The notes under the pieces: generated by a model | Databases searched by the model: none | Seen by the model: the letters and a program-made list of their open reading frames with translations, nothing else | Told to the model about the DNA's origin: nothing | Translations under genes and position numbers: made by a program | NCBI GenBank assembly: GCA_037951105.1 | Contig: JBAMJV010004300.1 | Span: 124,001-188,000, forward strand | DNA from: Echinarachnius parma | Taxonomy: Eukaryota; Echinodermata; Echinoidea; Clypeasteroida; Echinarachniidae | Direction of reading: 5' to 3' | Length of the DNA stretch: 64,000 nt | In this document: positions 1 through 64,000 of the stretch, one piece after another | How the letters are laid out: each line of letters starts with the position of its first letter | How positions within the stretch are numbered: position 1 is the stretch's first letter

Positions 1-363
1 TGGTAACTTTGGCATTGTTCTTGAGTAGAAATTGAAATACATAAAAAACTGATGAATTATTGCATTTTTAAAAATTCATGATGCATCCGGGAGAGGAAAA
101 AATGAACACATTTTTGAATGCACCGATTAAACTATTATTCTCCATAATCATGATATTGTTTTGCTACAGAAAAATATCTATGAACATCGAATAACAGGTG
201 TTCATATCTGGCAAATGAGAACCAAGGTATCCCGATGTTCAATTAGATTATACCGGTATTAGTTATGAATACATTGATTTCATTGATAGCATTTTTGATA
301 TATTTGGAGTACATTTTCGTTCATCGATCTATAATTGATATTCTCCATTTTGATCTGGTACAG

Positions 364-642
364 AAAGGGTTTCCGACACTGACCTGCGTAGGCTTGCAGA
401 TGCCATCGGAGACTGTTCCCGGTCCGCAGTGCTGGCTCAAGCGATTGGTCTGACCAGCGCAGACCTACGTCAACAAATTGAAGAGAAAGAACAGCAATCT
501 TATGGAAATGTCAAGGCCAAACCAACACTTGAATTGCTTCATGGCTTGGAGGATAAGAAGACAGCAACTCATCGATCAGTACTGAGGGAAAATCTAGCCA
601 GAGCAGGTCTAAAGAAACTGGCGAATTCACATCTTGGAGATG
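364..642 (+). CDS. Exon 1: Death domain 1
   Basis: The acceptor GGTACAG ends at 363 and the donor G|GTACTG follows 642; both ends are phase 1. The 93-codon module starts SDTDLRRLADAIGDC and contains the LGL-type helix 2 motif (AIGLTSADLRQQ), then LHGLEDKK and HRSVLRENLARAGL, the usual Death-domain helices 4-6. It is the first of a tandem series whose members share the signature LA..IG-C....L...LGL and the ending RS.L...L..AG. Confidence 0.8.
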
Positions 643-3600
643 GTACTGTACATATTATCTTTTATTTGGGGGTCAGACTTCTAATAATGTTTGAAAACGT
701 AACATAATATACAGATTATAGTAAAGCAAGTGACTAATTTCACTAAATTAATAAAATTCGTATTGTAGATGACTGAAGCATTATCGAAAATTCACCTCTC
801 CTAACAATAGTTTTATATGAAGAGCTTATTTCCAAAAGGGGCTATATCCACTTTTTCAATTTCGGAGAAATCGGGTTTCTTTGTCCAACTTTGTACACGT
901 GCCTATGAGAATATGAAAATTGAACGTTCCATATTTTGATTTTGATCTCGTAATTCGTCCTAAAATTCAGATTTCGAGATTGCTACGTTGCTTATTAATG
1001 CTGGTATCGTTAACTCATTTTTTTAATGGAAAGTGGATATAGCCCCACTTCCTATGTAGGCATGAATACAGGTGTGCAAAGCTGAAGTGTTTTCGGCGGA
1101 ATATCGATAGACACTTCTGTATAATATTATAAATACATGGCCTATCAGTTATCTTATGTAATATGTTGATTATGAGTAAATATGACACGTACACGTACAC
1201 TAAACACATTAGCCTGGAATGAGCTTCCTAAGTTCATATTACTGTGTTCCACAATGTGCGACAGATGCCGTTTCTTGGACCGAAATCAGCCGATTAGCCG
1301 AAGCCATTGGGAACTGTTCATGGACATCTCTGCTACTGCTCGAGCTTGGCTTGACCACAGATGAGGTTAAGAAATGCATCAAGAGATCAGAGAGCGGGGA
1401 TGAAGCGGTCATCGGAACTCGGGATCTCCTTGCCACATGGGCAAAGAAAAATCCAAGTAATCAGCGATCAATCCTGCAAGACGCCCTTGAAAAAACAAAC
1501 ATTCCAGAACTGCAAAGTATCCTCTCCAAGGATGGTAATTGTCTAAATAGATTCATTAGTTATTTTATTTATCTATATCCTCCTATAGAATCGTTAATTT
1601 TTGGCCACGGCTAGAATGTGGTCCATCAAAGAAGCTTAGTCAAGTAATATATGCGCTGTTAAAACAGCTCTATGATAAAGAGATAGACTTCTCTCCTTGG
1701 TTGAAAAAGATTAAATTGATTCTTGCCAAAACTGGAATGTCATACTTGTGGAATGATTGTGCCAAATTCTCAATAAATTGGATAAAAAATACAATAAATC
1801 AACGTTTGACATTGATTTACTCCCAGAATTGGCACTATGAAGTAAACACAAATTCACTGTGCATAAACTATCGTATTTTTAAAGGAAATTGCGAATTGGA
1901 AGCTTATCTTACAAAGATACCTTTGAAATTGAGGACAATGATGATTAAATTTAGATGTGGTAATCACAAGTTACCGATTGTAGCTGGCAGATACAATAAT
2001 ATTGAAAGATCAAATCGCCTTTGTCCGCGTTGTGATCAACAGAAAATTGGTGATGAATACCATTATCTTTTTGAATGCCCTCGTTTCGAAGTGGAAAGAA
2101 AAAGGCATCTGACTAAGCAGTATAGAAAACGCCCTAACATTGAAAAGATGAATGAATTATTTAATTCTACTAATTACTCTACCATGATAAACCTTGCTAA
2201 ATTTTGTAGTCTTATCGTCAGGAATTTCTCATGAACTAGTTCATTATAAAATAGCTTGGAGCTCGGAAATGACGATCTTATTATCAACAATAATATTGCT
2301 CTTTTTAGTTGCCCAATCAAAATTAGTACATATTTAATTGTGTTTTTTTTTTGTATATATGTATCACTTACTATTTACTTTTATTTATTTGTACTCATTG
2401 TATTATAATTATTATTACCATATATAAATTGTTAAAGTACTAATTTTACTATCATTATTGTAATGTTTTTGTTTGTTTGTGTTTCTAGTTTGACTATTTC
2501 TCTATTTTGTTTGTTTACCGTTACCAATTTAATTGGTCTGTAACTTGTAAATACTGTGTAAATATTATATATACTGCCCTCCCAAGGAAACAAGCAGTAT
2601 CTGACATTTTTGTTGATTTTCACTTTTTTGCAGAAAAATACTCAATAAACAATGCTCTTTCATGTGATACATTCAGTTTTCTGAAAATTTTTTGGGAACA
2701 CCATTTTTTCCCAACCCTCAAACGCAGTATCTACAGTCAACCTCCACTTTCCCCAAGGAAAAAAGCAGTATCTACACAGCTAGTCTCGCCACAAGACAAA
2801 CCAATTATTTATAAGCAGACAATATGAATAATGCGCATTTATAATAATTATATCTTGTATGAACAAATTTCATTACTTATATGAATTGCGAAGCACAAAA
2901 TATTGAAGCAAATTTAACATATAAGTGCATTTTGCAATACGACCAACATTCTTCTATAAAGCGCAGAGTTTGTGACAAAGGCTATTCAAGTATCCATGAA
3001 GGTCGCACGGGTGTAATTCAGCCTTTTCGACTTTTTTCTCAAAAACGCGGAGGAATAATGACGTCATTTTTTTTCGGAAAATATATCATAAACAATACTT
3101 AAGTGCTTATTATCTGTATTTTAATGCTGGATTTGGCATTAAGGTAATGCTATCTTCCATAATAAGGCTAAAGTCTGGACACATCTGGTAAATAATGTCT
3201 TTTGTTGATTATTCAGGGCAAAGCATGCATATCTAGAATCCTTCAGACAAGACAATTGAAAAATATGTATTCTTTGTTCAAGGCTCATTTTATTAATTTT
3301 CCGCTGCATCAATTTTTTTTAAATTTTTTCTGTTGATAGATCTAACATGATATAGAGATATATGAAAAAAATAGGAAACTTCATGTAATCGTTTTAATTT
3401 TATCTCAGATTGAAATCATGGTGTTTAGTGTGTAAGTCTATGGGGTAATAATTAATTCCGTGCAACCTGAAAGTGCGTGTACCTCTGCCACATTCACACA
3501 ATGCACAGACTGACTGCGCACGGCATATGATGCTGTGCAGTGTGTTAATGGCATGTGATTTTAACGCATACATACATGCAATTGAGTCATGTATGTACAG

Positions 3601-6600
3601 TAATGCAGTCCTAATCTTCTACTAAATTAAGCTCTTCAGTGCCAGCATGGATTAGTAAGAATTGTTTTATCCATAACATACGGCATAATTCATCACCCTC
3701 CAAATTTCTATGTAGATACTGCGTTTTTCCTTGGGGAAATCGATCACGCACCGTGTTTGGAGCATGTAACATGCATTATTCCATATTTAAAGTAACTTAA
3801 GACTTGATAAGAGAGGGCGCTCTTTATCATTTCAAAGTTTTGTTTTAACTCTAACTTATACACTTTTATAACAAATGTATCATTTTTGCGTGGTTAATGA
3901 ATACAATTCATGCTTCGTATTTTCTTTCATTGCGGAAATATGGGCCAATAAGTCCCTTTTTAAAGAAAAGTGTGACTCGCCTAGAGAGGGCGCTTTTTAA
4001 TTAATCAAACTTTTTTCCCTTTAAAGTATGTTAATAGTACATACAGAATATATATAACATAAGGCATAATTTAACACCCTCCGAATTTATATGTAGATAC
4101 TGCTTTTTTCCTTGGGGAAATCGGTCACGAACCATGGATTTTCCCAAAGTATCTACATTTTCATGAAAATCTCAAAATTAAACGGAAAATTCAATTGTTC
4201 ATGTATGAAGAAAAATAGACACCTATATAGCCTTTAATCACACACTTAAGATATCTTCACAAATTTATTATTTCCGAGCGGCTGTGGCAAAAACACAAAA
4301 GGGTCAATATCTCAGTTTCTAGAAAGCGCTGAATCGTGTAGATACTGCCTTTTTCCTTGGGACGGCAGTATAGTAGTTATCGATATTTTGAAATTGACTG
4401 TTTCCTTTTTCTCCAATACCCATCCTTGGGTGACATGAGAAATAAATAAATTTTATTCCATTTCATTTAATTTCATTTCATTCATTTCATTTCATTTCAT
4501 TTCCTATCATGCCCATTACTAGCCCGATCCTTCTTCGTTTTAGTCACCTTATCCTTATATTATCTGCCCTCCTACTCCCCATTCTATGTCCTACAATTAC
4601 TTCTTCAAATTCCCTTTTCTTCTTCTCATCCTTCTTCTTATCCCCCTCCTCCTCTTCCTTCTTCTTCTTCTTCTTCTTCTTCTTCTTCTTCTTCTTCTTC
4701 TTCTTCTTCTTCTTCTTCTTCTTCTTCTTCTTCTTCTTCTTCTTCTTCATTTTCTTATTCTTCCTGTTTTGTTCGCCTTTCTATTTTTGATAATGTTTAT
4801 TGTTTTCCATTGATGCTTCACTCCCTTTCCCTTTTCCCTACAACTTGTCTTCATTTTCTTCGTCTTCATTATTAATATTGTGTTGGCAGATACACATCAA
4901 ATCATCATTGAATTAACTGCTATAAATTGAATCATAATATACTTCAGCATATTATGTTATCAATCATTTAAAAAGCGAAATGGTTGATATCGTGTACTTC
5001 AGTGACGAATTATTATCAAGTTTGTTTCATTTATTGCGTTAAAAGATGCGAAACGAGCCTCTTCAAAAAATAAAGGCAAGAAAATCGACACCAAAGATGT
5101 CATCAAAACTGGCCAAGACATACTCCAACTGTTCAGCGTGAATCCAAGATTCAGGGGTACAAGAGTAGACGAGCTAATAAATCGGGCTAGGGAAGATGGA
5201 AAGAAACGCATGTCATCAAAAACTAAAACGCTTTTTAGTTCTTGGGAGCAAAACATCGAAAACCAACAGCTTGAGGCGGCCCTCCAAAGAATGGTAGAGA
5301 AAGGTAAGTTACTGGAAGTGAAGTCGATACTAATTTGGTGAATATATATATAAATACTGTATGAAATATTTTATCACGTTCATAACTGTCATCAAAAATT
5401 ACCATTTAGCATACTATCTTTCTTTGTCATCCATGGTCTTTCTTTGTCATCCATTAAAAAAACAGTTTCAGAAGAAGAACTGGATATGCTGGCGAAGGAA
5501 CTAGGAGACTGGCCACTTTGTGTGGTACTGATCCAAGAGCTTGGTCTTACTTCGGACAACGTACAGCTATGCATTAAAGGGACAAGGAAAAAACGCAAGA
5601 TCGATACACTTGATCTTCTTAACGACTGGACAAAGAAAACACATGGAAACCAACGACATGCGTTGCGTAAAGCACTTCGGAATGCAGGACTGGAAGAAAT
5701 AAGTAATTTCTATCTAGCAAATGGTAGGTTAGCAAAAATATAATGAATCAATTTCGTTATCGATATTTTGTTTATGCATTCTAATTGCATGATCTGTGTA
5801 TAACGACACAAAATACCGAATAAAGATTATCCGCTCTCAAAGGGAGGAAGATCCTGCTTAAGCGTATCCAAGGTTCATATAATATTGATTTAGATTACTT
5901 CTTTCTTTGTCTAGCTCCAATTGACTGTTCTACCCCAAAACAGCAACAAACATACAAGCAAACAAACAAACAAGAAACTTAACAACATGTCAGTCTGTTT
6001 TACAAACCGTGTCATTTTGATCCAACCCGCAGAAAATGTACCCGATGCGGATCTCCGGAAGCTTTCAAATACCATCGGAGATTGTACGAGGTCAACCCTG
6101 CTGCTACTTGAAATGGGGTTCAGTGTTATAGAAATCAAAACGCATTGCCTTAAAGATGGAGACTCCGTCGGTACAGATGGTATTGAACGACTTCTGAAGC
6201 AATGGACGGGACAATCGGAAGGGCAAGAAAGAACTCGGCTGTCGGATGTTCTGGAGAGGGCTGGACTCTCGCACCTGTCGAAAAGATACCTTCAACCAAG
6301 TAGGTTCTGGCATAGATCTGCTGAAGGTGATATTGCAAATATTACTTGGAGGAGGGTTGTGCAGGAATATACATTCTGCCGCCATAAACTAAATGTATAA
6401 CTTGCTTATCTACGCTAGTTATTTTATAATGTGTTTTCCATATACATTCATCATAAAATTTTGCCAAAAGGTAATAACGATTTGAAACATGTATTTTGTT
6501 ATCATGTTTGTCATGTTCTTAGATTCTTATAAATACTTAATTCATTTGGCCTTTTTTTCTTTTTGTCAAGTTACATGCGCAAATTGACTTTGAGAGAAAT

Positions 6601-9600
6601 TGCGCTACGATGGTCACTATTTTGTATTATATCCCCAAACACGTTCAAAACAGGTGTCGTTTCCAAAGATGAGTTGGAAAACATTGCCAAATCAGTCGGT
6701 GACTGTAGCAGATCGGCTCCACTTTTCATTGAGCTTGGGTTGAGAAAGACCGCTGCGGATTCTGGACAGACTTCATCAGCCAGCTCAACTCGGGCACTCC
6801 TGGAAAAATGGGTAAAGCAGCACGATGGGAACCAGCGCTCCAAACTTCAAGAAGTTCTTCAACAATTTGGGTTAGGAGATCTTGCAGAGAAACATTTGGG
6901 TATGTTTCAATATAATATAAGACTAAACAAATGTGATAGAGATCAAGTTACACGCATTGATTAAATATTATTGTGCTCTCCTTACTTAAGGCATAGCCTA
7001 TGTGAACTTACACCACAAAACGACCAATAAGTCTGTGGTAATGATTATGCTGATTGTCACATGACATTACAGTATAATTCATTACCTTTAAAATGGTTTA
7101 TAATTTTGTGATATTCAGACAAGGGCAACCCTCTAAAAATGAGCGCCAAAGATTTGGAAAATGGCTGAAGCAGTTTTAAAACAAGGGAGAAACACGCCAC
7201 TTCAAAGATCGGCGTTCATTCAAGCGCTGTAATCTGATAATTTGTATTCGATGACAAAACATGTCTGATGATCAAAGTTTCATAGAAGGTAGATTAAGAT
7301 GCCTTTATTTAGGAAAACAATTCTGAATCTCATACTTTTAATCAGATTTGACTAATCCAGCAAATAAATGAGAACTATATCCGCGACATAACGGTCATTT
7401 TGAGGTGTAAACTATAAGGTAACATATGATACATGTAATTGGCAAATAAGGAAGGGAATTATTTTGGTAACCAACTAAACCCCTCACAAACAGTTCCGCA
7501 ATTAAAGTTTAAGCGTTTATGTTTCTTCTATTACTTTATTACCGTTCATGAATCTGGGAGCATTGGAAAGCTTGTATTCTTCCCTTTACATTGATATGAC
7601 ATTTGTTATGACTAATGTGCATGACATCCGAATATGGGGCAAAGTCAAAAGTGAAATGTTGCAAAGTGCAGTAATATTGTAAACAGCGTCCCCTCTTTTG
7701 TTTGGGAGAATAAAGTGTTTTGAATGATGTTAAGTCGGTCATGCGTGAATGTCAATGGCGTATTATCATTTCTTTGGAAGATGGAATGTGTCTTAATGAT
7801 TTTGAAGGAGTGCAATAACGTTTTTGTATGTTGTTAGGAAGATGTATTGTGTTTTAGTGACTGATTGAGACATTATTATTATGTTTGATTTGTACAAAGA
7901 TTGTTGCAAAAAGTTCCGTAATTTAAGTTTGATCGTTCATATCTCTCCTATTACTTTATTACCGTTCATTATTTTGGTATCATTGGAAAGTTTTCACCTC
8001 TTTACATTGATATGACATTTGTTATGGATATCTTATCATGGAATGTGCATTACATCCAAATATGGGGCAAAGACAAAAGTGACATGTTGCAAAATGCATT
8101 GATATTGTCAATATGATTTTTCATGTAATTGGACGAATAAGTGATGTTTTTAATGATGTTGAGGCGAATCAGGCCATCATGCATGATGTCAATGACGTAT
8201 TATCATTTCCCCTGGAGGATGGAATGATTCTGAAGTGGTCATGAACACAATTATGCACTTTTCTGTTGTTTGGACAATGAAAATTGACGTTTGTACTGTA
8301 CTTTTGTGTAAATTTGTGTAAAAGTCAAACATAATGATAATTTCTCGATAGATCAATAAAACACATCACATCTTCCTACCAACATACACAAACGTTATTG
8401 CACCGCGTCAAATTCATAAAGACACATATCATCCTTCAAAGAAAACGTTAATACGCCATTGACATTCCCCCATGACCGACTAAACATCATTCAGAATACT
8501 TTATTCTCCCCAAAAATGCGGATACACTGTTGATAATATCAATGCGATTTGCAACATTTCACTTTTGACTTTGCCGCATATTCGGGTGTCATGCACATTC
8601 CATGATAAAGTATCCATAGCAAATGTCATATCAATCAATGTAAAGGGGGGGGGGGGGGTATAAGCTTTCCAATCATACCAAATTCATGTACGGTAATAAC
8701 GTAATAGGAGAGATATGAACGCTCAAACTTGAATTGCGGAACTTTTTGTGAGGGGTTTATTTTCAATGCAAGGTATTGATTATTTAGCCACTTATATAAT
8801 GGTTGATTAAATTTCTTTTGCAGAGAAAATTGAAAAGGACAAGTTGTCAAGTATAGCAAAGGCAATTGGAAACTGCAATCAGTGTTCAATGCTGGTGATG
8901 AACCCCAATCTTGGCCTCTCCCGAAACGACTTGACCACAATTACGACAGCCGGAGAAAATAACAAGAAATCGATCCTCGAAGTCTTGCAAGACTGGATGA
9001 AAAGGTCTAACCAAAAGCACCGGAGCAACCTACGACAAGCCCTAAAGGAAGCAGGATACGGACAAGCTGTTGTGGAGATCCTCGGGCAAGGTATATATTG
9101 CAAAGAAATATTTTAGATCAGAGGCGTCGATCCTGTGGGGGGGGGGGGGGGGGCAGATGTGGGGCGGGGGGAACAGTCGTATATAACAATCGTTCCCCCA
9201 CCCCCCCCCCTTCCCCCCCCCAAAAAAAAAATAATAAAAATAAATAAATAAAACAAATAAAAATAATAATAAATAAATAAATAAATAAATATGTACGCAG
9301 AATAATGTTTTTTTTTTTAAATAGATGGACTTTCTATTCCGATATACGGCTAAAACCCAAAATCCTAGTCATGATTAGTTTAGCATGAATAGTTTTCACT
9401 AGGTTTAATTAATCGTACTGTGTTAATAACTTTTAAGAATGTTTTTATTTGATACCACATTTCAAAAACTTTTTATGGCTACTGCTGGTCATTATGTATT
9501 TTTCACACTAATTTCCCTACCATGATGACATAACAAAATGTCAACACAGAGATTGTTTCCGAAAATGAGATTAAGGCTCTTGTAAGCAGCATAGGGGATC

Positions 9601-12600
9601 GCAAGAAACAAACATGTCTCGTCTATCACTTGGGCCTGACAAATTCGGACCTTGAGAAGCATTTGAAGAAGGTCGGGCTGAGATTCACTCTAGAAGACGC
9701 AACAAGAGCTCTCTTCCGTGATTGGACGGACAATGCGGGGGAGGAAAGTCGCTCCAAGTTTCGGCTAGAGTTAGAAGAGGCAGAATTTGGCCAAGTGGCT
9801 TCTACTCATCTTGGACCCGGTAAATAGAAGTACAATAATTACAAACACAAAATTATGCATGTGATGTTTTGTTGAAATAATGATTTAGTAGAGAGATCAT
9901 CAACAACTATTTAAAAACCTCTTTTGAACATTTTTGAAAAAGTGTAGGCCTAAGCATTTTTTAAATTAGTAAAAGAATCATCGAATAAATCTGGGGCCCA
10001 GATTTATTCCGATCTGATATAGCCATTTCCGAACCGATGTTGATCAAATAAAGTTGATTCTGTCATTATAAAGGGGTAGTATAGTTGTTTTGTAAGGATT
10101 GAGCTTTAGTAACGTGAACCTGCACAATAACATTACAAACTAATAGTTATAACTCCACCATGCTCGCAGAGTATAACAAATTACAAACGACTAAGTGAAA
10201 AGCCTGTTACCATTCAAAAAGAGCCATTAAAACACAAGAGGGTGCTCTCTAAAAAGGCATTGGTTTCAACCATTTTCATACAAAATTGTGCATGTGATGT
10301 TTTGTTGAAATAATTATTAAAGGGACTTAGGGCAGGTTTCGGTTTTTCAATTTCCCTTTCGGATATTTACGATTGAAGTGTTCAGATGTTCAATAATCCA
10401 ACGGATCGCGAAAACCGTGTACAAAGTGAGTGCAATGAGTTTGTGAACATCTCTTTGCATTTTCGCTCATTATTCGGCCATATAACGTCCATTTGACTTG
10501 AAATTTTCACTCAATACCCTGTGAACATATCAGATAACAACAATATATTTTGTACTAACCATTCATCACTTTTTGCACATGTCAACAAAGTTACTAGATC
10601 CCTTTAAAGGGATAGTTGAGTAATGGTACATGTATATATAGCGGGCGCTACACAAAATATGTTTTTGAGTGTCAAATTCGAAAGAGCATACAATGACAAA
10701 ATTCAGAAAAGGCTGAAATACCAATAACATGAGTCATTACATGACCATTTGTAATAATTGTGGTTCCCCACAATTATTCGATAATTTTGAACAAGCCATT
10801 AATTTTGTTTTTTTAAATGCTTCCACTTTTCAAAAAATTACAAAGGAGGTTTTTAAATAGTTGTTGATTATCTCTCTGTTATAATCACTATTTCAACAAA
10901 ACATCACATGCACTATATCTTATTTAAAATGGTTGATACCAATGAGATTTTAGAGAGTGCACTTTTGAGTTTTAATGGCTCTTTTGTAATGATACCAGGC
11001 TTTTTACTTAGTCATTTGTAATTTGTTTATTTATTGCGGGCATGGTAGAGTTATAAATATTAGTTTGTAATGTAATGGTGAAGGTTTTGGTTACTTAAAT
11101 TCAGTTTTACCAAAACTGTACTCTCTTTACCGAAACTCAAAGAGATCATCAACAACTAAACACAACAAAAAAGTAACCCCCCCCCCCCTAATCAAAATAG
11201 CGTGACTTTTTAAAGGGAGAGATCCACTTTTGCAAGCCAAAATTCAAAAGTTGCGAGGTTATTGTCTTATATGAAAGGAAATGTCATTTAAGGGGAGATC
11301 ACTAACAGAAACATGTTTTTTTAAAGTAAGCATTGTAATATCACTTCACATATACCAAAAGTTAATATGGATGGAGTTTAGTAAAAAACAGTGACAAATT
11401 TAACCACGCCCTCTACGGTTGCCATGGTAACGGCGGCCATCTTGTATTTTCAATGCGGTTTTCCTGCAGCCATATCTCAGCCGTAATTCAATATTTTTTC
11501 ATCAAACAAATTGTAAATGGTAGTTAATAACTATGTTTACAATTCTACAGAGCCTTTTTCCATATTTCTTTAGAGAAGTATGGGTAGCAAGCTGAAAAGT
11601 CTGAAAATGCCCAAAATCGGCATTTTGGTATTACGTAATAGCACGTCGGACGCAAAAAAAAGTGAAATTTAAAATTTCGCTCTGACTAAATGTAGTACAT
11701 ACAGTTGCCAATAGCTGTGCCAAATATCACCTTAAAATAACATTCCTATACTGAGATATCGCTGCATCAAAATGCATTGTGGTGGAAAATGCACATTGTC
11801 AGAAAAAGCCATTTAAAGTCAACGTTAAAAAAACAACTCGTTCACTTTCAATACACAAGGTGCTTACATTGATTTATGCATACTTTTTAATTCACAGCTT
11901 ATTTATGAGGCAATCTGAACTTAGGTGAATCATTTTCACAGAGAAAATAAGCATCTTACATGGTATTTAATACATAATGATGAAAATAATGAACAATAAG
12001 GCCTGAAAATGTTGTGTACATGCACGTGAACATACAGTATACAATACTTGCAACACAGTAATTGTATGGTAAATGTAGTAACTTCCAAGTTCAATCTAAA
12101 AAAAACATTCATTGTACTGCATGTACATGTTTGTACACATGTCTACATTATATGCATTGAATACATTTTAGTTGTATCATTTGAAGGCAGTACTGTTTGA
12201 AGAAAATGAGGAAAAAAGTTTCATGATCTCCAACATGTTTTCTTCTTACATTAGTCAATCCACCTTTTCTCTGTTGTCTAGTAGAGTGCTTCAACTTCTG
12301 TTTAGCTGGTTTAGGAGAAAAAGCTTATTATCAATATCAGTGTCACTGTTGTCTGAAGTTTCTTGACGATTGTCCTCCATTTTACACTCCAAAATGCAAT
12401 ATTATTCCACTTATCACTCCACAGATGACTCCTTTGTCTTGTTATGAATTATTTCAGCAAAGAATATGCAAAATATCAGTCCAAATATTGAAGAATGGAA
12501 ACAGTGCTATAGCATTGTAGTATGAATGATCAACAAGTGATTAGCCTACATGTGCATGTGTTTACTACACCTCACCGTTTCACCTGGTCATATGACCTTA

Positions 12601-15600
12601 TATGGAACTAGTATGCCCAAATATAGATAATGCTTACTGAGCTGAGTCTCTGTATGGAAGTAGTGTGGCCATATATAGAAAATGCTAATGAGCTAAGTCC
12701 TGCTGACCAATCACGTGGCAGCATACAGGGTATCATTGATGGCTCTGAAGTCCTTATATGGTATATATGGTATGTGTGATCACAAAATGGACCATTGCAT
12801 TTTAGAAAAGGGAATTTTAGCTTTCTATTGATATATAACATGAGGGGTTTGCATGCTTGGAAAGTAATGGAAATAGAGCTGCAAAAATGGCATTTTTCGG
12901 AGTTTTCTTCTTGGAAACTGGTCACTTTTTGAGAGTTTTAAGTTGACATGGGTTCTTATTTCCATATTTTTCATTAAAAAATAAGTCAAATAATCAAATT
13001 AAAGTTGCAGCAATGTATTTTTAATAGTCTAAACTTAAGAAAAATGCAAAAAAAAAAATTTGCAAAAAAACCTCAAATTTTGAAAAATCTCTTAGTGATC
13101 TCCCCTTAATAGCATGCCTGAACAAATTAGGGCTTGAAATCTCTTTTTCGTGGAGTTATAGACCTAAAACTGAATAAACTGAGGGACGTCGGTTAATTAG
13201 GTACATACGTATTTTCGGCCGGTGAGTAAGTTTGTACAAATCGAGATGGCTTTTCTCTGACTAAAAAAACCCGCGGATTTCCGCGGGTGGCGCTAGTAAG
13301 TACTAATGTGTGAGCGTTTACCAAGCAAAATACCCAAACATCGCTTAAACTGACTACATGTAATTATATATTCTTTCTTTTTGAGATCTTTTTCCGTGAC
13401 ATACGTTAACAAATGTCGGCTTCACGATACCTTTATGAGAATTAGTACTATATTGTTGTAATATTATGCTAAATCAGTTGAACTCCTTTATTGACCGATA
13501 TATAGTTTAAATGGAGGGACGCATTCGTTTTTCATTCGTAGAATCCAAATTAGAGGGCTGTTCGCTCTGATTTTTTTTGCGTGTTACATTGATCCCCATC
13601 CGTCAACTGAAAGCTGTTCAGACGTTTTGTAAAAGTGGACCTGTCCCTTTAACAAATATGGTCTAGCAACATAACTTGGCAGGAATGTTTCTAAACTAAT
13701 TCTCCGTGAAATTGAACAATTGATCCGCCATGCCATGCATGAGTGAGCACACATTAAAGGCAAAATGTCACTTTTCAAAAGTCACAAGAGTAAAAAAGTT
13801 GCAATTTTGCTTTTGATGTGTGGTCACTCATCCATGACTCGACGGACCAATTAATTTTCACACATAAGTTAGTCAATAAATGTAGGAACAATCCTGCCGA
13901 TTTATTTTGCTCAAAACCTTTTCGTTAAAAAGTTATGTTATTTGATTAAGGGGGACTTAAATGATCAGTATTGTGAGTATTTTGAACATTTTTGAAAAAT
14001 TGTTAACATTTTTTAAATTAAAAAAAACATAAAATAAATCTGGGGCCCAGATTTATTTCGATCGGATATATTTATTGATATTTCAGCCGTTTCTGAACCG
14101 ATTTTGTTCAATAAAGTTTTGTGTTGGGTTTAAATGATCAGTATTGTGAGTATTTTGAACATTTTTGAAAAATTGTTAACATTTTTTAAATTAAAAAAAA
14201 AACATAAAATAAATCTGTGGCCCAGATTTATTTCGATCGGATATATTTATTGATATTTCAGCCGTTTCTGAACCGATTTTGATTAATAAAGTTTATTCTG
14301 TCAACACAATTGTATGCTCTTTCAAATTTTACACTCAGTTTTTCATTATCTCACAAAAAATTATTTTGTGCAGCGCCCTCTATACCAAAACTGAACTACC
14401 CCTTTAACCAATTCTACCTCGTGCTTCTTTGACATGTGTACCGGTGTATTTTAATTCAATGAATAATTCCATGAGGATAATTGTGTATATTCTATCTTTA
14501 TTATTCTGACAGATCCTTTAGACGTTCTTTTCGAAGAAAAATGGGAGAGCGTCAACGACGATGCTAATCTGAATAGAGTGAAGCCAACCAAACGAAATCA
14601 GTTGATGATATTCGAACATATAGGCTACGGGACCACAAGTTTGAAGAAACTACTGACTGGACGAAGGTGTTTATTATAGTTTATTACATATAATACAGAA
14701 TGGCCCCAAACAAGGAACGGGATAATTGATAAAATAAAGAAACATGATGACTAGGTTCACGGGATAGGGCATCTTTGTTTGTTTATATATGTATGTTGTG
14801 CACCGGGCACTTTAGTCCTCGGACTGCGGTTATGTATATTTTATGTGTCAATAAAAACCGATATATCTATCTATCTAAAGCCGGGTGCCCACTATGCGAT
14901 CTGCGCTTTCGAACTAGCCCGAGTTGCTAGCGATCTCGGTTCGGTGTGAATCGCACCAGTTCGCCGCAAGTTTATTAGAAAATTTTGAACCAGCCGTTAA
15001 AAATAAAAAAAAAATGCTTCCTCTTCTCAAAAAGTTACAAAATAGGTATTTAAATAGTTGTTGGTTATTTCTCTATCTAATCACTACTTCAACAAAACAT
15101 CACATGCACAATATTTTATTCAAAATGGTTGAAACCGATGAGTGTTTAGAGAGCGCCCTCTTACGTTTTAACGGCTCTTTTTGAATGATAACATGATCTT
15201 TACTACGTCATTTGTAATTTTGTGTTCCTTTCTAGTTATAACTATTAGTTTGTAATGTAATGATGCAGGTTTGGGTTACTAAAATTCAGTTTCACCAAAA
15301 CAAGATCTTAAATTTGATTCTTATATATTTCAACTTATTTTTCAAGGGAGATACAGTTTTGGTTAAATAGGCGTGACAAAAATATTTCATTTTGTGAGGT
15401 AATGAAAAAAAGTGTAATTTATGCAAAACCCATGATTTTAAAAACAATAAAAACTTTATTTGATCAAAATCGGTTTAGAAACGGCTGATATACCCATGAA
15501 CATATCCGATTGGAGGCTCAACATTAATTCGAGGATTTAAGATATCTTTATAATGCCTTCAGATTTTCGTAAATATACCAAAGTGGCTATACCAAAGTGG

Positions 15601-18600
15601 AAATTTCTCTATTAAATCATTTTCCCCAAACCTCGCGTTCACAGTTTTGACTGTTTTTAAACATTAAATCAGCGTTCTAACTGAGACGTGTATATGTTTT
15701 CTATACTCCTTGCGTGCATGGTTGATTTATCAATATTAGTTGTATTGATATCCAGTACAAGTTTTAGTTACTAAAATTCAGTTTAACCAAAACTGTACTA
15801 TCCCTTTAATCTAACGTATTTTGTGTGATTTGTACGAATAATGTAGCCGTATTTGTGTGGCAGGTAATTTAGGAATTGACAGGCATGTTATGATAAATTC
15901 CTAACTACCTGACTACTTCGTATAATATTTTACTTTGTAATGCCCAGTGGAAGCCCTTCCGTAATAGCATCTGAACGATTTGAAGCCACTGGTGGGAATA
16001 AGGACTGGAATCTCATTGACACGAGGGATATCAAGCTGCGAATTAAAGGTACCACCAAAATAGATGTAAATTATAATTATCCTAGTTAAGGACCTGGAAG
16101 CTCTGAATGTGTGGTAAAAGTAACTATGTCACATTGATCAATTACGTTATGTAATTGATATAGTAACTATACATACTTATTTGTGCTTGTTCTAGCCATA
16201 TTCTTGAGTTTTCTGAATTTGGAAATTTTGTTATTTACTTGTGTTCCACGAAAAGTACTAGCATGTGACAAACATGTGACAATTAAAAAGAAGAACTAGT
16301 GCACAATTCAAAGTATTATTATTAATATATATATTTTTTTTACTATTGATGACAAAATACATTTGGACTGCATGCAGTTTCCTGTTACTGGTGTGTTCTT
16401 TGTATTGTTTTTTTCTCCAACAGATGAGCACAGTCTTGAAGTAGCTGACGAGTCATTCAAGATATTACGAGGCATTCTGGTAAGAAGTGTAATTTTGTGT
16501 TGCAAGTTTCATTATCATGTGAAAATGTATGCATTTTTTTGTATTCACATGTTCGTATTAGAAATTCATTATGTTCCTGAAGTGACAACTGTCCCAACAT
16601 GATAATGGTCTCGCGAAACGTTGAATCTGTACATAACGTCACTGCTTCAATATACAACAGTATAAAGTTTGTACTGTTATGTGCTTTTCAACAGAAGGAC
16701 CGTGGAAAGATGATCAACGTCAAAACCAGGAGTCCGATCCTGGATATAAAGTCAGTAGGAGGAAGAGGTATTTAATATTGAATGTATTTTTTATTTAGAT
16801 TTGTAATGGAATATAAACGTTATTGTGATGATCTGTAACTGCATGTTATCAGGGACGTAGCTTCGTTGGACTGATATGGGTTTGTAAGCCGGTGGGTTTA
16901 TGGTTAAAGGCGATTAATATGACCATGATGAAAATGAATGGTGTCAATGATTATTTTGTTTTTCTCCAAAAAACGGTCCCTCACGTACGAGGGCATAGGA
17001 TAAAGACGCCCGTGGATATGAACATTATTGTAAATATACTATGACCATATCAAAGGGATAGTACATGTGCAGTTCTGGTCAGACTTAATTTTAGAAACTA
17101 AGGCTTATAAGTTAGCAATAAAATGTAATACTTGCATAATTCAAGGTTTCTGAAAGTCGTAACCGTGTTATAGTAAACAAATGTGAATGTGATATTTGGT
17201 TAAAATAATTATTTGATAGAGAGATCATTACTCATCAAAAACAATTTTGAGGCCATTTTGGGTATGATATAGTTTTTAAAATGTGTAGATTTTGTAGATT
17301 AAACTAAATTATCGAATAAATATGGCTTTATCAAAGATTACAGTTGGTTCTTCACTAACTCACAAACAAATTATTTCTAAACCAAACATGTAATATCCCT
17401 TTAACATTAAATAAAAAACAAACAAACACTTTGGCAACATTTTGGATAAATTTAACAATGTTCAGACATGCTCGTTTCGAATCAAGCGAGTTTTTATTGG
17501 ACAGATGCCGTCGTGGCGGCTTGTATGAATAATGTTTGTGTTGTTTTGCAGACGAGAGATGGATGTGAAACAGTGGACATTAAAAACCATGGTTAACTAC
17601 CTTGGTAATTTCTTGAATTTACCATAATTCAATATTCATAAATAATGAACAATTATGATTATTCAGTTGTTATAAACCACCTTCGTTTGTAAATTCCAGT
17701 TGTAATGTATAACGTTTGATAACATCACTATTCACTATGCAACACTGATTCCCTTGTCACAGACCCACGAGCCTTGCTGAAGGTTCTCATAAAAAGACGG
17801 TATAAAAAGCCGATAGACGGTGCAATTCATGTGGATGAGGCAGATACGCTAGACATAATTGACTGTCATGTGGATAAAGTGTCCTGCATTACCGACAAGG
17901 TGAATAAACTTATTATTAGGATGCATTTATATATTTTAATGGTATCATACACTTTTGGTCAAACCGAAAGTGAGTAACTAAAACATGTACGTTGAACTTA
18001 TAGTTATCATTATTCCTTATACGATGCTAAATGGTGGAAAAACATATATACATGGCTACGTTAGAAAGTTGTTTTCACTTTAAAAAACAGCCGTTAACAA
18101 AAGTGGGTGCCCTCTAGACACCTGAATGTTTAAATAATTTCTTATAAAGAATTGTCAATGTGAAATAATGTAAAACTTATGATTCAATAGATAGTTCATA
18201 CAATATAATTCAAAAGTAATTTGAGTATATTTTCAATGTCTATGCCTTATAGACATTTTCTTACATTATTGAATACATCCAATCAGATACACATATGGAT
18301 ATTTCAGCCGTTTCTGAACCAATTTTGATGAATCAAAATCATGTGCCCTTTCACAAAATACACTACCTTTTACATCACCTCAACAACACATAATTTGTTT
18401 ACGCGCCCTGTTCAGGACTAGTCCCGAAAATATTCGGGCAGGAGTCTATGGAGAATGCATGTTAAACCAAAACCAATCCGTGCTGAATTGGTTAAACCAA
18501 AATGGTTACATTCCTCAAATACGTTCATTGTTACATATATAATGATTATCACTTATTACTTAAAGGGAGAGATCCTCTTTTGCAAGCCAAAATTCAAAAG

Positions 18601-21600
18601 TTGCGAGGTTATTGTCTTATATGAAAGGAAATGTCATTTAATAGCATGCCTGAAAAAATTAGGGCTTGAAATCTCTTTTTCGTGGAGTTATAGACCTAAA
18701 ACTGATTAAACTGAGGGACGTCGGTTTAATGGGTACATACGTATTTTCGGCCGGTGAGTAAGTTCGTACACAGATTTCATGGAGTGCCAGATCGGTATGC
18801 ATCACCCCTACATGACTCGTAAGGTTCAGTAGTTGGAATTCCGCTGCGCGTATACTCCACTGGAAGTCGTTACAAACGTGCACACGGCTCGGAGTCATCT
18901 AAAGCGTCTTCGGCTAATACAGGCCCGGTGTTTATTTGCACAGTGGCATGGGCTAAACACCTCTCTCGACTAATCCTGCTAAAACTCGCTCCATGTATTT
19001 AGTTGGAATATCGCCACCCTGTGGCGAAATGTGTTATTTTATTACAACACGCACACGATTGATAATACAAAACAATTCTAAAGAGTGTCATTTTATTAAA
19101 TGCATGAAGAGACAGCTATAAGCATTCCCTACAACCGTATAATAGCTAATAGCCTATTCCCGGGTTTCACATTATAATAAACGTATAACAAGGGATGATA
19201 CTGAAATTGAAATTAAACTTTTAGGGGACAAAATCCTACGAATTGGAAAACGGGAGAAGGCGATGACCTAACTTCGCAAGAAAAGAGAAAACAACGAAAA
19301 CGCATCGAGTCCATATTGTATTTGATTAGTTTGTCAGGCATATAATTTCATCATATTTTCATTATTATTATTGTTAACATTTAAACAGAGTGTACCGGGG
19401 CTATCCGATGGGTCGGGTTTATCATGTTCGCTGAAAGGATGTGTACCGCAGTGACATGTGCAAGAGCGAGGTGGGGAGGGGTAAAACGCCCGTGTCTCTT
19501 TCGTCTTTTAACAATATGGAGAGGGACGTTTTAAATTATTTTCTGGGGTCGTTGTGTTATTAAAATCGAGATGGCTTTTCTCTGACTAAAAAAACCCGCG
19601 GATTTCCGTGGGTGCCGCTAGTAAGTACTAATGTGTGAGCGTTTACCAAGCAAAATACCCAATCGCTTAAACTGACTACATGTTATTATATATTCTTTAT
19701 TTTAGAGATCTTTTTCCGTGACATACGTTAACAAATGTCGGCTTCACAATACCTTTAAGAGAATTAGTACTATATTGTAGTAATATTATGCTAAATCAGT
19801 TGAACTCCTTTATTAACCGATATATAGTTTAATGGAGGGACGCATTCGTTTTTCATTCGTAGAATCCAAATTAGAGGGCTGTTCGCTCTGATTTTTTTGT
19901 GCGTGTTACATTGATCCCCATCCGTCAACTGAAAGCTGTTCAGACGTTTTGTAAAAGTGGACCTGTCCCTTTAACACTGTTATAGAATTAGGTATAATAC
20001 CTAATTCTACAACAGTCTTCATAAATCATAATCAGTGATAATAAAATTAAGCAAATATGCTGATCTTAGACAAATATTATGTTCATGTATTTTAATGGAA
20101 ACTGCAGAATCTTGGCTTACTTCTCTGGCATGATAAATATAAGATAAAATAACTGCCTAAATACTGCAAGGAGCTGAACTGGGTAGCCTAGAAAAAGAAA
20201 AAAAATCTCGAAACGTCTTGCATCCCATGACAACGGGAGCATTTGGAATTTCATATTGATATAAAATGACACCAAGATTAACATCGTTTGAGTATGAGGT
20301 TGTGTGGTCGTGATAATATATTTTATATTTTTCTTAATAACACTATGTGGCCTAACATGTGCCTATTTTACTAGCCACACTGTTAAGTTAAAATATAAAT
20401 ATAAAGCTGATCATTGTAATGAACCTGTTCTATGAACATCCAATATGGCAAACAATAATTCAGAAACATGCATTGCGTTACTAAAAAATAATACATTATG
20501 AAACAAAACTAATGATCTCGGTAGTTTTGTATTACATGTGTATTGATCATCTGTATATGTTTGTTTGTATCATTCAATATGTACATTAAAGCCGAGTATA
20601 CCTTTAATATAGGGTGAAACAACGTTTTGTTTACATTTATACAGGCGTATCATGCATTCATGACATGTAGAACAATATACCTCATCCGCGTCGATGTCGA
20701 CAAGCGTGATCAAGGAGTACGGGACAAAGAGGTGAGGCGACATTAGAAAACATAGTTTACATTATTAGATAAATCCGGGGACATTGATTTACGGTATGGA
20801 ACGTGAATGTGATGATGAGGTCTACAAAATTAATAAGATTACATATTATTCAGAGATGTAGAAATTATACAAAATATGACCGGCGGGATGGGGGGAGGCG
20901 GGAGTAATATGGTTTAAAGGAGTGATACACCCCGAAAGAAAGTTTGAAAAAGAACATTGTCTTCATGTAAATGGAAATCATTCGACAAACGTAGCCACAG
21001 TTTGCGGTAATGTTGTTCACATCGTTTTGTTTTTCTTTCTTTCTTATTACAAGAAACAAAAATGGAAGGATAACGTTCACGTTAAACATCTTTACCTCAA
21101 GCCCTTACATCATTTGTAATTAATTTGTTTCAAAACCTTTTATTCTCTCATAATTTATGTTTACATTAACTGTTTGTATATGTCGTTTGTTACCGTGTTA
21201 TCTTTACGTTGCTTCCTTCCCAGAAGAGACAGGTTGAATGTGAACCATCAAACCTAAAGTCCATACACCGCTGTCTCTCCCTGATTCACTCTAAGACGTC
21301 CGGTGCCAGGACATCGAAGAAACCAGTGATCTTGGTCGCCACACTCGATGGTGATAAAGCACAAAATGAGGTAAAGCCTGACTTAATAATCGGAAGAAAA
21401 CTATTATAAGTTTTTGGGCATATCCAAGGAATTGACATTCGTAAAAAGTGAAATAAATAGCAATTATATTTACATGCTAATATCATCAGCCCAGGCCATA
21501 TCATAAAGATGTTGATAGTCTAGAATCCGCAGACCTCTTATTGCACTTCGTGTTTGGAATTCACATGCATGTTAAAGGGAGTGTCCGCTTTATAAATGGT

Positions 21601-24600
21601 CTGAACAGTTTCCAGTAGACAGACGAGGATGAATGTAACATACACACAAAATTTCAGATCGAACAACCATTTAATTTGGGATTCTACGAATGAAAAACGT
21701 ATGTGTAGAAATCATCCCTTCATCGAACTATACTCCGCAAAAAAAGAAACAGGACACATAATTTAAGACAAAATATCTCATATTCATTTACGATAAAATA
21801 TATGTTATTGTATATCAAATTGAAGATAGAATGACCTTCTTCAATATTGGAATAGAATCCAGATGAAATCATTCATGTATGACTTTAATATCACGGTCAA
21901 TTAACCACCACAAAATGTCTGTTTTCATTTTTTCAAAAATAGCAAAGATTGATCAATTCAACCATATAAATGTCAATAAGCACAATCTAAAACGCTTTAT
22001 TCATGACATGGCATAATCTTTTATTACAAATGTGATATATGTTAATTTCATCTCAATAATAAAGTATAAATGAAGACAAATTGTACACGTTAAAGATTTT
22101 ATTTCCATCTAAATGTAAAAAAATGGGGAATTCCGTGGGTCCGTGGCAACGTTTTATTTGTCAAAACCACAGTTTGTGACTTTATTTCAGCATGGTATAA
22201 AGTATTCTCAAGAATTCTACCGTGGTCTAAAGATCTTAAAAACATATTGTCACCCTTGGCCAATCATTTCGGTACTATGTAACATGTCATTTCTCTATAG
22301 ATAGATATGGTTACAATTGCAGGGGACACATGAAACAGACAAGCGTTATGCCTCAAATACAGACCAGTATGTTGATGTTCTCATAACCTGGCCCTGTCTT
22401 ATTGACAATTTTTTTTCGGAGTTTGTTCATGACAATAAGGTTAAATAATGTTATAATTTACTCGTCCCGCACAGTTTGTTTTAAGCAAACACTTACTATC
22501 AGTTCAGTCGAATGGTGCGGTCCGCCATTGTTTTGCTATTTTTGAAAACAGACCTTGCTGTTGTTAATTGACCATGGCAGTTCATGCATGAACGATATAT
22601 AGAAGACTAAATGTTCCTTTAATTTGATATAATGTACACCTTATTGTACATAAATATGAAATATTTCAACTTAAACAAGTGTCCTGTTTCTTTTTATGTG
22701 GAGTATATATAATATCGGCCAACAAATGCGTTTAAATGATTTAGCATAATATTGTACTAATTCTTGTGAAGGTATTGTGAGGCCGACAAAGGTATGCCAT
22801 GGAAAAGGTCTCGAAAATGAAGAACATACAATTTCATGAAGTCAGTTTTAGCGAGTCTTAGTTATTTTGTTTAATTATTTGCGTACACCGTTGTTCGATC
22901 ACAATCAGTGCGCAGGTCACACACTCCCCGGAACGCACCGGCAGCTATCGTGAGCGAAATTTTGCACGGGTGAAAACTCATAGTGCATGATAAAACGCGT
23001 TGTGTCGCATAATTCATCATGAGGACTATAACTCCACGAAAATGAGATTTCAAGCTCTAATTTTTTTTCAGGCAAGCTGTTAAATGACATTAACCTCGCA
23101 AATTTCAAAAATTGGCTTGCAAAAGGCGGACACTCCATTCAACACATCTATATTGGTTAAACATGATCGAAATGTTACAACTTATGCGGTAACAGGGTAA
23201 TTTTTTAAAGAGGATCATGCTCTACATAAACTAAGCAAACAACTACATGAGAAGGAGATTTAGACTAAAAAACATGTATTTTTAAATCCTGCATCACTAC
23301 AAACTTGCCACTTTCACCAACTGGATGAATGTAGTAATCTGGTAGTCTTATGATTATTACAATGATATAAACGATCACTGCAAAAGTGACACACCTTTAA
23401 ATATGTTCACATTATATTGTGTTAACAGTGTGTAAAAGGAGTCCTCGAAAAGTTGATAAGGGATCTGCAACGCACGCCATACGGGCATCTTGTGAATGAA
23501 GAGGGGTATGTTGTTAGTGACATCAATGTGGTAAGTATTTTGTTGTTTTTACGTTTTTTTAAAAATACTTCTTTGCCTTTTTATGTTTGCCAAGTAATGC
23601 AAAATACAGACTGAAGCAGTCTGTTCTAAGAGCAAAATGTCTAATCACATTTTCAAAAATCGTTATCAAAATGCCAGTATTGGCCTGAATAACTATAGTA
23701 ACGAAGTTTATGTGATGTATCTTATTATAGTCTCGATATGCTTTACGTTTCATATGTATAGTGATAATTGGATATCTTGTGTATGTTTATTATATGGTAA
23801 CATTGACACGAACTAATTTTGCTACAACATACAACACAAACATTATATCACGTGTTACGTTTAATCAGATGTCTCTTGCATGTATGTGCGACGACGTGTC
23901 GATTTTATTGACATTATGACAGTAAAAAACAAAACGTATTAAAAAGGTTATCCTTTAAATTGCTTAATAAATCATTTAGCAAGGCTTGCGGACAAAGATC
24001 CTACCATGTGCCAAACGAACTAAACCTCAGACCATGGACCCTAGTGGGGACCATGCTCAGACAACTAAACCTCTGGAGATACCTCTTCGATGGAGACTAT
24101 TTGAACAGCAAACAGCAGAACAATTTAATGTCATGTCAACTGTGACCAAGGTTAAGTGTTTATTTTCTTTACAATTTATAATTTGTTTACAATGATTTTC
24201 ATCAAAACAAGATTGTGATGTATTTGGTGAATTGTACCATTATTTCTGTCATTCCTTTACAACGATAATCATTGATTTGCATACATGAAATAAATGATTA
24301 TTGTTTTCTTTTTCATCTTTACAAGTGTTGTTTATATTTAATAGACAAGTAATTTGTAGATATTCCAACATGTTAACGTTAAAATATCGTTGATTTAGCC
24401 TTTATAATATTATTTTCAAAGTAAGTATGCGGGTTGACTGTTTATATATTGTTTGATAAATTCTGCAAGACACTCTTTTTTTTACAGTATGGTCTATCTT
24501 TGTTAAAGGGATCTAGTAACATTGTCTATTAAGACTAAATCCACAAAGTCTACTAATAACTTTAGTGGTTCTCTCATACCTCGTTGTATTCGTATTACAA

Positions 24601-27600
24601 ATAGAATCATGGACTTTTCTAATTTCTCTTTCTTACATTTACGATTGAAGTGTTCGGATTTGTAATTATCTACTGGTCCAGTACAAATTCAGTGAAATGA
24701 GTTCGCAATTACCACTTTATATTTTCGCTCGTTACTCGGTCATAATATTACATTCTTTTAACATTAAATTTTCACATATCACTCAGTGGACATCTCAGTA
24801 CACATTTAAAATCATCCACTAGATAATTCAACATCCGAACACTTCAAGCATACAAATCTTCATGGAAACCCAAACCTATTCCATGTTTCTATTCGTGATA
24901 CGATTACAATACGTTATGTGAGAATTGCTAGAGTTAAAGGTCAATTTTGTGGATTTTGAAATGTTTCTAGATCCTTTTAAGGTAAAATCATTCTGATTCA
25001 CAAGTTTGCATCCGCATGTAACTCCTCTATATTCTTTGCCAGATCATGCGCCAGGCCAAAGAACAAATTTCAATGACTGATGAGGACGACTTGAAGAAAA
25101 TGTTGGCCTTCTATCACGACTGTGGTCGAATCTACTATGTCAGACGAAATGAACTCGTCATCCTAAACCGCCATGTGCTTCTCCAGGTTCTCCAGAAGAT
25201 TCGCGTTGATGCGCGTGGGCAGGTAATTTGAATTTTCACTTAAGTTATAAACTATTTGAAACATAAGGAAACTAACGTCGAACAATACATACAATATACA
25301 TTGGCAAAGGAAATAGGGCTTCCCTGGGATTCGATCTCAAGACATCTGGATTGACAGACTGGTGCTCTCTATAGCAATGACTTTCTTGTAGCCCAGTGCG
25401 CAGAACACCAGAGATTTCGGGTTCGAATCCCAGGGAAACCCTATATTCTTTGCACATTTGTACGTCTACTATATGCTAACAACACAACTTTTTTTTTACA
25501 TATTATTGGACCACATTTATTGGACCACATTTATATACAGTTACCCTGGTTACTGGTACAGTTTAGACCAACAATCAATGTTGACCTCCTCCTCTACGAG
25601 GATGTTAATGTTAACAGCTACGAGTAGCCATACCACCCGACCTAATATGAATGTGAATCCATTTTTAACAAATTTAGATTAATGTTGATTATCAAATTCA
25701 TGCCTTAATCTGCAATATACCAAGCATACATTGTAATCTTTTTATAACTTGAATTTATTAATGTTTTATAGTTTTATAGGAGAAAATGTGATACTTATCC
25801 TAAGTAATATGAGAAATTGAAATTCTTCTTAAGTTTGTAACCATATGAAATAAACATAATGATACTCCTTGTATTTTAAGGCGATATTTCGCTTTGGGGA
25901 AACGAATGTCATAGCTGAGGATGGCGTGATAGAGCAACCGTCTCTAAAATTCGCGTTGGGAAAGGCTCTTCCAACAGTCATGTCATCAAGTGAAGACTGT
26001 GTACAGGAGCTTCAAGACATCATGGTGGCAGTAGGACTGATCGGTCAGCCTGCTCAGCATGCTCAGCATGCTCATTGGAGTAGTACGCTCTTTTTGATTC
26101 CTTGTCCGATCAGCGAGCAATCTCCGGTCAAACGTGTCCCGCACCCGATATCAACAAGGATAATAGCTGCATCAAACATGAGTCTGTCTGAAGGTAATTG
26201 GACAAGATATAAATATATTAAATTTGTATTTGTTTTTTTGTTTCATTCAGCAGAAATATTGCTGTATTTCGATTATGCAATGTTGTATTTGATTTTTGAA
26301 GTACACGTGAATTATGTTTAATCTTTATCATGAAATATGAACGCTTTGATATACATTTGACCTGTTCAAAATACGATAGATTATCGCGATATACATTTCT
26401 TTTTATTCAACAGATTTCCGAGATTTTAAATTTGTCAGCAAGCTAGTATCGCAGCTTCCAGTTCACTCAGTGACGGTTAATATCAGCTACGGTCAAGTCA
26501 CATGGATACTTACTGGTGGTCAGAAGGTCATGCTGTACATACTCCCTTCTGGAAAGCAGATACAGGTAAGGGTTATATAGAAGAACGACGTTTATCCTAT
26601 ATAGCGTAGCCAAAAATCTACAAACGTGCCGATCGAGGCGTAATGAATATAAAACTATTGGTCGTCATGTGCATGGGGTGCGAATGGCAGCACCATGTAC
26701 TATAGGCCATGTTTTTAAGTTTCACTGATTGTGATGTGTGGCCTTCAAACAAAGAGATTTCACCGTTAGTTTAGACTTAGACATCATAGTAAAGTCATCT
26801 AGTAAAACAAGCGAAAATATGAAAAGAAGCTGAAATTTGTTGGAAATGTACGATGCTCATGAGCGTTATATATTATCGTAAACCTAAAATAGTGTAGATG
26901 TAATGATATAGAGATGCTTGAATAGTATTTGACTGTATTGAATTTACATTGGGGTTTGATTGTTCCTTGTTTCTTTTGTTAACACAAAATCACTAAGTTT
27001 TTGTAAATTAAATTATGTTTCAGAATTATACTAGTATAACAATATCATTGTAAATTACATTTTAAAAGTGATATTGAAAGGTTTTCAAAGAAAGCTATAT
27101 ATATTATCGTGTCATATTGAACATTTTACACGTAAATAAAAATAATAAATTAATAGCAATTATACTAAGCATTTAAATGTCAGTACTATGATATAACTAT
27201 AATTGTCTACATCCAGCAACGTGTTATTGTTATACTATCGATGAAACATTGTATTTTAAGGTTGCCATTTCTCGAGAAGAAACAGAGGGGAAACGGACGC
27301 CACCTGACGGACCACTTGTGAAACAGGTATTATGAATGAATTCATATGAATGCAAAATAATGTTATTATGATCGAATCCCGTGGACTTGTTACCATTGGA
27401 CAGCATGGAAATTCGATATTTCTAATTTTATGATCGTACTACGCTAATGATCAGAAGCTCCGTTTGGAAGGCCTTCAGATGATATATCAATTTAAACATG
27501 CTTTACCAAAAAAACAAATATAATTTCAACGATTCCATAATGTTTTCATTAAAGTTCGTTAATATCTCTCATCCGCAGTTAAAAGATGGGTTAGACAAGA

Positions 27601-30600
27601 TCCTGCGTGAGCTTTTCATGAGTACTTATGCCGACAAAAAGTACGAGCTGTACACAAACTGGCCCACTCCAGGCTCTTGGATTCCATTCTCTGTCATTGA
27701 AGGACAGCTCGACGTTGGGCTCTGTCTTGGTGGACATAAAGTAAATTTGAATGATGTCAGAGTCTTGCTTGGTATGTACAATTCTTTCAAGTTATATTAT
27801 TTATATTATCATAGTGTTAGAGCATGCATGTAAAAGTTAACGACATATGATTCGTTCAACGTCAATGAAAGCCAAACTAAGATCAATTAGTTGTCAAAGT
27901 TAAAAAAAGAAAAGGAAAACCAAACAAAAACTTTGATATTGTGCTATGTTATTTTGTTATGCTGATAAACGAAATTTTGGTGGCAGTACATAAACAAGTT
28001 TAAAGCCCATAAAATAAATATTTACCATGACCTTTTAGGAGAACAAGCTAATAAAAACCAATCATAATGTTATACTTGCCATTTCTCTTTCCTGTTGGAA
28101 GGTGGAAGAAGGAAAATCACCGTATCGGTGTGCAGCTCAGCACAGGAGGTCAATGTACAAGGTCTCATCGCTTTCCTCAAAGACCAGAATAACCCATTGG
28201 TGAAGGGGGTCAGGTTCCATCAGCTTCCCTACAACAAGATTGAGGACCACCACTTCTCCCCAAAGGACAATCCAATGGATGTTATGATTCTATGTCACTC
28301 TATCAACAACAGGCGGTTCGCCGTCACAGACGTCCTGGACGCCTTGTATAACGAGTACCTACCATACTGCAAGAGTGTCCTAGGTAAACTAAACAGTAAT
28401 GATCCTAACATGTTGGAACTGTTGCTACTCCTTCAATTTGAGCATCTAAACAAAATATAGAATATTTGTATGGATAGCTGCAACGTATTGAAGATGTTGA
28501 ATATCACACCATGATTTAATTAAAGCTGTGGATTTTCTATAGCGTATTATGATGTGTAGCGGTTTCCAATAGTCTCAATATTTGTATGCGGAAAGCTTGC
28601 ATATATGGCATAATTATACTCTAAAGGGATCTAGTAACTTTGTTGACACGTTACAAATTGATGAGTGGTTGATACTATGTCCACTGGGTGTTGTGTGAAA
28701 TTGTCAAGTTTAATAAATGGCCGTTATCTGGCCGAGTAATGAACAAAAATGCAACAGTGATATTTACTCTGAAATTGTTTGTGTGTGTTACATTTATCCT
28801 CATCCGTCTATTGGAAACTGTTCAGAAAAATTTCAAAACGCGGAAACTCAATAGGGATAGTACATTTTCGGTCAACCAGATTAGAGTAATTAAAAACTTG
28901 TAAATTATCATTAAAAATGAACAATTAAACCTTAATACCAATATAATACATTTGTGGATTTTCAGTTTCTAAACGGATTGTTATATAAAGTTGATTATAT
29001 CATTACAATTCCCATTGCGCTTACTTTGTGCACGGTTTTCGCGGTCTAGTGGATAATCTAACATCTTAACACTTCAATCGTAAAGATCTTTTTGACGAAA
29101 GGGATATTTGAGCAAATGAAACCTGTCCCATTCTTTTATTATTCATAGGAAAACAACAATTTATTAGGGAACCGCTAGAATTCCAATTGGATTTCGAGGA
29201 TTTGGACAATGTTAGTAAGTCCAAATATCGCGTTCTAGTTGGAGACAGGAGTTATACATTTATATCCTTTTACATTTCAGTTATTATATCCTACAGTGCT
29301 ACTTCATTCATTCCTTGCTTTCTTTCTTTCAGGGCAAGACAAAGTTGGGCTGATCGCCCACGATTTCGACAAAACAAGCGAGGCGGTGAACGAAGTGCGG
29401 ATGGTGTCATTCAGGCACAGGCAGCCTACGGCTTTCCAAGAGGCGGGTATTGTGTTCACGTGTGGTCAACTCTCGGAGAAGCAACCTGAGATACTGCCGG
29501 CAGATAAGGAGAAGCTGCTGGCGTTCATCGACCGAGCCGCTCGATGTCAGGAAGAGCTGAAGGTAGACAACAATGGGTATACCTTCTGCGTTCCGAGTGA
29601 GGGGGAGAGCGGGAGTGGAAATACTGCCCTACATAATCCGGCTGGTGTGTATGACTAAGTAGTTTCCTATGCTCAAAATGTAATTATTTTGTTTGACCTT
29701 GTAGGATTTACTTGTTCTATGGAATATTTCAATCCTTTTTTTTGGGGGGGGGGGGGGGGGAATTGTATTACGAGCTCATACTACATGTAATATAATATAC
29801 AATATTTGTCTGACATGTCTGATTGAGTATACGTGAAATGCACGTGTAACTCATGAGAATCAAGGAACCGTCATGGAAGTGCCGTCAACGTACTTGAATG
29901 TTTAAATACACACAAATGTAAACATTCAAAGTACCGTGTATGTACTTCACCTAACCTGTCTATGTGACTATCCAATTTGATCAAACATTCTTTCATGTTC
30001 TTGCAGCTCCAGATCAGACACAAAACCCGCTTCCAGAGAAAGAGTCGTCCAACAAAAGAGTCAAAGCCACACGTGGATCACAAGAGTCACAGAAAAGTGA
30101 TGTTGGTAAACCAGAAAGAAATGCAGGGGCTAGAACCAAAGGGAAATACCAAAAACTGGCTGAAATCCCCCTTGTAGTCAAAGTTCCCCAAGAGACCTCA
30201 CCTTCCCAAGAAATAGAACAAGAACCGCTGCGAAAAATCTCAGTCACCGTTTGTACCATGTCCAAAATAAACAAGGTTCAAAGACTTCTAGCGCACCTGG
30301 AAGATCAAAAACAACTCGTCAAAGAGGTCCACTTCATCCAGCTTCCGAAGAAGAAAAGACACCTGGATACCTTCGAGTGTCCTGACCAGGATTCGTCTGA
30401 TGTACTGCTGCTGTGCCACTCCGTCAAGAAGAAAGGGATCCCAAAGTCACAGTACAATTCCTTCCTTGCAAAACAGAAAGAATCTGGTAAGATGTTGTTG
30501 CCTAACGAAAACCTACCGATATAATCATCAACTTCATGAGTCGATTTTATAGTAATAACATACAAAATTGCATTCTGGTTGTGAAATGTTATTGTTCTGT

Positions 30601-32251
30601 ACTTACTGACTAGTGTTTTTCTTTGTATATGCACAAACGCACGCTCGCCTCGTCGTTCTGTGGGAATATAAGTTTAATATGACACATTTTTTTAAAATTT
30701 CGTTATATCGAATTATGGATACAAAATACAGAACAAAACGTAAACTTTTCAATCAAATGAAATTCATCTGTATAAATGTTTATATTCCAGGAAAGAAGCT
30801 TGCCATAATTGCTCACAATTTGAAAACATTTTGGATAAAAAAACGTCAACGTGGTCAAGAGAATAAACTGAGATCATCAGATGCGTTTAAGGAGGCTGGG
30901 AAAGCTCTGATATGCGGAAAACTTCAGAGTGGAGAAAAGGATCAAGAGGATTTTGCCGAATTCGACAAATTTCTTCTTGAGGCATCGCTGGAGCCTAAGG
31001 AGGAGACTGCAGAGTTGCGAGCAAATGACCAAGGTCCATCGAAAGACACCGAACGTCAAAATGTATCTCAAATAGCTTCTGCGTCTGAAAAGAAAGGTAA
31101 CATGCTTCAGCTTAACTTTACATTGTTAATATATTACAATTTGTTTCTTAAGTATGTAGAGAGCATTTTGAAACAAGTTCTTTGAAGCTTTTAAGCTAAT
31201 ATTTTTGTTTTGATACACGTCTGATATTTGAAATCCTGTTAATTAATGATCCATGCTTTTATTGGTGATGGATTATTTTTCTCAAAGACCGTTGTTCCTT
31301 TCTTATCTAGATGTAAATTTGCCGGGGGCATCATCAAATGTATCGCAAAAGCATGGGTACACGTCTAGTTCCCACCAAGTATCACTGCCGTCCAGGACTG
31401 CCATGATGAGTGGTAGACGTATTTCCATCGCCATCTGTACATCGTCCACCAAGAACAACGTGGAGGCTCTGATCACACGGTTGCGATTGGATTCCCAGCT
31501 GCAGAACATCAAAGCTGATGTAGTCTTCCAGCAGCTACCTTATAGTGACCTTGACGATTTCAGGTTTACGGATAAGGCCTATGACGTCATGGTGTTGTGT
31601 CACTCGATTCACAACAGGGGGTTCACCATTACGGACGTAATGGGCGCTATCTACAACGACTATCTGAAGTACTGTTACAAGACATTCGGTAAGTAACGGA
31701 CTACGTATACGGTACCCTTTCAACAGATGTACATAATAAAACAAATTTGCGCGCAAGTGCGTTGAGTAATATAGGAAGACTATCTTAAAGCTTGTTTAAT
31801 TATTTCTGAATATTATGCTCTCAATTTGAAATGGTGACATTTTGAATGGGGACACCGATACAGATGTATTTGATTTTATAAGATAAGTTGTTTTTTTGCT
31901 TTATTGGACCCTATCTAAATTTACAGTGGAAGTATTACATAGCCAAAACTTGCCATGGGAACGTGTTTTTACGATATTATTCTGATCTGCTGACAATCAC
32001 CAAAAATCCTTCTAATCACCGTATCATTATCTACAGGAAAGAGGAAGTTAGCGGTGATCGCCCACGACTTCGAAAAGTCTAACCCAGGTATCAACGAAGC
32101 CCGAATGGATTCATTCAAGTTGCGACAGCCTTCGACATTCGAGCTGGTGGATACAGTGCTCGTTGCCGGTAGTCTTCGGAAAGGACCGGACATTGCAGAC
32201 GGTGACTGGAAGAGGCTGGTGGAATTTTGCCAGCGCGCGAGTCAGTTATAA
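364..32251 (+). CDS. Multi-Death-domain Roc-COR-like protein, 29 exons, 5' partial
   Basis: Whole-gene entry; the exons are listed separately. Joining the 29 exons gives about 6.06 kb of coding sequence in one frame, about 2,020 codons, ending at TAA 32249-32251. Order of domains: eight Death-domain-like modules (364-9819), a Roc-like GTPase fold (14513-21370), a COR-like region (23429-27771), then three copies of an unnamed alpha/beta module (28102-32251). Death domains bind other Death domains in apoptotic and innate immune complexes, and Roc-COR units normally act as GTP-regulated dimers. Here the P-loop is degenerate, so a scaffold role is more likely than a GTPase role (inference). No start codon or promoter is visible; the window begins TG|GTAAC, which could be the donor of a preceding exon. 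No clear poly(A) signal was seen close after the stop. Closest idea by architecture is an invertebrate ROCO/MFHAS1-like protein. No name can be given safely. Confidence 0.85.
838..1046. mobile_element. Short MITE with 17-bp inverted ends, in intron 1
   Basis: Ends are GGGGCTATATCCACTTT (838-854) and its exact reverse complement AAAGTGGATATAGCCCC (1030-1046), 209 bp in all. It has no coding capacity and lies between Death-domain exons 1 and 2. The target duplication is unclear. Confidence 0.7.
1265..1534 (+). CDS. Exon 2: Death domain 2
   Basis: The acceptor GCGACAG ends at 1264 and the donor G|GTAATT follows 1534; phase 1-1, 270 nt. The module reads AVSWTEISRLAEAIGNC, then LLLLELGLTTDEVKKC, then DLLATWAKKNPSNQRS, closing with LQDALEKTNIPELQSI. 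The conserved Trp of helix 5 (ATW) and the NQRS turn are shared with the other modules. This is a clear Death domain. Confidence 0.85.
1590..4503 (+). mobile_element. 3' end of a non-LTR retrotransposon (LINE), interrupted
   Basis: An open frame through about 1590-2234 encodes the carboxy end of a LINE reverse transcriptase protein: GPSKKLSQVIYALLKQ, KTGMSYLWND, and a zinc-knuckle-like CPRCDQQ...YHYLFECP, then a short tail ending NLAKFC. The frame runs directly out of the intron that follows exon 2. The 3' UTR runs to 2573, is interrupted by another element (2574-4368), and resumes at 4373, ending in AATAAATAAA and a TTCAT-type simple repeat (about 4458-4503), a usual LINE tail. The copy is 5' truncated and inert. 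Confidence 0.8.
2574..4368. mobile_element. 1.8-kb inverted-repeat DNA element with TATA duplication
   Basis: The left end CTGCCCTCCCAAGGAAA matches the reverse complement of the right end, TTTCCTTGGGACGGCAG, with one mismatch. TATA flanks both sides (2570-2573 and 4369-4372). The inner motif AAGCAGTATCTAC and its reverse recur inside, near 2596, 2727, 2766, 3712, 4093 and 4338, so the ends are built from repeated subterminal units. Only short frames are present and no transposase is recognised. It sits in the 3' UTR of the LINE. Confidence 0.7.
4642..4749. repeat. (CTT)n microsatellite, about 105 bp
   Basis: A nearly uninterrupted CTT/TTC run of about 30 or more units in the intron before exon 3. 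The long Phe, Leu or Lys frames across it are artefacts of the repeat. Confidence 0.95.
5046..5303 (+). CDS. Exon 3: divergent Death-domain-like module 3
   Basis: The acceptor GTTAAAAG ends at 5045 after a T-rich tract and the donor G|GTAAGT follows 5303; phase 1-1, 258 nt. A basic start (AKRASSKNKGKK) leads to DILQLFSVNPRFRGTRVDEL, REDGKKRMSSKT, LFSSWEQ and LEAALQRMVEKG. Spacing of LF...RVDELINRA and LFSSW fits Death-domain helices, but the IG-C signature of the other modules is missing. The identification as a Death domain is less certain than for its neighbours; the exon itself looks sound. Confidence 0.65.
5466..5723 (+). CDS. Exon 4: Death domain 4
   Basis: Acceptor AAAACAG ends at 5465; a second AG at 5471 would also keep phase 1 and remove two codons. 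Donor G|GTAGGT follows 5723. The module reads VSEEELDMLAKELGDWPLC, then IQELGLTSDNVQLC, LLNDWTKKTHGNQR and ALRKALRNAGLEEI. It has the helix 1-2 Trp typical of Death domains (GDW), where the other modules have Cys. Confidence 0.85.
6033..6299 (+). CDS. Exon 5: Death domain 5
   Basis: Acceptor CCCGCAG ends at 6032 and donor GTAGGT begins at 6300; phase 1-1. The module reads VPDADLRKLSNTIGDCTRS, LLLEMGFSVIEIKTHC, RLLKQWTGQSEGQERTRL and LERAGLSHLSKRYL. Order and spacing match Death domains 1, 2 and 4. Confidence 0.85.
6654..6899 (+). CDS. Exon 6: Death domain 6
   Basis: Acceptor AAAACAG ends at 6653 and donor GTATGT begins at 6900; phase 1-1, 246 nt, the shortest module. It reads VVSKDELENIAKSVGDCSRS, LFIELGLRKTAA, ALLEKWVKQHDGNQRSKL and LQQFGLGDLAEKHLG. 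A serine-rich stretch (SGQTSSASST) replaces the helix 3 region. Confidence 0.85.
7119..7229 (+). pseudogene. Decayed Death-domain exon between modules 6 and 7
   Basis: After an acceptor-like ATATTCAG (ends 7118) a phase-1 frame reads DKGNPLKMSAKDLEN, matching the start of exon 6 (VVSKDELENIAK), then hits TGA. In a shifted frame the sequence continues as KMAEAVLKQGRNTPLQ and RSAFIQAL, the helix 5-6 end of the module, then TAA. The middle of the domain is missing. I read this as a former Death-domain exon with an internal deletion and frame shift; it is probably skipped. Confidence 0.5.
7476..8759. mobile_element. 1.3-kb foldback element, three copies of one arm
   Basis: The ends TAAACCCCTCACAAA (7476) and TTTGTGAGGGGTTTA (ending 8759) are inverted, and the arms stay alike for about 300 bases (7476-7790 against 8440-8759). 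A third copy of the arm lies in direct orientation at about 7910-8110. Arms share TATTACTTTATTACCGTTCA and TTGATATGACATTTGTTATG. No protein is recognised. Its right end is only 64 bases from the acceptor of exon 7. A G-run sits at about 8646-8658. Confidence 0.7.
8824..9090 (+). CDS. Exon 7: Death domain 7
   Basis: Acceptor CTTTTGCAG ends at 8823 and donor G|GTATAT follows 9090; phase 1-1. The module reads IEKDKLSSIAKAIGNCNQC, NPNLGLSRNDLTTI, VLQDWMKRSNQKHRSNL and LKEAGYGQAVVEILG. Strong match to the shared signature. Confidence 0.85.
9119..9300. repeat. hAT-end-like fragment with G/C runs and AAAT simple repeat
   Basis: CAGAGGCGTCGATCCTGTGG at 9120 resembles the end of the hAT-like element at 44975 (CAGGGGTGTCGATCCTGGGG). 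Long G and C runs and an A-rich (AAAT)n tract to about 9290 follow. A relic only. Confidence 0.45.
9550..9819 (+). CDS. Exon 8: Death domain 8
   Basis: Acceptor AACACAG ends at 9549 and donor GTAAAT begins at 9820; phase 1-1, 270 nt. The module reads VSENEIKALVSSIGDRKK, YHLGLTNSDLEKHL, ALFRDWTDNAGEESRSKF and LEEAEFGQVASTHLG. It is the last module before a 4.7-kb intron and the Roc-like region. Confidence 0.85.
9836..10320. repeat. Degraded copies of the GGGCCC-centred MITE family
   Basis: Two fragments share the family words CATGTGATGTTTTGTTGAAA and GAGAGATCATCAACAACTAT, with the centre AATCTGGGGCCCAGATTT at about 9990. They match the full copy at 33923-34458 in reverse orientation. Confidence 0.7.
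10321..10603. mobile_element. MITE of the AGGGACTTAGTAAC family, TTAA flanked
   Basis: It starts AGGGACTTAGG after TTAA (10317-10320) and ends CAAAGTTACTAGATCCCT before TTAA (10604-10607). The same family occurs at 24507-24976 and 58235-58612. Its right-hand TTAA is also the left TTAA of the next MITE, so the two abut. Confidence 0.7.
10608..11140. mobile_element. GGGCCC-centred MITE family, copy in intron 8
   Basis: It starts after TTAA with AGGGATAGTTGAG and holds the centre AATTGTGGTTCCCCACAATT, a nearly perfect palindrome, and the inner words CATCACATGCAC and GGCATGGTAGAGTTATAA. The right end is worn. Confidence 0.65.
11214..13648. mobile_element. TTAA-flanked inverted-repeat element, split by a second element
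   Basis: Left end AGGGAGAGATCCACTTTTGC and right end (reversed) AGGGACAGGTCCACTTTTAC are flanked by TTAA at 11210-11213 and 13649-13652. A longer relative lies at 18564-19970 and a reversed one at 21576-23140. Compared with the 18.6-kb copy this one lacks about 790 internal bases and carries an 1,814-bp insertion (11292-13105). No transposase is seen. Confidence 0.75.
11292..13105. mobile_element. 1.8-kb TTAA-target element nested in another element
   Basis: Ends GGGGAGATCACTAA and TTAGTGATCTCCCC form a 14-bp perfect inverted repeat. TTAA precedes (11288-11291) and follows (13106-13109). The related copy at about 18640 reads GTCATTTAATAGCATGCC without interruption, which is exactly the empty site. 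The TTAA duplication is the hallmark of piggyBac and Kolobok elements. Only short frames occur, so it is non-autonomous. Confidence 0.85.
13938..14408. repeat. MITE remnant with a 173-bp tandem duplication
   Basis: AAATGATCAGTATTGTGAGT occurs at about 13958 and again at about 14131, followed each time by the same 170 or so bases, including the GGGCCC-type centre (TGGGGCCCAGATTTAT; TGTGGCCCAGATTTAT in copy two). The right end CTGAACTACCCCTTTAA belongs to the GGGCCC-centred MITE family. Confidence 0.7.
14513..14666 (+). CDS. Exon 9: start of Roc-like region with degenerate P-loop
   Basis: Acceptor TTCTGACAG ends at 14512 (phase 1); donor AAG|GTGTTT follows 14666 (phase 2). It encodes DPLDVLFEEKWES, then KRNQLMIFEHIGYGTTSLKK and LLTG. 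Strand, loop and helix pattern match the Roc G1 site, whose consensus is GxxxxGK[S/T]. Here the first Gly is Glu and the Lys is Thr (E-H-I-G-Y-G-T-T). Loss of this lysine normally abolishes tight nucleotide phosphate binding. The donor is weak, but phase 2 joins exactly to the next exon. Confidence 0.75.
14675..14880 (+). repeat. Possible LINE 3' tail with (ATCT)n
   Basis: The stretch ends TGTCAATAAAAACCGATATA followed by three ATCT units, the form of a retroposon 3' end. No coding part remains. Confidence 0.35.
14960..15805. repeat. Two worn copies of the GGGCCC-centred MITE family
   Basis: The family words AATTTTGAACCAGCCGTTAA, CATCACATGCACAATATTTT and TTTAACGGCTCTTTTTGAAT occur in order at 14975-15190. 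A second copy runs from about 15340 to CCAAAACTGTACTATCCCTT ending near 15806. Confidence 0.65.
15948..16048 (+). CDS. Exon 10: Roc-like region
   Basis: Acceptor ATGCCCAG ends at 15947 (phase 2); donor G|GTACCA follows 16048 (phase 1). It encodes GSPSVIASERFEATGGNKDW and LIDTRDIKLRIK. This is the stretch after the P-loop helix where switch I would lie; no clear switch motif is seen. Confidence 0.7.
16424..16479 (+). CDS. Exon 11: Roc-like region, micro-exon
   Basis: Acceptor CTCCAACAG ends at 16423 (phase 1); donor GTAAGA begins at 16480 (phase 0). The 56-nt exon encodes DEHSLEVADESFKILRGIL and fits in frame between exons 10 and 12. Confidence 0.65.
16695..16767 (+). CDS. Exon 12: Roc-like region (3' end ambiguous)
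   Basis: Acceptor TTTCAACAG ends at 16694, phase 0. It encodes KDRGKMINVKTRSPILDIK and then SVGGR if donor GAG|GTATTT (after 16767) is used. With the next exon's strongest acceptor that donor gives a stop after five codons. Donor GTCAGT after 16750 (phase 2) with acceptor 17551, or donor 16767 with a weaker acceptor at 17556, both keep the frame; they differ by four codons. Confidence 0.55.
17080..17405. repeat. GGGCCC-centred MITE family, worn copy
   Basis: It contains AATGTGATATTTGGTTAAAA, GAGAGATCATTACTCATCAA and a TAATATCCCTTTAA end, all forms of the family words. It lies in the intron before exon 13. Confidence 0.5.
17552..17604 (+). CDS. Exon 13: Roc-like region (5' end ambiguous)
   Basis: The acceptor GTTTTGCAG ends at 17551; an alternative AG ends at 17556. 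The required frame reads MDVKQWTLKTMVNYL and ends in phase 1 at donor G|GTAATT. See exon 12 for the two compatible splice pairings. Confidence 0.55.
17763..17899 (+). CDS. Exon 14: Roc-like region before switch II
   Basis: Acceptor CTTGTCACAG ends at 17762 (phase 1); donor AAG|GTGAAT follows 17899 (phase 0). It encodes DPRALLKVLIKRRYKKPIDG, VDEADTLDIIDCHVDK and VSCITDK. The last residues lie where Roc domains carry DxAGQ just before a YH motif; here no DxxG can be read. Confidence 0.7.
17980..18420. repeat. GGGCCC-centred MITE family, worn copy
   Basis: It contains GGATATTTCAGCCGTTTCTG, GAACCAATTTTGATGAATCA and TGTGAAATAATG family words in order, without clear ends. Confidence 0.5.
18564..19970. 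mobile_element. Fuller copy of the TTAA-flanked 1.4-kb element
   Basis: Ends AGGGAGAGATCCTCTTTTGC and (reversed) AGGGACAGGTCCACTTTTAC are flanked by TTAA at 18560-18563 and 19971-19974. It gives the uninterrupted form of the sites used by the nested insertion at 11292-13105. It includes the short palindrome CCCGCGGATTTCCGTGGG. No transposase frame was seen. Confidence 0.75.
20645..20731 (+). CDS. Exon 15: Roc-like region, YH strand
   Basis: Acceptor TTATACAG ends at 20644 and donor GAG|GTGAGG follows 20731; phase 0-0. It encodes AYHAFMTCRTIYLIRVDVDK then RDQGVRDKE. The YH..F.. ..IYL...D pattern is the strand after switch II in Roc domains (YH..F....YLLV.D). Confidence 0.75.
21224..21370 (+). 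CDS. Exon 16: Roc-like region, G4 position
   Basis: Acceptor CTTCCCAG ends at 21223 and donor GAG|GTAAAG follows 21370; phase 0-0, 49 codons. It encodes LKSIHRCLSLIHSKTS and KKPVILVATLDGDKAQNE. The second stretch matches the Roc G4 strand (PVILVGTHxD), with ATLDGD replacing THxD. Together with the P-loop loss this suggests a pseudo-GTPase. Confidence 0.75.
21576..23140. mobile_element. Reversed copy of the TTAA-flanked family with a nested element
   Basis: TTAA at 21572-21575 precedes AGGGAGTGTCCGCTTTATAA; the right end is GCAAAAGGCGGACACTCC. Inner words such as TTAGCATAATATTGTACTAA and CTCCACGAAAATGAGATTTC match the 18.6-kb copy in reverse. A 971-bp element sits inside at 21733-22703. Confidence 0.65.
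21733..22703. mobile_element. TA-target inverted-repeat element nested in the previous one
   Basis: Ends CTCCGCAAAAAAAGAAACAG and (reversed) CTCCACATAAAAAGAAACAG match at 17 of 20 bases and continue into GACAC. TA flanks both sides (21731-21732, 22704-22705), as in Tc1/mariner-type elements. No transposase remains. Confidence 0.7.
23429..23530 (+). CDS. Exon 17: Roc-COR junction
   Basis: Acceptor GTTAACAG ends at 23428 and donor GTG|GTAAGT follows 23530; phase 0-0. It encodes CVKGVLEKLIRDLQRTPYGH then LVNEEGYVVSDINV, the helix and short strand that usually precede the COR domain. Confidence 0.7.
23980..24150 (+). CDS. Exon 18: COR-like domain, first part
   Basis: Acceptor ATCATTTAG ends at 23979 and donor AAG|GTTAAG follows 24150; phase 0-0, 57 codons. 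It contains KPLEIPLRWRLFEQQTAEQF, matching the IP..W...E motif at the start of COR domains. The other open frame across it is a shadow. Confidence 0.75.
24507..24976. mobile_element. MITE of the AGGGACTTAGTAAC family
   Basis: It starts AGGGATCTAGTAACATTGTC after TTAA (24503-24506) and ends TTTCTAGATCCTT before TTAA (24977-24980). Inner words such as TTTACGATTGAAGTGTTCGG match the copies at 10321 and 58235. Confidence 0.7.
25043..25222 (+). CDS. Exon 19: COR-like domain, middle
   Basis: Acceptor TTTGCCAG ends at 25042 and donor CAG|GTAATT follows 25222; phase 0-0, 60 codons. It encodes EDDLKKMLAFYHDCGRIYYV and RRNELVILNRHVLLQVLQKI. COR domains have the same order: a helix, a G.I.Y strand, then VILDPQWL-like sequence. 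Here NRHVL stands in that place. Confidence 0.8.
25295..25460. repeat. Hairpin element with tRNA T-loop-like arms
   Basis: TAGGGCTTCCCTGGGATTCG (from about 25314) and GGGTTCGAATCCCAGGGAAA (25420-25439) form inverted arms that extend outward in weaker form for about 45 bases. GGTTCGAATCC is identical to a tRNA B-box/T-loop consensus. The whole does not fold as a tRNA gene; it could be a SINE-derived foldback. Confidence 0.45.
25881..26193 (+). CDS. Exon 20: COR-like domain, second half
   Basis: Acceptor TATTTTAAG ends at 25880; donor G|GTAATT follows 26193 (phase 0-1). It encodes AEDGVIEQPSLKFALGKALP, CVQELQDIMVAVGLIG and STLFLIPCPISEQSP. The order G(V/I)..., a helix L..LM...GL, then F.IPC.L is that of COR-B. 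A small coding tandem repeat, CTCAGCATG three times, gives AQHAQHAH. Confidence 0.8.
26414..26565 (+). CDS. Exon 21: post-COR beta-rich region
   Basis: Acceptor TTCAACAG ends at 26413 (phase 1); donor CAG|GTAAGG follows 26565 (phase 0). It encodes DFRDFKFVSKLVSQLPVHSV and QVTWILTGGQKVMLYILPSG. Alternating hydrophobic strands fit the beta sheet that closes ROCO proteins of the MFHAS1 kind. Confidence 0.75.
27261..27326 (+). CDS. Exon 22: post-COR linker
   Basis: Acceptor TATTTTAAG ends at 27260 and donor CAG|GTATTA follows 27326; phase 0-0. It encodes VAISREETEGKRTPPDGPL then VKQ. Confidence 0.65.
27579..27771 (+). CDS. Exon 23: end of COR-like region
   Basis: Acceptor CATCCGCAG ends at 27578 (phase 0); donor G|GTATGT follows 27771 (phase 1). 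It encodes LKDGLDKILRELFMSTYADK, WPTPGSWIPFSVIEGQ and GLCLGGHKVNLNDVRVLL. CLGGHKV resembles the C.. ..CG.H end seen in ROCO C-termini. Confidence 0.75.
28102..28383 (+). CDS. Exon 24: alpha/beta module copy 1, half A
   Basis: Acceptor GTTGGAAG ends at 28101 and donor G|GTAAAC follows 28383; phase 1-1. It encodes RRKITVSVCSSAQEV (strand 1), RFHQLPYNKIED, then MDVMILCHSINNRRFAVTDV (strand 3 and helix) and LYNEYLPYC. The pattern recurs in exons 26 and 28. I do not recognise the family; a Rossmann or flavodoxin-like fold is inferred from the strand and helix order. Confidence 0.75.
28620..29110. repeat. Pieces of two TTAA-family MITEs in intron 24
   Basis: AAAGGGATCTAGTAACTTTG (28623) and, reversed, ACTTCAATCGTAAAGATCTT (29069) are parts of the AGGGACTTAGTAAC family. 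Between them CATCCGTCTATTGGAAACTG (28801) belongs to the 18.6-kb family and TTCTAAACGGATTG to the GGGCCC family. A composite of fragments. Confidence 0.5.
29333..29644 (+). CDS. Exon 25: alpha/beta module copy 1, half B, plus linker
   Basis: Acceptor CTTTCTTTCAG ends at 29332 and donor G|GTGTGT follows 29644; phase 1-1. It encodes GQDKVGLIAHDFDKTSEAV, VSFRHRQPTAFQEAGIVFTC, a terminal helix (KLLAFIDRAARCQEEL) and a Gly/Ser-rich linker. The IAHDF strand and RQP..F motif recur in exon 29. Confidence 0.75.
30007..30486 (+). CDS. Exon 26: charged linker and module copy 2, half A
   Basis: Acceptor TCTTGCAG ends at 30006 and donor G|GTAAGA follows 30486; phase 1-1, 480 nt. The first 75 or so residues are Lys/Glu/Ser/Gln-rich and look disordered. 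Module half A follows: LRKISVTVCTMSKINKVQ, VHFIQLPKKKRHLD and SSDVLLLCHSVKKKG. This copy has diverged; the NR after CHSI is gone and the helix is shortened. Confidence 0.8.
30791..31096 (+). CDS. Exon 27: module copy 2, half B, plus linker
   Basis: Acceptor TATTCCAG ends at 30790 and donor G|GTAACA follows 31096; phase 1-1. It encodes GKKLAIIAHNLKTFW, FKEAGKALICGKLQSGEK and EFDKFLLEASLEP, then a Glu-rich linker. AHDF has become AHNL and the RQP motif is missing, so this copy is the most divergent. Confidence 0.8.
31311..31688 (+). CDS. Exon 28: module copy 3, half A
   Basis: Acceptor TTATCTAG ends at 31310 and donor G|GTAAGT follows 31688; phase 1-1. After a Ser-rich start it encodes GRRISIAICTSSTKNNVEAL, VVFQQLPYSDLDDF and YDVMVLCHSIHNRGFTITDV, then IYNDYLKYC. 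It is much closer to copy 1 than to copy 2. Confidence 0.85.
32037..32251 (+). CDS. Exon 29: module copy 3, half B, and stop
   Basis: Acceptor TATCTACAG ends at 32036, phase 1. It encodes GKRKLAVIAHDFEKSN, MDSFKLRQPSTFELVDTVLV and DWKRLVEFCQRASQL, then TAA (32249-32251). The gene ends with the terminal helix of the third module. Confidence 0.85.
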
Positions 32252-33918
32252 GTTAAGCTAGCTTAATCTGCTTGAAATTTAAAACAGTTCTATACAGATG
32301 ATTGAATTTTTCAGCAGTGAGTTGTTGATTAGTTAAGCTAGCTAAACACATTGATTTGTCAATGATCGATGTAAGAAAGGACAATCTGTCTAGCTTGATC
32401 ATTATGAACGGACATTAATGAGGATTAGAGCTGGGAGATATTTTAATTTATTTAGCAGGCAAGCTAACCAAGTATGTGGTTGAAATATAACTATTCAATT
32501 TGTTTTGATGTCATTCACGATGAGGATTGTGAGATGCTTTCTTTCAAATGTATTAATAGCACCGTAATGTATCCGTGCTTGGTACGTACCAATGATAAGT
32601 ATACATATTGCTATGGATGTCATGACTCATGTTTTTTTTTTCTTTTCAAACTTGCCTGTTTTATTTTAAAGGAGATTGTACTCACATTTACAGAAGTGTT
32701 GCTTACAATAAGCCCTTAGTATAATATGTCGTTATAAATGATTTGTCACATTATGGGAAACATAACAGGAAAACTAGATTTTGATGATAGAAACGTAGTT
32801 GCTCTGAAAAGCACTTCGTGGGAGTTCGAGATATAAATGCTTGGTTACTACAGTCCAGGAATTATACAGATACATTCATGTATAAACACATTCAAGGTGC
32901 TTCAAAATATTGTTTCCAAGTGATGTACAATTTGTACTATATCAACTACATGTAATTCTTAATCATTATGTTATCTATACAAACAACTACCGAAGACTGT
33001 TTAATATACATTGTGTATATTTACTTCATAATGCATAAAATATCACAATTGACATTCATCTTGAAAATTATGATTATTATCAACAGCGACCTGAATATGG
33101 TGTATTCTATTGAGTGTAATTAATTCATAAGTATGCAGGGTACAATCATGTTACAAAAGCCAGCCAGTGTAAATTGAATTTAATTTGCAATTTAGTATTA
33201 TGCAGAACTGAATGATATTAATCGTTGTTGTTGATGTCGTTATTTTATGGCAATCAGTCAAACTTGACTATCGTTGCCAATTTAAATTCTCTTCAATTAT
33301 GGTATTATAATTATACATAATATATCATTGTATATCGTTATTGTACCAGCTTCACTACATTTGGCATGAAATTGATAAGTTGATAATAATACAACACATA
33401 GGCACATTTCATATCACATTGATATTATAGAGAGATTATTAACCCATCTCGTTTACACTTGGCATGAAATCCATAATATTAATAATGAGCAGTCCGAGGG
33501 ACAAAATATTTCGATGCATTCAGCCCCGGGGGAGGGGGGGGGGGGGGGGGGGGTGACTCCCGTCTCCCAACATGACTGTCTACTCACCCGCGTTCACAAA
33601 AAAAGCGTCGAAAGGGTATCATTTTCAGCAGCGTCGCAGTATTGATCACAATAAACACAATTAACGCAATATAGGCTACGTGTATTAATTAATGTGGTGA
33701 TACTAGTTATTGTATTGTTAAGTACCGAGTGACGTAGTGTGGTCGGGCTATACCGTAATTAATAGTTGGTCTGATCAATGAACATGGAGTTCAATGTCCT
33801 GAAAGAAACGTATCTGAAATCATAAATATATAATTTTGTTCAATGTATCATGTTGGCATATAATTAGGAACGTTTATGTCAATATTATTTTCAGTAAAGA
33901 AAGGTACGCATAATCGTG
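32252..33918. other. Intergenic, 3' flank of the large gene
   Basis: AT-rich DNA with no exon I can support. A run of G (about 33531-33553) lies at its right. No convincing poly(A) signal close to the stop was identified. Confidence 0.6.
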
Positions 33919-33922
33919 TTAA

Positions 33923-34458
33923 AGGGGTAGTTTAGTTTTGGTAGAGAGGGCGCTGCACATCGCAATTTTTTTTGTGAGGTAATGAAAAACTGAGTGTCGA
34001 ATTTGAGAGAACATGCAATTTAATGGCAGAATAAACTTTATTTGGTCAAAATCGACCCAGAAACGGCTGAAATATCAATAAATATATCTGATCTTATAAT
34101 TATTTGGGGCCCAAATAATTAGATGACTTTTTGAAAAAATAAAAAAAATGCTGGCACTTTTTCAAAAATTTTCAAAAGCGTTTTTTAAATGGTTGTTGAT
34201 GATCTCGCTATTTAATCATTATATCAACATCACATCACATGCATAATTTTTGGTTGAAAATGGTTGAAACCAATGCCTTTTTAAAAAGCGCCCTCTTGTG
34301 TTTTAATGGCTCTTTTTGAATGATAACAGGCGTTTTACTTGGTCGTTTTTAATTTTGTATACCTTTCGAGCATGGTGGAGTTATAACTATTAGTTTATAA
34401 TGTTACTGTGCAGGTTTTGGCTACTAAAGTTCAGCCTTACCAAAACTAAACTACCCCT
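33923..34458. mobile_element. Complete GGGCCC-centred MITE, TTAA flanked
   Basis: The most intact copy of the commonest family here. Ends AGGGGTAGTTTAGTTTTGGT and (reversed) AGGGGTAGTTTAGTTTTGGT are identical over 20 bases, flanked by TTAA at 33919-33922 and 34459-34462. The centre is ATTATTTGGGGCCCAAATAA, a nearly perfect palindrome. 536 bp, no coding capacity. Confidence 0.85.
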
Positions 34459-34679
34459 TTAAATGATACTGTATAATTATGTCTTGAATTTGAATTTTCT
34501 TTAATTTTCTTGATTTGAACTTTGAACTTGAATTAACTCAAAGGTATTTCACCTTGTCTTTGTTTTAATCAAATGTATATTGAATATTCATAACCACGCA
34601 TATATAAATATTTTAGTATAAACTGATCATCTCATATAAAAGCAACGGCTTTAACTACATTGTGATACATGTATACAAA

Positions 34680-35200
34680 TGTTCATTACGCTCGTTCTAG
34701 ATGCAATGTTTACAATCTCTGCAAAACTCTCTTTCAAACTGAGCGATATGTTGTGAAAACATAATTCTGTGTACATAAATCATCATATTTTGCAGCTTTT
34801 ACAAATACTAGTATATTACAATTGTTATGATTTTGCTCATGTTAGACATTACATAATAATTCTTTCTGAATATTGAATTCATATTTCCATCATACTTCCG
34901 AGTTCAGATTTATTCTAAGCCTGTATACAATTTGGTTTATCTTTAATGAATACATAGCTTCGTTTACTTATTACGCATGTTCTTGATGTAATATTGTTTA
35001 CGATAATTCTCTTTCGAATCGAGCGATATGTTTTGAAAACATAATGTGTACATAAATCATCATATTTCACAGCTGTTACAAATACTAGTATATTACAATT
35101 GTTATCATTTCGCTCATGTTAGACATTACATAATAACCTTAATTCATATTTCCATCATACTGCAGAGTTCAGATTTATGCTAAGACCTGCATTGATGTGT
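34680..35200. repeat. Tandem duplication, unit about 280 bp
   Basis: GAGCGATATGTTGTGAAAAC (34741) recurs as GAGCGATATGTTTTGAAAAC (about 35020), each followed by the same words (CTAGTATATTACAATTGTTA, CATGTTAGACATTACATAAT). Two units, with mismatches. Confidence 0.75.
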
Positions 35201-37245
35201 ATTATTATCCTCATCATCAAACAGTTGCATTTCTATTTTACAATGTTAAACATTTTTATCAAATTGACCAACCAATCATATCGGATGTTTTGCGGTATGG
35301 ATGTAACATGCATTTAGCGTAATGGTTGTAATGTGTGAATTTTCACAGCATCTGCGCTTGTTTTTGTTTTGTTTTCATATACGTAAAATAAGTCAGTAAC
35401 CGGATTTCTCTTCTATATAATAGAATGTTATTGAGAAACAAAATGAAAAAGATACAATTATCACGATTATTTATATCATGTGTAAGGCATAATATTTACG
35501 TTGACGTTTTTTTTCGATAATTTCTTGAAAATGTGTAAATGAATGAAGAAGTAAATAAATGAAGAAATATTCCAATAAATAAGAAATGATCATAATTGGT
35601 ACCGGAACTGAGCGCGTAAGGGCAATTTGTTCCCCTCCCCAATCGTTAAAACTGCCGGGATAATACGGTACCGCATTCAGGTGATATACAATTGCTGCCC
35701 ATCTTGTCATCCGTGCCCTCCCTCGACCCAATTATTGAGAGGTTTTGTTCGATATAAGTAATTATATATTACGGAATCCAATTTAAAAGTTTGTTAATCG
35801 TTTATATCTGTATATAGAATGCTGAAAGTTATTAGTAAAATTATCGTCTTTTACTATTTTTCAACGCTAATCGCACAATAGGGATATGACATTAATTTTA
35901 GCTTTAGTGTAGTGGTTATTTCGTTGAGGTTGTATTTTGCTTAAGACTTATATGGGCCAGGCACATATTAAAACAATTCATGAGTAATGCTGTTGTGACA
36001 TCACAATTTCATCTTTATATGAAATCAATCTTGTGATTCTATTCGAATCGATCTATACTGCTAGTTGATATTTCAAAGTTAATCGTTATTGATACGAACC
36101 TCATTGTACACTGCATCATGTATGGATAATGACAAGATGTACAAACAATGCCTTATTCATTATAATTCATGTACCTCCTTGATGTGCATTATGAAATGCA
36201 CATGTATAGTCATAGCATGTTATTATAGACAGATATCTTAATTGCATCTTAGGACAATTATAAGTCATTTTCCTTCTGATGAACAGCTTATATGTACAAT
36301 ATTATTTTGTCTCTTTGAATCTGTATATTATAAGAATAAATTGCAAAACTTGAATACAAGTGAATATCCTAAACATGGAAGATATTATGTGCTTTAACGA
36401 GCTTCTTGATGGATAGATATAGTCAATAATTATGTTGAAAATGAGTCAATTCACAATTCGTGTCATGTGGAGCGATCGATGTCGATATAAATGCTATTCA
36501 AATGTTAATTATGTGTATATAATATACATTGTATATTATATATGCGTCGTGCCGTCCCTAAAACAAATCCTTCGTCGATAGATTTGTATAATAATGGTAA
36601 TTATGCTTTAAAAAGAAGTTTTAAGGTTCTAGTTCATTTCTTCAAATCGTAATCGTAATAATCATTTTAGAGATGCTTGATAAGAAATAATGTTTGACTG
36701 TTCGTTGACATGCTAATTACTGTTTTTATTATTGCGTTTAATTCATACATTTTGTTCTATAGATGCAGCTTCTGTGTATACAAAATGCACTGGGTAATTA
36801 GCGAATATCTCTTTGCAATTCCGCTTACTACTTGGGCATAATGAAATTAATTTACCAAAGAGTTTTCACGCATCACTCAATGTACATCAGCTCCGCCAAA
36901 AACCCAAAACCACATCAACCATTTGCCAGTTTTTGAGGGGAAGTCTATATATAACATGCTAAAAAAGTTGTTGGTGTTGTTTTGTTGTACTGTAGCGTAG
37001 AGAAGCTCGACTAGTTCATTCATGTATATCTTTGGGGTTCAAATTTAAAGAATACTGTGGACATTAAGCATTTTCTCTTTCTTTGACTTAAAATTCGTTT
37101 GTAGCAAGTACCTCTACATGACATATTGAAATGAAAATTAAAGAAGAAAAGTTATGAACAAGTAGGTCTATGGAGTTGTCCACATAAATTATAATACGCT
37201 GCCGACCCCCATGGAAAAAGCTATTTTGAAAGAGTTATTAATTTT
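35201..37245. other. Intergenic, no gene seen
   Basis: AT-rich. A worn copy of the AGGGACTTAGTAAC family (fragments near 36780-36910) is the only structure I can point to. Confidence 0.5.
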
Positions 37246-37892
37246 GTTTTATTTTGTTGACTGATTCATTTATTTATTTTTTTGCCTCAGCCGAGGAACT
37301 TTATTTCATAAAATAATCAGGGTACAAAATAGCAAACAAATTGATAAATTATACATGTTGTTCAAATCGTCTTATTTCTGTGTCAAAGTTTGCGTTTGTT
37401 TTCTTGACTATAACTATATAATATAATTTAAACTCATTTATAAACTCTTTCCATAATGTTATGGTGTTAAAACTCTTATTCTTAAAATGCTTTAACATAT
37501 ATCTCTTGTAGATCACATATTGTGCAAAATTAATTATCGTATTCATAAAAACATAATCGTTGTGTTCAATCTGATGCCCTACTAGTAACAACTTTTCGTT
37601 TGTTGTCACATGTTTACGAGTGCATTTATATATCAACCTTTTTATTTGTTTCCACAAATTTCTAACTGCAAGGAAATACAGGGTGGCCCCCCAAAAACGG
37701 AACGGAGCACTTCCCAAAATAAAGTAACAAAATGATTATGTCCATAGGATAGAGTGTCTTTTCCAATGAAAAATGATACCAAGAACAGTCATTTTGGTCG
37801 TGTAGTTTTTGTTTGAGGGCGCTGTGAGCAACACCATGTCAGGTTCCCGTTTTTGTAAATTTTTACCAAGTCAGTGCCTGATAAATGATACT

Positions 37893-38013
37893 TACTGCCC
37901 GACATACCATTGAACACGCGAGTATTCCGCGCGCAATTGTTAGTGTGCATTCAGCTGTGTGCCGAGCGGTGCCGAGAGAATGGGCATAATTGGTCAATAG
38001 TATGACGGGCAGT
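37893..38013. repeat. Small foldback inside the TA-target element
   Basis: TACTGCCCGACATACCATTG at the left and its near reverse complement CAATAGTATGACGGGCAGTA at the right (18 of 20) bound a 120-bp piece with no counterpart in the other arm of the host element. Confidence 0.55.
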
Positions 38014-38016
38014 AAA

Positions 38017-38473
38017 GCCCGGCGCAGACAGAGCCGACTCGACCCGATCCGACTGGTCTTCAGTCAGGCTAGAGTCAGTTTCGCTCAGTCGGAGCCGATC
38101 CAACATGTTGAATCGGCCTCAAATGACCTCCGACTCGAATGACCTCCGACTTGACCGTCTGCTCAAGCTTTTGCTTATAACGGTGACCTACTGCTTTCAT
38201 TCTTTATACACGCAATGGCTCAACGTATAACTTACTCTTACTCATGTATAAGTAGTTTTGTTCTATATTTTGTATATTGTTTGCATACCTCATGTTCTAT
38301 ATTATTATCCAAATTTATTGTAACTGATTTGTTTGATTGCAGAAAATAAAGTCTTTTGAAATAAAGTCTTTTTGAAATGACTTGAAAAACCGGAGACCTG
38401 AGGCATCGCATGCCGAGTTAATCAGGCTGAAAACCAGTCGGATCGGGTCGAGTCGGCTCTGTCTGCGCCGGGC
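38017..38473. mobile_element. 457-bp inverted-repeat piece inside the TA-target element
   Basis: The left end GCCCGGCGCAGACAGAGCCG is repeated exactly in reverse at the right end and the match goes on through ACTCGACCCGATCCGACTGG. No target duplication could be fixed. Confidence 0.65.
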
Positions 38474-39004
38474 ATTAGTCTCATTTATCAGACACTGACT
38501 TAGTAAAAATAATAGACAAAAATATGAACCTGACATGGTCTCACTCAAAGCGCCCTAAAACAAAAACTACACATCAAATTTTTTTTTTGTATCGTTGTTC
38601 ATTGGAGAGGACACGCTATCCGATCGACATGTTCATGTTGTTACTTTATTTTGGGAAGTGCCCCGTTCCGTTTTTTGGGGGCCACCCTGTATAACAAAAC
38701 GTGCATTGGGGATTCATTCTCATTACAAACATTACAAGTCATATTTGATGAAATTTTCCATTTAAATAAATTGTCTTTAAATGGAAGAATATTATGAATA
38801 AATTTAAAGTTGAACTGTCTCACTTTGTTGTGCTTTATCTGTGAGAATTTAAAACAAAAGACAGGTTTCCACTGAAATTAATGTGGTAATTGCAACTCAA
38901 GTTGCCACGTTTTCAATATTACAGGTTTTGTTAATTTCATTTTCAACAAAATAGTATAAAAAATTTTTGATTTTGAACACGAAATATCAATCGTATCGTT
39001 TGTC

Positions 39005-39246
39005 GTTACTTCAAGTAGTTTCTCGCGAATTTCCGCTCTGATCGACCTCGGAATGATTATGCGTAGTCCCTTAAACAAGAGTCCGCTCTCGTCGCACGTA
39101 GCTATAGTACGGTCGTGGGGCTGGCTCCCATTCTTGGATGGTTCGCGGCCATCTATAGTAGAGACGTATTGTAACAATACTTGAGACGTCTCATCTGGGG
39201 CCTGCAATGTTGCCGCTCTGATTTTTGTCAAGCCCATCGTGGGTGG
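39005..39246 (-). pseudogene. Ty3/gypsy pol relic: RNase H-integrase linker
   Basis: Read on the minus strand: TKIRAATLQAPDETSQVLLQ, STIDGREPSKN, ESGLLFKGLRIIIPRSIRAE and IREKLLE. DGLLFKG.RIIIP.S.R.EI is the well-known stretch just before the integrase zinc finger of Ty3/gypsy polyproteins. It stops where the LINE relic begins and belongs with the RNase H piece at 41560-41960. Confidence 0.7.
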
Positions 39247-39256
39247 AGGGAGACTA

Positions 39257-39967
39257 CAGGGCCGGTCACATGTACGGTAGTGGACGTAGTTGAAGGTATA
39301 GTGGAGGCTAACGTAGTTGAACATAGTTGAAGATAGTTGAACGTACCGGCATCCGTACCGTACCGTAGTTGTCCGTGATGCTAGCTTGGTATTAACTCGG
39401 GGGAGCCGAGATCTTCAATTTAATTTTTGAACATGTTCAAAAGAGCGGTACGTTAGAGGCTTCCGTGATGCTAACGTACTAAACGTAGTCTAACGAAGTA
39501 TAACGTAGTCTAACGTACTTCTTAACGTACTCAAACGCACCCTAGCGTACTCTAACGTACTTTACCTTGCACAAAACCAGCATCAGCACTCTTGGTCCAG
39601 GCTAGCCTTTTAACAAGGCGATCGCGTCTAAATGGCTGAGCTGCAGGAACGACTGAACGCGTGGTGGAGACTATCCGGCGAGTGGCGAAGCCACGAGCGC
39701 CTTTTCGCAAGTACTTCGGCCCGGATGGCTCATTAATATTCATAGGCTTGATTGAAGGAATTGTGCATTTATTTTATGCAGATATTTTGGTCTCTTTATC
39801 TCTCCCATTAAATATAATTATTGTACAGTCACACGTCTCTTTGCCTCTCCCATTTAATATACACAGTCACACGTCTCTTTGCCTCTCCCATTTAAATATG
39901 TAGTCTACTTGTACGTCCGCATATACGTACGGTAGGTTAGCGTGCATTGCAGCTACATAAGCGTCCC

Positions 39968-40005
<38 letters not shown>

Positions 40006-41073
40006 AAAAAAAAGGTGTGTGTGTGTGTGTTTTTTTTTTTTTCTTTTTCTTTTTATCATAGCTTAAAAACCTCCAATTATTATTATTCGATTGCAGTTCA
40101 GAAGTATGTGATGTAAGAGTTGTAATTGTTTATGTAAGGTAATTATTAATACTTTATCTCATTATAATTGTAATTTGTATTCTCTGTTCAAGATGTTCAA
40201 ATTGGACATATTTTGTTTATAATTATATATTCTACTGTAAATGTACATGATCATTTTGGAGGAATAAAAAATCATTAAAAAAAAAAAAGTGTGTAGTGTG
40301 TATGTGCAGTGTGTGTCTGTGTATGGTGTGGCCTAGGGCCCATTGAAGTTTACCACTACGTGTGTGCGTTGCATTTCATTGATGTAGTGTCACTTCAGTG
40401 TCTGTATGCACTATGTGCGTTGCGTTGGGAAAAGATGCATAATGCATGAGTACGTGATAACCCGGCTTCCTGATTGGACTCTTCTCGTAGGGAAGAGGGA
40501 TTCAATACTTAACAAAAGAAGTTCATCGGAGAGCACTCCATTTGCGAAAAGACTGTCTCGGCAAGAGAGTGTGCATGTTAGTCGCGCTGTCCAGTCGTTC
40601 CGTGCAATCAACTCAGATCAGACGAGGAGACAGGCTTGTCAAAAGACTAGGTCCAGGCATGTTTCAGCAACAAAAATTGACAAATTTCACAGAACTGCTG
40701 TGTTTGAAAAACAAGCTCACAATGGCCGTACCACGCCGGGCTGTCTGCATACTCCGTGCGGAGTTGCTAAATATACCGTAGTGACGTTCTTTAGCGTAGT
40801 CTAGCGTAGTGGCTACCGTAGTCTACCGTACTCCGCGTAGTCAGACGTACCACTCCGTACCTGTCCGTGAGCGAGCTGCACCCGCATTAGCGTAGTCTAT
40901 CGTAGTTTATCGTACTTGAACGTACTTATCTGTACTCTTCTGTGGCTCATCACCGTACCTTAACGTAATTCAACGTAATTTAACCTAGTTGAACATACTT
41001 ACACCACGTCTGACCCACAGTAAGTTACCCTACGGATCACTACGTCCACTACCGTAAATGTGACCGGCCCTTG
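39257..41073. mobile_element. 1.8-kb element with CGTAGT-rich subterminal arrays
   Basis: Left end CAGGGCCGGTCACATGTACG and right end (reversed) CAAGGGCCGGTCACATTTAC continue as GGTAGTGGACGTAGT on both sides. Just inside, at 39285-39560 and 40785-41040, are loose arrays of short words such as CGTAGTCTA, ACGTACT and CGTAGTTGA. The arms also match further in (GGAACGACTG regions at about 39646 and 40600). A (GT)n run is at 39975-40030. One 132-codon frame (40406-40804) has no recognisable domain. Confidence 0.65.
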
Positions 41074-41079
41074 AGGGAT

Positions 41080-41565
41080 CCAAATTGCGTCCGTCCGTCT
41101 GTCCGGCGTCCGTCCGTCCGTCCGTGACCCTTACACAAATTTGAATAACTTTCCAACCCTGCATCTGTTTGTAACCAAACTTGATTGGTAAATGCCCTAC
41201 ATTGGCCTCCATGATATTCTGGGGTCAAAGGTTACATATGTAGGTCAAATGTGAACATTTACCTGTAAGAGTCTATTAGGGTTGATAACTTTCCAACCCT
41301 GCATCTGTTTGTAACCAAACTTGATTGGTAGATGCCCTATATTGGCCTCCATGATATTCTGGGGTCAAAGGTCACATAAGTAAGTCAAAGGTCAAATGAG
41401 GTCCAATGTGAAATTTTACCTGCAAGAGTTTATAAGGGTTGATAACTTTCCAACTCTGCATCTGTTTGTAACCAAACTTGATTGGTAGGTGCCCTATATA
41501 TATTGGCCTCCATGATATTCTGGGGTCAAAGGTCACATAAGTAGGTCAAAGGTCAAACGAGGTCC
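41080..41565. repeat. GTCC simple repeat and about 150-bp tandem repeat, three units
   Basis: A (CGTC)n-like run at 41088-41125 leads into three units beginning GATAACTTTCCAAC (41142, 41284, 41441), each with TGATTGGTA and GGCCTCCATGATATTCTGGG. Spacing is 142 and 157 bases. Non-coding. Confidence 0.85.
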
Positions 41566-41960
41566 AATGTTGCATGGATGCGCGCAAGTGGGCGAGACAC
41601 TTTACGGCTATCACCTTGTTGTTTCTGAAGATCGCGAAATTGGTACCGCGTCGATTAGGTGGATTCTCTCCATATCATGCTCAGTTTGCGACCTCTTTGA
41701 CGACGGCAAATACGCTCGCGAAAGTGTATCTGCGAGATACATCTCTGGTCCCGGCATGTACCTGATTTCAACCTGGTACTGGTTTAGTCTGATTTGAAGT
41801 CTCTGTAGTGTTTTTGGCGCGGAGTTCAGAGTCTTTTTTCCTTATTTCGACCCGCCGCTTGTGGTCCGTCCACAGAACGATTTCGCGGCCATAAACGTAC
41901 TCGTGATGTCTTTCAAGTCCGAACACAAGAGCGAGTAGTTATTATTATTTTGTTTTTATC
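41560..41960 (-). pseudogene. Ty3/gypsy RNase H relic
   Basis: Read on the minus strand from about 41950: LALVFGLERHHEYVYGREIV, LWTDHKPLVEIRKK, then with a frame shift LQIRLNQYQVEIRYMPGPEM and YLADTLSRAYLPSS. TDHKPL and ADTLSRA are the signature motifs of the gypsy RNase H domain. The frame is broken and the copy is inert; its next part lies at 39005-39246 across a 2.3-kb insertion. Confidence 0.8.
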
Positions 41961-42100
41961 TGCGAGTACCTAGTCTCAGCTGGAGTCAATGCTTGTCTCG
42001 CGTAAAAAACTTGCTGTCCCTGCTGCAGAAGAGCAAAACCGAACTGTATTTGCGGAAATAAATATAAGTTCGATATGATTATGAATCCAATTATTGTGAC

Positions 42101-44506
42101 CAGGGGCCTGGGAACAATTTTTTTTTTACAGGGGTGCTGAGCCCCTGAGCCAGTGGCGTACCCAGGATTTTTAGCTCACCTGAGCCAAAGGCTCAAGTGA
42201 GCTATTGTGATCGCTTTTTGTCCGTCGTCCGTCGTCCGTCGTCCGTCGTGCGTCGTGCGTCGTCCGTCGTGCGTCGTCCGTCGTCCGTAAACTTTTTACA
42301 TTTTCATCTTCTTCTCCAGAACCAATGATCGGATTCCAACCAAACTTGGCAGGAATCATATTTAGGGGTAGAGGAACCAAAGTTGCTAAAATGGTGGGCG
42401 TGGCCCCCAGGGGGGCCCTGGGGGAGGGCACCAAATGTAAAAAATATGTAAATTTTAAACATCTTCTTCTCAAGATCCAGAAGTATGACAGACCTGATAT
42501 TTCATATTTAGATGCCTCTATTGATGAAGAATGAAAGTTGTTCACAAGATTTTTGTGGGTGGTCCCATAAGGGCCCTGTGGGCGTAACAGTTTTTTTGGG
42601 GGCCCTACCATAGGAAATATACATTTTCATCTTCTTCTCCAGAATCAATGATTAGATTCCAACCAAACATGGCAGGAATCATCTTTAGGGGTAGAGGAAC
42701 CAAAGTTGCTAAAATGGTGGGCGTGGCCCCCAGGGGGGCCCTGGAGGAGGGCACCAAGTGTAAAAAATATGTAAATTTTAAACATCTTCTTCTCAAGATC
42801 CAGAAGTATGACAGACCTGATATTTCATATGTAGATGCCTCTATTGATGAAGAATGAAAGTTGTTCACAAGATTTTTGTGGGTGGCCCCACAAGGGCCCT
42901 GTGGGCGTAACAGTTTTTTTTGGGGCCCTACCATAGGAAATATACATTTTCATCTTCTTCTCCAGAACCAATGATTAGATTCCAACCAAACATGGCAGGA
43001 ATCATCCTTAGGGGTAGAGGAATCGAAGTTGCTAAAATGGTGGGCGTGGCCCTCAGGGGGGCCCTGGGGGAGGGCACCAAGTGTAAAAAATATGTTAATT
43101 TTAAATATCTTCTTCTCAAGATCCAGAAGTATGACAGACCTGATATTTCATATTTAGATGCCTCTATTGATGAAGAATGAAAGTTGTTCACAAGATTTTT
43201 GTGGGTGGCCCCATAAGGGTCCTGTGGGCGTAACAGTTTTTTGGGGGGTCCTACCATAGGAAATATACATTTTCATCTTCTTCTCCAGAATCAATGATTA
43301 GATTCCAACCAAACATGGCAGGAATCATCTTTAGGGGTAGAGGAACCAAAGTTGCTAAAATGGTGGGCGTGGCCCCCAGGGGGGCCCTGGAGGAGGGCAC
43401 CAAGTGTAAAAAATATGTAAATTTTAAACATCTTCTTCTCAAGATCCAGAAGTATGACAGACCTGATATTTCATATGTAGATGCCTCTATTGATGAAGAA
43501 TGAAAGTTGTTCACAAGATGTTTTTGGGTGGCCCCATAAGGGCCCTGTGGGGGTAACATTTTTTGGGGGGCCCTACCATAGGAAATATGCATTTTCATCT
43601 TCTTCTCAAGAACCAATGATTGGATTCCAACCAAACTTGACAGGAATCATCCTTAGGGGTAGAGGAACAAAATGTGCTATAATGGTGGGCGTAGCCCCCA
43701 GGGGGCCCTGGGGGAGGGGACTGAGTGTAAAAAATATGTAAATTTTAAAAATCTTCTTCTCAAGATCTAAAAGTATGACAGACCTGATATTTCACATTTA
43801 GATGCCTCTATTGATGAAGAATGAAAATTGTTCACAAGATTTTTGTGGGTGGCACCATAAGGGACCTGTGGGGTAACAATATTTTTGAGGCCCTACCATA
43901 GGAAATATGCATTTTCATCTTCTTCTCAAGAACCAATGATTTTTTTATGATTCACCCAAACATTATGGTAAATCATAATGTTACGTACAGGGGATCAAAA
44001 GTTATTGATTAAATAGTACATCACATTATAGATTTTGGCATGATTTCAACTGATTTCATATCTTCTGAGGGTGCCAGAGAGAACATGCGCCAGATGTGAA
44101 TTGATTGACCTCAGGTGAGCGTCGTGCCCCCCTGGGGCTCTTGTTTCAAGGGAGGGGGGGGGGGGGGAGGGGGCGGTGTCGGTGACGATTTTTCGAAGCC
44201 GAGTCCGAGATACGTCAAACAATTCTCCTTTTATACGTCGTCGACTCAAAAATCGGATTCTGTCGGCCAAATTTTCACCGAACCGACAGATTTTTCAGAG
44301 ACTACAATTAGACATTGCATTACGAACACACACATAATTCATAATTTATATATATAATTAACTACAGTAAAATACATGTACACACAAAAGTTGGGAGTGC
44401 TTTCACACCCCAACTTTTGTTTTTCACAGGGGTGCTATGCCCCCCCCCCCCCCCCCCACTCCAAAAAGTCAGGGGCGCTGCAGCACCCCCGGCTCCCAGG
44501 GGCCTG
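42101..44506. mobile_element. hAT-like element with 8-bp duplication, carrying a tandem array
   Basis: Ends CAGGGGCCTGGGAACA and (reversed) CAGGCCCCTGGGAGCC match at 12 of 16. Flanks ATTGTGAC (42093-42100) and ATTGTAAC (44507-44514) agree at seven of eight bases, the duplication length of hAT transposons. The inner part is mostly another repeat (about 42166-44150). A hairpin with arms ACAAAAGTTGGG and CCCAACTTTTGT lies near 44384-44420. No transposase remains. Confidence 0.65.
42166..44150. repeat. 320-323-bp tandem array, five units and a partial
   Basis: Units start near 42325, 42648, 42971, 43294 and 43616, with a broken sixth at 43936. Each holds AACCAAACATGGCAGGAATC, GTGGGCGTGGCCCCCAGG and CAAGATCCAGAAGTATGACA. 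The left side starts TAGCTCACCTGAGCC followed by a GTCCGTC run; the right side has CCTCAGGTGAGCG, so the array sits between short inverted ends (CTCACCTGAG/CTCAGGTGAG). Reading frames through it are repeats of one artefact. Confidence 0.9.
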
Positions 44507-44517
44507 ATTGTAACCGG

Positions 44518-46740
44518 TTGATTTCGAACCCGTGCTACCACACAAAGAGTTGGCTATTATGAGGACTATATGCTGTATTGATTGTTCTCATATTGAAGAA
44601 CATTGGGCGTTTTCTGAAAAGGATTCTGGACTCTGGAGTCGCTATCGTTATCGAGTGTCTGTGATTGAATATATACAAGAGCAGATGTTATTATATTATA
44701 ACGATTATTCGCCATGAACAGAAGTGATTGAGCCTAAGGTGTGAATGTTACACAGTTATAGGTAAGTATAATGTGTAACATAATTTGTATATTATAAACA
44801 ATGTATTCTGAGTGTAATGATTGGCATATGGATACTAGAGACTAGTCAGTATAACATCCACCTAGCTATAATGACTATGTGGGATATTATTTTTTATAAT
44901 GTACATAATTTATATGACTTTTCTTACATTATGATTTTTAATTACAAAATACCCCCTAGTCTAATTAGAGAATGCAGGGGTGTCGATCCTGGGGGGCAGG
45001 GGGGCGGTCGCCCCCCCAATGAAAATATTAGGGGGGGGGGGGGCGAACATATAATTTCGCCCCCCGATAATTCCGAAAATGAGGAAGAAAAAAATCGAGT
45101 GATATATTGCCAAAGAGGGGAAAGACACATTTATCAATAATTAATCTTCAAAATAGCCGTTTTTTAGTTTGAAAAGGACTGTAAATCTCTTTTTTGCATA
45201 CAGTTTCTCATATTGCAAGTTTCATTTGGGTTGCGGGAACTCACCTTTTGAAATGTGTTGGGCAGCGTAAATTCTCAAACGCACACCTCAAACGAAGTTT
45301 ATTAAACCCTCATCTATATAGATAGCACACCGTCACAGAAAATAAAATAATCTCGGTACATATGCGCTGAACGCAAATCAAATTGGAATATCATGTCCCC
45401 CCACATTTGAAAAAGGAGCAGATTGTCCCCCTCCCTTTGTCATTATGTATGTTTGGTTCCATACCTACGGTATATACTTCATATTACGTGAAATTTCTGT
45501 CTCAGGTGTGCACCAAATCGCACAATTTCACGCCCAAAAATACAAAAGCTCCCTACTGTGGGAGGGGGACACCCCCTCCCACGCTCGGTCGCTTCGCTTC
45601 CTCGCAATGTCTCCCCTACACTTTTGAGAAATTGTTGACGCCCTTGCTTAGTTTCATGGGAGCCCAATGCCCTAGACTATATCGATGGCTCTATCGTATA
45701 CATGATCACGTGGATCCATCTCATGCAAGGCTCAGTCTTTTCCTCGCTATGCCCTTTAAAAATACGTTATGAGTAGGTTCACAATTTTATACAATTTTAA
45801 CACCCATGCTAGGAGCAAATGTCTGAAATCTAAAAGCTTCCGGGGGCTCCGCCCCCTGGACCCCCATTATTGTCCCCAAATGTGGGTGCCCCCCAAAGTC
45901 AGGTCTTAGAGCCATCAAGACACTTTCAATGAGCGCATAATAAAACTTCTGGGCATGCCAATGTGGGGCTTTTAGCTCTCTCACTGTGTTTCAAATTTCG
46001 CCCCCCCCCCCCCAATCTCAAAAACGGATCGACACCCCTGACAGACTGTTATTTACATGTATGTCGGTCTACTTAAAGGGGTATTCCGTCCGCAAATTAA
46101 TTTAGCTCCATTAGAATGATAGTATATTATCACAAATGACCATATATCAGTTGATTTCGAACCTGTCCTACCACACAAAGAATAAATTTACTATTTTGAG
46201 GACTTTGCTGTATTGATTGTTCTCATATTTGAGAACCTTGGGCGTATTCTGAAAAGGATTATGGACTCTGGCTGGAGTCGCACGTGTCGTTATCGAGTGT
46301 CTGTGATTGAATGTATACAAGAACAGATGCTATTATATTATAAAGATTATTCGCCATGAACAGAACTGATTGAGCCTAAGGTGTGAATGTTACACAGTTA
46401 TAGGTAAGTATAATGTGTAACATAATTTGTATATTAGAAATAATGTATTCTGATTGTAATGGCACGTATAATGATTGGCATAAGGATACTAGAGTCTAGT
46501 CAGCATAACATCCACCTAGCTATAATGACTATGTGGGATATTATTTTCAAAATGTACATAATTTATATGACTTTTCTTACATCATGATTTTAAATTACAA
46601 AATACCCCCTAGTCTAATTAGAGACTGTTATTTACATGTCGGTCTACTTAAAGGGGTATTCCGTACGCAAAATAATTTAGCCCCATTAGAATGATAGTAT
46701 ATTATCACAAATTACCATATATCCACATTATTGCTTGAAC
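44518..46740. repeat. Tandem duplication of about 580 bp, unit 1 interrupted
   Basis: Unit 1 (44518-44974 plus 46041-46150) and unit 2 (46151-46740) share TTGATTTCGAACC, AGGTGTGAATGTTACACAGT, CTAGCTATAATGACTATGTG and AATACCCCCTAGTCTAATTA. Unit 1 is split by the element at 44975-46040; unit 2 is uninterrupted. Confidence 0.9.
44975..46040. mobile_element. hAT-like element with visible empty site
   Basis: Ends CAGGGGTGTCGATCC and GGATCGACACCCCTG are perfect 15-bp inverted repeats. Flanks AGAGAATG (44967-44974) and ACAGACTG (46041-46048) are worn copies of AGAGACTG, which occurs once at 46620-46627 in the empty second unit of the tandem duplication. The 8-bp duplication and CAGGGG ends are typical of hAT. 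Only short frames remain. Confidence 0.85.
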
Positions 46741-46904
46741 GATTGAGATAGTGAAAGGACACCAGTTTGAGTATCGCCAATCGCACCTTCGCCATATTTA
46801 CATGGGGCATTAACTATTTTTGGCCGATAATATTGATATTGTGACATCACATGCGAGCTGGCACCTTCGCTCATCTGCCATTTTATTACACACGAAAATG
46901 TTGT

Positions 46905-47166
46905 TTTGCATTCTTCTAGGACGAGAAGGAAGAACTATTTTAGCATTGCGACTCCATTGAAGGATAGCAAAAGATGTGAAGAATGGCTAGCTGCGCTCAG
47001 ATCGGAGAAATTTAGCATAAAGACCCACAAATATGACAGAAATAATGTCGTTTATTCAGATCACTTTACCCCGGATTGTTTCCAACCACACTTGCGAGAA
47101 CTACTCATACGAATTAGGATCGAGTCCATACAATTTGCAAATGAACACAGCAATCAGAATATATAA
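46905..47166 (+). pseudogene. THAP-domain relic, zinc ligand lost
   Basis: After an acceptor-like TTCTTCTAG an open frame reads FSIATPLKDSKRCEEWLAAL, RSEKFSIKTHKYDRNNV, VYSDHFTPDCFQPHL, then ends at TAA. THAP zinc fingers have C-x2-C near the start and a final C-x2-H within V-C-S-x-H-F, plus the conserved W. Here that Cys is Tyr and the first CxxC part is absent. THAP domains occur in cell regulators and in P-element transposases; with transposons all around, the second source is likely. Confidence 0.6.
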
Positions 47167-47169
47167 GAG

Positions 47170-48080
47170 TTAGAATTGTTTAGGCAAGTTGTAATGGCTG
47201 ATGGAGATACTTATTAAGCACGGGATATTATGTAGGATGCGCTATATGCTATACAATTTACGCGATCGATCGTAAGCGAAATCAATAGGCTAATAACAGC
47301 TGATTGCAAAATTGACAATTTCGATATTTACAGCTTTGGTCTAACATATCTGTTATAATAACATTGATATTACATTTTGACTATGCAAATAATATGTCCA
47401 ATCTATATTTAATGTTTGTCAATAGAAACAAACAATATTGGTGTAGCTGCGGGGGGGGGGGGGGGGGGGTGTAGCATTGGGCCACGTGCCCTAAAAAAAT
47501 GTGACCAAATAAAATAAATATGTCAGTAAACATATTAAACTAGTGTACCACCAACAATTTGCGTGCCCCCCCTTTGAAATTTAGTCATACTAAAGTCTGT
47601 CATCAGTCAAAGTGCGTCCTGGATCATCATGGACATTGTATTGCTGGTGACCTGTTATACTGTTATACTGTTATGACTGAAGTTCAAATGGCCTATTGTC
47701 ATGATGCTTATAAGCAGCTCTCAAGGGATTGACTTGATAATGAAAGGAGACCATTAGAATATCTCCGGGGACCATAGTTACGAGACAATAGGTCTACTGG
47801 TGGAAAGTGTTACCGGTAGTCTTTGTCTTTTTGGGTCAGGCTCAAGTTGAGCCACTGATGAAAATTCGGGCCAATAATGCCCGCACATTGTATTGTGTCG
47901 AAAATATATTAGGATTCCGATGTGTAGGTCACCGAGCCACACTCGTACTTTAATCTCATAATGTAGATTATAGCACTCTATGACAATATACCACGATAGG
48001 ACATTTCAGTGCCTATACTCATAACTTCGAGAAAGATTTTGTTTTTATTCCAATGCAGATGCCCAAACGTGTACTTGTTA
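47170..48080. other. Intergenic, no gene seen
   Basis: It contains a long G-run (about 47451-47469) next to GGCCACGTGCCC and a C-run at about 47566. No coding structure. Confidence 0.5.
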
Positions 48081-48511
48081 GGGGAATTAACCCTTATCCT
48101 TTTGACTTACTGGATGTGATGAGAGCATAACTACTATCATTGCTAGTCACTTATTTCCTCATGAATATTCCCGATTACAAAAATAATCAATATTTTATGG
48201 ACCACTGTCGTCTGCTTTCAATGCCCATAGGAGGCGGCCATTTCTTCAACTACTCGCGGTGAAATGACGTGGCAGGCGGAGAACACAATAGCATTATCGT
48301 AACCCCCTATTGTGTTCTCCGCCTGACTTTCACCGCGAGAAGTTGAAGAAATGGCCGCCTCCTGTTGGCATTGAAAGCAGACGACAGTAGGCCATAAAAT
48401 ATTGATTATTTTCATTATTGGGAATATTCATGAGGAAATAATTGACTAGAAATGACAAGAGTTATGCTCTCATCACATCCAGTAAGTCAAAAGGCTAGGA
48501 GTTCCTTCCCC
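48081..48511. repeat. 431-bp near-perfect palindrome (foldback MITE)
   Basis: Arms of about 210 bases meet at a 15-base loop (48292-48306). The inner arms read GAGAACACAATAG and CTATTGTGTTCTC; matching goes out through GGAGGCGGCCATTTCTTCAA and CATGAATATTCCC to GACTTACTGGATGTGATGAG. The arms differ by scattered changes and a short indel. TTAA follows at 48513-48516. Confidence 0.85.
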
Positions 48512-48849
48512 TTTAATTAAACTCGGACAAATCATATTTATAATCATCAGCTTGAATATAATTATGTCTTCATGCACTGTGACATGCATAGTGTTCATCT
48601 TTGCCTGAAATCTTCGCGCTAAATTAACACAACTGCTATGACGTTTGCACCCATGGGTGTTGCATATATTCATCGCAGACAATTATTCACTATTCAGAAT
48701 TGTTTGCTTATTTGAACACGAGTGTCTTTTATTTGTGATAACATTATTTGTACACTTGGCGCACAATCATTTACTGCATGAACTTCGACTTATAATACCG
48801 GCGCTGGACATTGACCCCTTGATCAGACGTATACCATGCATTAATAATT

Positions 48850-50021
48850 GGGTCATTCCATTTAATAGGGTACAAATCTATGACATGCACATTTTGGGCC
48901 TAAATTCAAAAATTGTCTTTATTGCTGTAAACTAGTTTTTTACTTGCTAAATATAGTGATTAAATTCAGAACAGTGACATGTTAAACCTTTGAATGAACA
49001 AAAAGATTACACAAACAGTAATAATATCCTGATTTTATTGAAAATTGTATGTTTCACGTGTAAAGGGGACACCAAAATGCTTATTATGCTGTAGGTCCCT
49101 ATCAAACATTTGTTGTGCCATTTTTCTTTTTACTTTATGTAACCTGGTCACTTTCTCACCTAGAAACTCAAATGATTCGTAAATCATATGCTTCGTCTTA
49201 CTTTTATCCCCAAGAAACAATGTTTCACGTGTAAACGATCGACGTAAACGGTACACCAAACCTACATTATTCAGTTTCTGAAAGAAATTGGTCAATTTTT
49301 TATTCAGTACTCATTACATACCCCACTCCAGCTATAAATTGATGTTGAATTAAGAACTTATTGAGTTCAGGAAAAACTCTCAAAAAATTAAGTAATCACA
49401 AAGTTTCACAACGTAAATATTTGAGGGGACACCAAAGAGGTCGGTCAATATGTAAAATGGCCCATTTCAGGTGTTTTTTTAACATTAATTATATTCTTAC
49501 CATGTTATCTTTAAATTGGATGCCTAGGGCTAATCAATACCCAAATAGCATTATAAAACAATAAGTTTTATGGGTTATACACTAAATTGGATATTGACAT
49601 GTTTCGCGTGTAAAGGGGTTTAAAAAAAGTTTACACGTGAAACATATTTTTTGTGAACTCGTTGTGTTATGAAAATATCTATATTTTAGGTGAAATGTTA
49701 GTTTAATATGGAATATCTATCTTTTTATTAACATTTGAATTTAGAAATAACCAAGAGAATCTTGCAAGAGAAAGAAAAAACACCCATCATTAAACAATGT
49801 TTTTCGATGTCCAAAGCTTAAAAATTGATACCTTAGAACTAATTTTTGCTCAAAATATGGACCATGCAAGGTCAGGAAATATATATATATTTCTTTTGAC
49901 ATAGTAGAGAATAATAATAGTAACCAATTACAACCATGAAAATAGGCATTATAAGAACATGTCACATGAAAGCAAAGATCACTGGATTTGCCCATTGGTA
50001 CCCACATAAATGGAATAACCC
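48850..50021. mobile_element. 1.2-kb inverted-repeat element with CACGTG motif repeats
   Basis: Ends GGGTCATTCCATTTAATAGG and (reversed) GGGTTATTCCATTTATGTGG, both followed by GTAC within a few bases. GTTTCACGTGTAAA occurs at 49051 and 49222, as GTTTCGCGTGTAAA at 49601, and reversed at 49630-49643. A minus-strand frame (49035-49295) covers two of these motifs; I do not trust it as a gene. Confidence 0.55.
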
Positions 50022-50654
50022 AATTATAAATACTGCATTTGCCATTGCAGCATCGGTTTGTTTTGGTATGGAGAGTGCTAGAGTGATGACAGGTCTTGTT
50101 AACTTATGTAATTCATCTTATTCTTGCTTTTCCTTTACTACACAGGAAACAATTAATACATCAACGTAACACATTCGCTACTAATATGAATCAATGTTCT
50201 AGTCTCGCCCTAATCTGAGAGTGTTGCCTATACGGTAAGTATCATAATTTCGTATACTTGTATCCTACTTTCTAAATGTTTTGTCTTACCTATATAACGT
50301 CCCGGTTTACAATTTATTGTAAATGCTATTATTTATTGTACAATGTTATATTCTTGAAATTCAGTCGTCGGAAATGAATTGAAACAAAATGAACTGAAAC
50401 TAAAAGTACATATGCCGCAATGCTGCTCTGATATAGAAGCCACTCACTCATATAGGAGCATCTACATTTCAAGTTTCCATGGACTTGAATAACTAGATCT
50501 ATACTTGTAGCCTAATTGTTCAGTATGCATTGTGTATTTGAATATGCTCTCACAACTTTGCATGTGGTACCACAATTGTTTTTTTTTAGATATCAGTTCA
50601 GTTATAATTATGTATAATATATGAACGTTGGAGACTTAGAGTAATAATCTACAA

Positions 50655-51131
50655 TGTGTCAAATCTGAAAGAGCATACAATTTTAATGACAGAATAAACT
50701 TTATTTTATCAAAATCGGTTCAGAAATGGCTGAAATATCCATAAACATAACCTGGTATGATAACTACGTGGGGCCCCACAATTATTCGATGATTTTGAAC
50801 CAGCCGTTAAACAAAATAAACAAATGCTTCCTCTTTTTACAAATATACAAAAGAGGTTTTTAAATAGTTGTTGATTATCTCTCTATCTAATCACTATTTC
50901 AACAAAACATCACATTCACAATATTTTATTTAAAATGGTTGAAACCAATGAGTTTTTTATGGCTCTTTTTGAATGATAACATGCTTTTTACTTAGTCATT
51001 TCTAATTTTGTATTCCTTTCGAGCATGGTGGAGTTATAAATGTTAGTTTGTAATGTAATGGTGCAGGTTTTGCTTACTAACATTCAGTTTGTCCAAAACG
51101 GTACTCTCTTTACCAAAACTCAACTATCCCT
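50655..51131. mobile_element. GGGCCC-centred MITE, left end worn
   Basis: It has the centre TGGGGCCCCACAATTATTCG (50771), the inner words CATCACATTCACAATATTTT and GAGCATGGTGGAGTTATAAA, and the right end CTCAACTATCCC before TTAA (51132-51135). Confidence 0.75.
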
Positions 51132-51404
51132 TTAATAGCGTATGATAGTGGTATACAACGTGATGTTCAATTATGCGCGGCACAACATATTATATGAACT
51201 GTAATATTTTATAGTTTGCATAACAATTTCACTATACCGTCAAACTTGTGTCATTTTGACACGCACTTCGTGTACCATTTTGTTACATGTTCTTTTGCGA
51301 TATTAATACCACGTTTTCCCAGCATCTCTCGTCTTCCTTGCGTGAAGATCCCAACATTTTTCTTATCAAAACTTTATTTTCTTGCAGCAATATCTTCAGC
51401 AATC

Positions 51405-51426
51405 ATGGCGAGCATCCAACCTCGAG
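51405..51426 (+). CDS. Putative first coding exon of a second gene
   Basis: ATG at 51405 has A at -3 and G at +4, and follows an acceptor-like CTTGCAG at 51381-51387. It encodes MASIQPR and ends in phase 1 at G|GTAAGG. Two further tiny exons downstream have matching phase. No family can be named. Confidence 0.4.
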
Positions 51427-51429
51427 GTA

Positions 51430-53300
51430 AGGTCCCGGTCCTATTGACAGACAAATAAGAGTTACATCTACGAATTATGATTAAAATAAACAATACTTAA
51501 TGATTATGATGATTGTAATGATAATAGTGAAAATAATTAGAATGATAATGATAATACTACTTATAATGGAAATCAATAAAATAATATTGATAATGATGAT
51601 GATAATAATACCATGCAATAATAAAACGATTGATAATCAACCCGGCTAAATGCTTTACGGAGAAATTATTACTTCGGTCATTTGATATGCGCACACAATT
51701 AACTCGACATTAACCATGGTGTCAATGTCTTGTTAAATTGTCATCGGATGATAGTCTCTACTTTGAAAATGGGGAAAGTTGAGCTACAAACAAAATATTG
51801 TTTCAACTTTACCGTGTTTTCGACGGAGTATAACTTTATCTTAAAATGTATACGCTTTCAACATTTTGTTGAAATACAGTACCCTTTTAAATTCAACCTA
51901 GCGTTCACATTACAGAAATTAAAAGAATAGGCATTTTCCTTTCTCTGTATATAAACAACTTTACTTCTAATGGTTTCGCACATTTTCCAGTTATACATTG
52001 CCCCATATACATTTATAAAATACGCAAACGAGTTAACAGAATTGTTTAGTCTTTTTGCGGATAGAATACTGTCTTGTTTGCATGCATATTGTTATTTCTC
52101 CCCTCTCATGTATTCTTTGCTTTGTCTTTGCTTTATTTGGTGAATGAGAGCTGTTCATTGTTCAGCACAGCAAAATCCTAAATTCACGGATTCTATTACA
52201 CATAAGTTTACATAATTACGAATGGCGTAATGAGCACAAACTTTTCTTTTTAAATTTTGTTTTGGGGGGCAAAAAAAAAAATCCGCATCACCTCAATGTA
52301 TACGTATAGCATAATGGCACTGTTGCCAACTTTGAGCAAGCGGTGAGTCTGGGACTTTGCGAGGGAGCGAAGCGACCAAGCCGGAAGGAGCGAAGCGACT
52401 GAGCGGGAGGAGTGTGTGGGAGGGGGTGTCCCCCCTCCCACGGTAAGGAGCTTTTGCATTTTGGGACTTAAAAATGTGCAATCTGGTGCATACATAGGAA
52501 GGCAATTCGGACATACTATAATGTGGGTAAGTGCGTCATGATTCTACCGACTGGAAACAAATAGTTATATTTGTATCATGAAGAAAACATTATTATACAA
52601 TATGCACCCAAACAATTATATTCGCAAAGTGACATATACAGTGCAAACATTGCACCAAATGCCACATTATTTATGTTAGAACAACATGAACAAGGTATAC
52701 AAGACGTATTTAGACAAGACCGATTCCTGAGGGAGCGAAGGCGACCGAGAGGGGGTAGTGTTTGATGGGAGGGGGTGTCCACCCTTGCACGGTCAGGGAG
52801 ATCTTGCAAATTTGTACTTGAAATTATGCGATCTGGTGCATACCTAGGAAGGAAATTTGACTTGACATGAAGTAGAATCTGATTTATCATGTCTAAAGAA
52901 ATACCCTTTTTAAAATTACTGCATAGTCGAAATAAAAATAAGCCATATTTTTTTTATTTTTTTTATTTTTTTTTTTTTGGGGAGGGGGGGCAAGAGCCCC
53001 CCCCCCCCTCGAGCCCCCCACCAGTACGCCAGTGAGTGGTATGTGATGCTTAGCATTATTATGCAGTTGAATTGTACTGTAACTTCATTACCATTGATTA
53101 CTAACTTGTTTGTCTATTTGTTTTTGGAGGTAAACAATATACATTACTTTTTAAAAAGTTGTTTAGGTATGTATTGCTTTGCTTCTCTTTTTTCAAGTTG
53201 CATAATGGACAGTGAAGCGCATTCCTAACTTGTTTTCTACAATCAATATGATCCACATTTCAAAAATAACTACGCTTAATATGTTTTGTTTCATGTTTGA
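51430..53300. other. Putative intron with hAT-family relics
   Basis: Two worn pieces (52320-52520 and 52725-52870) share GAGGGAGCGAAG, GGGAGGGGGTGTCC and ATCTGGTGCATAC with the interior of the hAT-like element at 44975-46040. A T-run and G/C-runs lie at 52945-53020. Otherwise AT-rich DNA with short ATG/ATA repeats near 51500-51610. Confidence 0.5.
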
Positions 53301-53303
53301 CAG

Positions 53304-53348
53304 GCAACGATGATAAAGTGGCTCATATGTCACGCGATGAACGTTCAG
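53304..53348 (+). CDS. Putative second coding exon of the second gene
   Basis: Acceptor TTTGACAG ends at 53303 and donor CAG|GTACGT follows 53348. The 45 bases are phase 1-1 and encode GNDDKVAHMSRDERS. Both splice sites are good and the phase fits the ATG exon. Confidence 0.4.
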
Positions 53349-53594
53349 GTACGTGGCTAAATACTCATTCATAATTTGTAAAAGTATAGGTTTAGTTGGA
53401 AGAAAGGATCAAGGGATTCTGCCATCTTTGAGAACCCTCTTTTCCCACCATTTTGTTCTACATGCAACTCAATGCTTATTGGATTTAAAAAAATGCAAGT
53501 ATGTATAGCACAGACATATATATTAATACAATGCTACTGGTAATAGAATATATTACAAAAATACATACAATTTTACATTATCAATACTACATCT

Positions 53595-54213
53595 GGGCCC
53601 CGTTGCTGAAAGAGTTGCAATCAATTGTAAAGTTGACATTAAAGGACCTACAGCGTCTAAATAGCCTAATTTTCACAATTCGGCTCTCTATATGTCATTT
53701 TTCCCGAAGAAAAAGAATTTAGCAGTCATTTCTCATGAAATTAATCAATTTGGGGGTAATTAGTAAAAATCTAATTGTCCTGGGAATCCCCTTTTAAATC
53801 GCCAAAATGTGACGTCATCTAAAGAACGGACTAATGAACTAAATCTGTAGATGACGCGTCATGACGTAAGCCAATGCATTGTCAATCACATGTCGATCAC
53901 GCTGCAGATTCCGGACGCTAAATGTGGGTGGAGCGTAAACTGGCTGCGAAGTGAGATTTGGCATCAGAAAACTAGTCTCAAAACACTACTGTGTTTATTT
54001 TCATGGATTTTTTTTCGGCAGACCTATGTTTCAAGTCATCAACTATGAAATAAATGTCAAAGTACGTTGTATTCTGTAGGTCCTTTAATTAAAAGTCAGA
54101 ACACGTGACTAAATCGCAAATCTATTTGGTTGAAATGTGCATATTTGTTTGACTTGCAATTAATTGCAAATTTACAATCGATATTCGTTGCATCTTTTTC
54201 AGCAACGGGGACC
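53595..54213. mobile_element. MITE with GGGCCCCGTTGC ends, interrupted
   Basis: Left end GGGCCCCGTTGCTGAAAGAG and right end (reversed) GGTCCCCGTTGCTGAAAAAG. A second TTAA-flanked element sits inside (53643-54084). A short relative is at 59515-59625, ending GCAACGGGGCCC. Confidence 0.7.
53643..54084. mobile_element. 442-bp TTAA-flanked MITE nested in the previous one
   Basis: Ends AGGACCTACAG and CTGTAGGTCCT are perfect inverted repeats, with TTAA at 53639-53642 and 54085-54088. Confidence 0.8.
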
Positions 54214-54399
54214 AGGACTATATACAGTCTGACAATCTCTTTCGCCCGAAGGCTCATCAGTGACTACAACGATAATAGTTTATGTTTTGTTGGTAACACC
54301 TGACATCACCAACAGCTTCAGATTCATCAAAAACTCTTTGAATTCAACAATTTTTAATAAAAAAAGTGTGCATGTGATGTTTTGTTAAATAATGATTAA

Positions 54400-54835
54400 A
54401 GGGGACCACCAGGCAAAGAACAACACATCATTATGTTTTGGTACCGTTTTGTGATATCAAATAGATACCCAACATTTTGCAAAGGATTGTGTAATTCATA
54501 AACAAAGCAATTAATTTCCACCACTTACGGAACAACTGCTTTTTCCTGGTTCCATACGGGCCAACCATTTGCGAGTGCGCCAATGCTATTCACGCGCACG
54601 TTTGTAAACAATAGATTCCCGGGCGATTCGTTCGCTCTGCACACGTTGCAATTCACTGCACACATAGCAGTCTGCGTAATTCAGACCGCATGAACGCATG
54701 CTTTAGAATGGTGATGCGTTTCCAATTTTTTTTTTCTTTTCTGGAAACATATTTTTGTGAACTTGTTGATGGAATGGAATAGTAAAGATGTTACCTTTCT
54801 TTAATAAGAATATTATTTGTGGGTGGTGGTACCCT
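54400..54835. mobile_element. 436-bp TTAA-flanked MITE
   Basis: It starts AGGGGACCACCAGG and ends GGGTGGTGGTACCCT, with TTAA at 54396-54399 and 54836-54839. No coding capacity. Confidence 0.75.
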
Positions 54836-54861
54836 TTAAATAGATAGATCATCAACAACTC

Positions 54862-56141
54862 TAGGTTTTACCGGCCAATTTCATACTTTTCTCACCCAAA
54901 TTCACACAAGCGTCATTCAAATTCACATATTTCTTGCACAGGGGCGAATTCGGTCATTCAAATTCATAAATTATGCATCCAAATTCGTTAACGAGCACCC
55001 CATTTTCAAATTAGAGTAATCAAAATCACCAAACGTGCATTCAATTTCATTTTCGGACACATACTATATTCACGTTTCGTGCATTCAATTTTCGTGCATT
55101 TCATTTTCAGAAACTAAGTTTCCTTCTTTCTGCATTCAGTTTAATTAATATGGCATATTTCCTAATTAATGTTATGTTTTTAGTCTGTTCTTAGTGCAAA
55201 ATTACATGATAATTAACACACAAGCGCGTCACTCACACACTATGCTTGCAATAACACAAAACCTTCACTAGCTGACCAGCAGACCAGTGTGCATGCCCTA
55301 CCCCTCACATACATCGTAACATCCCAAGCACATATATTGTTACATGTTTAAACGAAATATTTATATATAATTTGCTCCCTATTTAAATTTAAATGTTCAT
55401 ATAACTCTTCACAAACAAATGTATATTTTACTTGACCAGTGGTGTTAAAGGCTAACGCTGTGAAAGGAGGGTGGGAGCGGCCGGGGAAGGGAACGGAGAG
55501 ACCGGGCCGTGATAGAGGGTGTTGTAGTAATAGCTTATTACACAACTGAACAATTTTGAACACTACTTATGTGAATATTTGAATTCAATTAAAGGAAAAC
55601 AATAATTTATTTTGATATATTTCGTAATTAAACAAGTTAATTAAACAAGTTACAAAATTACTCTGTTATGTGTGTGCTGGGTGGGGTATTTTTTATGCAC
55701 ATTGGTATAACATACATAATGGTTTGTAATCATTGATTATTGTCATTGTGAGTGATTGTGCTAATTTTCATTCAATTTTGAGTTAGATCTAGAACACAAT
55801 TTAGAAAATGTGTCATGTTTATTAAACTGAATGCACCGAGTAGGAAACTGACTTCCTCAAAATGAAATTGAATGCAACAAATATCGCAAATCTGCCCGTC
55901 CGTCATGACCGTGTGAATTTGAATGACCGAACATTAATTTCTGTGCTAAAAAATGAAATTGAATGAACGTGTAGTGATTTTGATTGCTCGAAATTGAAAA
56001 AGGGGTGCAAGTAAACGAAATTGGATGCATGTATTGTGAAATTGAATGACCGAAATCGCCCCTGAGCAAGAAACGTGTGAATTTGAATGACCCATGTGTG
56101 AATTTGGGTGAGAATAGTATGAAATTGACCGGGAAAACCTA
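54862..56141. mobile_element. 1.3-kb element with CATTCAAATTC arrays at both ends
   Basis: Left end TAGGTTTTACCGGCCAATTT and right end (reversed) TAGGTTTTCCCGGTCAATTT. Both subterminal regions hold many copies of CATTCAAATTC or CATTCAATTTC, reversed on the right. No transposase recognised. Its sister lies at 56299-57988. Confidence 0.75.
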
Positions 56142-56298
56142 CATTTAAAAAAAATCTCTTTTGACAGTTTTTGAAAAAGTGTACGCATTTTATAAATATT
56201 TTTATAATTAGAAATATTAGAAACTTTATAAATGTTACGTCCTTAGAATCTGTTGAGATTAGTCTGAAAAAATACCTTTTCCAAGTTGCATTTAAGTA

Positions 56299-57988
56299 TA
56301 GGTTTTCCCGGCCAATTTCCTACTTTACGCGCCCAAATTCGTTTATTTGCATTCAATTTTGTGCAGTTGCCGTGGATGAGTCGCTTTAATTGGTCATTCA
56401 AATTAATATTCCGAGCATCCACACTCGTATATGGGCACTCAAATGTCGAATCGCGAACTTCAAATTCGCTAATGGGCATTCGATTTCATCATTGTGCGCT
56501 ATTTGCAACAAATGGGCATTCAATGTAATACGGCAAGCTGGGCAATCGCTTGTTTGTGCATTCAATTTCGTTTATGGGTGACCAATTTCCATACATGTTC
56601 ATTCATTTTAACTTACACAAACAACATCCATACGTATTCAAAAATAAACATATACATTTATGTATACAACCTCATACAGACGCAAACATACACACACGCA
56701 CACACATCCGAACACACACATTGACTTTGATTTATATGTTATATTATCATCCCCGTTCGTTTTCTTATACATAGTCTAAACCAATTCATCGTGCTATATA
56801 TCTTCCCTTTTTCGGATATACTTTTCAACATTTTAATCTTCACATTTCGATATTCCTCAATCACATTTGTCTAGATTTGTTTTTATGTTCAGTAATTTAA
56901 TCTGTATTTTCTAATTTGTACATTCACTCATCCATCATTTTGTCTTTACTTTATTTATCATGAGATATATAGTTCATGATTTTAATCTTTATTATCATCA
57001 CATTGTCTTATTTGTCGTCATGTGATCTTTATTGTTTCATTATTTTTGTTCACCATTTGTATCTTTATTTCCATCATGTTTTCTCGAATAACTGTACTAC
57101 ATGTATATACCACGATGTTACATATCGTAACATGTCCACTTCACATTTTTAATTAGAATGCACATATAATGATCTTGTTTGCCCATGCGCGAATTTGAAT
57201 GATCGAAATGAGACCGGAGACTGCTGGAGATGAATTTGAATTTGAATTGGTTGCTCTGTTAGTTAAAGGGATAGTTGAGTTTTGGTATAGAGGGCGCAAC
57301 ACAAAATAACTTTTTGTGAGATAATGAAAAACTGAGTGTCAAATTTGAAAGAGCATACAATTTTAATGACAGAATAAACTTTATTTGATAAAAATCGGTT
57401 TAGAAATGGCCGAAATATCCATAAACATAACCATTTGTAATAATTGTGGGGCCCCACAATTATTCGATAATTTTGAACCAGCCGTTAAAACAAATTTTAA
57501 AAATGCACACTCTTTTTAAAAATGTACAAAAGAGGATTTAAAATTGTTGTTGATTATCTCTCTATCTAATCACTATTTCAACAAACATCACATACACAAT
57601 ATTTTATTTAAAATGGTTGAAACGGATAAGGGTTTAGAGAGCACCCTTTTGAGTTTTAACGTCTCTTAAACAGGCTGTTTACGTAGTCATTAGTAATTTT
57701 GGTCATGTTTATGGATATTTCAGCCATTTCTGTACCGATTTTGATCAAATAAAGTTTATTTTGTCATTAAAATTGTATGCTCTTTCAAATTTGACACTCA
57801 GTTTTTCATTATCTCACCAATTTCTTTTGTGTAGCGCCCTCTATACCAAAACTCAACTATCCCTTTAATATGAATGACTAAACACGAATTTGAAGGACGA
57901 TGTCAATCCATGTGCGGATTAGACGAAATTGAATGCTGCTGATAGGAAATTGCATGAGAAAATAACGAAATTGACTGGGAAAACCAAT
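56299..57988. mobile_element. Sister element of 54862-56141, with a nested MITE
   Basis: Left end TAGGTTTTCCCGGCCAATTT and right end (reversed) TTGGTTTTCCCAGTCAATTT. Subterminal words TTGCATTCAATTTTG, GCATTCAATTTCG and, reversed, GAAATTGAATGC recur. A GGGCCC-type MITE is inserted at 57267-57864. Confidence 0.7.
57267..57864. mobile_element. GGGCCC-centred MITE with two like ends
   Basis: TTAA flanks it (57263-57266 and 57865-57868). The left end is AGGGATAGTTGAGTTTTGGT; the right end is the same sequence reversed, and the match goes on for about 150 bases, so the usual right arm has been replaced by a reversed left arm. The centre TGGGGCCCCACAATTATTCG is kept. Confidence 0.8.
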
Positions 57989-58234
57989 ATTATCATTATT
58001 ATTATTATTATTATTGTTATTTTAATTATTATTACTATTATTGTTATGATGATCATTATTTTGTGATGCATTCTTAGTATGTTGGCCTTTCGATTGGGCA
58101 GGTGGGCGGTCTAGAGGGGGGGGGGGGGGGTAAGATCACTTACATGTGAGGTACATCGATAATCTCTATATGTACATATATGTACATACAAACTAATCAT
58201 TTCATGAAGGACTAAAGAAAAATAACCTATTTAA

Positions 58235-58612
58235 AGGGACTTAGTAACATTGTCAAAATCCTCAAAACTTAGTTGGAACTGTAGTGGTTCTCTCATACCT
58301 TATCATATTCATATTACCAACAAAAGCACGGGACAGGTTTTGGTTTTTCAAATTTCCATTTCGTTCAAAAGATATTTACGATTGAAGTGTTCAGATATGA
58401 AATTGTCTACGGGATAATTTCATACCGTGTACAATGTAAGTACAATGAGCTAGTAAATATCACTTTGCATTTTGGCTTATATCTCAGCCAAAAAACATCC
58501 AATTAACGTGAAATCTTCACACATTACTTTGTGGAGATATCAGATCACTCCAATACACATTTTATCAATCACTCATCACTTTTTGCACTTGCCAACAAAG
58601 TTACTAGATCCC
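58235..58612. mobile_element. MITE of the AGGGACTTAGTAAC family, complete
   Basis: It starts AGGGACTTAGTAACATTGTC and ends ACAAAGTTACTAGATCCC, with TTAA at 58231-58234 and 58613-58616. 378 bp; the best copy of this family in the window. Confidence 0.8.
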
Positions 58613-58948
58613 TTAAAGATTCTACATCACCCATATAATTTTGTACTCATGACAACATTTCTCTGCTCAGTAGAGCTTATACACAAGATATAATTTGTCA
58701 TTGTACGATTCTTGGTAAGTTATTTCACGCAGTTACAGTTGATATTATAAAGTGTATACAATTTGTAGTAAACCTTCATTATTAGCATTGCGTGTATTGT
58801 AATAATTATCTCACAGTTTGTAGTTAACTATTTTCAAATATGGAATTACTATAATAACTAACGATGGAAATACATGTACATAAGACAAGAAAAGGAACTG
58901 GTGCTGGTCGAAATATTAATTCAAATTACTTCTCATCACACATTTCAG

Positions 58949-58981
58949 AAATTTCTTCAGCAAGCAGAAGACAGCAAACAG
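58949..58981 (+). CDS. Putative third coding exon of the second gene
   Basis: Acceptor CATTTCAG ends at 58948 and donor G|GTAAGA follows 58981; 33 bases, phase 1-1, encoding EISSASRRQQT. It fits the phase of the two preceding tiny exons. Alone it would be weak evidence. Confidence 0.35.
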
Positions 58982-59514
58982 GTAAGAACATCCACTGGGT
59001 CGCGTATACAAATAGACTACATCCCTTTCGAAGCAGTGACAGAATAACAGCCAGAATATAATACGAACACCACATACGGAAACAAGTCACACTGAATCAG
59101 CAAGAAGTGAGAACAATTATGGCTAAGAATAACCTTATATTTAATCATTGCAACATCTTTATTCATCAACATAAGTATCTTTCATACACCATGCTCTGAT
59201 TAGTTCTTCTGATTAATTTACTAGTATGCTAATTATGTTTATATTTATATATGCAAAATACATGACCAACTGTCACGCTGTTACACCGTTTATCATTATT
59301 TGAATAATTGTATATTTTTTTTGTGTATCCTCTTAATCTCGTGGTCTGAAATGAATAACTTTTTACTTTATATCATGATTGTAACACACAGGAATGATAT
59401 ATTTCGGCATACATCAACACTGACCGTCAGAAACATAACTGCGTTAAAGTAAAAATTAAAATATAACACCACATTTACACAATCATTATATAGTGTCTGT
59501 ATACAATCATAATC

Positions 59515-59630
59515 CAAGAGATGCAATCGATTGCAAAGTTGCAAATAATTGCAAGATCACATGATCGGACTTACAATTAATTTCAACTTCAAAATCGATT
59601 GCATCTCTTTCTGCAACGGGGCCCATAACA
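59515..59630. repeat. Short foldback related to the GGGCCCCGTTGC MITE
   Basis: AGAGATGCAATCGATTG (59518) and AATCGATTGCATCTCTTT (59592) form a hairpin, followed by CTGCAACGGGGCCC. Confidence 0.6.
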
Positions 59631-60314
59631 TATATGAACATAATTATATTCTCAGAGTGTCTAGCTTTAACATTAAAACAATTATAACGAAGTCGCTCAA
59701 GAAATTCTAGCAAGGAAACTTTAGTTGGTAAAGTGTTATATGGGTCATAATTTTGAAAAAAAGTCATTTGTAGGTCCAGACAGGGTTAAATTCAAAATTT
59801 TGAAAAAATGCATAAAAAAATCTATCTAATGTGAAATAATGCGATCCTAGCTTTCAGGCGTGCCCCATTATACTGGGAAACTCCATGTGGTTCTGTTTTT
59901 ATTCACTGTCGAAGTAACCCATCTCCAAAAGGCCAACATCCGTGAGGGATATATGTAGATTTAGAGTAAGTACCCACATACCTCATACATTTTCTGTCAT
60001 GTACAGCTTACATTTGGACAATTTACTTCTAAGACTTGTTTCTCTCTTTATGTCAAACGTGGATTGTGTTTTATTTACCAAATAGAAAATACAATCGTTC
60101 AAATTGTTACTGAATTGTTATATATTTTTGAAAATAATGTGTTTATTCTGTACCTTTGCTTTACTTTAGCCGCATTTTTTTAGGAACGCATCTATATACG
60201 CTCGTATTCCCGTATCACACACTTTAATGCATATGTTAACAGGATCAATTTCTGTCTAGATCATATATAACATATGTGGGCTCAATTACCTGATCAAAGA
60301 GAGTATAGTTTTCA

Positions 60315-63300
60315 TCACGGACGTTCCCATATCGCTCACGGACGTTCGCTAGAAACAAGAATGTGGGCAGAATGATGATCTGATCTCATCAAAAAGAGTT
60401 TCTATTCTTCACAAATGGCTTTAAAACAGGGTCATTATACAAACAAACTGGAAAATGCAATATATATTACAAAAATGGTTTGGTTTTTACATGGACCTGG
60501 TCGTTATAATGAGTCCTATTTTGTTTGAAATTGTCTTAATGCTTATAGAACAATATGATGATAATACTTTATCTATTCGACCTATATTTAAGCCAGAGAC
60601 CATGTATACATCCTAGTCAAGTATAAAAGTAACATTTCCTAGTCGCCTGGTCCCTCTGTCTTACTATATTGTTTTTAATTGCAAGCTCACGGACGTTCGC
60701 GTAAATTTCACGGACGTTCTCTGCCTGAACAGTCTTACAGAAATTGATAACAAATATATTTGAACCTCCTCCAGACCACTATAAACATCTAGATTTATCA
60801 GTTGATATAATTTTAGCTAACTGAATTAATTATAATGTCTGCTACTTAACTATCACTCTTAGTGGACTTGTGGAAATCGTAACCCCTAATTTTACACTGG
60901 TTTCCCCGGTTGGGCACTCTATAACAGAAATGCCACTATACTTCTGCAAATAAATTGATTTTACAACATTTCTGCTATCATAAACAACATGGATAATCAA
61001 ATTAAAAGCCATTTTCCCGTCACCAGACTACTCTTTCCCACATGAGTCTTAATGTCACGGACGTTCATATTAATCTCACGGACGTTCTTGAATTGCCTAG
61101 TGGTACCCAAATGTCCCATCTCGAGTCAATTTATTACAGAAATAAATGTAAGTGCCAACATACTATGTTAATAATGCCTATCACACGTTTTATATATGTG
61201 CAAAACCTTGCCATACAAAATATTTGAGTACCTTTATATATGTATTTTGACTTTGGGAGACCCATATATAACCTGTTATTTTGGATTGTGTATAGTAAAA
61301 ATAATATACATGTATGATAATATATTGTATTTCGATTCAATTCAAATATAGTTTATTCATTAAAAATACATATATTCCAGCCACATGGCATGCATATATG
61401 TCTTCACAAAAACATATAACATACGGAGGGTAACAAAAGCCATTAGCAACGTATATAATATACACGTATAACTTATTTCTTAAATAAATACATATAAAAT
61501 ACATTTGTAGGTAATACATGTATATATTTTGTATTGTAAAGAGATATTAGACATAGGAACCATAACGCTAAATATATACGCTAAACATAATATACGCGTG
61601 TTATTGCATTTAACATTTTAACTCCAGGTGTAATTTTACATTATATTTAGAAAGAATATTAAAAAAAGGAATAACAATTGCATTTATAATAAACAAAATC
61701 ATTTTAAGGGTGTGATTACTAACTAAACGTGTTTAAATCTAATTTGCAGAGATTATAAGTTTTGTATAACATTAATATTTAAAAACTCAAATCTTGCAAA
61801 TAATCATGTTGATAGCTTCAGATGTTTTCCTGACCCACATCTCGTTTCCTAATTGTTAACCTCCAACCGGTTTCAATCATAATTAAGAACCAGAATGACC
61901 TTGAATGGTTTATTATAAATATTGCACGAGCCATGATTTAATTGTGCAATATATAATGATCCTAGCAAAAACAATATTTTGGATATATCACGAAAGAACA
62001 AAACAGCCAATATTATAAGTCTTATAAAGATGAAATCAACAAAATAATGCATAAATCTTCCTATCTCTTGTAAATGGAAGAAGTCCAATAAATCGAATCC
62101 CTTGCTATATGTCGTACCACTTTCAAACCATAACACATAATTTGATACTATATAGAGATGCTTTGAAAACCTATTCATACGGTCATCATAATAAAAATGC
62201 GTATGGCTCTAGATCTGCACACTTACGGGCTGGACTTTGCGCCTTTGCAAATCAGGCATATAATCATGTATTTTTTATTGTATTATCATTATTATTATTA
62301 TTATTATTATTTATTTATATTTTTTTTTGGGGGGGGGAAGAGGGGGTGATGCATGTATTTGTTGTTTTTGTCATATGAAGGCAATATTGTAAAGCAAGTC
62401 GCCATCCTCTCGCAAGTAGCTGATGACGATCTTTTTGATGTACCACTTCTTTTCAATAACTGGCGCCATACTGCCATTTAGTTGGACTTAAATCCGACAG
62501 GCAGATGAGAAAACTGTCTCAAAGCCTGCAGCAGAGGAGGAGCCGACAGTCTCAAGGTTTGCAGAGGATGTGGCAACAGTTTCCACTCCTTGTCGGTTAC
62601 AATGTTATTGCGCCCTTATGCTTTGAACAGCTTTCTACCGCTTGTAGGCCTGCGACTGTGCACAATCATACTCTAGGGGTTTGCCTTCCTAGTACTTTGC
62701 ACGTCCACGCTGAACGGGTGGAAGTAAATATGATATCTAGGGGTATTACGAAACAGCTAAGAAAGGTGATAAAATGTAAAAGGAACCGTTGGTTACTAAA
62801 AAAAAATCAACATATTAATTTGTTGTTGGCAGTGACCTGGGTCGAAGGGCACACACAAGGGGCACCTGCTGTCGAAAACATTGTGCCAGTACTTGAACTT
62901 TTACTAAGATTTTTTTGGCCGAAAAAATAACGAACGAACGTCCGTGAGCACAAAATTTCATCAGTTATTTTACAGTTAAATGACTTGCAGGAAATAAATC
63001 TATCTGAGATATGAGAGACATAACAATGTATATAGCAGCATCAAATGGTATCAACTTGTTGTGAACGTTTAACATTAGAACACTTTTTATGATGGAACGT
63101 CCGTGAGCGAACGTCCGAAGGCTTCGAAAATGCCTGATAAAGCTGCTTTATTAGCTGCTTGCCAAATCCAAATATAATTGCTGTACCGGTGTCTACGTGC
63201 AGATAAGGAGCCTCAGATTGGCAACTGGGTCTACTCATAACGGACGCTCCTTTTCATCTCGGACGTTCACGAAGATCAGTTTTCGGCCCAAACCAAGCAT

Positions 63301-63548
63301 TGCATTTGATAGATGGCAAAATACTGTGGCCCTACTGTGAGTCCATCAGACTGACCCCAGCAATTGATGGCTAGGATGCACTTAGCTGACCATGTGATGG
63401 TAAAAGACGGCAGAACGTCCGTAACGAAACCCAGTATAATTTCATACAAAAAGCTGTCACTCCGCGAGCAGTAGTGGCAATAGTTTTTATTTTGACAACT
63501 AAGTACAATGTTGGTGGTATGGGTTTTAATGTATGCTCACGGACGTTC
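60315..63548. repeat. Cluster of TCACGGACGTTC motifs
   Basis: Forward copies start at 60315, 60336, 60687, 60708, 61055, 61076 and 63537. The reverse form GAACGTCCGTGA is at 62936 and 63095, with variants at 63109 and 63413. Two near-matches (CGGACGCTC and CGGACGTTC) are at 63241 and 63260. The first six form three pairs each spaced 21 bases. The sequence between pairs is not alike. Confidence 0.85.
62381..62481 (+). CDS. Possible further exon of the second gene
   Basis: After ATATGAAG (acceptor-like, ends 62380) a phase-1 frame reads GNIVKQVAILSQVADDD, then LFDVPLLFNNWRHTAI and a stop at 62479. A donor-like GTAGCT after 62416 could end it sooner. A following frame (62497-62620) reads QADEKTVSKPAAEEEPTVS, which also looks coding, but in a different phase. 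Uncertain. Confidence 0.25.
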
Positions 63549-64000
63549 ACTTATTATGACCTTTTCTATTTAAATGTACCCTGAGATCATATCCATGCCC
63601 CCCGACCGCCAATTCGTATTAGATACATGCTCAAGACAGGTAAGATGGAAAATATAGACATTAATGCCTTTAATGTTGATTAAAATATTTTAAAAACAGG
63701 TTTTAAACATTCATAATTAGGTGGAAAATGCCAATTTATGCTCATTTTCACCTTTGAGGTCATGTGGCATGAAACAAAATGTGTGAAATTATATAAAACT
63801 ATATTTTTCTGAAAGCCTTAATAATACTCTTTAATGTAAGACCCAAAACATGTATATCAGAGTAAATGGGGAGACACAGCAAATGATAGAAGTGCTCAAG
63901 GTCTGAAAATGGCCAAAAGTGCATAGTTCAAAAATCTGACCCAAATATTCAAAGTGCGATCATGGGAGTTCACACTGTTAAAACGCTCCAATCTAACATA
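63549..64000. other. Right edge, no gene seen
   Basis: AT-rich DNA with no exon, inverted repeat or family word I can recognise. Confidence 0.5.

Follow-up and report, generated by a model that had tools for sequence, protein, structure and literature searches.

At a probability of roughly 0.5, our main reading of the locus is that the predicted gene A encodes a multivalent Death-domain scaffold with three C-terminal modules and a core that is derived from Roc-COR and has no P-loop, and that the protein would likely act in cell-death or innate-immune signalling. This reading is based on predicted exons and their homologies. Gene A begins with a start exon, which is followed by eleven Death-like exons, the Roc-COR region, and three C-terminal modules of two exons each. 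The window, by which we mean the whole stretch of 64,000 bp that was analysed, comprises positions 124001-188000 on the forward strand of contig C4298 (263,233 bp) in a genome assembly of 1.2 Gb and 14,790 contigs. Its edge cuts the gene, which spans from about 5.1 kb upstream (start exon at -5091) to position 32251. Coordinates are those of the window unless a contig is named, negative numbers denote positions upstream of window position 1 on the same contig, and all exons of gene A are on the forward strand. The same order of 11 Death exons, Roc, COR, and three modules is found in a paralogue, B, on contig C4298, and it is kept, where probed, by five further copies on three other contigs, in which the Death arrays were partly seen. 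The single multi-Death protein with a Roc/COR-derived core that an initial annotation of the window had proposed is thus well supported by its repetition in B and, as far as probed, in the five copies.

All 31 identified exons of gene A are open and have legal splice borders, and all junctions but one are phase-compatible. The initial annotation had described 29 phase-compatible exons; 27 exons are supported in the window as an open chain, but this chain contains one phase gap between 14666 and 16424. The gap must hold a further short exon after the P-loop exon. Three phase combinations tried in this interval gave no convincing pair, and the equivalent exon was not found in B either. The start exon (-5091 to -5070) contributes 7 N-terminal residues and was located by its similarity to the start exon of B (30 bp at 87%, E 0.011). 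It reads MASTRTR in gene A and MASRGQPT in B, and has a phase-1 donor in both. Because the gene begins at -5091, the start at 364 that had been given before is an effect of the window edge. The stop codon is the TAA at 32249-32251. The product would be one large protein, probably cytosolic, with a length of about 2,200 residues or more; gene A may also be split into two genes or be alternatively spliced.

The Death exons were located with our own HMM, built from ten of them, in a six-frame search of the 263,233 bp of the contig. The search gave 28 matches at E <= 1, all on the forward strand. One of these is a lone match at 84203 (E 0.84), and the other 27 (E <= 0.005) form three clusters, namely A with 11 matches (-2910 to 9824), C with 5 (63.9-70.6 kb), and B with 11 (96.9-108.1 kb). 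The eight Death-like modules noted earlier are all present in the window, but the gene has eleven in total, each open, bounded by AG and GT, and of phase 1-1. The three upstream exons are D1 (-2882 to -2664), D2 (-1909 to -1643), and D3 (-243 to 2), the last of which ends at window base 2. With our own profile, D4 (364-642) and D5 (1265-1534) both score 102.9 bits, D7 (5466-5723) 110.1 bits, D8 (6033-6299) 108.3 bits, and D11 (9550-9819) 105.9 bits. The most divergent exon is D6 (5046-5303) with 15.9 bits and E 0.006, which is open, of phase 1-1, and absent from the Pfam Death list. D9 (6654-6899) and D10 (8824-9090) complete the array. D4, D9, D10, and D11 are reciprocal best matches of B4, B9, B10, and B11, respectively. 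Cluster C (C4298:187890-194617, window 63890-70617) is a third set of Death exons, B-like but partial and decayed; its B1-like exon is shortened, and a stop lies between 69870 and 69874.

The P-loop, Roc, and COR exons of gene A pair with exons of B in order in a pairwise search. The G1/P-loop exon of Roc (14513-14666) is eroded, lacks the Walker A lysine, and matches the B exon 108697-108859 at E 2e-7; its start phase is equal in A and B, and its donor was put at the same point by eye. Two weakly supported Roc exons follow, both with phases predicted separately in A and B. These are R2 (16424-16479, phase 2/0), whose similarity is weak and was judged by eye and whose candidate counterpart 113496-113551 is not the best pair in the A-B exon pairing, and R3 (16695-16767, phase 0/1), whose pairing with B 114037-114109 scores only 20. 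R4 in the G3 region (17763-17899; separate prediction, phase 2/0) pairs with B from 114676 onwards (score 42), R5 (20645-20731; separate prediction, phase 0/0) with B from 115336 onwards (score 33), and R6 in the G4 region (21224-21370) with B from 115895 onwards (score 35), where the separate prediction split the B exon. C1 (23429-23530; separate prediction, phase 0/0) lies between Roc and COR and pairs with B from 117487 onwards (score 47). The COR exons are C2 (23980-24150; B 118065-118178, score 66), for which phase 0/0 was preset and which is absent from the separate prediction of A, the COR-A exon C3 (25043-25222; B 118481-118648, score 78), whose ends come from the separate prediction and whose B counterpart has COR-A at the cut-off, and C4 (25881-26181; B 119326-119587, score 54). 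The 3' border of C4 is uncertain, since donors of all three phases score about equal and the one chosen is in phase with C5. After COR follow C5 (26414-26565; B 120356-120507, score 40, phase 2/0 in A and B), C6 (27261-27326; B 120761-120835, score 48, phase 0/0 in A and B), and C7 (27579-27771; B 121711-121915, score 57, phase 0/1), for which a start at 27555 is equal in score. For R2 to R5, C1, C3, C5, and C6, the separate predictions for A and B agree on the phase; R6, C2, C4, and C7 either had their phase preset in the pairing or were predicted differently in one of the two genes.

The spliced region of B matches Pfam COR-A with 35.3 bits (E 1.3e-8, profile positions 21-143), which is borderline as it lies exactly at the cut-off of 35.3, while Pfam Roc reaches 25.3 and 23.3 bits in B-type sequences, under its cut-off of 27. 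The best match of this region among solved structures is the Roc domain of LRRK2 (E 6e-5 over the entire sequence and 0.026 for its best-matching piece), to which the P-loop, a middle stretch, and the G4 stretch are aligned in order; the B stretch paired with R5 falls into the aligned segment. Checking Death, Roc, and COR against Pfam, as the initial annotation had suggested, leaves gene A itself under the cut-offs (Death 22.0 bits against 22.6, COR-A 13.2 against 35.3, and Roc absent from the list), but the Death exons match by profile-profile comparison (P 1.7e-7) and the COR exons pair with those of B. Because gene A is below the Pfam cut-offs, its assignment rests on paralogue B and on the profile-profile comparison. 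NACHT and NB-ARC were not listed by the domain scan of the pieces scanned, which speaks against membership in the NLR or Apaf-1 families. Kinase and ankyrin had no match in the pieces scanned either, and the start exon of gene A leads into Death exons, which is not DAPK1-like.

A query with the Roc/COR exons of the B-type gave 26 matches and revealed five copies that share one order of P-loop, COR, and linker exons, namely B itself on C4298, two copies on C1013, and one each on C4502 and C8620. In all five, Death exons precede the P-loop exon, as found with a query of five Death exons (44 matches), which also gave further matches on C12159 (two) and C1893 (one). A second A-type copy is present on C1013; its Death exons lie at 183.6-197.0 kb, its Roc/COR exons between 198.9 and 241.1 kb, and its modules start at 241.3 kb. 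One B-type copy on C1013 may be a haplotype of B, as the two share 97% identity over 2.5 kb. For gene A, C1013 was also considered as the other haplotype of C4298. This was dropped, as C1013:209-214 kb gave no collinear match to gene A, whose identity to the copy at 241 kb is about 80-86%. In the second A-type copy D4 is broken (C1013:184230-184513), with two matches in different frames, one of which contains a TAG.

The two types differ in their P-loop. The motif GPTGVGKT is present in all five B-type copies, whereas neither of the two A-type copies, gene A and that on C1013, has a Walker A motif. The B-type paralogue has the features of a ROCO protein, a Roc domain with P-loop and a COR domain directly after it (the COR being borderline). 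In gene A, the Roc domain is without P-loop because the Walker A lysine is gone. As the P-loop is kept in the B-type and lost in the A-type, we call the B-type genes ROCO proteins and gene A a ROCO-derived pseudo-GTPase. The best reading of the sequences is therefore a pseudo-GTPase in gene A and a putative GTP switch in B.

The lost P-loop might also mean that gene A is a decaying copy that no longer works, and that its Roc domain is broken for this reason. The poor scores of the Roc-COR region of gene A, the broken partial copy further right with its stop between 69870 and 69874, and the frame-broken D4 of the A-type copy on C1013 would fit such decay. However, each of the 31 identified exons of gene A is open, and the P-loop is gone from both A-type copies, as would be expected for an inherited pseudo-GTPase subfamily. 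In addition, the coding sequence is constrained. Comparing six Death exons between gene A and the A-type copy on C1013 gave dS 0.188, dN 0.090, and an omega of 0.48 (chi-square P 5e-5), with D4 contributing 55 codons only and single-exon omegas ranging from 0.34 to 1.09. For example, D7 is 85% identical at the amino acid level (omega 0.44), D8 76% (omega 0.34), and D9 83% (omega 0.74). The module exons have an omega of 0.34 over five exon stretches between A and B, a value that comes from a different pair and is thus not strictly comparable to the 0.48. The Death exons and module exons sampled are constrained coding sequence. We therefore regard a decaying gene A as rather unlikely, although it deserves some weight, and continue with gene A as a working scaffold with a pseudo-GTPase core.

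Whether the repeats are Death domains is a separate question. None of the eight exons in the window passes the Pfam Death cut-off (PF00531, 22.6 bits), and Pfam Death is listed for three of the eight at E <= 1, which are D10 with 22.0 bits, D9 with 20.4 bits, and D5 with a sub-threshold 16 bits. Among 21 Death exons of A and B, Pfam Death is the commonest family, listed for eight at E <= 1 (best 1.4e-4). A search of the Death profile against solved structures gave nothing significant, and the two best matches are by their titles not Death domains. The top ranks (E 0.048 to 0.18) are taken by two proteins, which from their names we take to be designed, and by THO complex subunit 1; the Death domains of CRADD, PIDD, and IRAK3 come next with E 0.46 to 0.62. 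Because the single exons are sub-threshold in Pfam and the structure search was not significant, a profile-profile comparison was used. With hhalign, the profile of the 21 exons matches five canonical Death sequences from this genome, among which are two with 99% identity, with a probability of 93.8 and P 1.7e-7 over 61 columns, while the control comparison with the C-terminal module gave a probability of 0.1. In the reverse search, our own Death HMM found four of eight canonical Death loci at E 0.01 (E 2e-4 to 3e-3) and missed the other four. Thus, the exons belong to the Death domains by profile homology to canonical members, but not by the Pfam cut-off.

The Death exons of A and B also correspond in position. 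Six of seven reciprocal best pairs are at the same ordinal position, which was reached in 5 of 200,000 shuffles, the off-diagonal pair being A5-B2, and the collinear score of the two arrays was reached in 1 of 5,000 shuffles. A tree of the Death exons contains same-position sister pairs at positions 1, 2, 4, 9, 10, and 11, and in addition the pairs A3-B7, A5-B6, and A7-B8. The same-position pairs indicate that the array of 11 Death exons was probably present before A and B split, while the middle positions are not clearly matched. At the DNA level, collinear similarity between A and B is found only at the 3' end (28.1-33.9 kb, 68-91%), where it includes stretches of introns; elsewhere the alignments are mostly stretches that recur at several places. 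This restriction to the 3' end suggests that the module part has been exchanged or converted recently and that the Death and Roc parts are old.

It has to be considered that the repeats are Death-derived helical bundles that serve as a spacer or rod and not as functional Death domains. In favour of this, no exon of the window exceeds the Pfam cut-off, and the designed proteins rank above CRADD, PIDD, and IRAK3 with their E-values of 0.46 to 0.62. However, the match between the Death profile and that of canonical Death domains (P 1.7e-7), the predominance of Pfam Death among the families listed for the 21 exons, and the separate identities that several positions have kept, which a plain spacer would not need, make a mere rod unlikely, and we prefer functional Death domains in a multivalent scaffold. 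Finally, it is quite improbable that gene A comprises two genes that are always adjacent, one with the Death exons up to D11 and the other with the ROCO and module exons from near the P-loop exon onwards, because despite the 4.7 kb between D11 (9819) and the P-loop exon (14513) and a stop at the third codon past the D11 donor when read through, the D11 donor and the acceptor of the P-loop exon are compatible in phase in A, a reading that fits B too, and all six other copies that were probed, namely B and the five further ones, have Death exons before their P-loop exon. Given the position of this stop, a short form with retained intron is conceivable.

The triplicated C-terminal module that had been seen in the window stands as described, with three copies of two phase-1 exons each, the last ending in the TAA, and three copies in B as well. 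The exons of module 1 are at 28102-28383 (86% amino acid identity to B, omega 0.21) and 29333-29644 (83% amino acid identity over 29335-29559, omega 0.31). Those of module 2, which has a charged linker in front of its first exon, are at 30007-30486 (75% amino acid identity over 30222-30485, omega 0.59) and 30791-31096 (69% identical over 30781-30996), and those of module 3 at 31311-31688 (78% amino acid identity over 31412-31687, omega 0.38) and 32037-32251 (90% amino acid identity over 32039-32239, omega 0.21), the latter including the stop codon. No significant match to the module was obtained in solved structures (best E 0.55 for the profile and 0.43 for a single sequence), Pfam, PADLOC (best E 0.027), or phage genomes; in Pfam, no family was matched by more than one of nine module members (best E 0.021). 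Within its own genome, the best 150 of 255 candidate exon matches to module copy 1 are distributed over at least 57 contigs, A and B included. Having no library match but many genomic copies, the module represents a family of its own. On C4298 there are no module exons at E 1e-3 outside A and B. Three of the at least 57 module contigs are shared with the 99 COR-A contigs, and among the matches listed the 57 module contigs overlap with none of 123 Pfam Death contigs and none of 92 NACHT contigs, although such an overlap is a rough test. A further ROCO-like gene at C1013:381001-394000 has a COR-A exon at 387358 (33.9 bits, cut-off 35.3) and then a module at 392111.

The usual account of Death-domain signalling involves proteins that have one or two Death domains and assemble into helices. 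The Death array of gene A would act as a multivalent platform, where other Death-domain proteins, or further copies of the same protein, assemble by homotypic contacts. Several Death positions would have distinct partners, which we propose because several positions have kept their identity since the split of A and B. The Roc-COR part would dimerise the protein, controlled by GTP in the B-type and constitutively or passively in the A-type, and the C-terminal modules would either detect or bind a trigger or else produce the output. A large set of adaptor domains of weak similarity, combined with a dimerising core and a repeated C-terminal module, fits a multivalent platform, and the multivalent scaffold of the initial annotation was fairly drawn. 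The pathway is likely cell-death or innate-immune signalling, of which we infer the immune role. More speculatively, and doubtful at present, the protein could be an addressable platform whose different positions recruit different partners in a fixed order, with GTP-switched B-type and GTP-blind A-type versions coexisting and with the C-terminal module, independently expanded, as a possible new immune sensor or effector. A chain of eleven Death domains joined covalently, in which several are conserved individually, would allow testing how stoichiometry and order are set. With A and B, a version of one scaffold that is putatively switched by GTP can be compared with one whose switch is dead, and the searches revealed no known relative of the module, a domain family of many copies in this genome.

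The combination of Roc-COR and Death domains in one protein is already known from DAPK1, which has the order kinase, ankyrin repeats, Roc, COR, and Death. As far as the accessible parts of the literature tell, the Death domain of DAPK1 is at the C-terminus (PMC6337361), and in known ROCO proteins the oligomeric state is linked to the nucleotide (PMC6337361). DAPK1 thus resembles A and B in joining Roc-COR and a Death domain. However, it carries a kinase, ankyrin repeats, and a single C-terminal Death domain, whereas gene A has eleven N-terminal Death exons and a C-terminal module for which no known family was found. ROCO proteins with CARD or Death domains are described from Trichoplax (PMC4104024) and ROCO proteins with TIR or MyD88-like parts from Aplysia (PMC9334734). 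Like A and B, these are invertebrate ROCO cores that have been shuffled with death-fold or TIR adaptors, but the accessible parts of both papers mention neither a tandem Death array nor a triplicated C-terminal module (PMC4104024, PMC9334734). Given such ROCO proteins with Death domains (DAPK1, PMC6337361; Trichoplax, PMC4104024, both as far as accessible), calling the locus an undescribed system, as had been done, is too strong.

Similar designs exist with other building blocks, again according to the accessible parts of the sources. The LRR-ROCO genes of brown algae have one repeat per exon, with LRR exons of 72 bp and phase 2 (PMC11378527). They resemble A and B as a multigene family with N-terminal repeats in same-phase exons before Roc-COR, but these genes are non-animal and their 72-bp phase-2 exons encode LRRs, whereas phase-1 exons encode Death domains here. 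Lineage-specific expansions of TRADD-N/Death proteins have been reported in marine invertebrates, echinoderms included, together with a discussion of inactive NTPase switches (PMC8195603). Their expanded and rearranged Death-like architectures are similar to those of the A/B family (PMC8195603). However, one to three Death-like domains are described there in sponge proteins, and a Roc-COR core with a long Death array is not mentioned in the accessible part (PMC8195603). Apaf-1-like proteins with double Death repeats (PMC2246300) combine, as A and B, an NTPase switch with repeated Death domains, but this switch is NB-ARC next to two Death domains, and Roc-COR takes its place here (PMC2246300). 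A literature search, in which few subscription papers were covered, turned up neither a ROCO core with a long Death array nor this module. What appears to be new is the array of eleven Death domains on a ROCO core together with a C-terminal module for which no known family was found; the combination of Death and Roc-COR was known already.

The ROCO and NLR-like repertoires of this genome are large. In the whole assembly, 118 COR-A exon matches were found on 99 contigs, and for NACHT the best 99 of 608 candidate matches were scored. The Roc profile gave 145 matches genome-wide, which likely include other small GTPases. Among the matches listed, at least six contigs have Pfam Death together with NACHT, and at least five have Death together with COR-A. 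The many COR-A and NACHT matches fit the expansion of death-fold and NTPase genes in marine invertebrates, as described in the accessible part of PMC8195603. The mitochondrial COX1 frame on contig C14600 uses TGA as a sense codon, has one AAA codon at a position where COX1 carries asparagine (FPRMN-N-MSFWL), four AGA codons read as serine, of which at least one is at a serine position of COX1, and ATA at isoleucine positions. This pattern agrees with the mitochondrial code of echinoderms and flatworms, and together with the rich Death and NACHT repertoire it makes an echinoderm the likelier host.

The surroundings of gene A contain repetitive sequence. A 323-bp unit is repeated in tandem at 42297-43941 (5.1 copies with 94% matches), within a G+C-richer stretch at 38-46 kb. 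An open frame with a Cys/His segment in the intron between D5 and D6 (1560-2234) resembles, by eye, the end of a retrotransposon reverse transcriptase. Upstream of gene A, at -17984 to -12761, a pair of neighbouring long open frames, one a CCHC frame and the other an endonuclease/reverse transcriptase frame, has by eye the appearance of a non-LTR retrotransposon.
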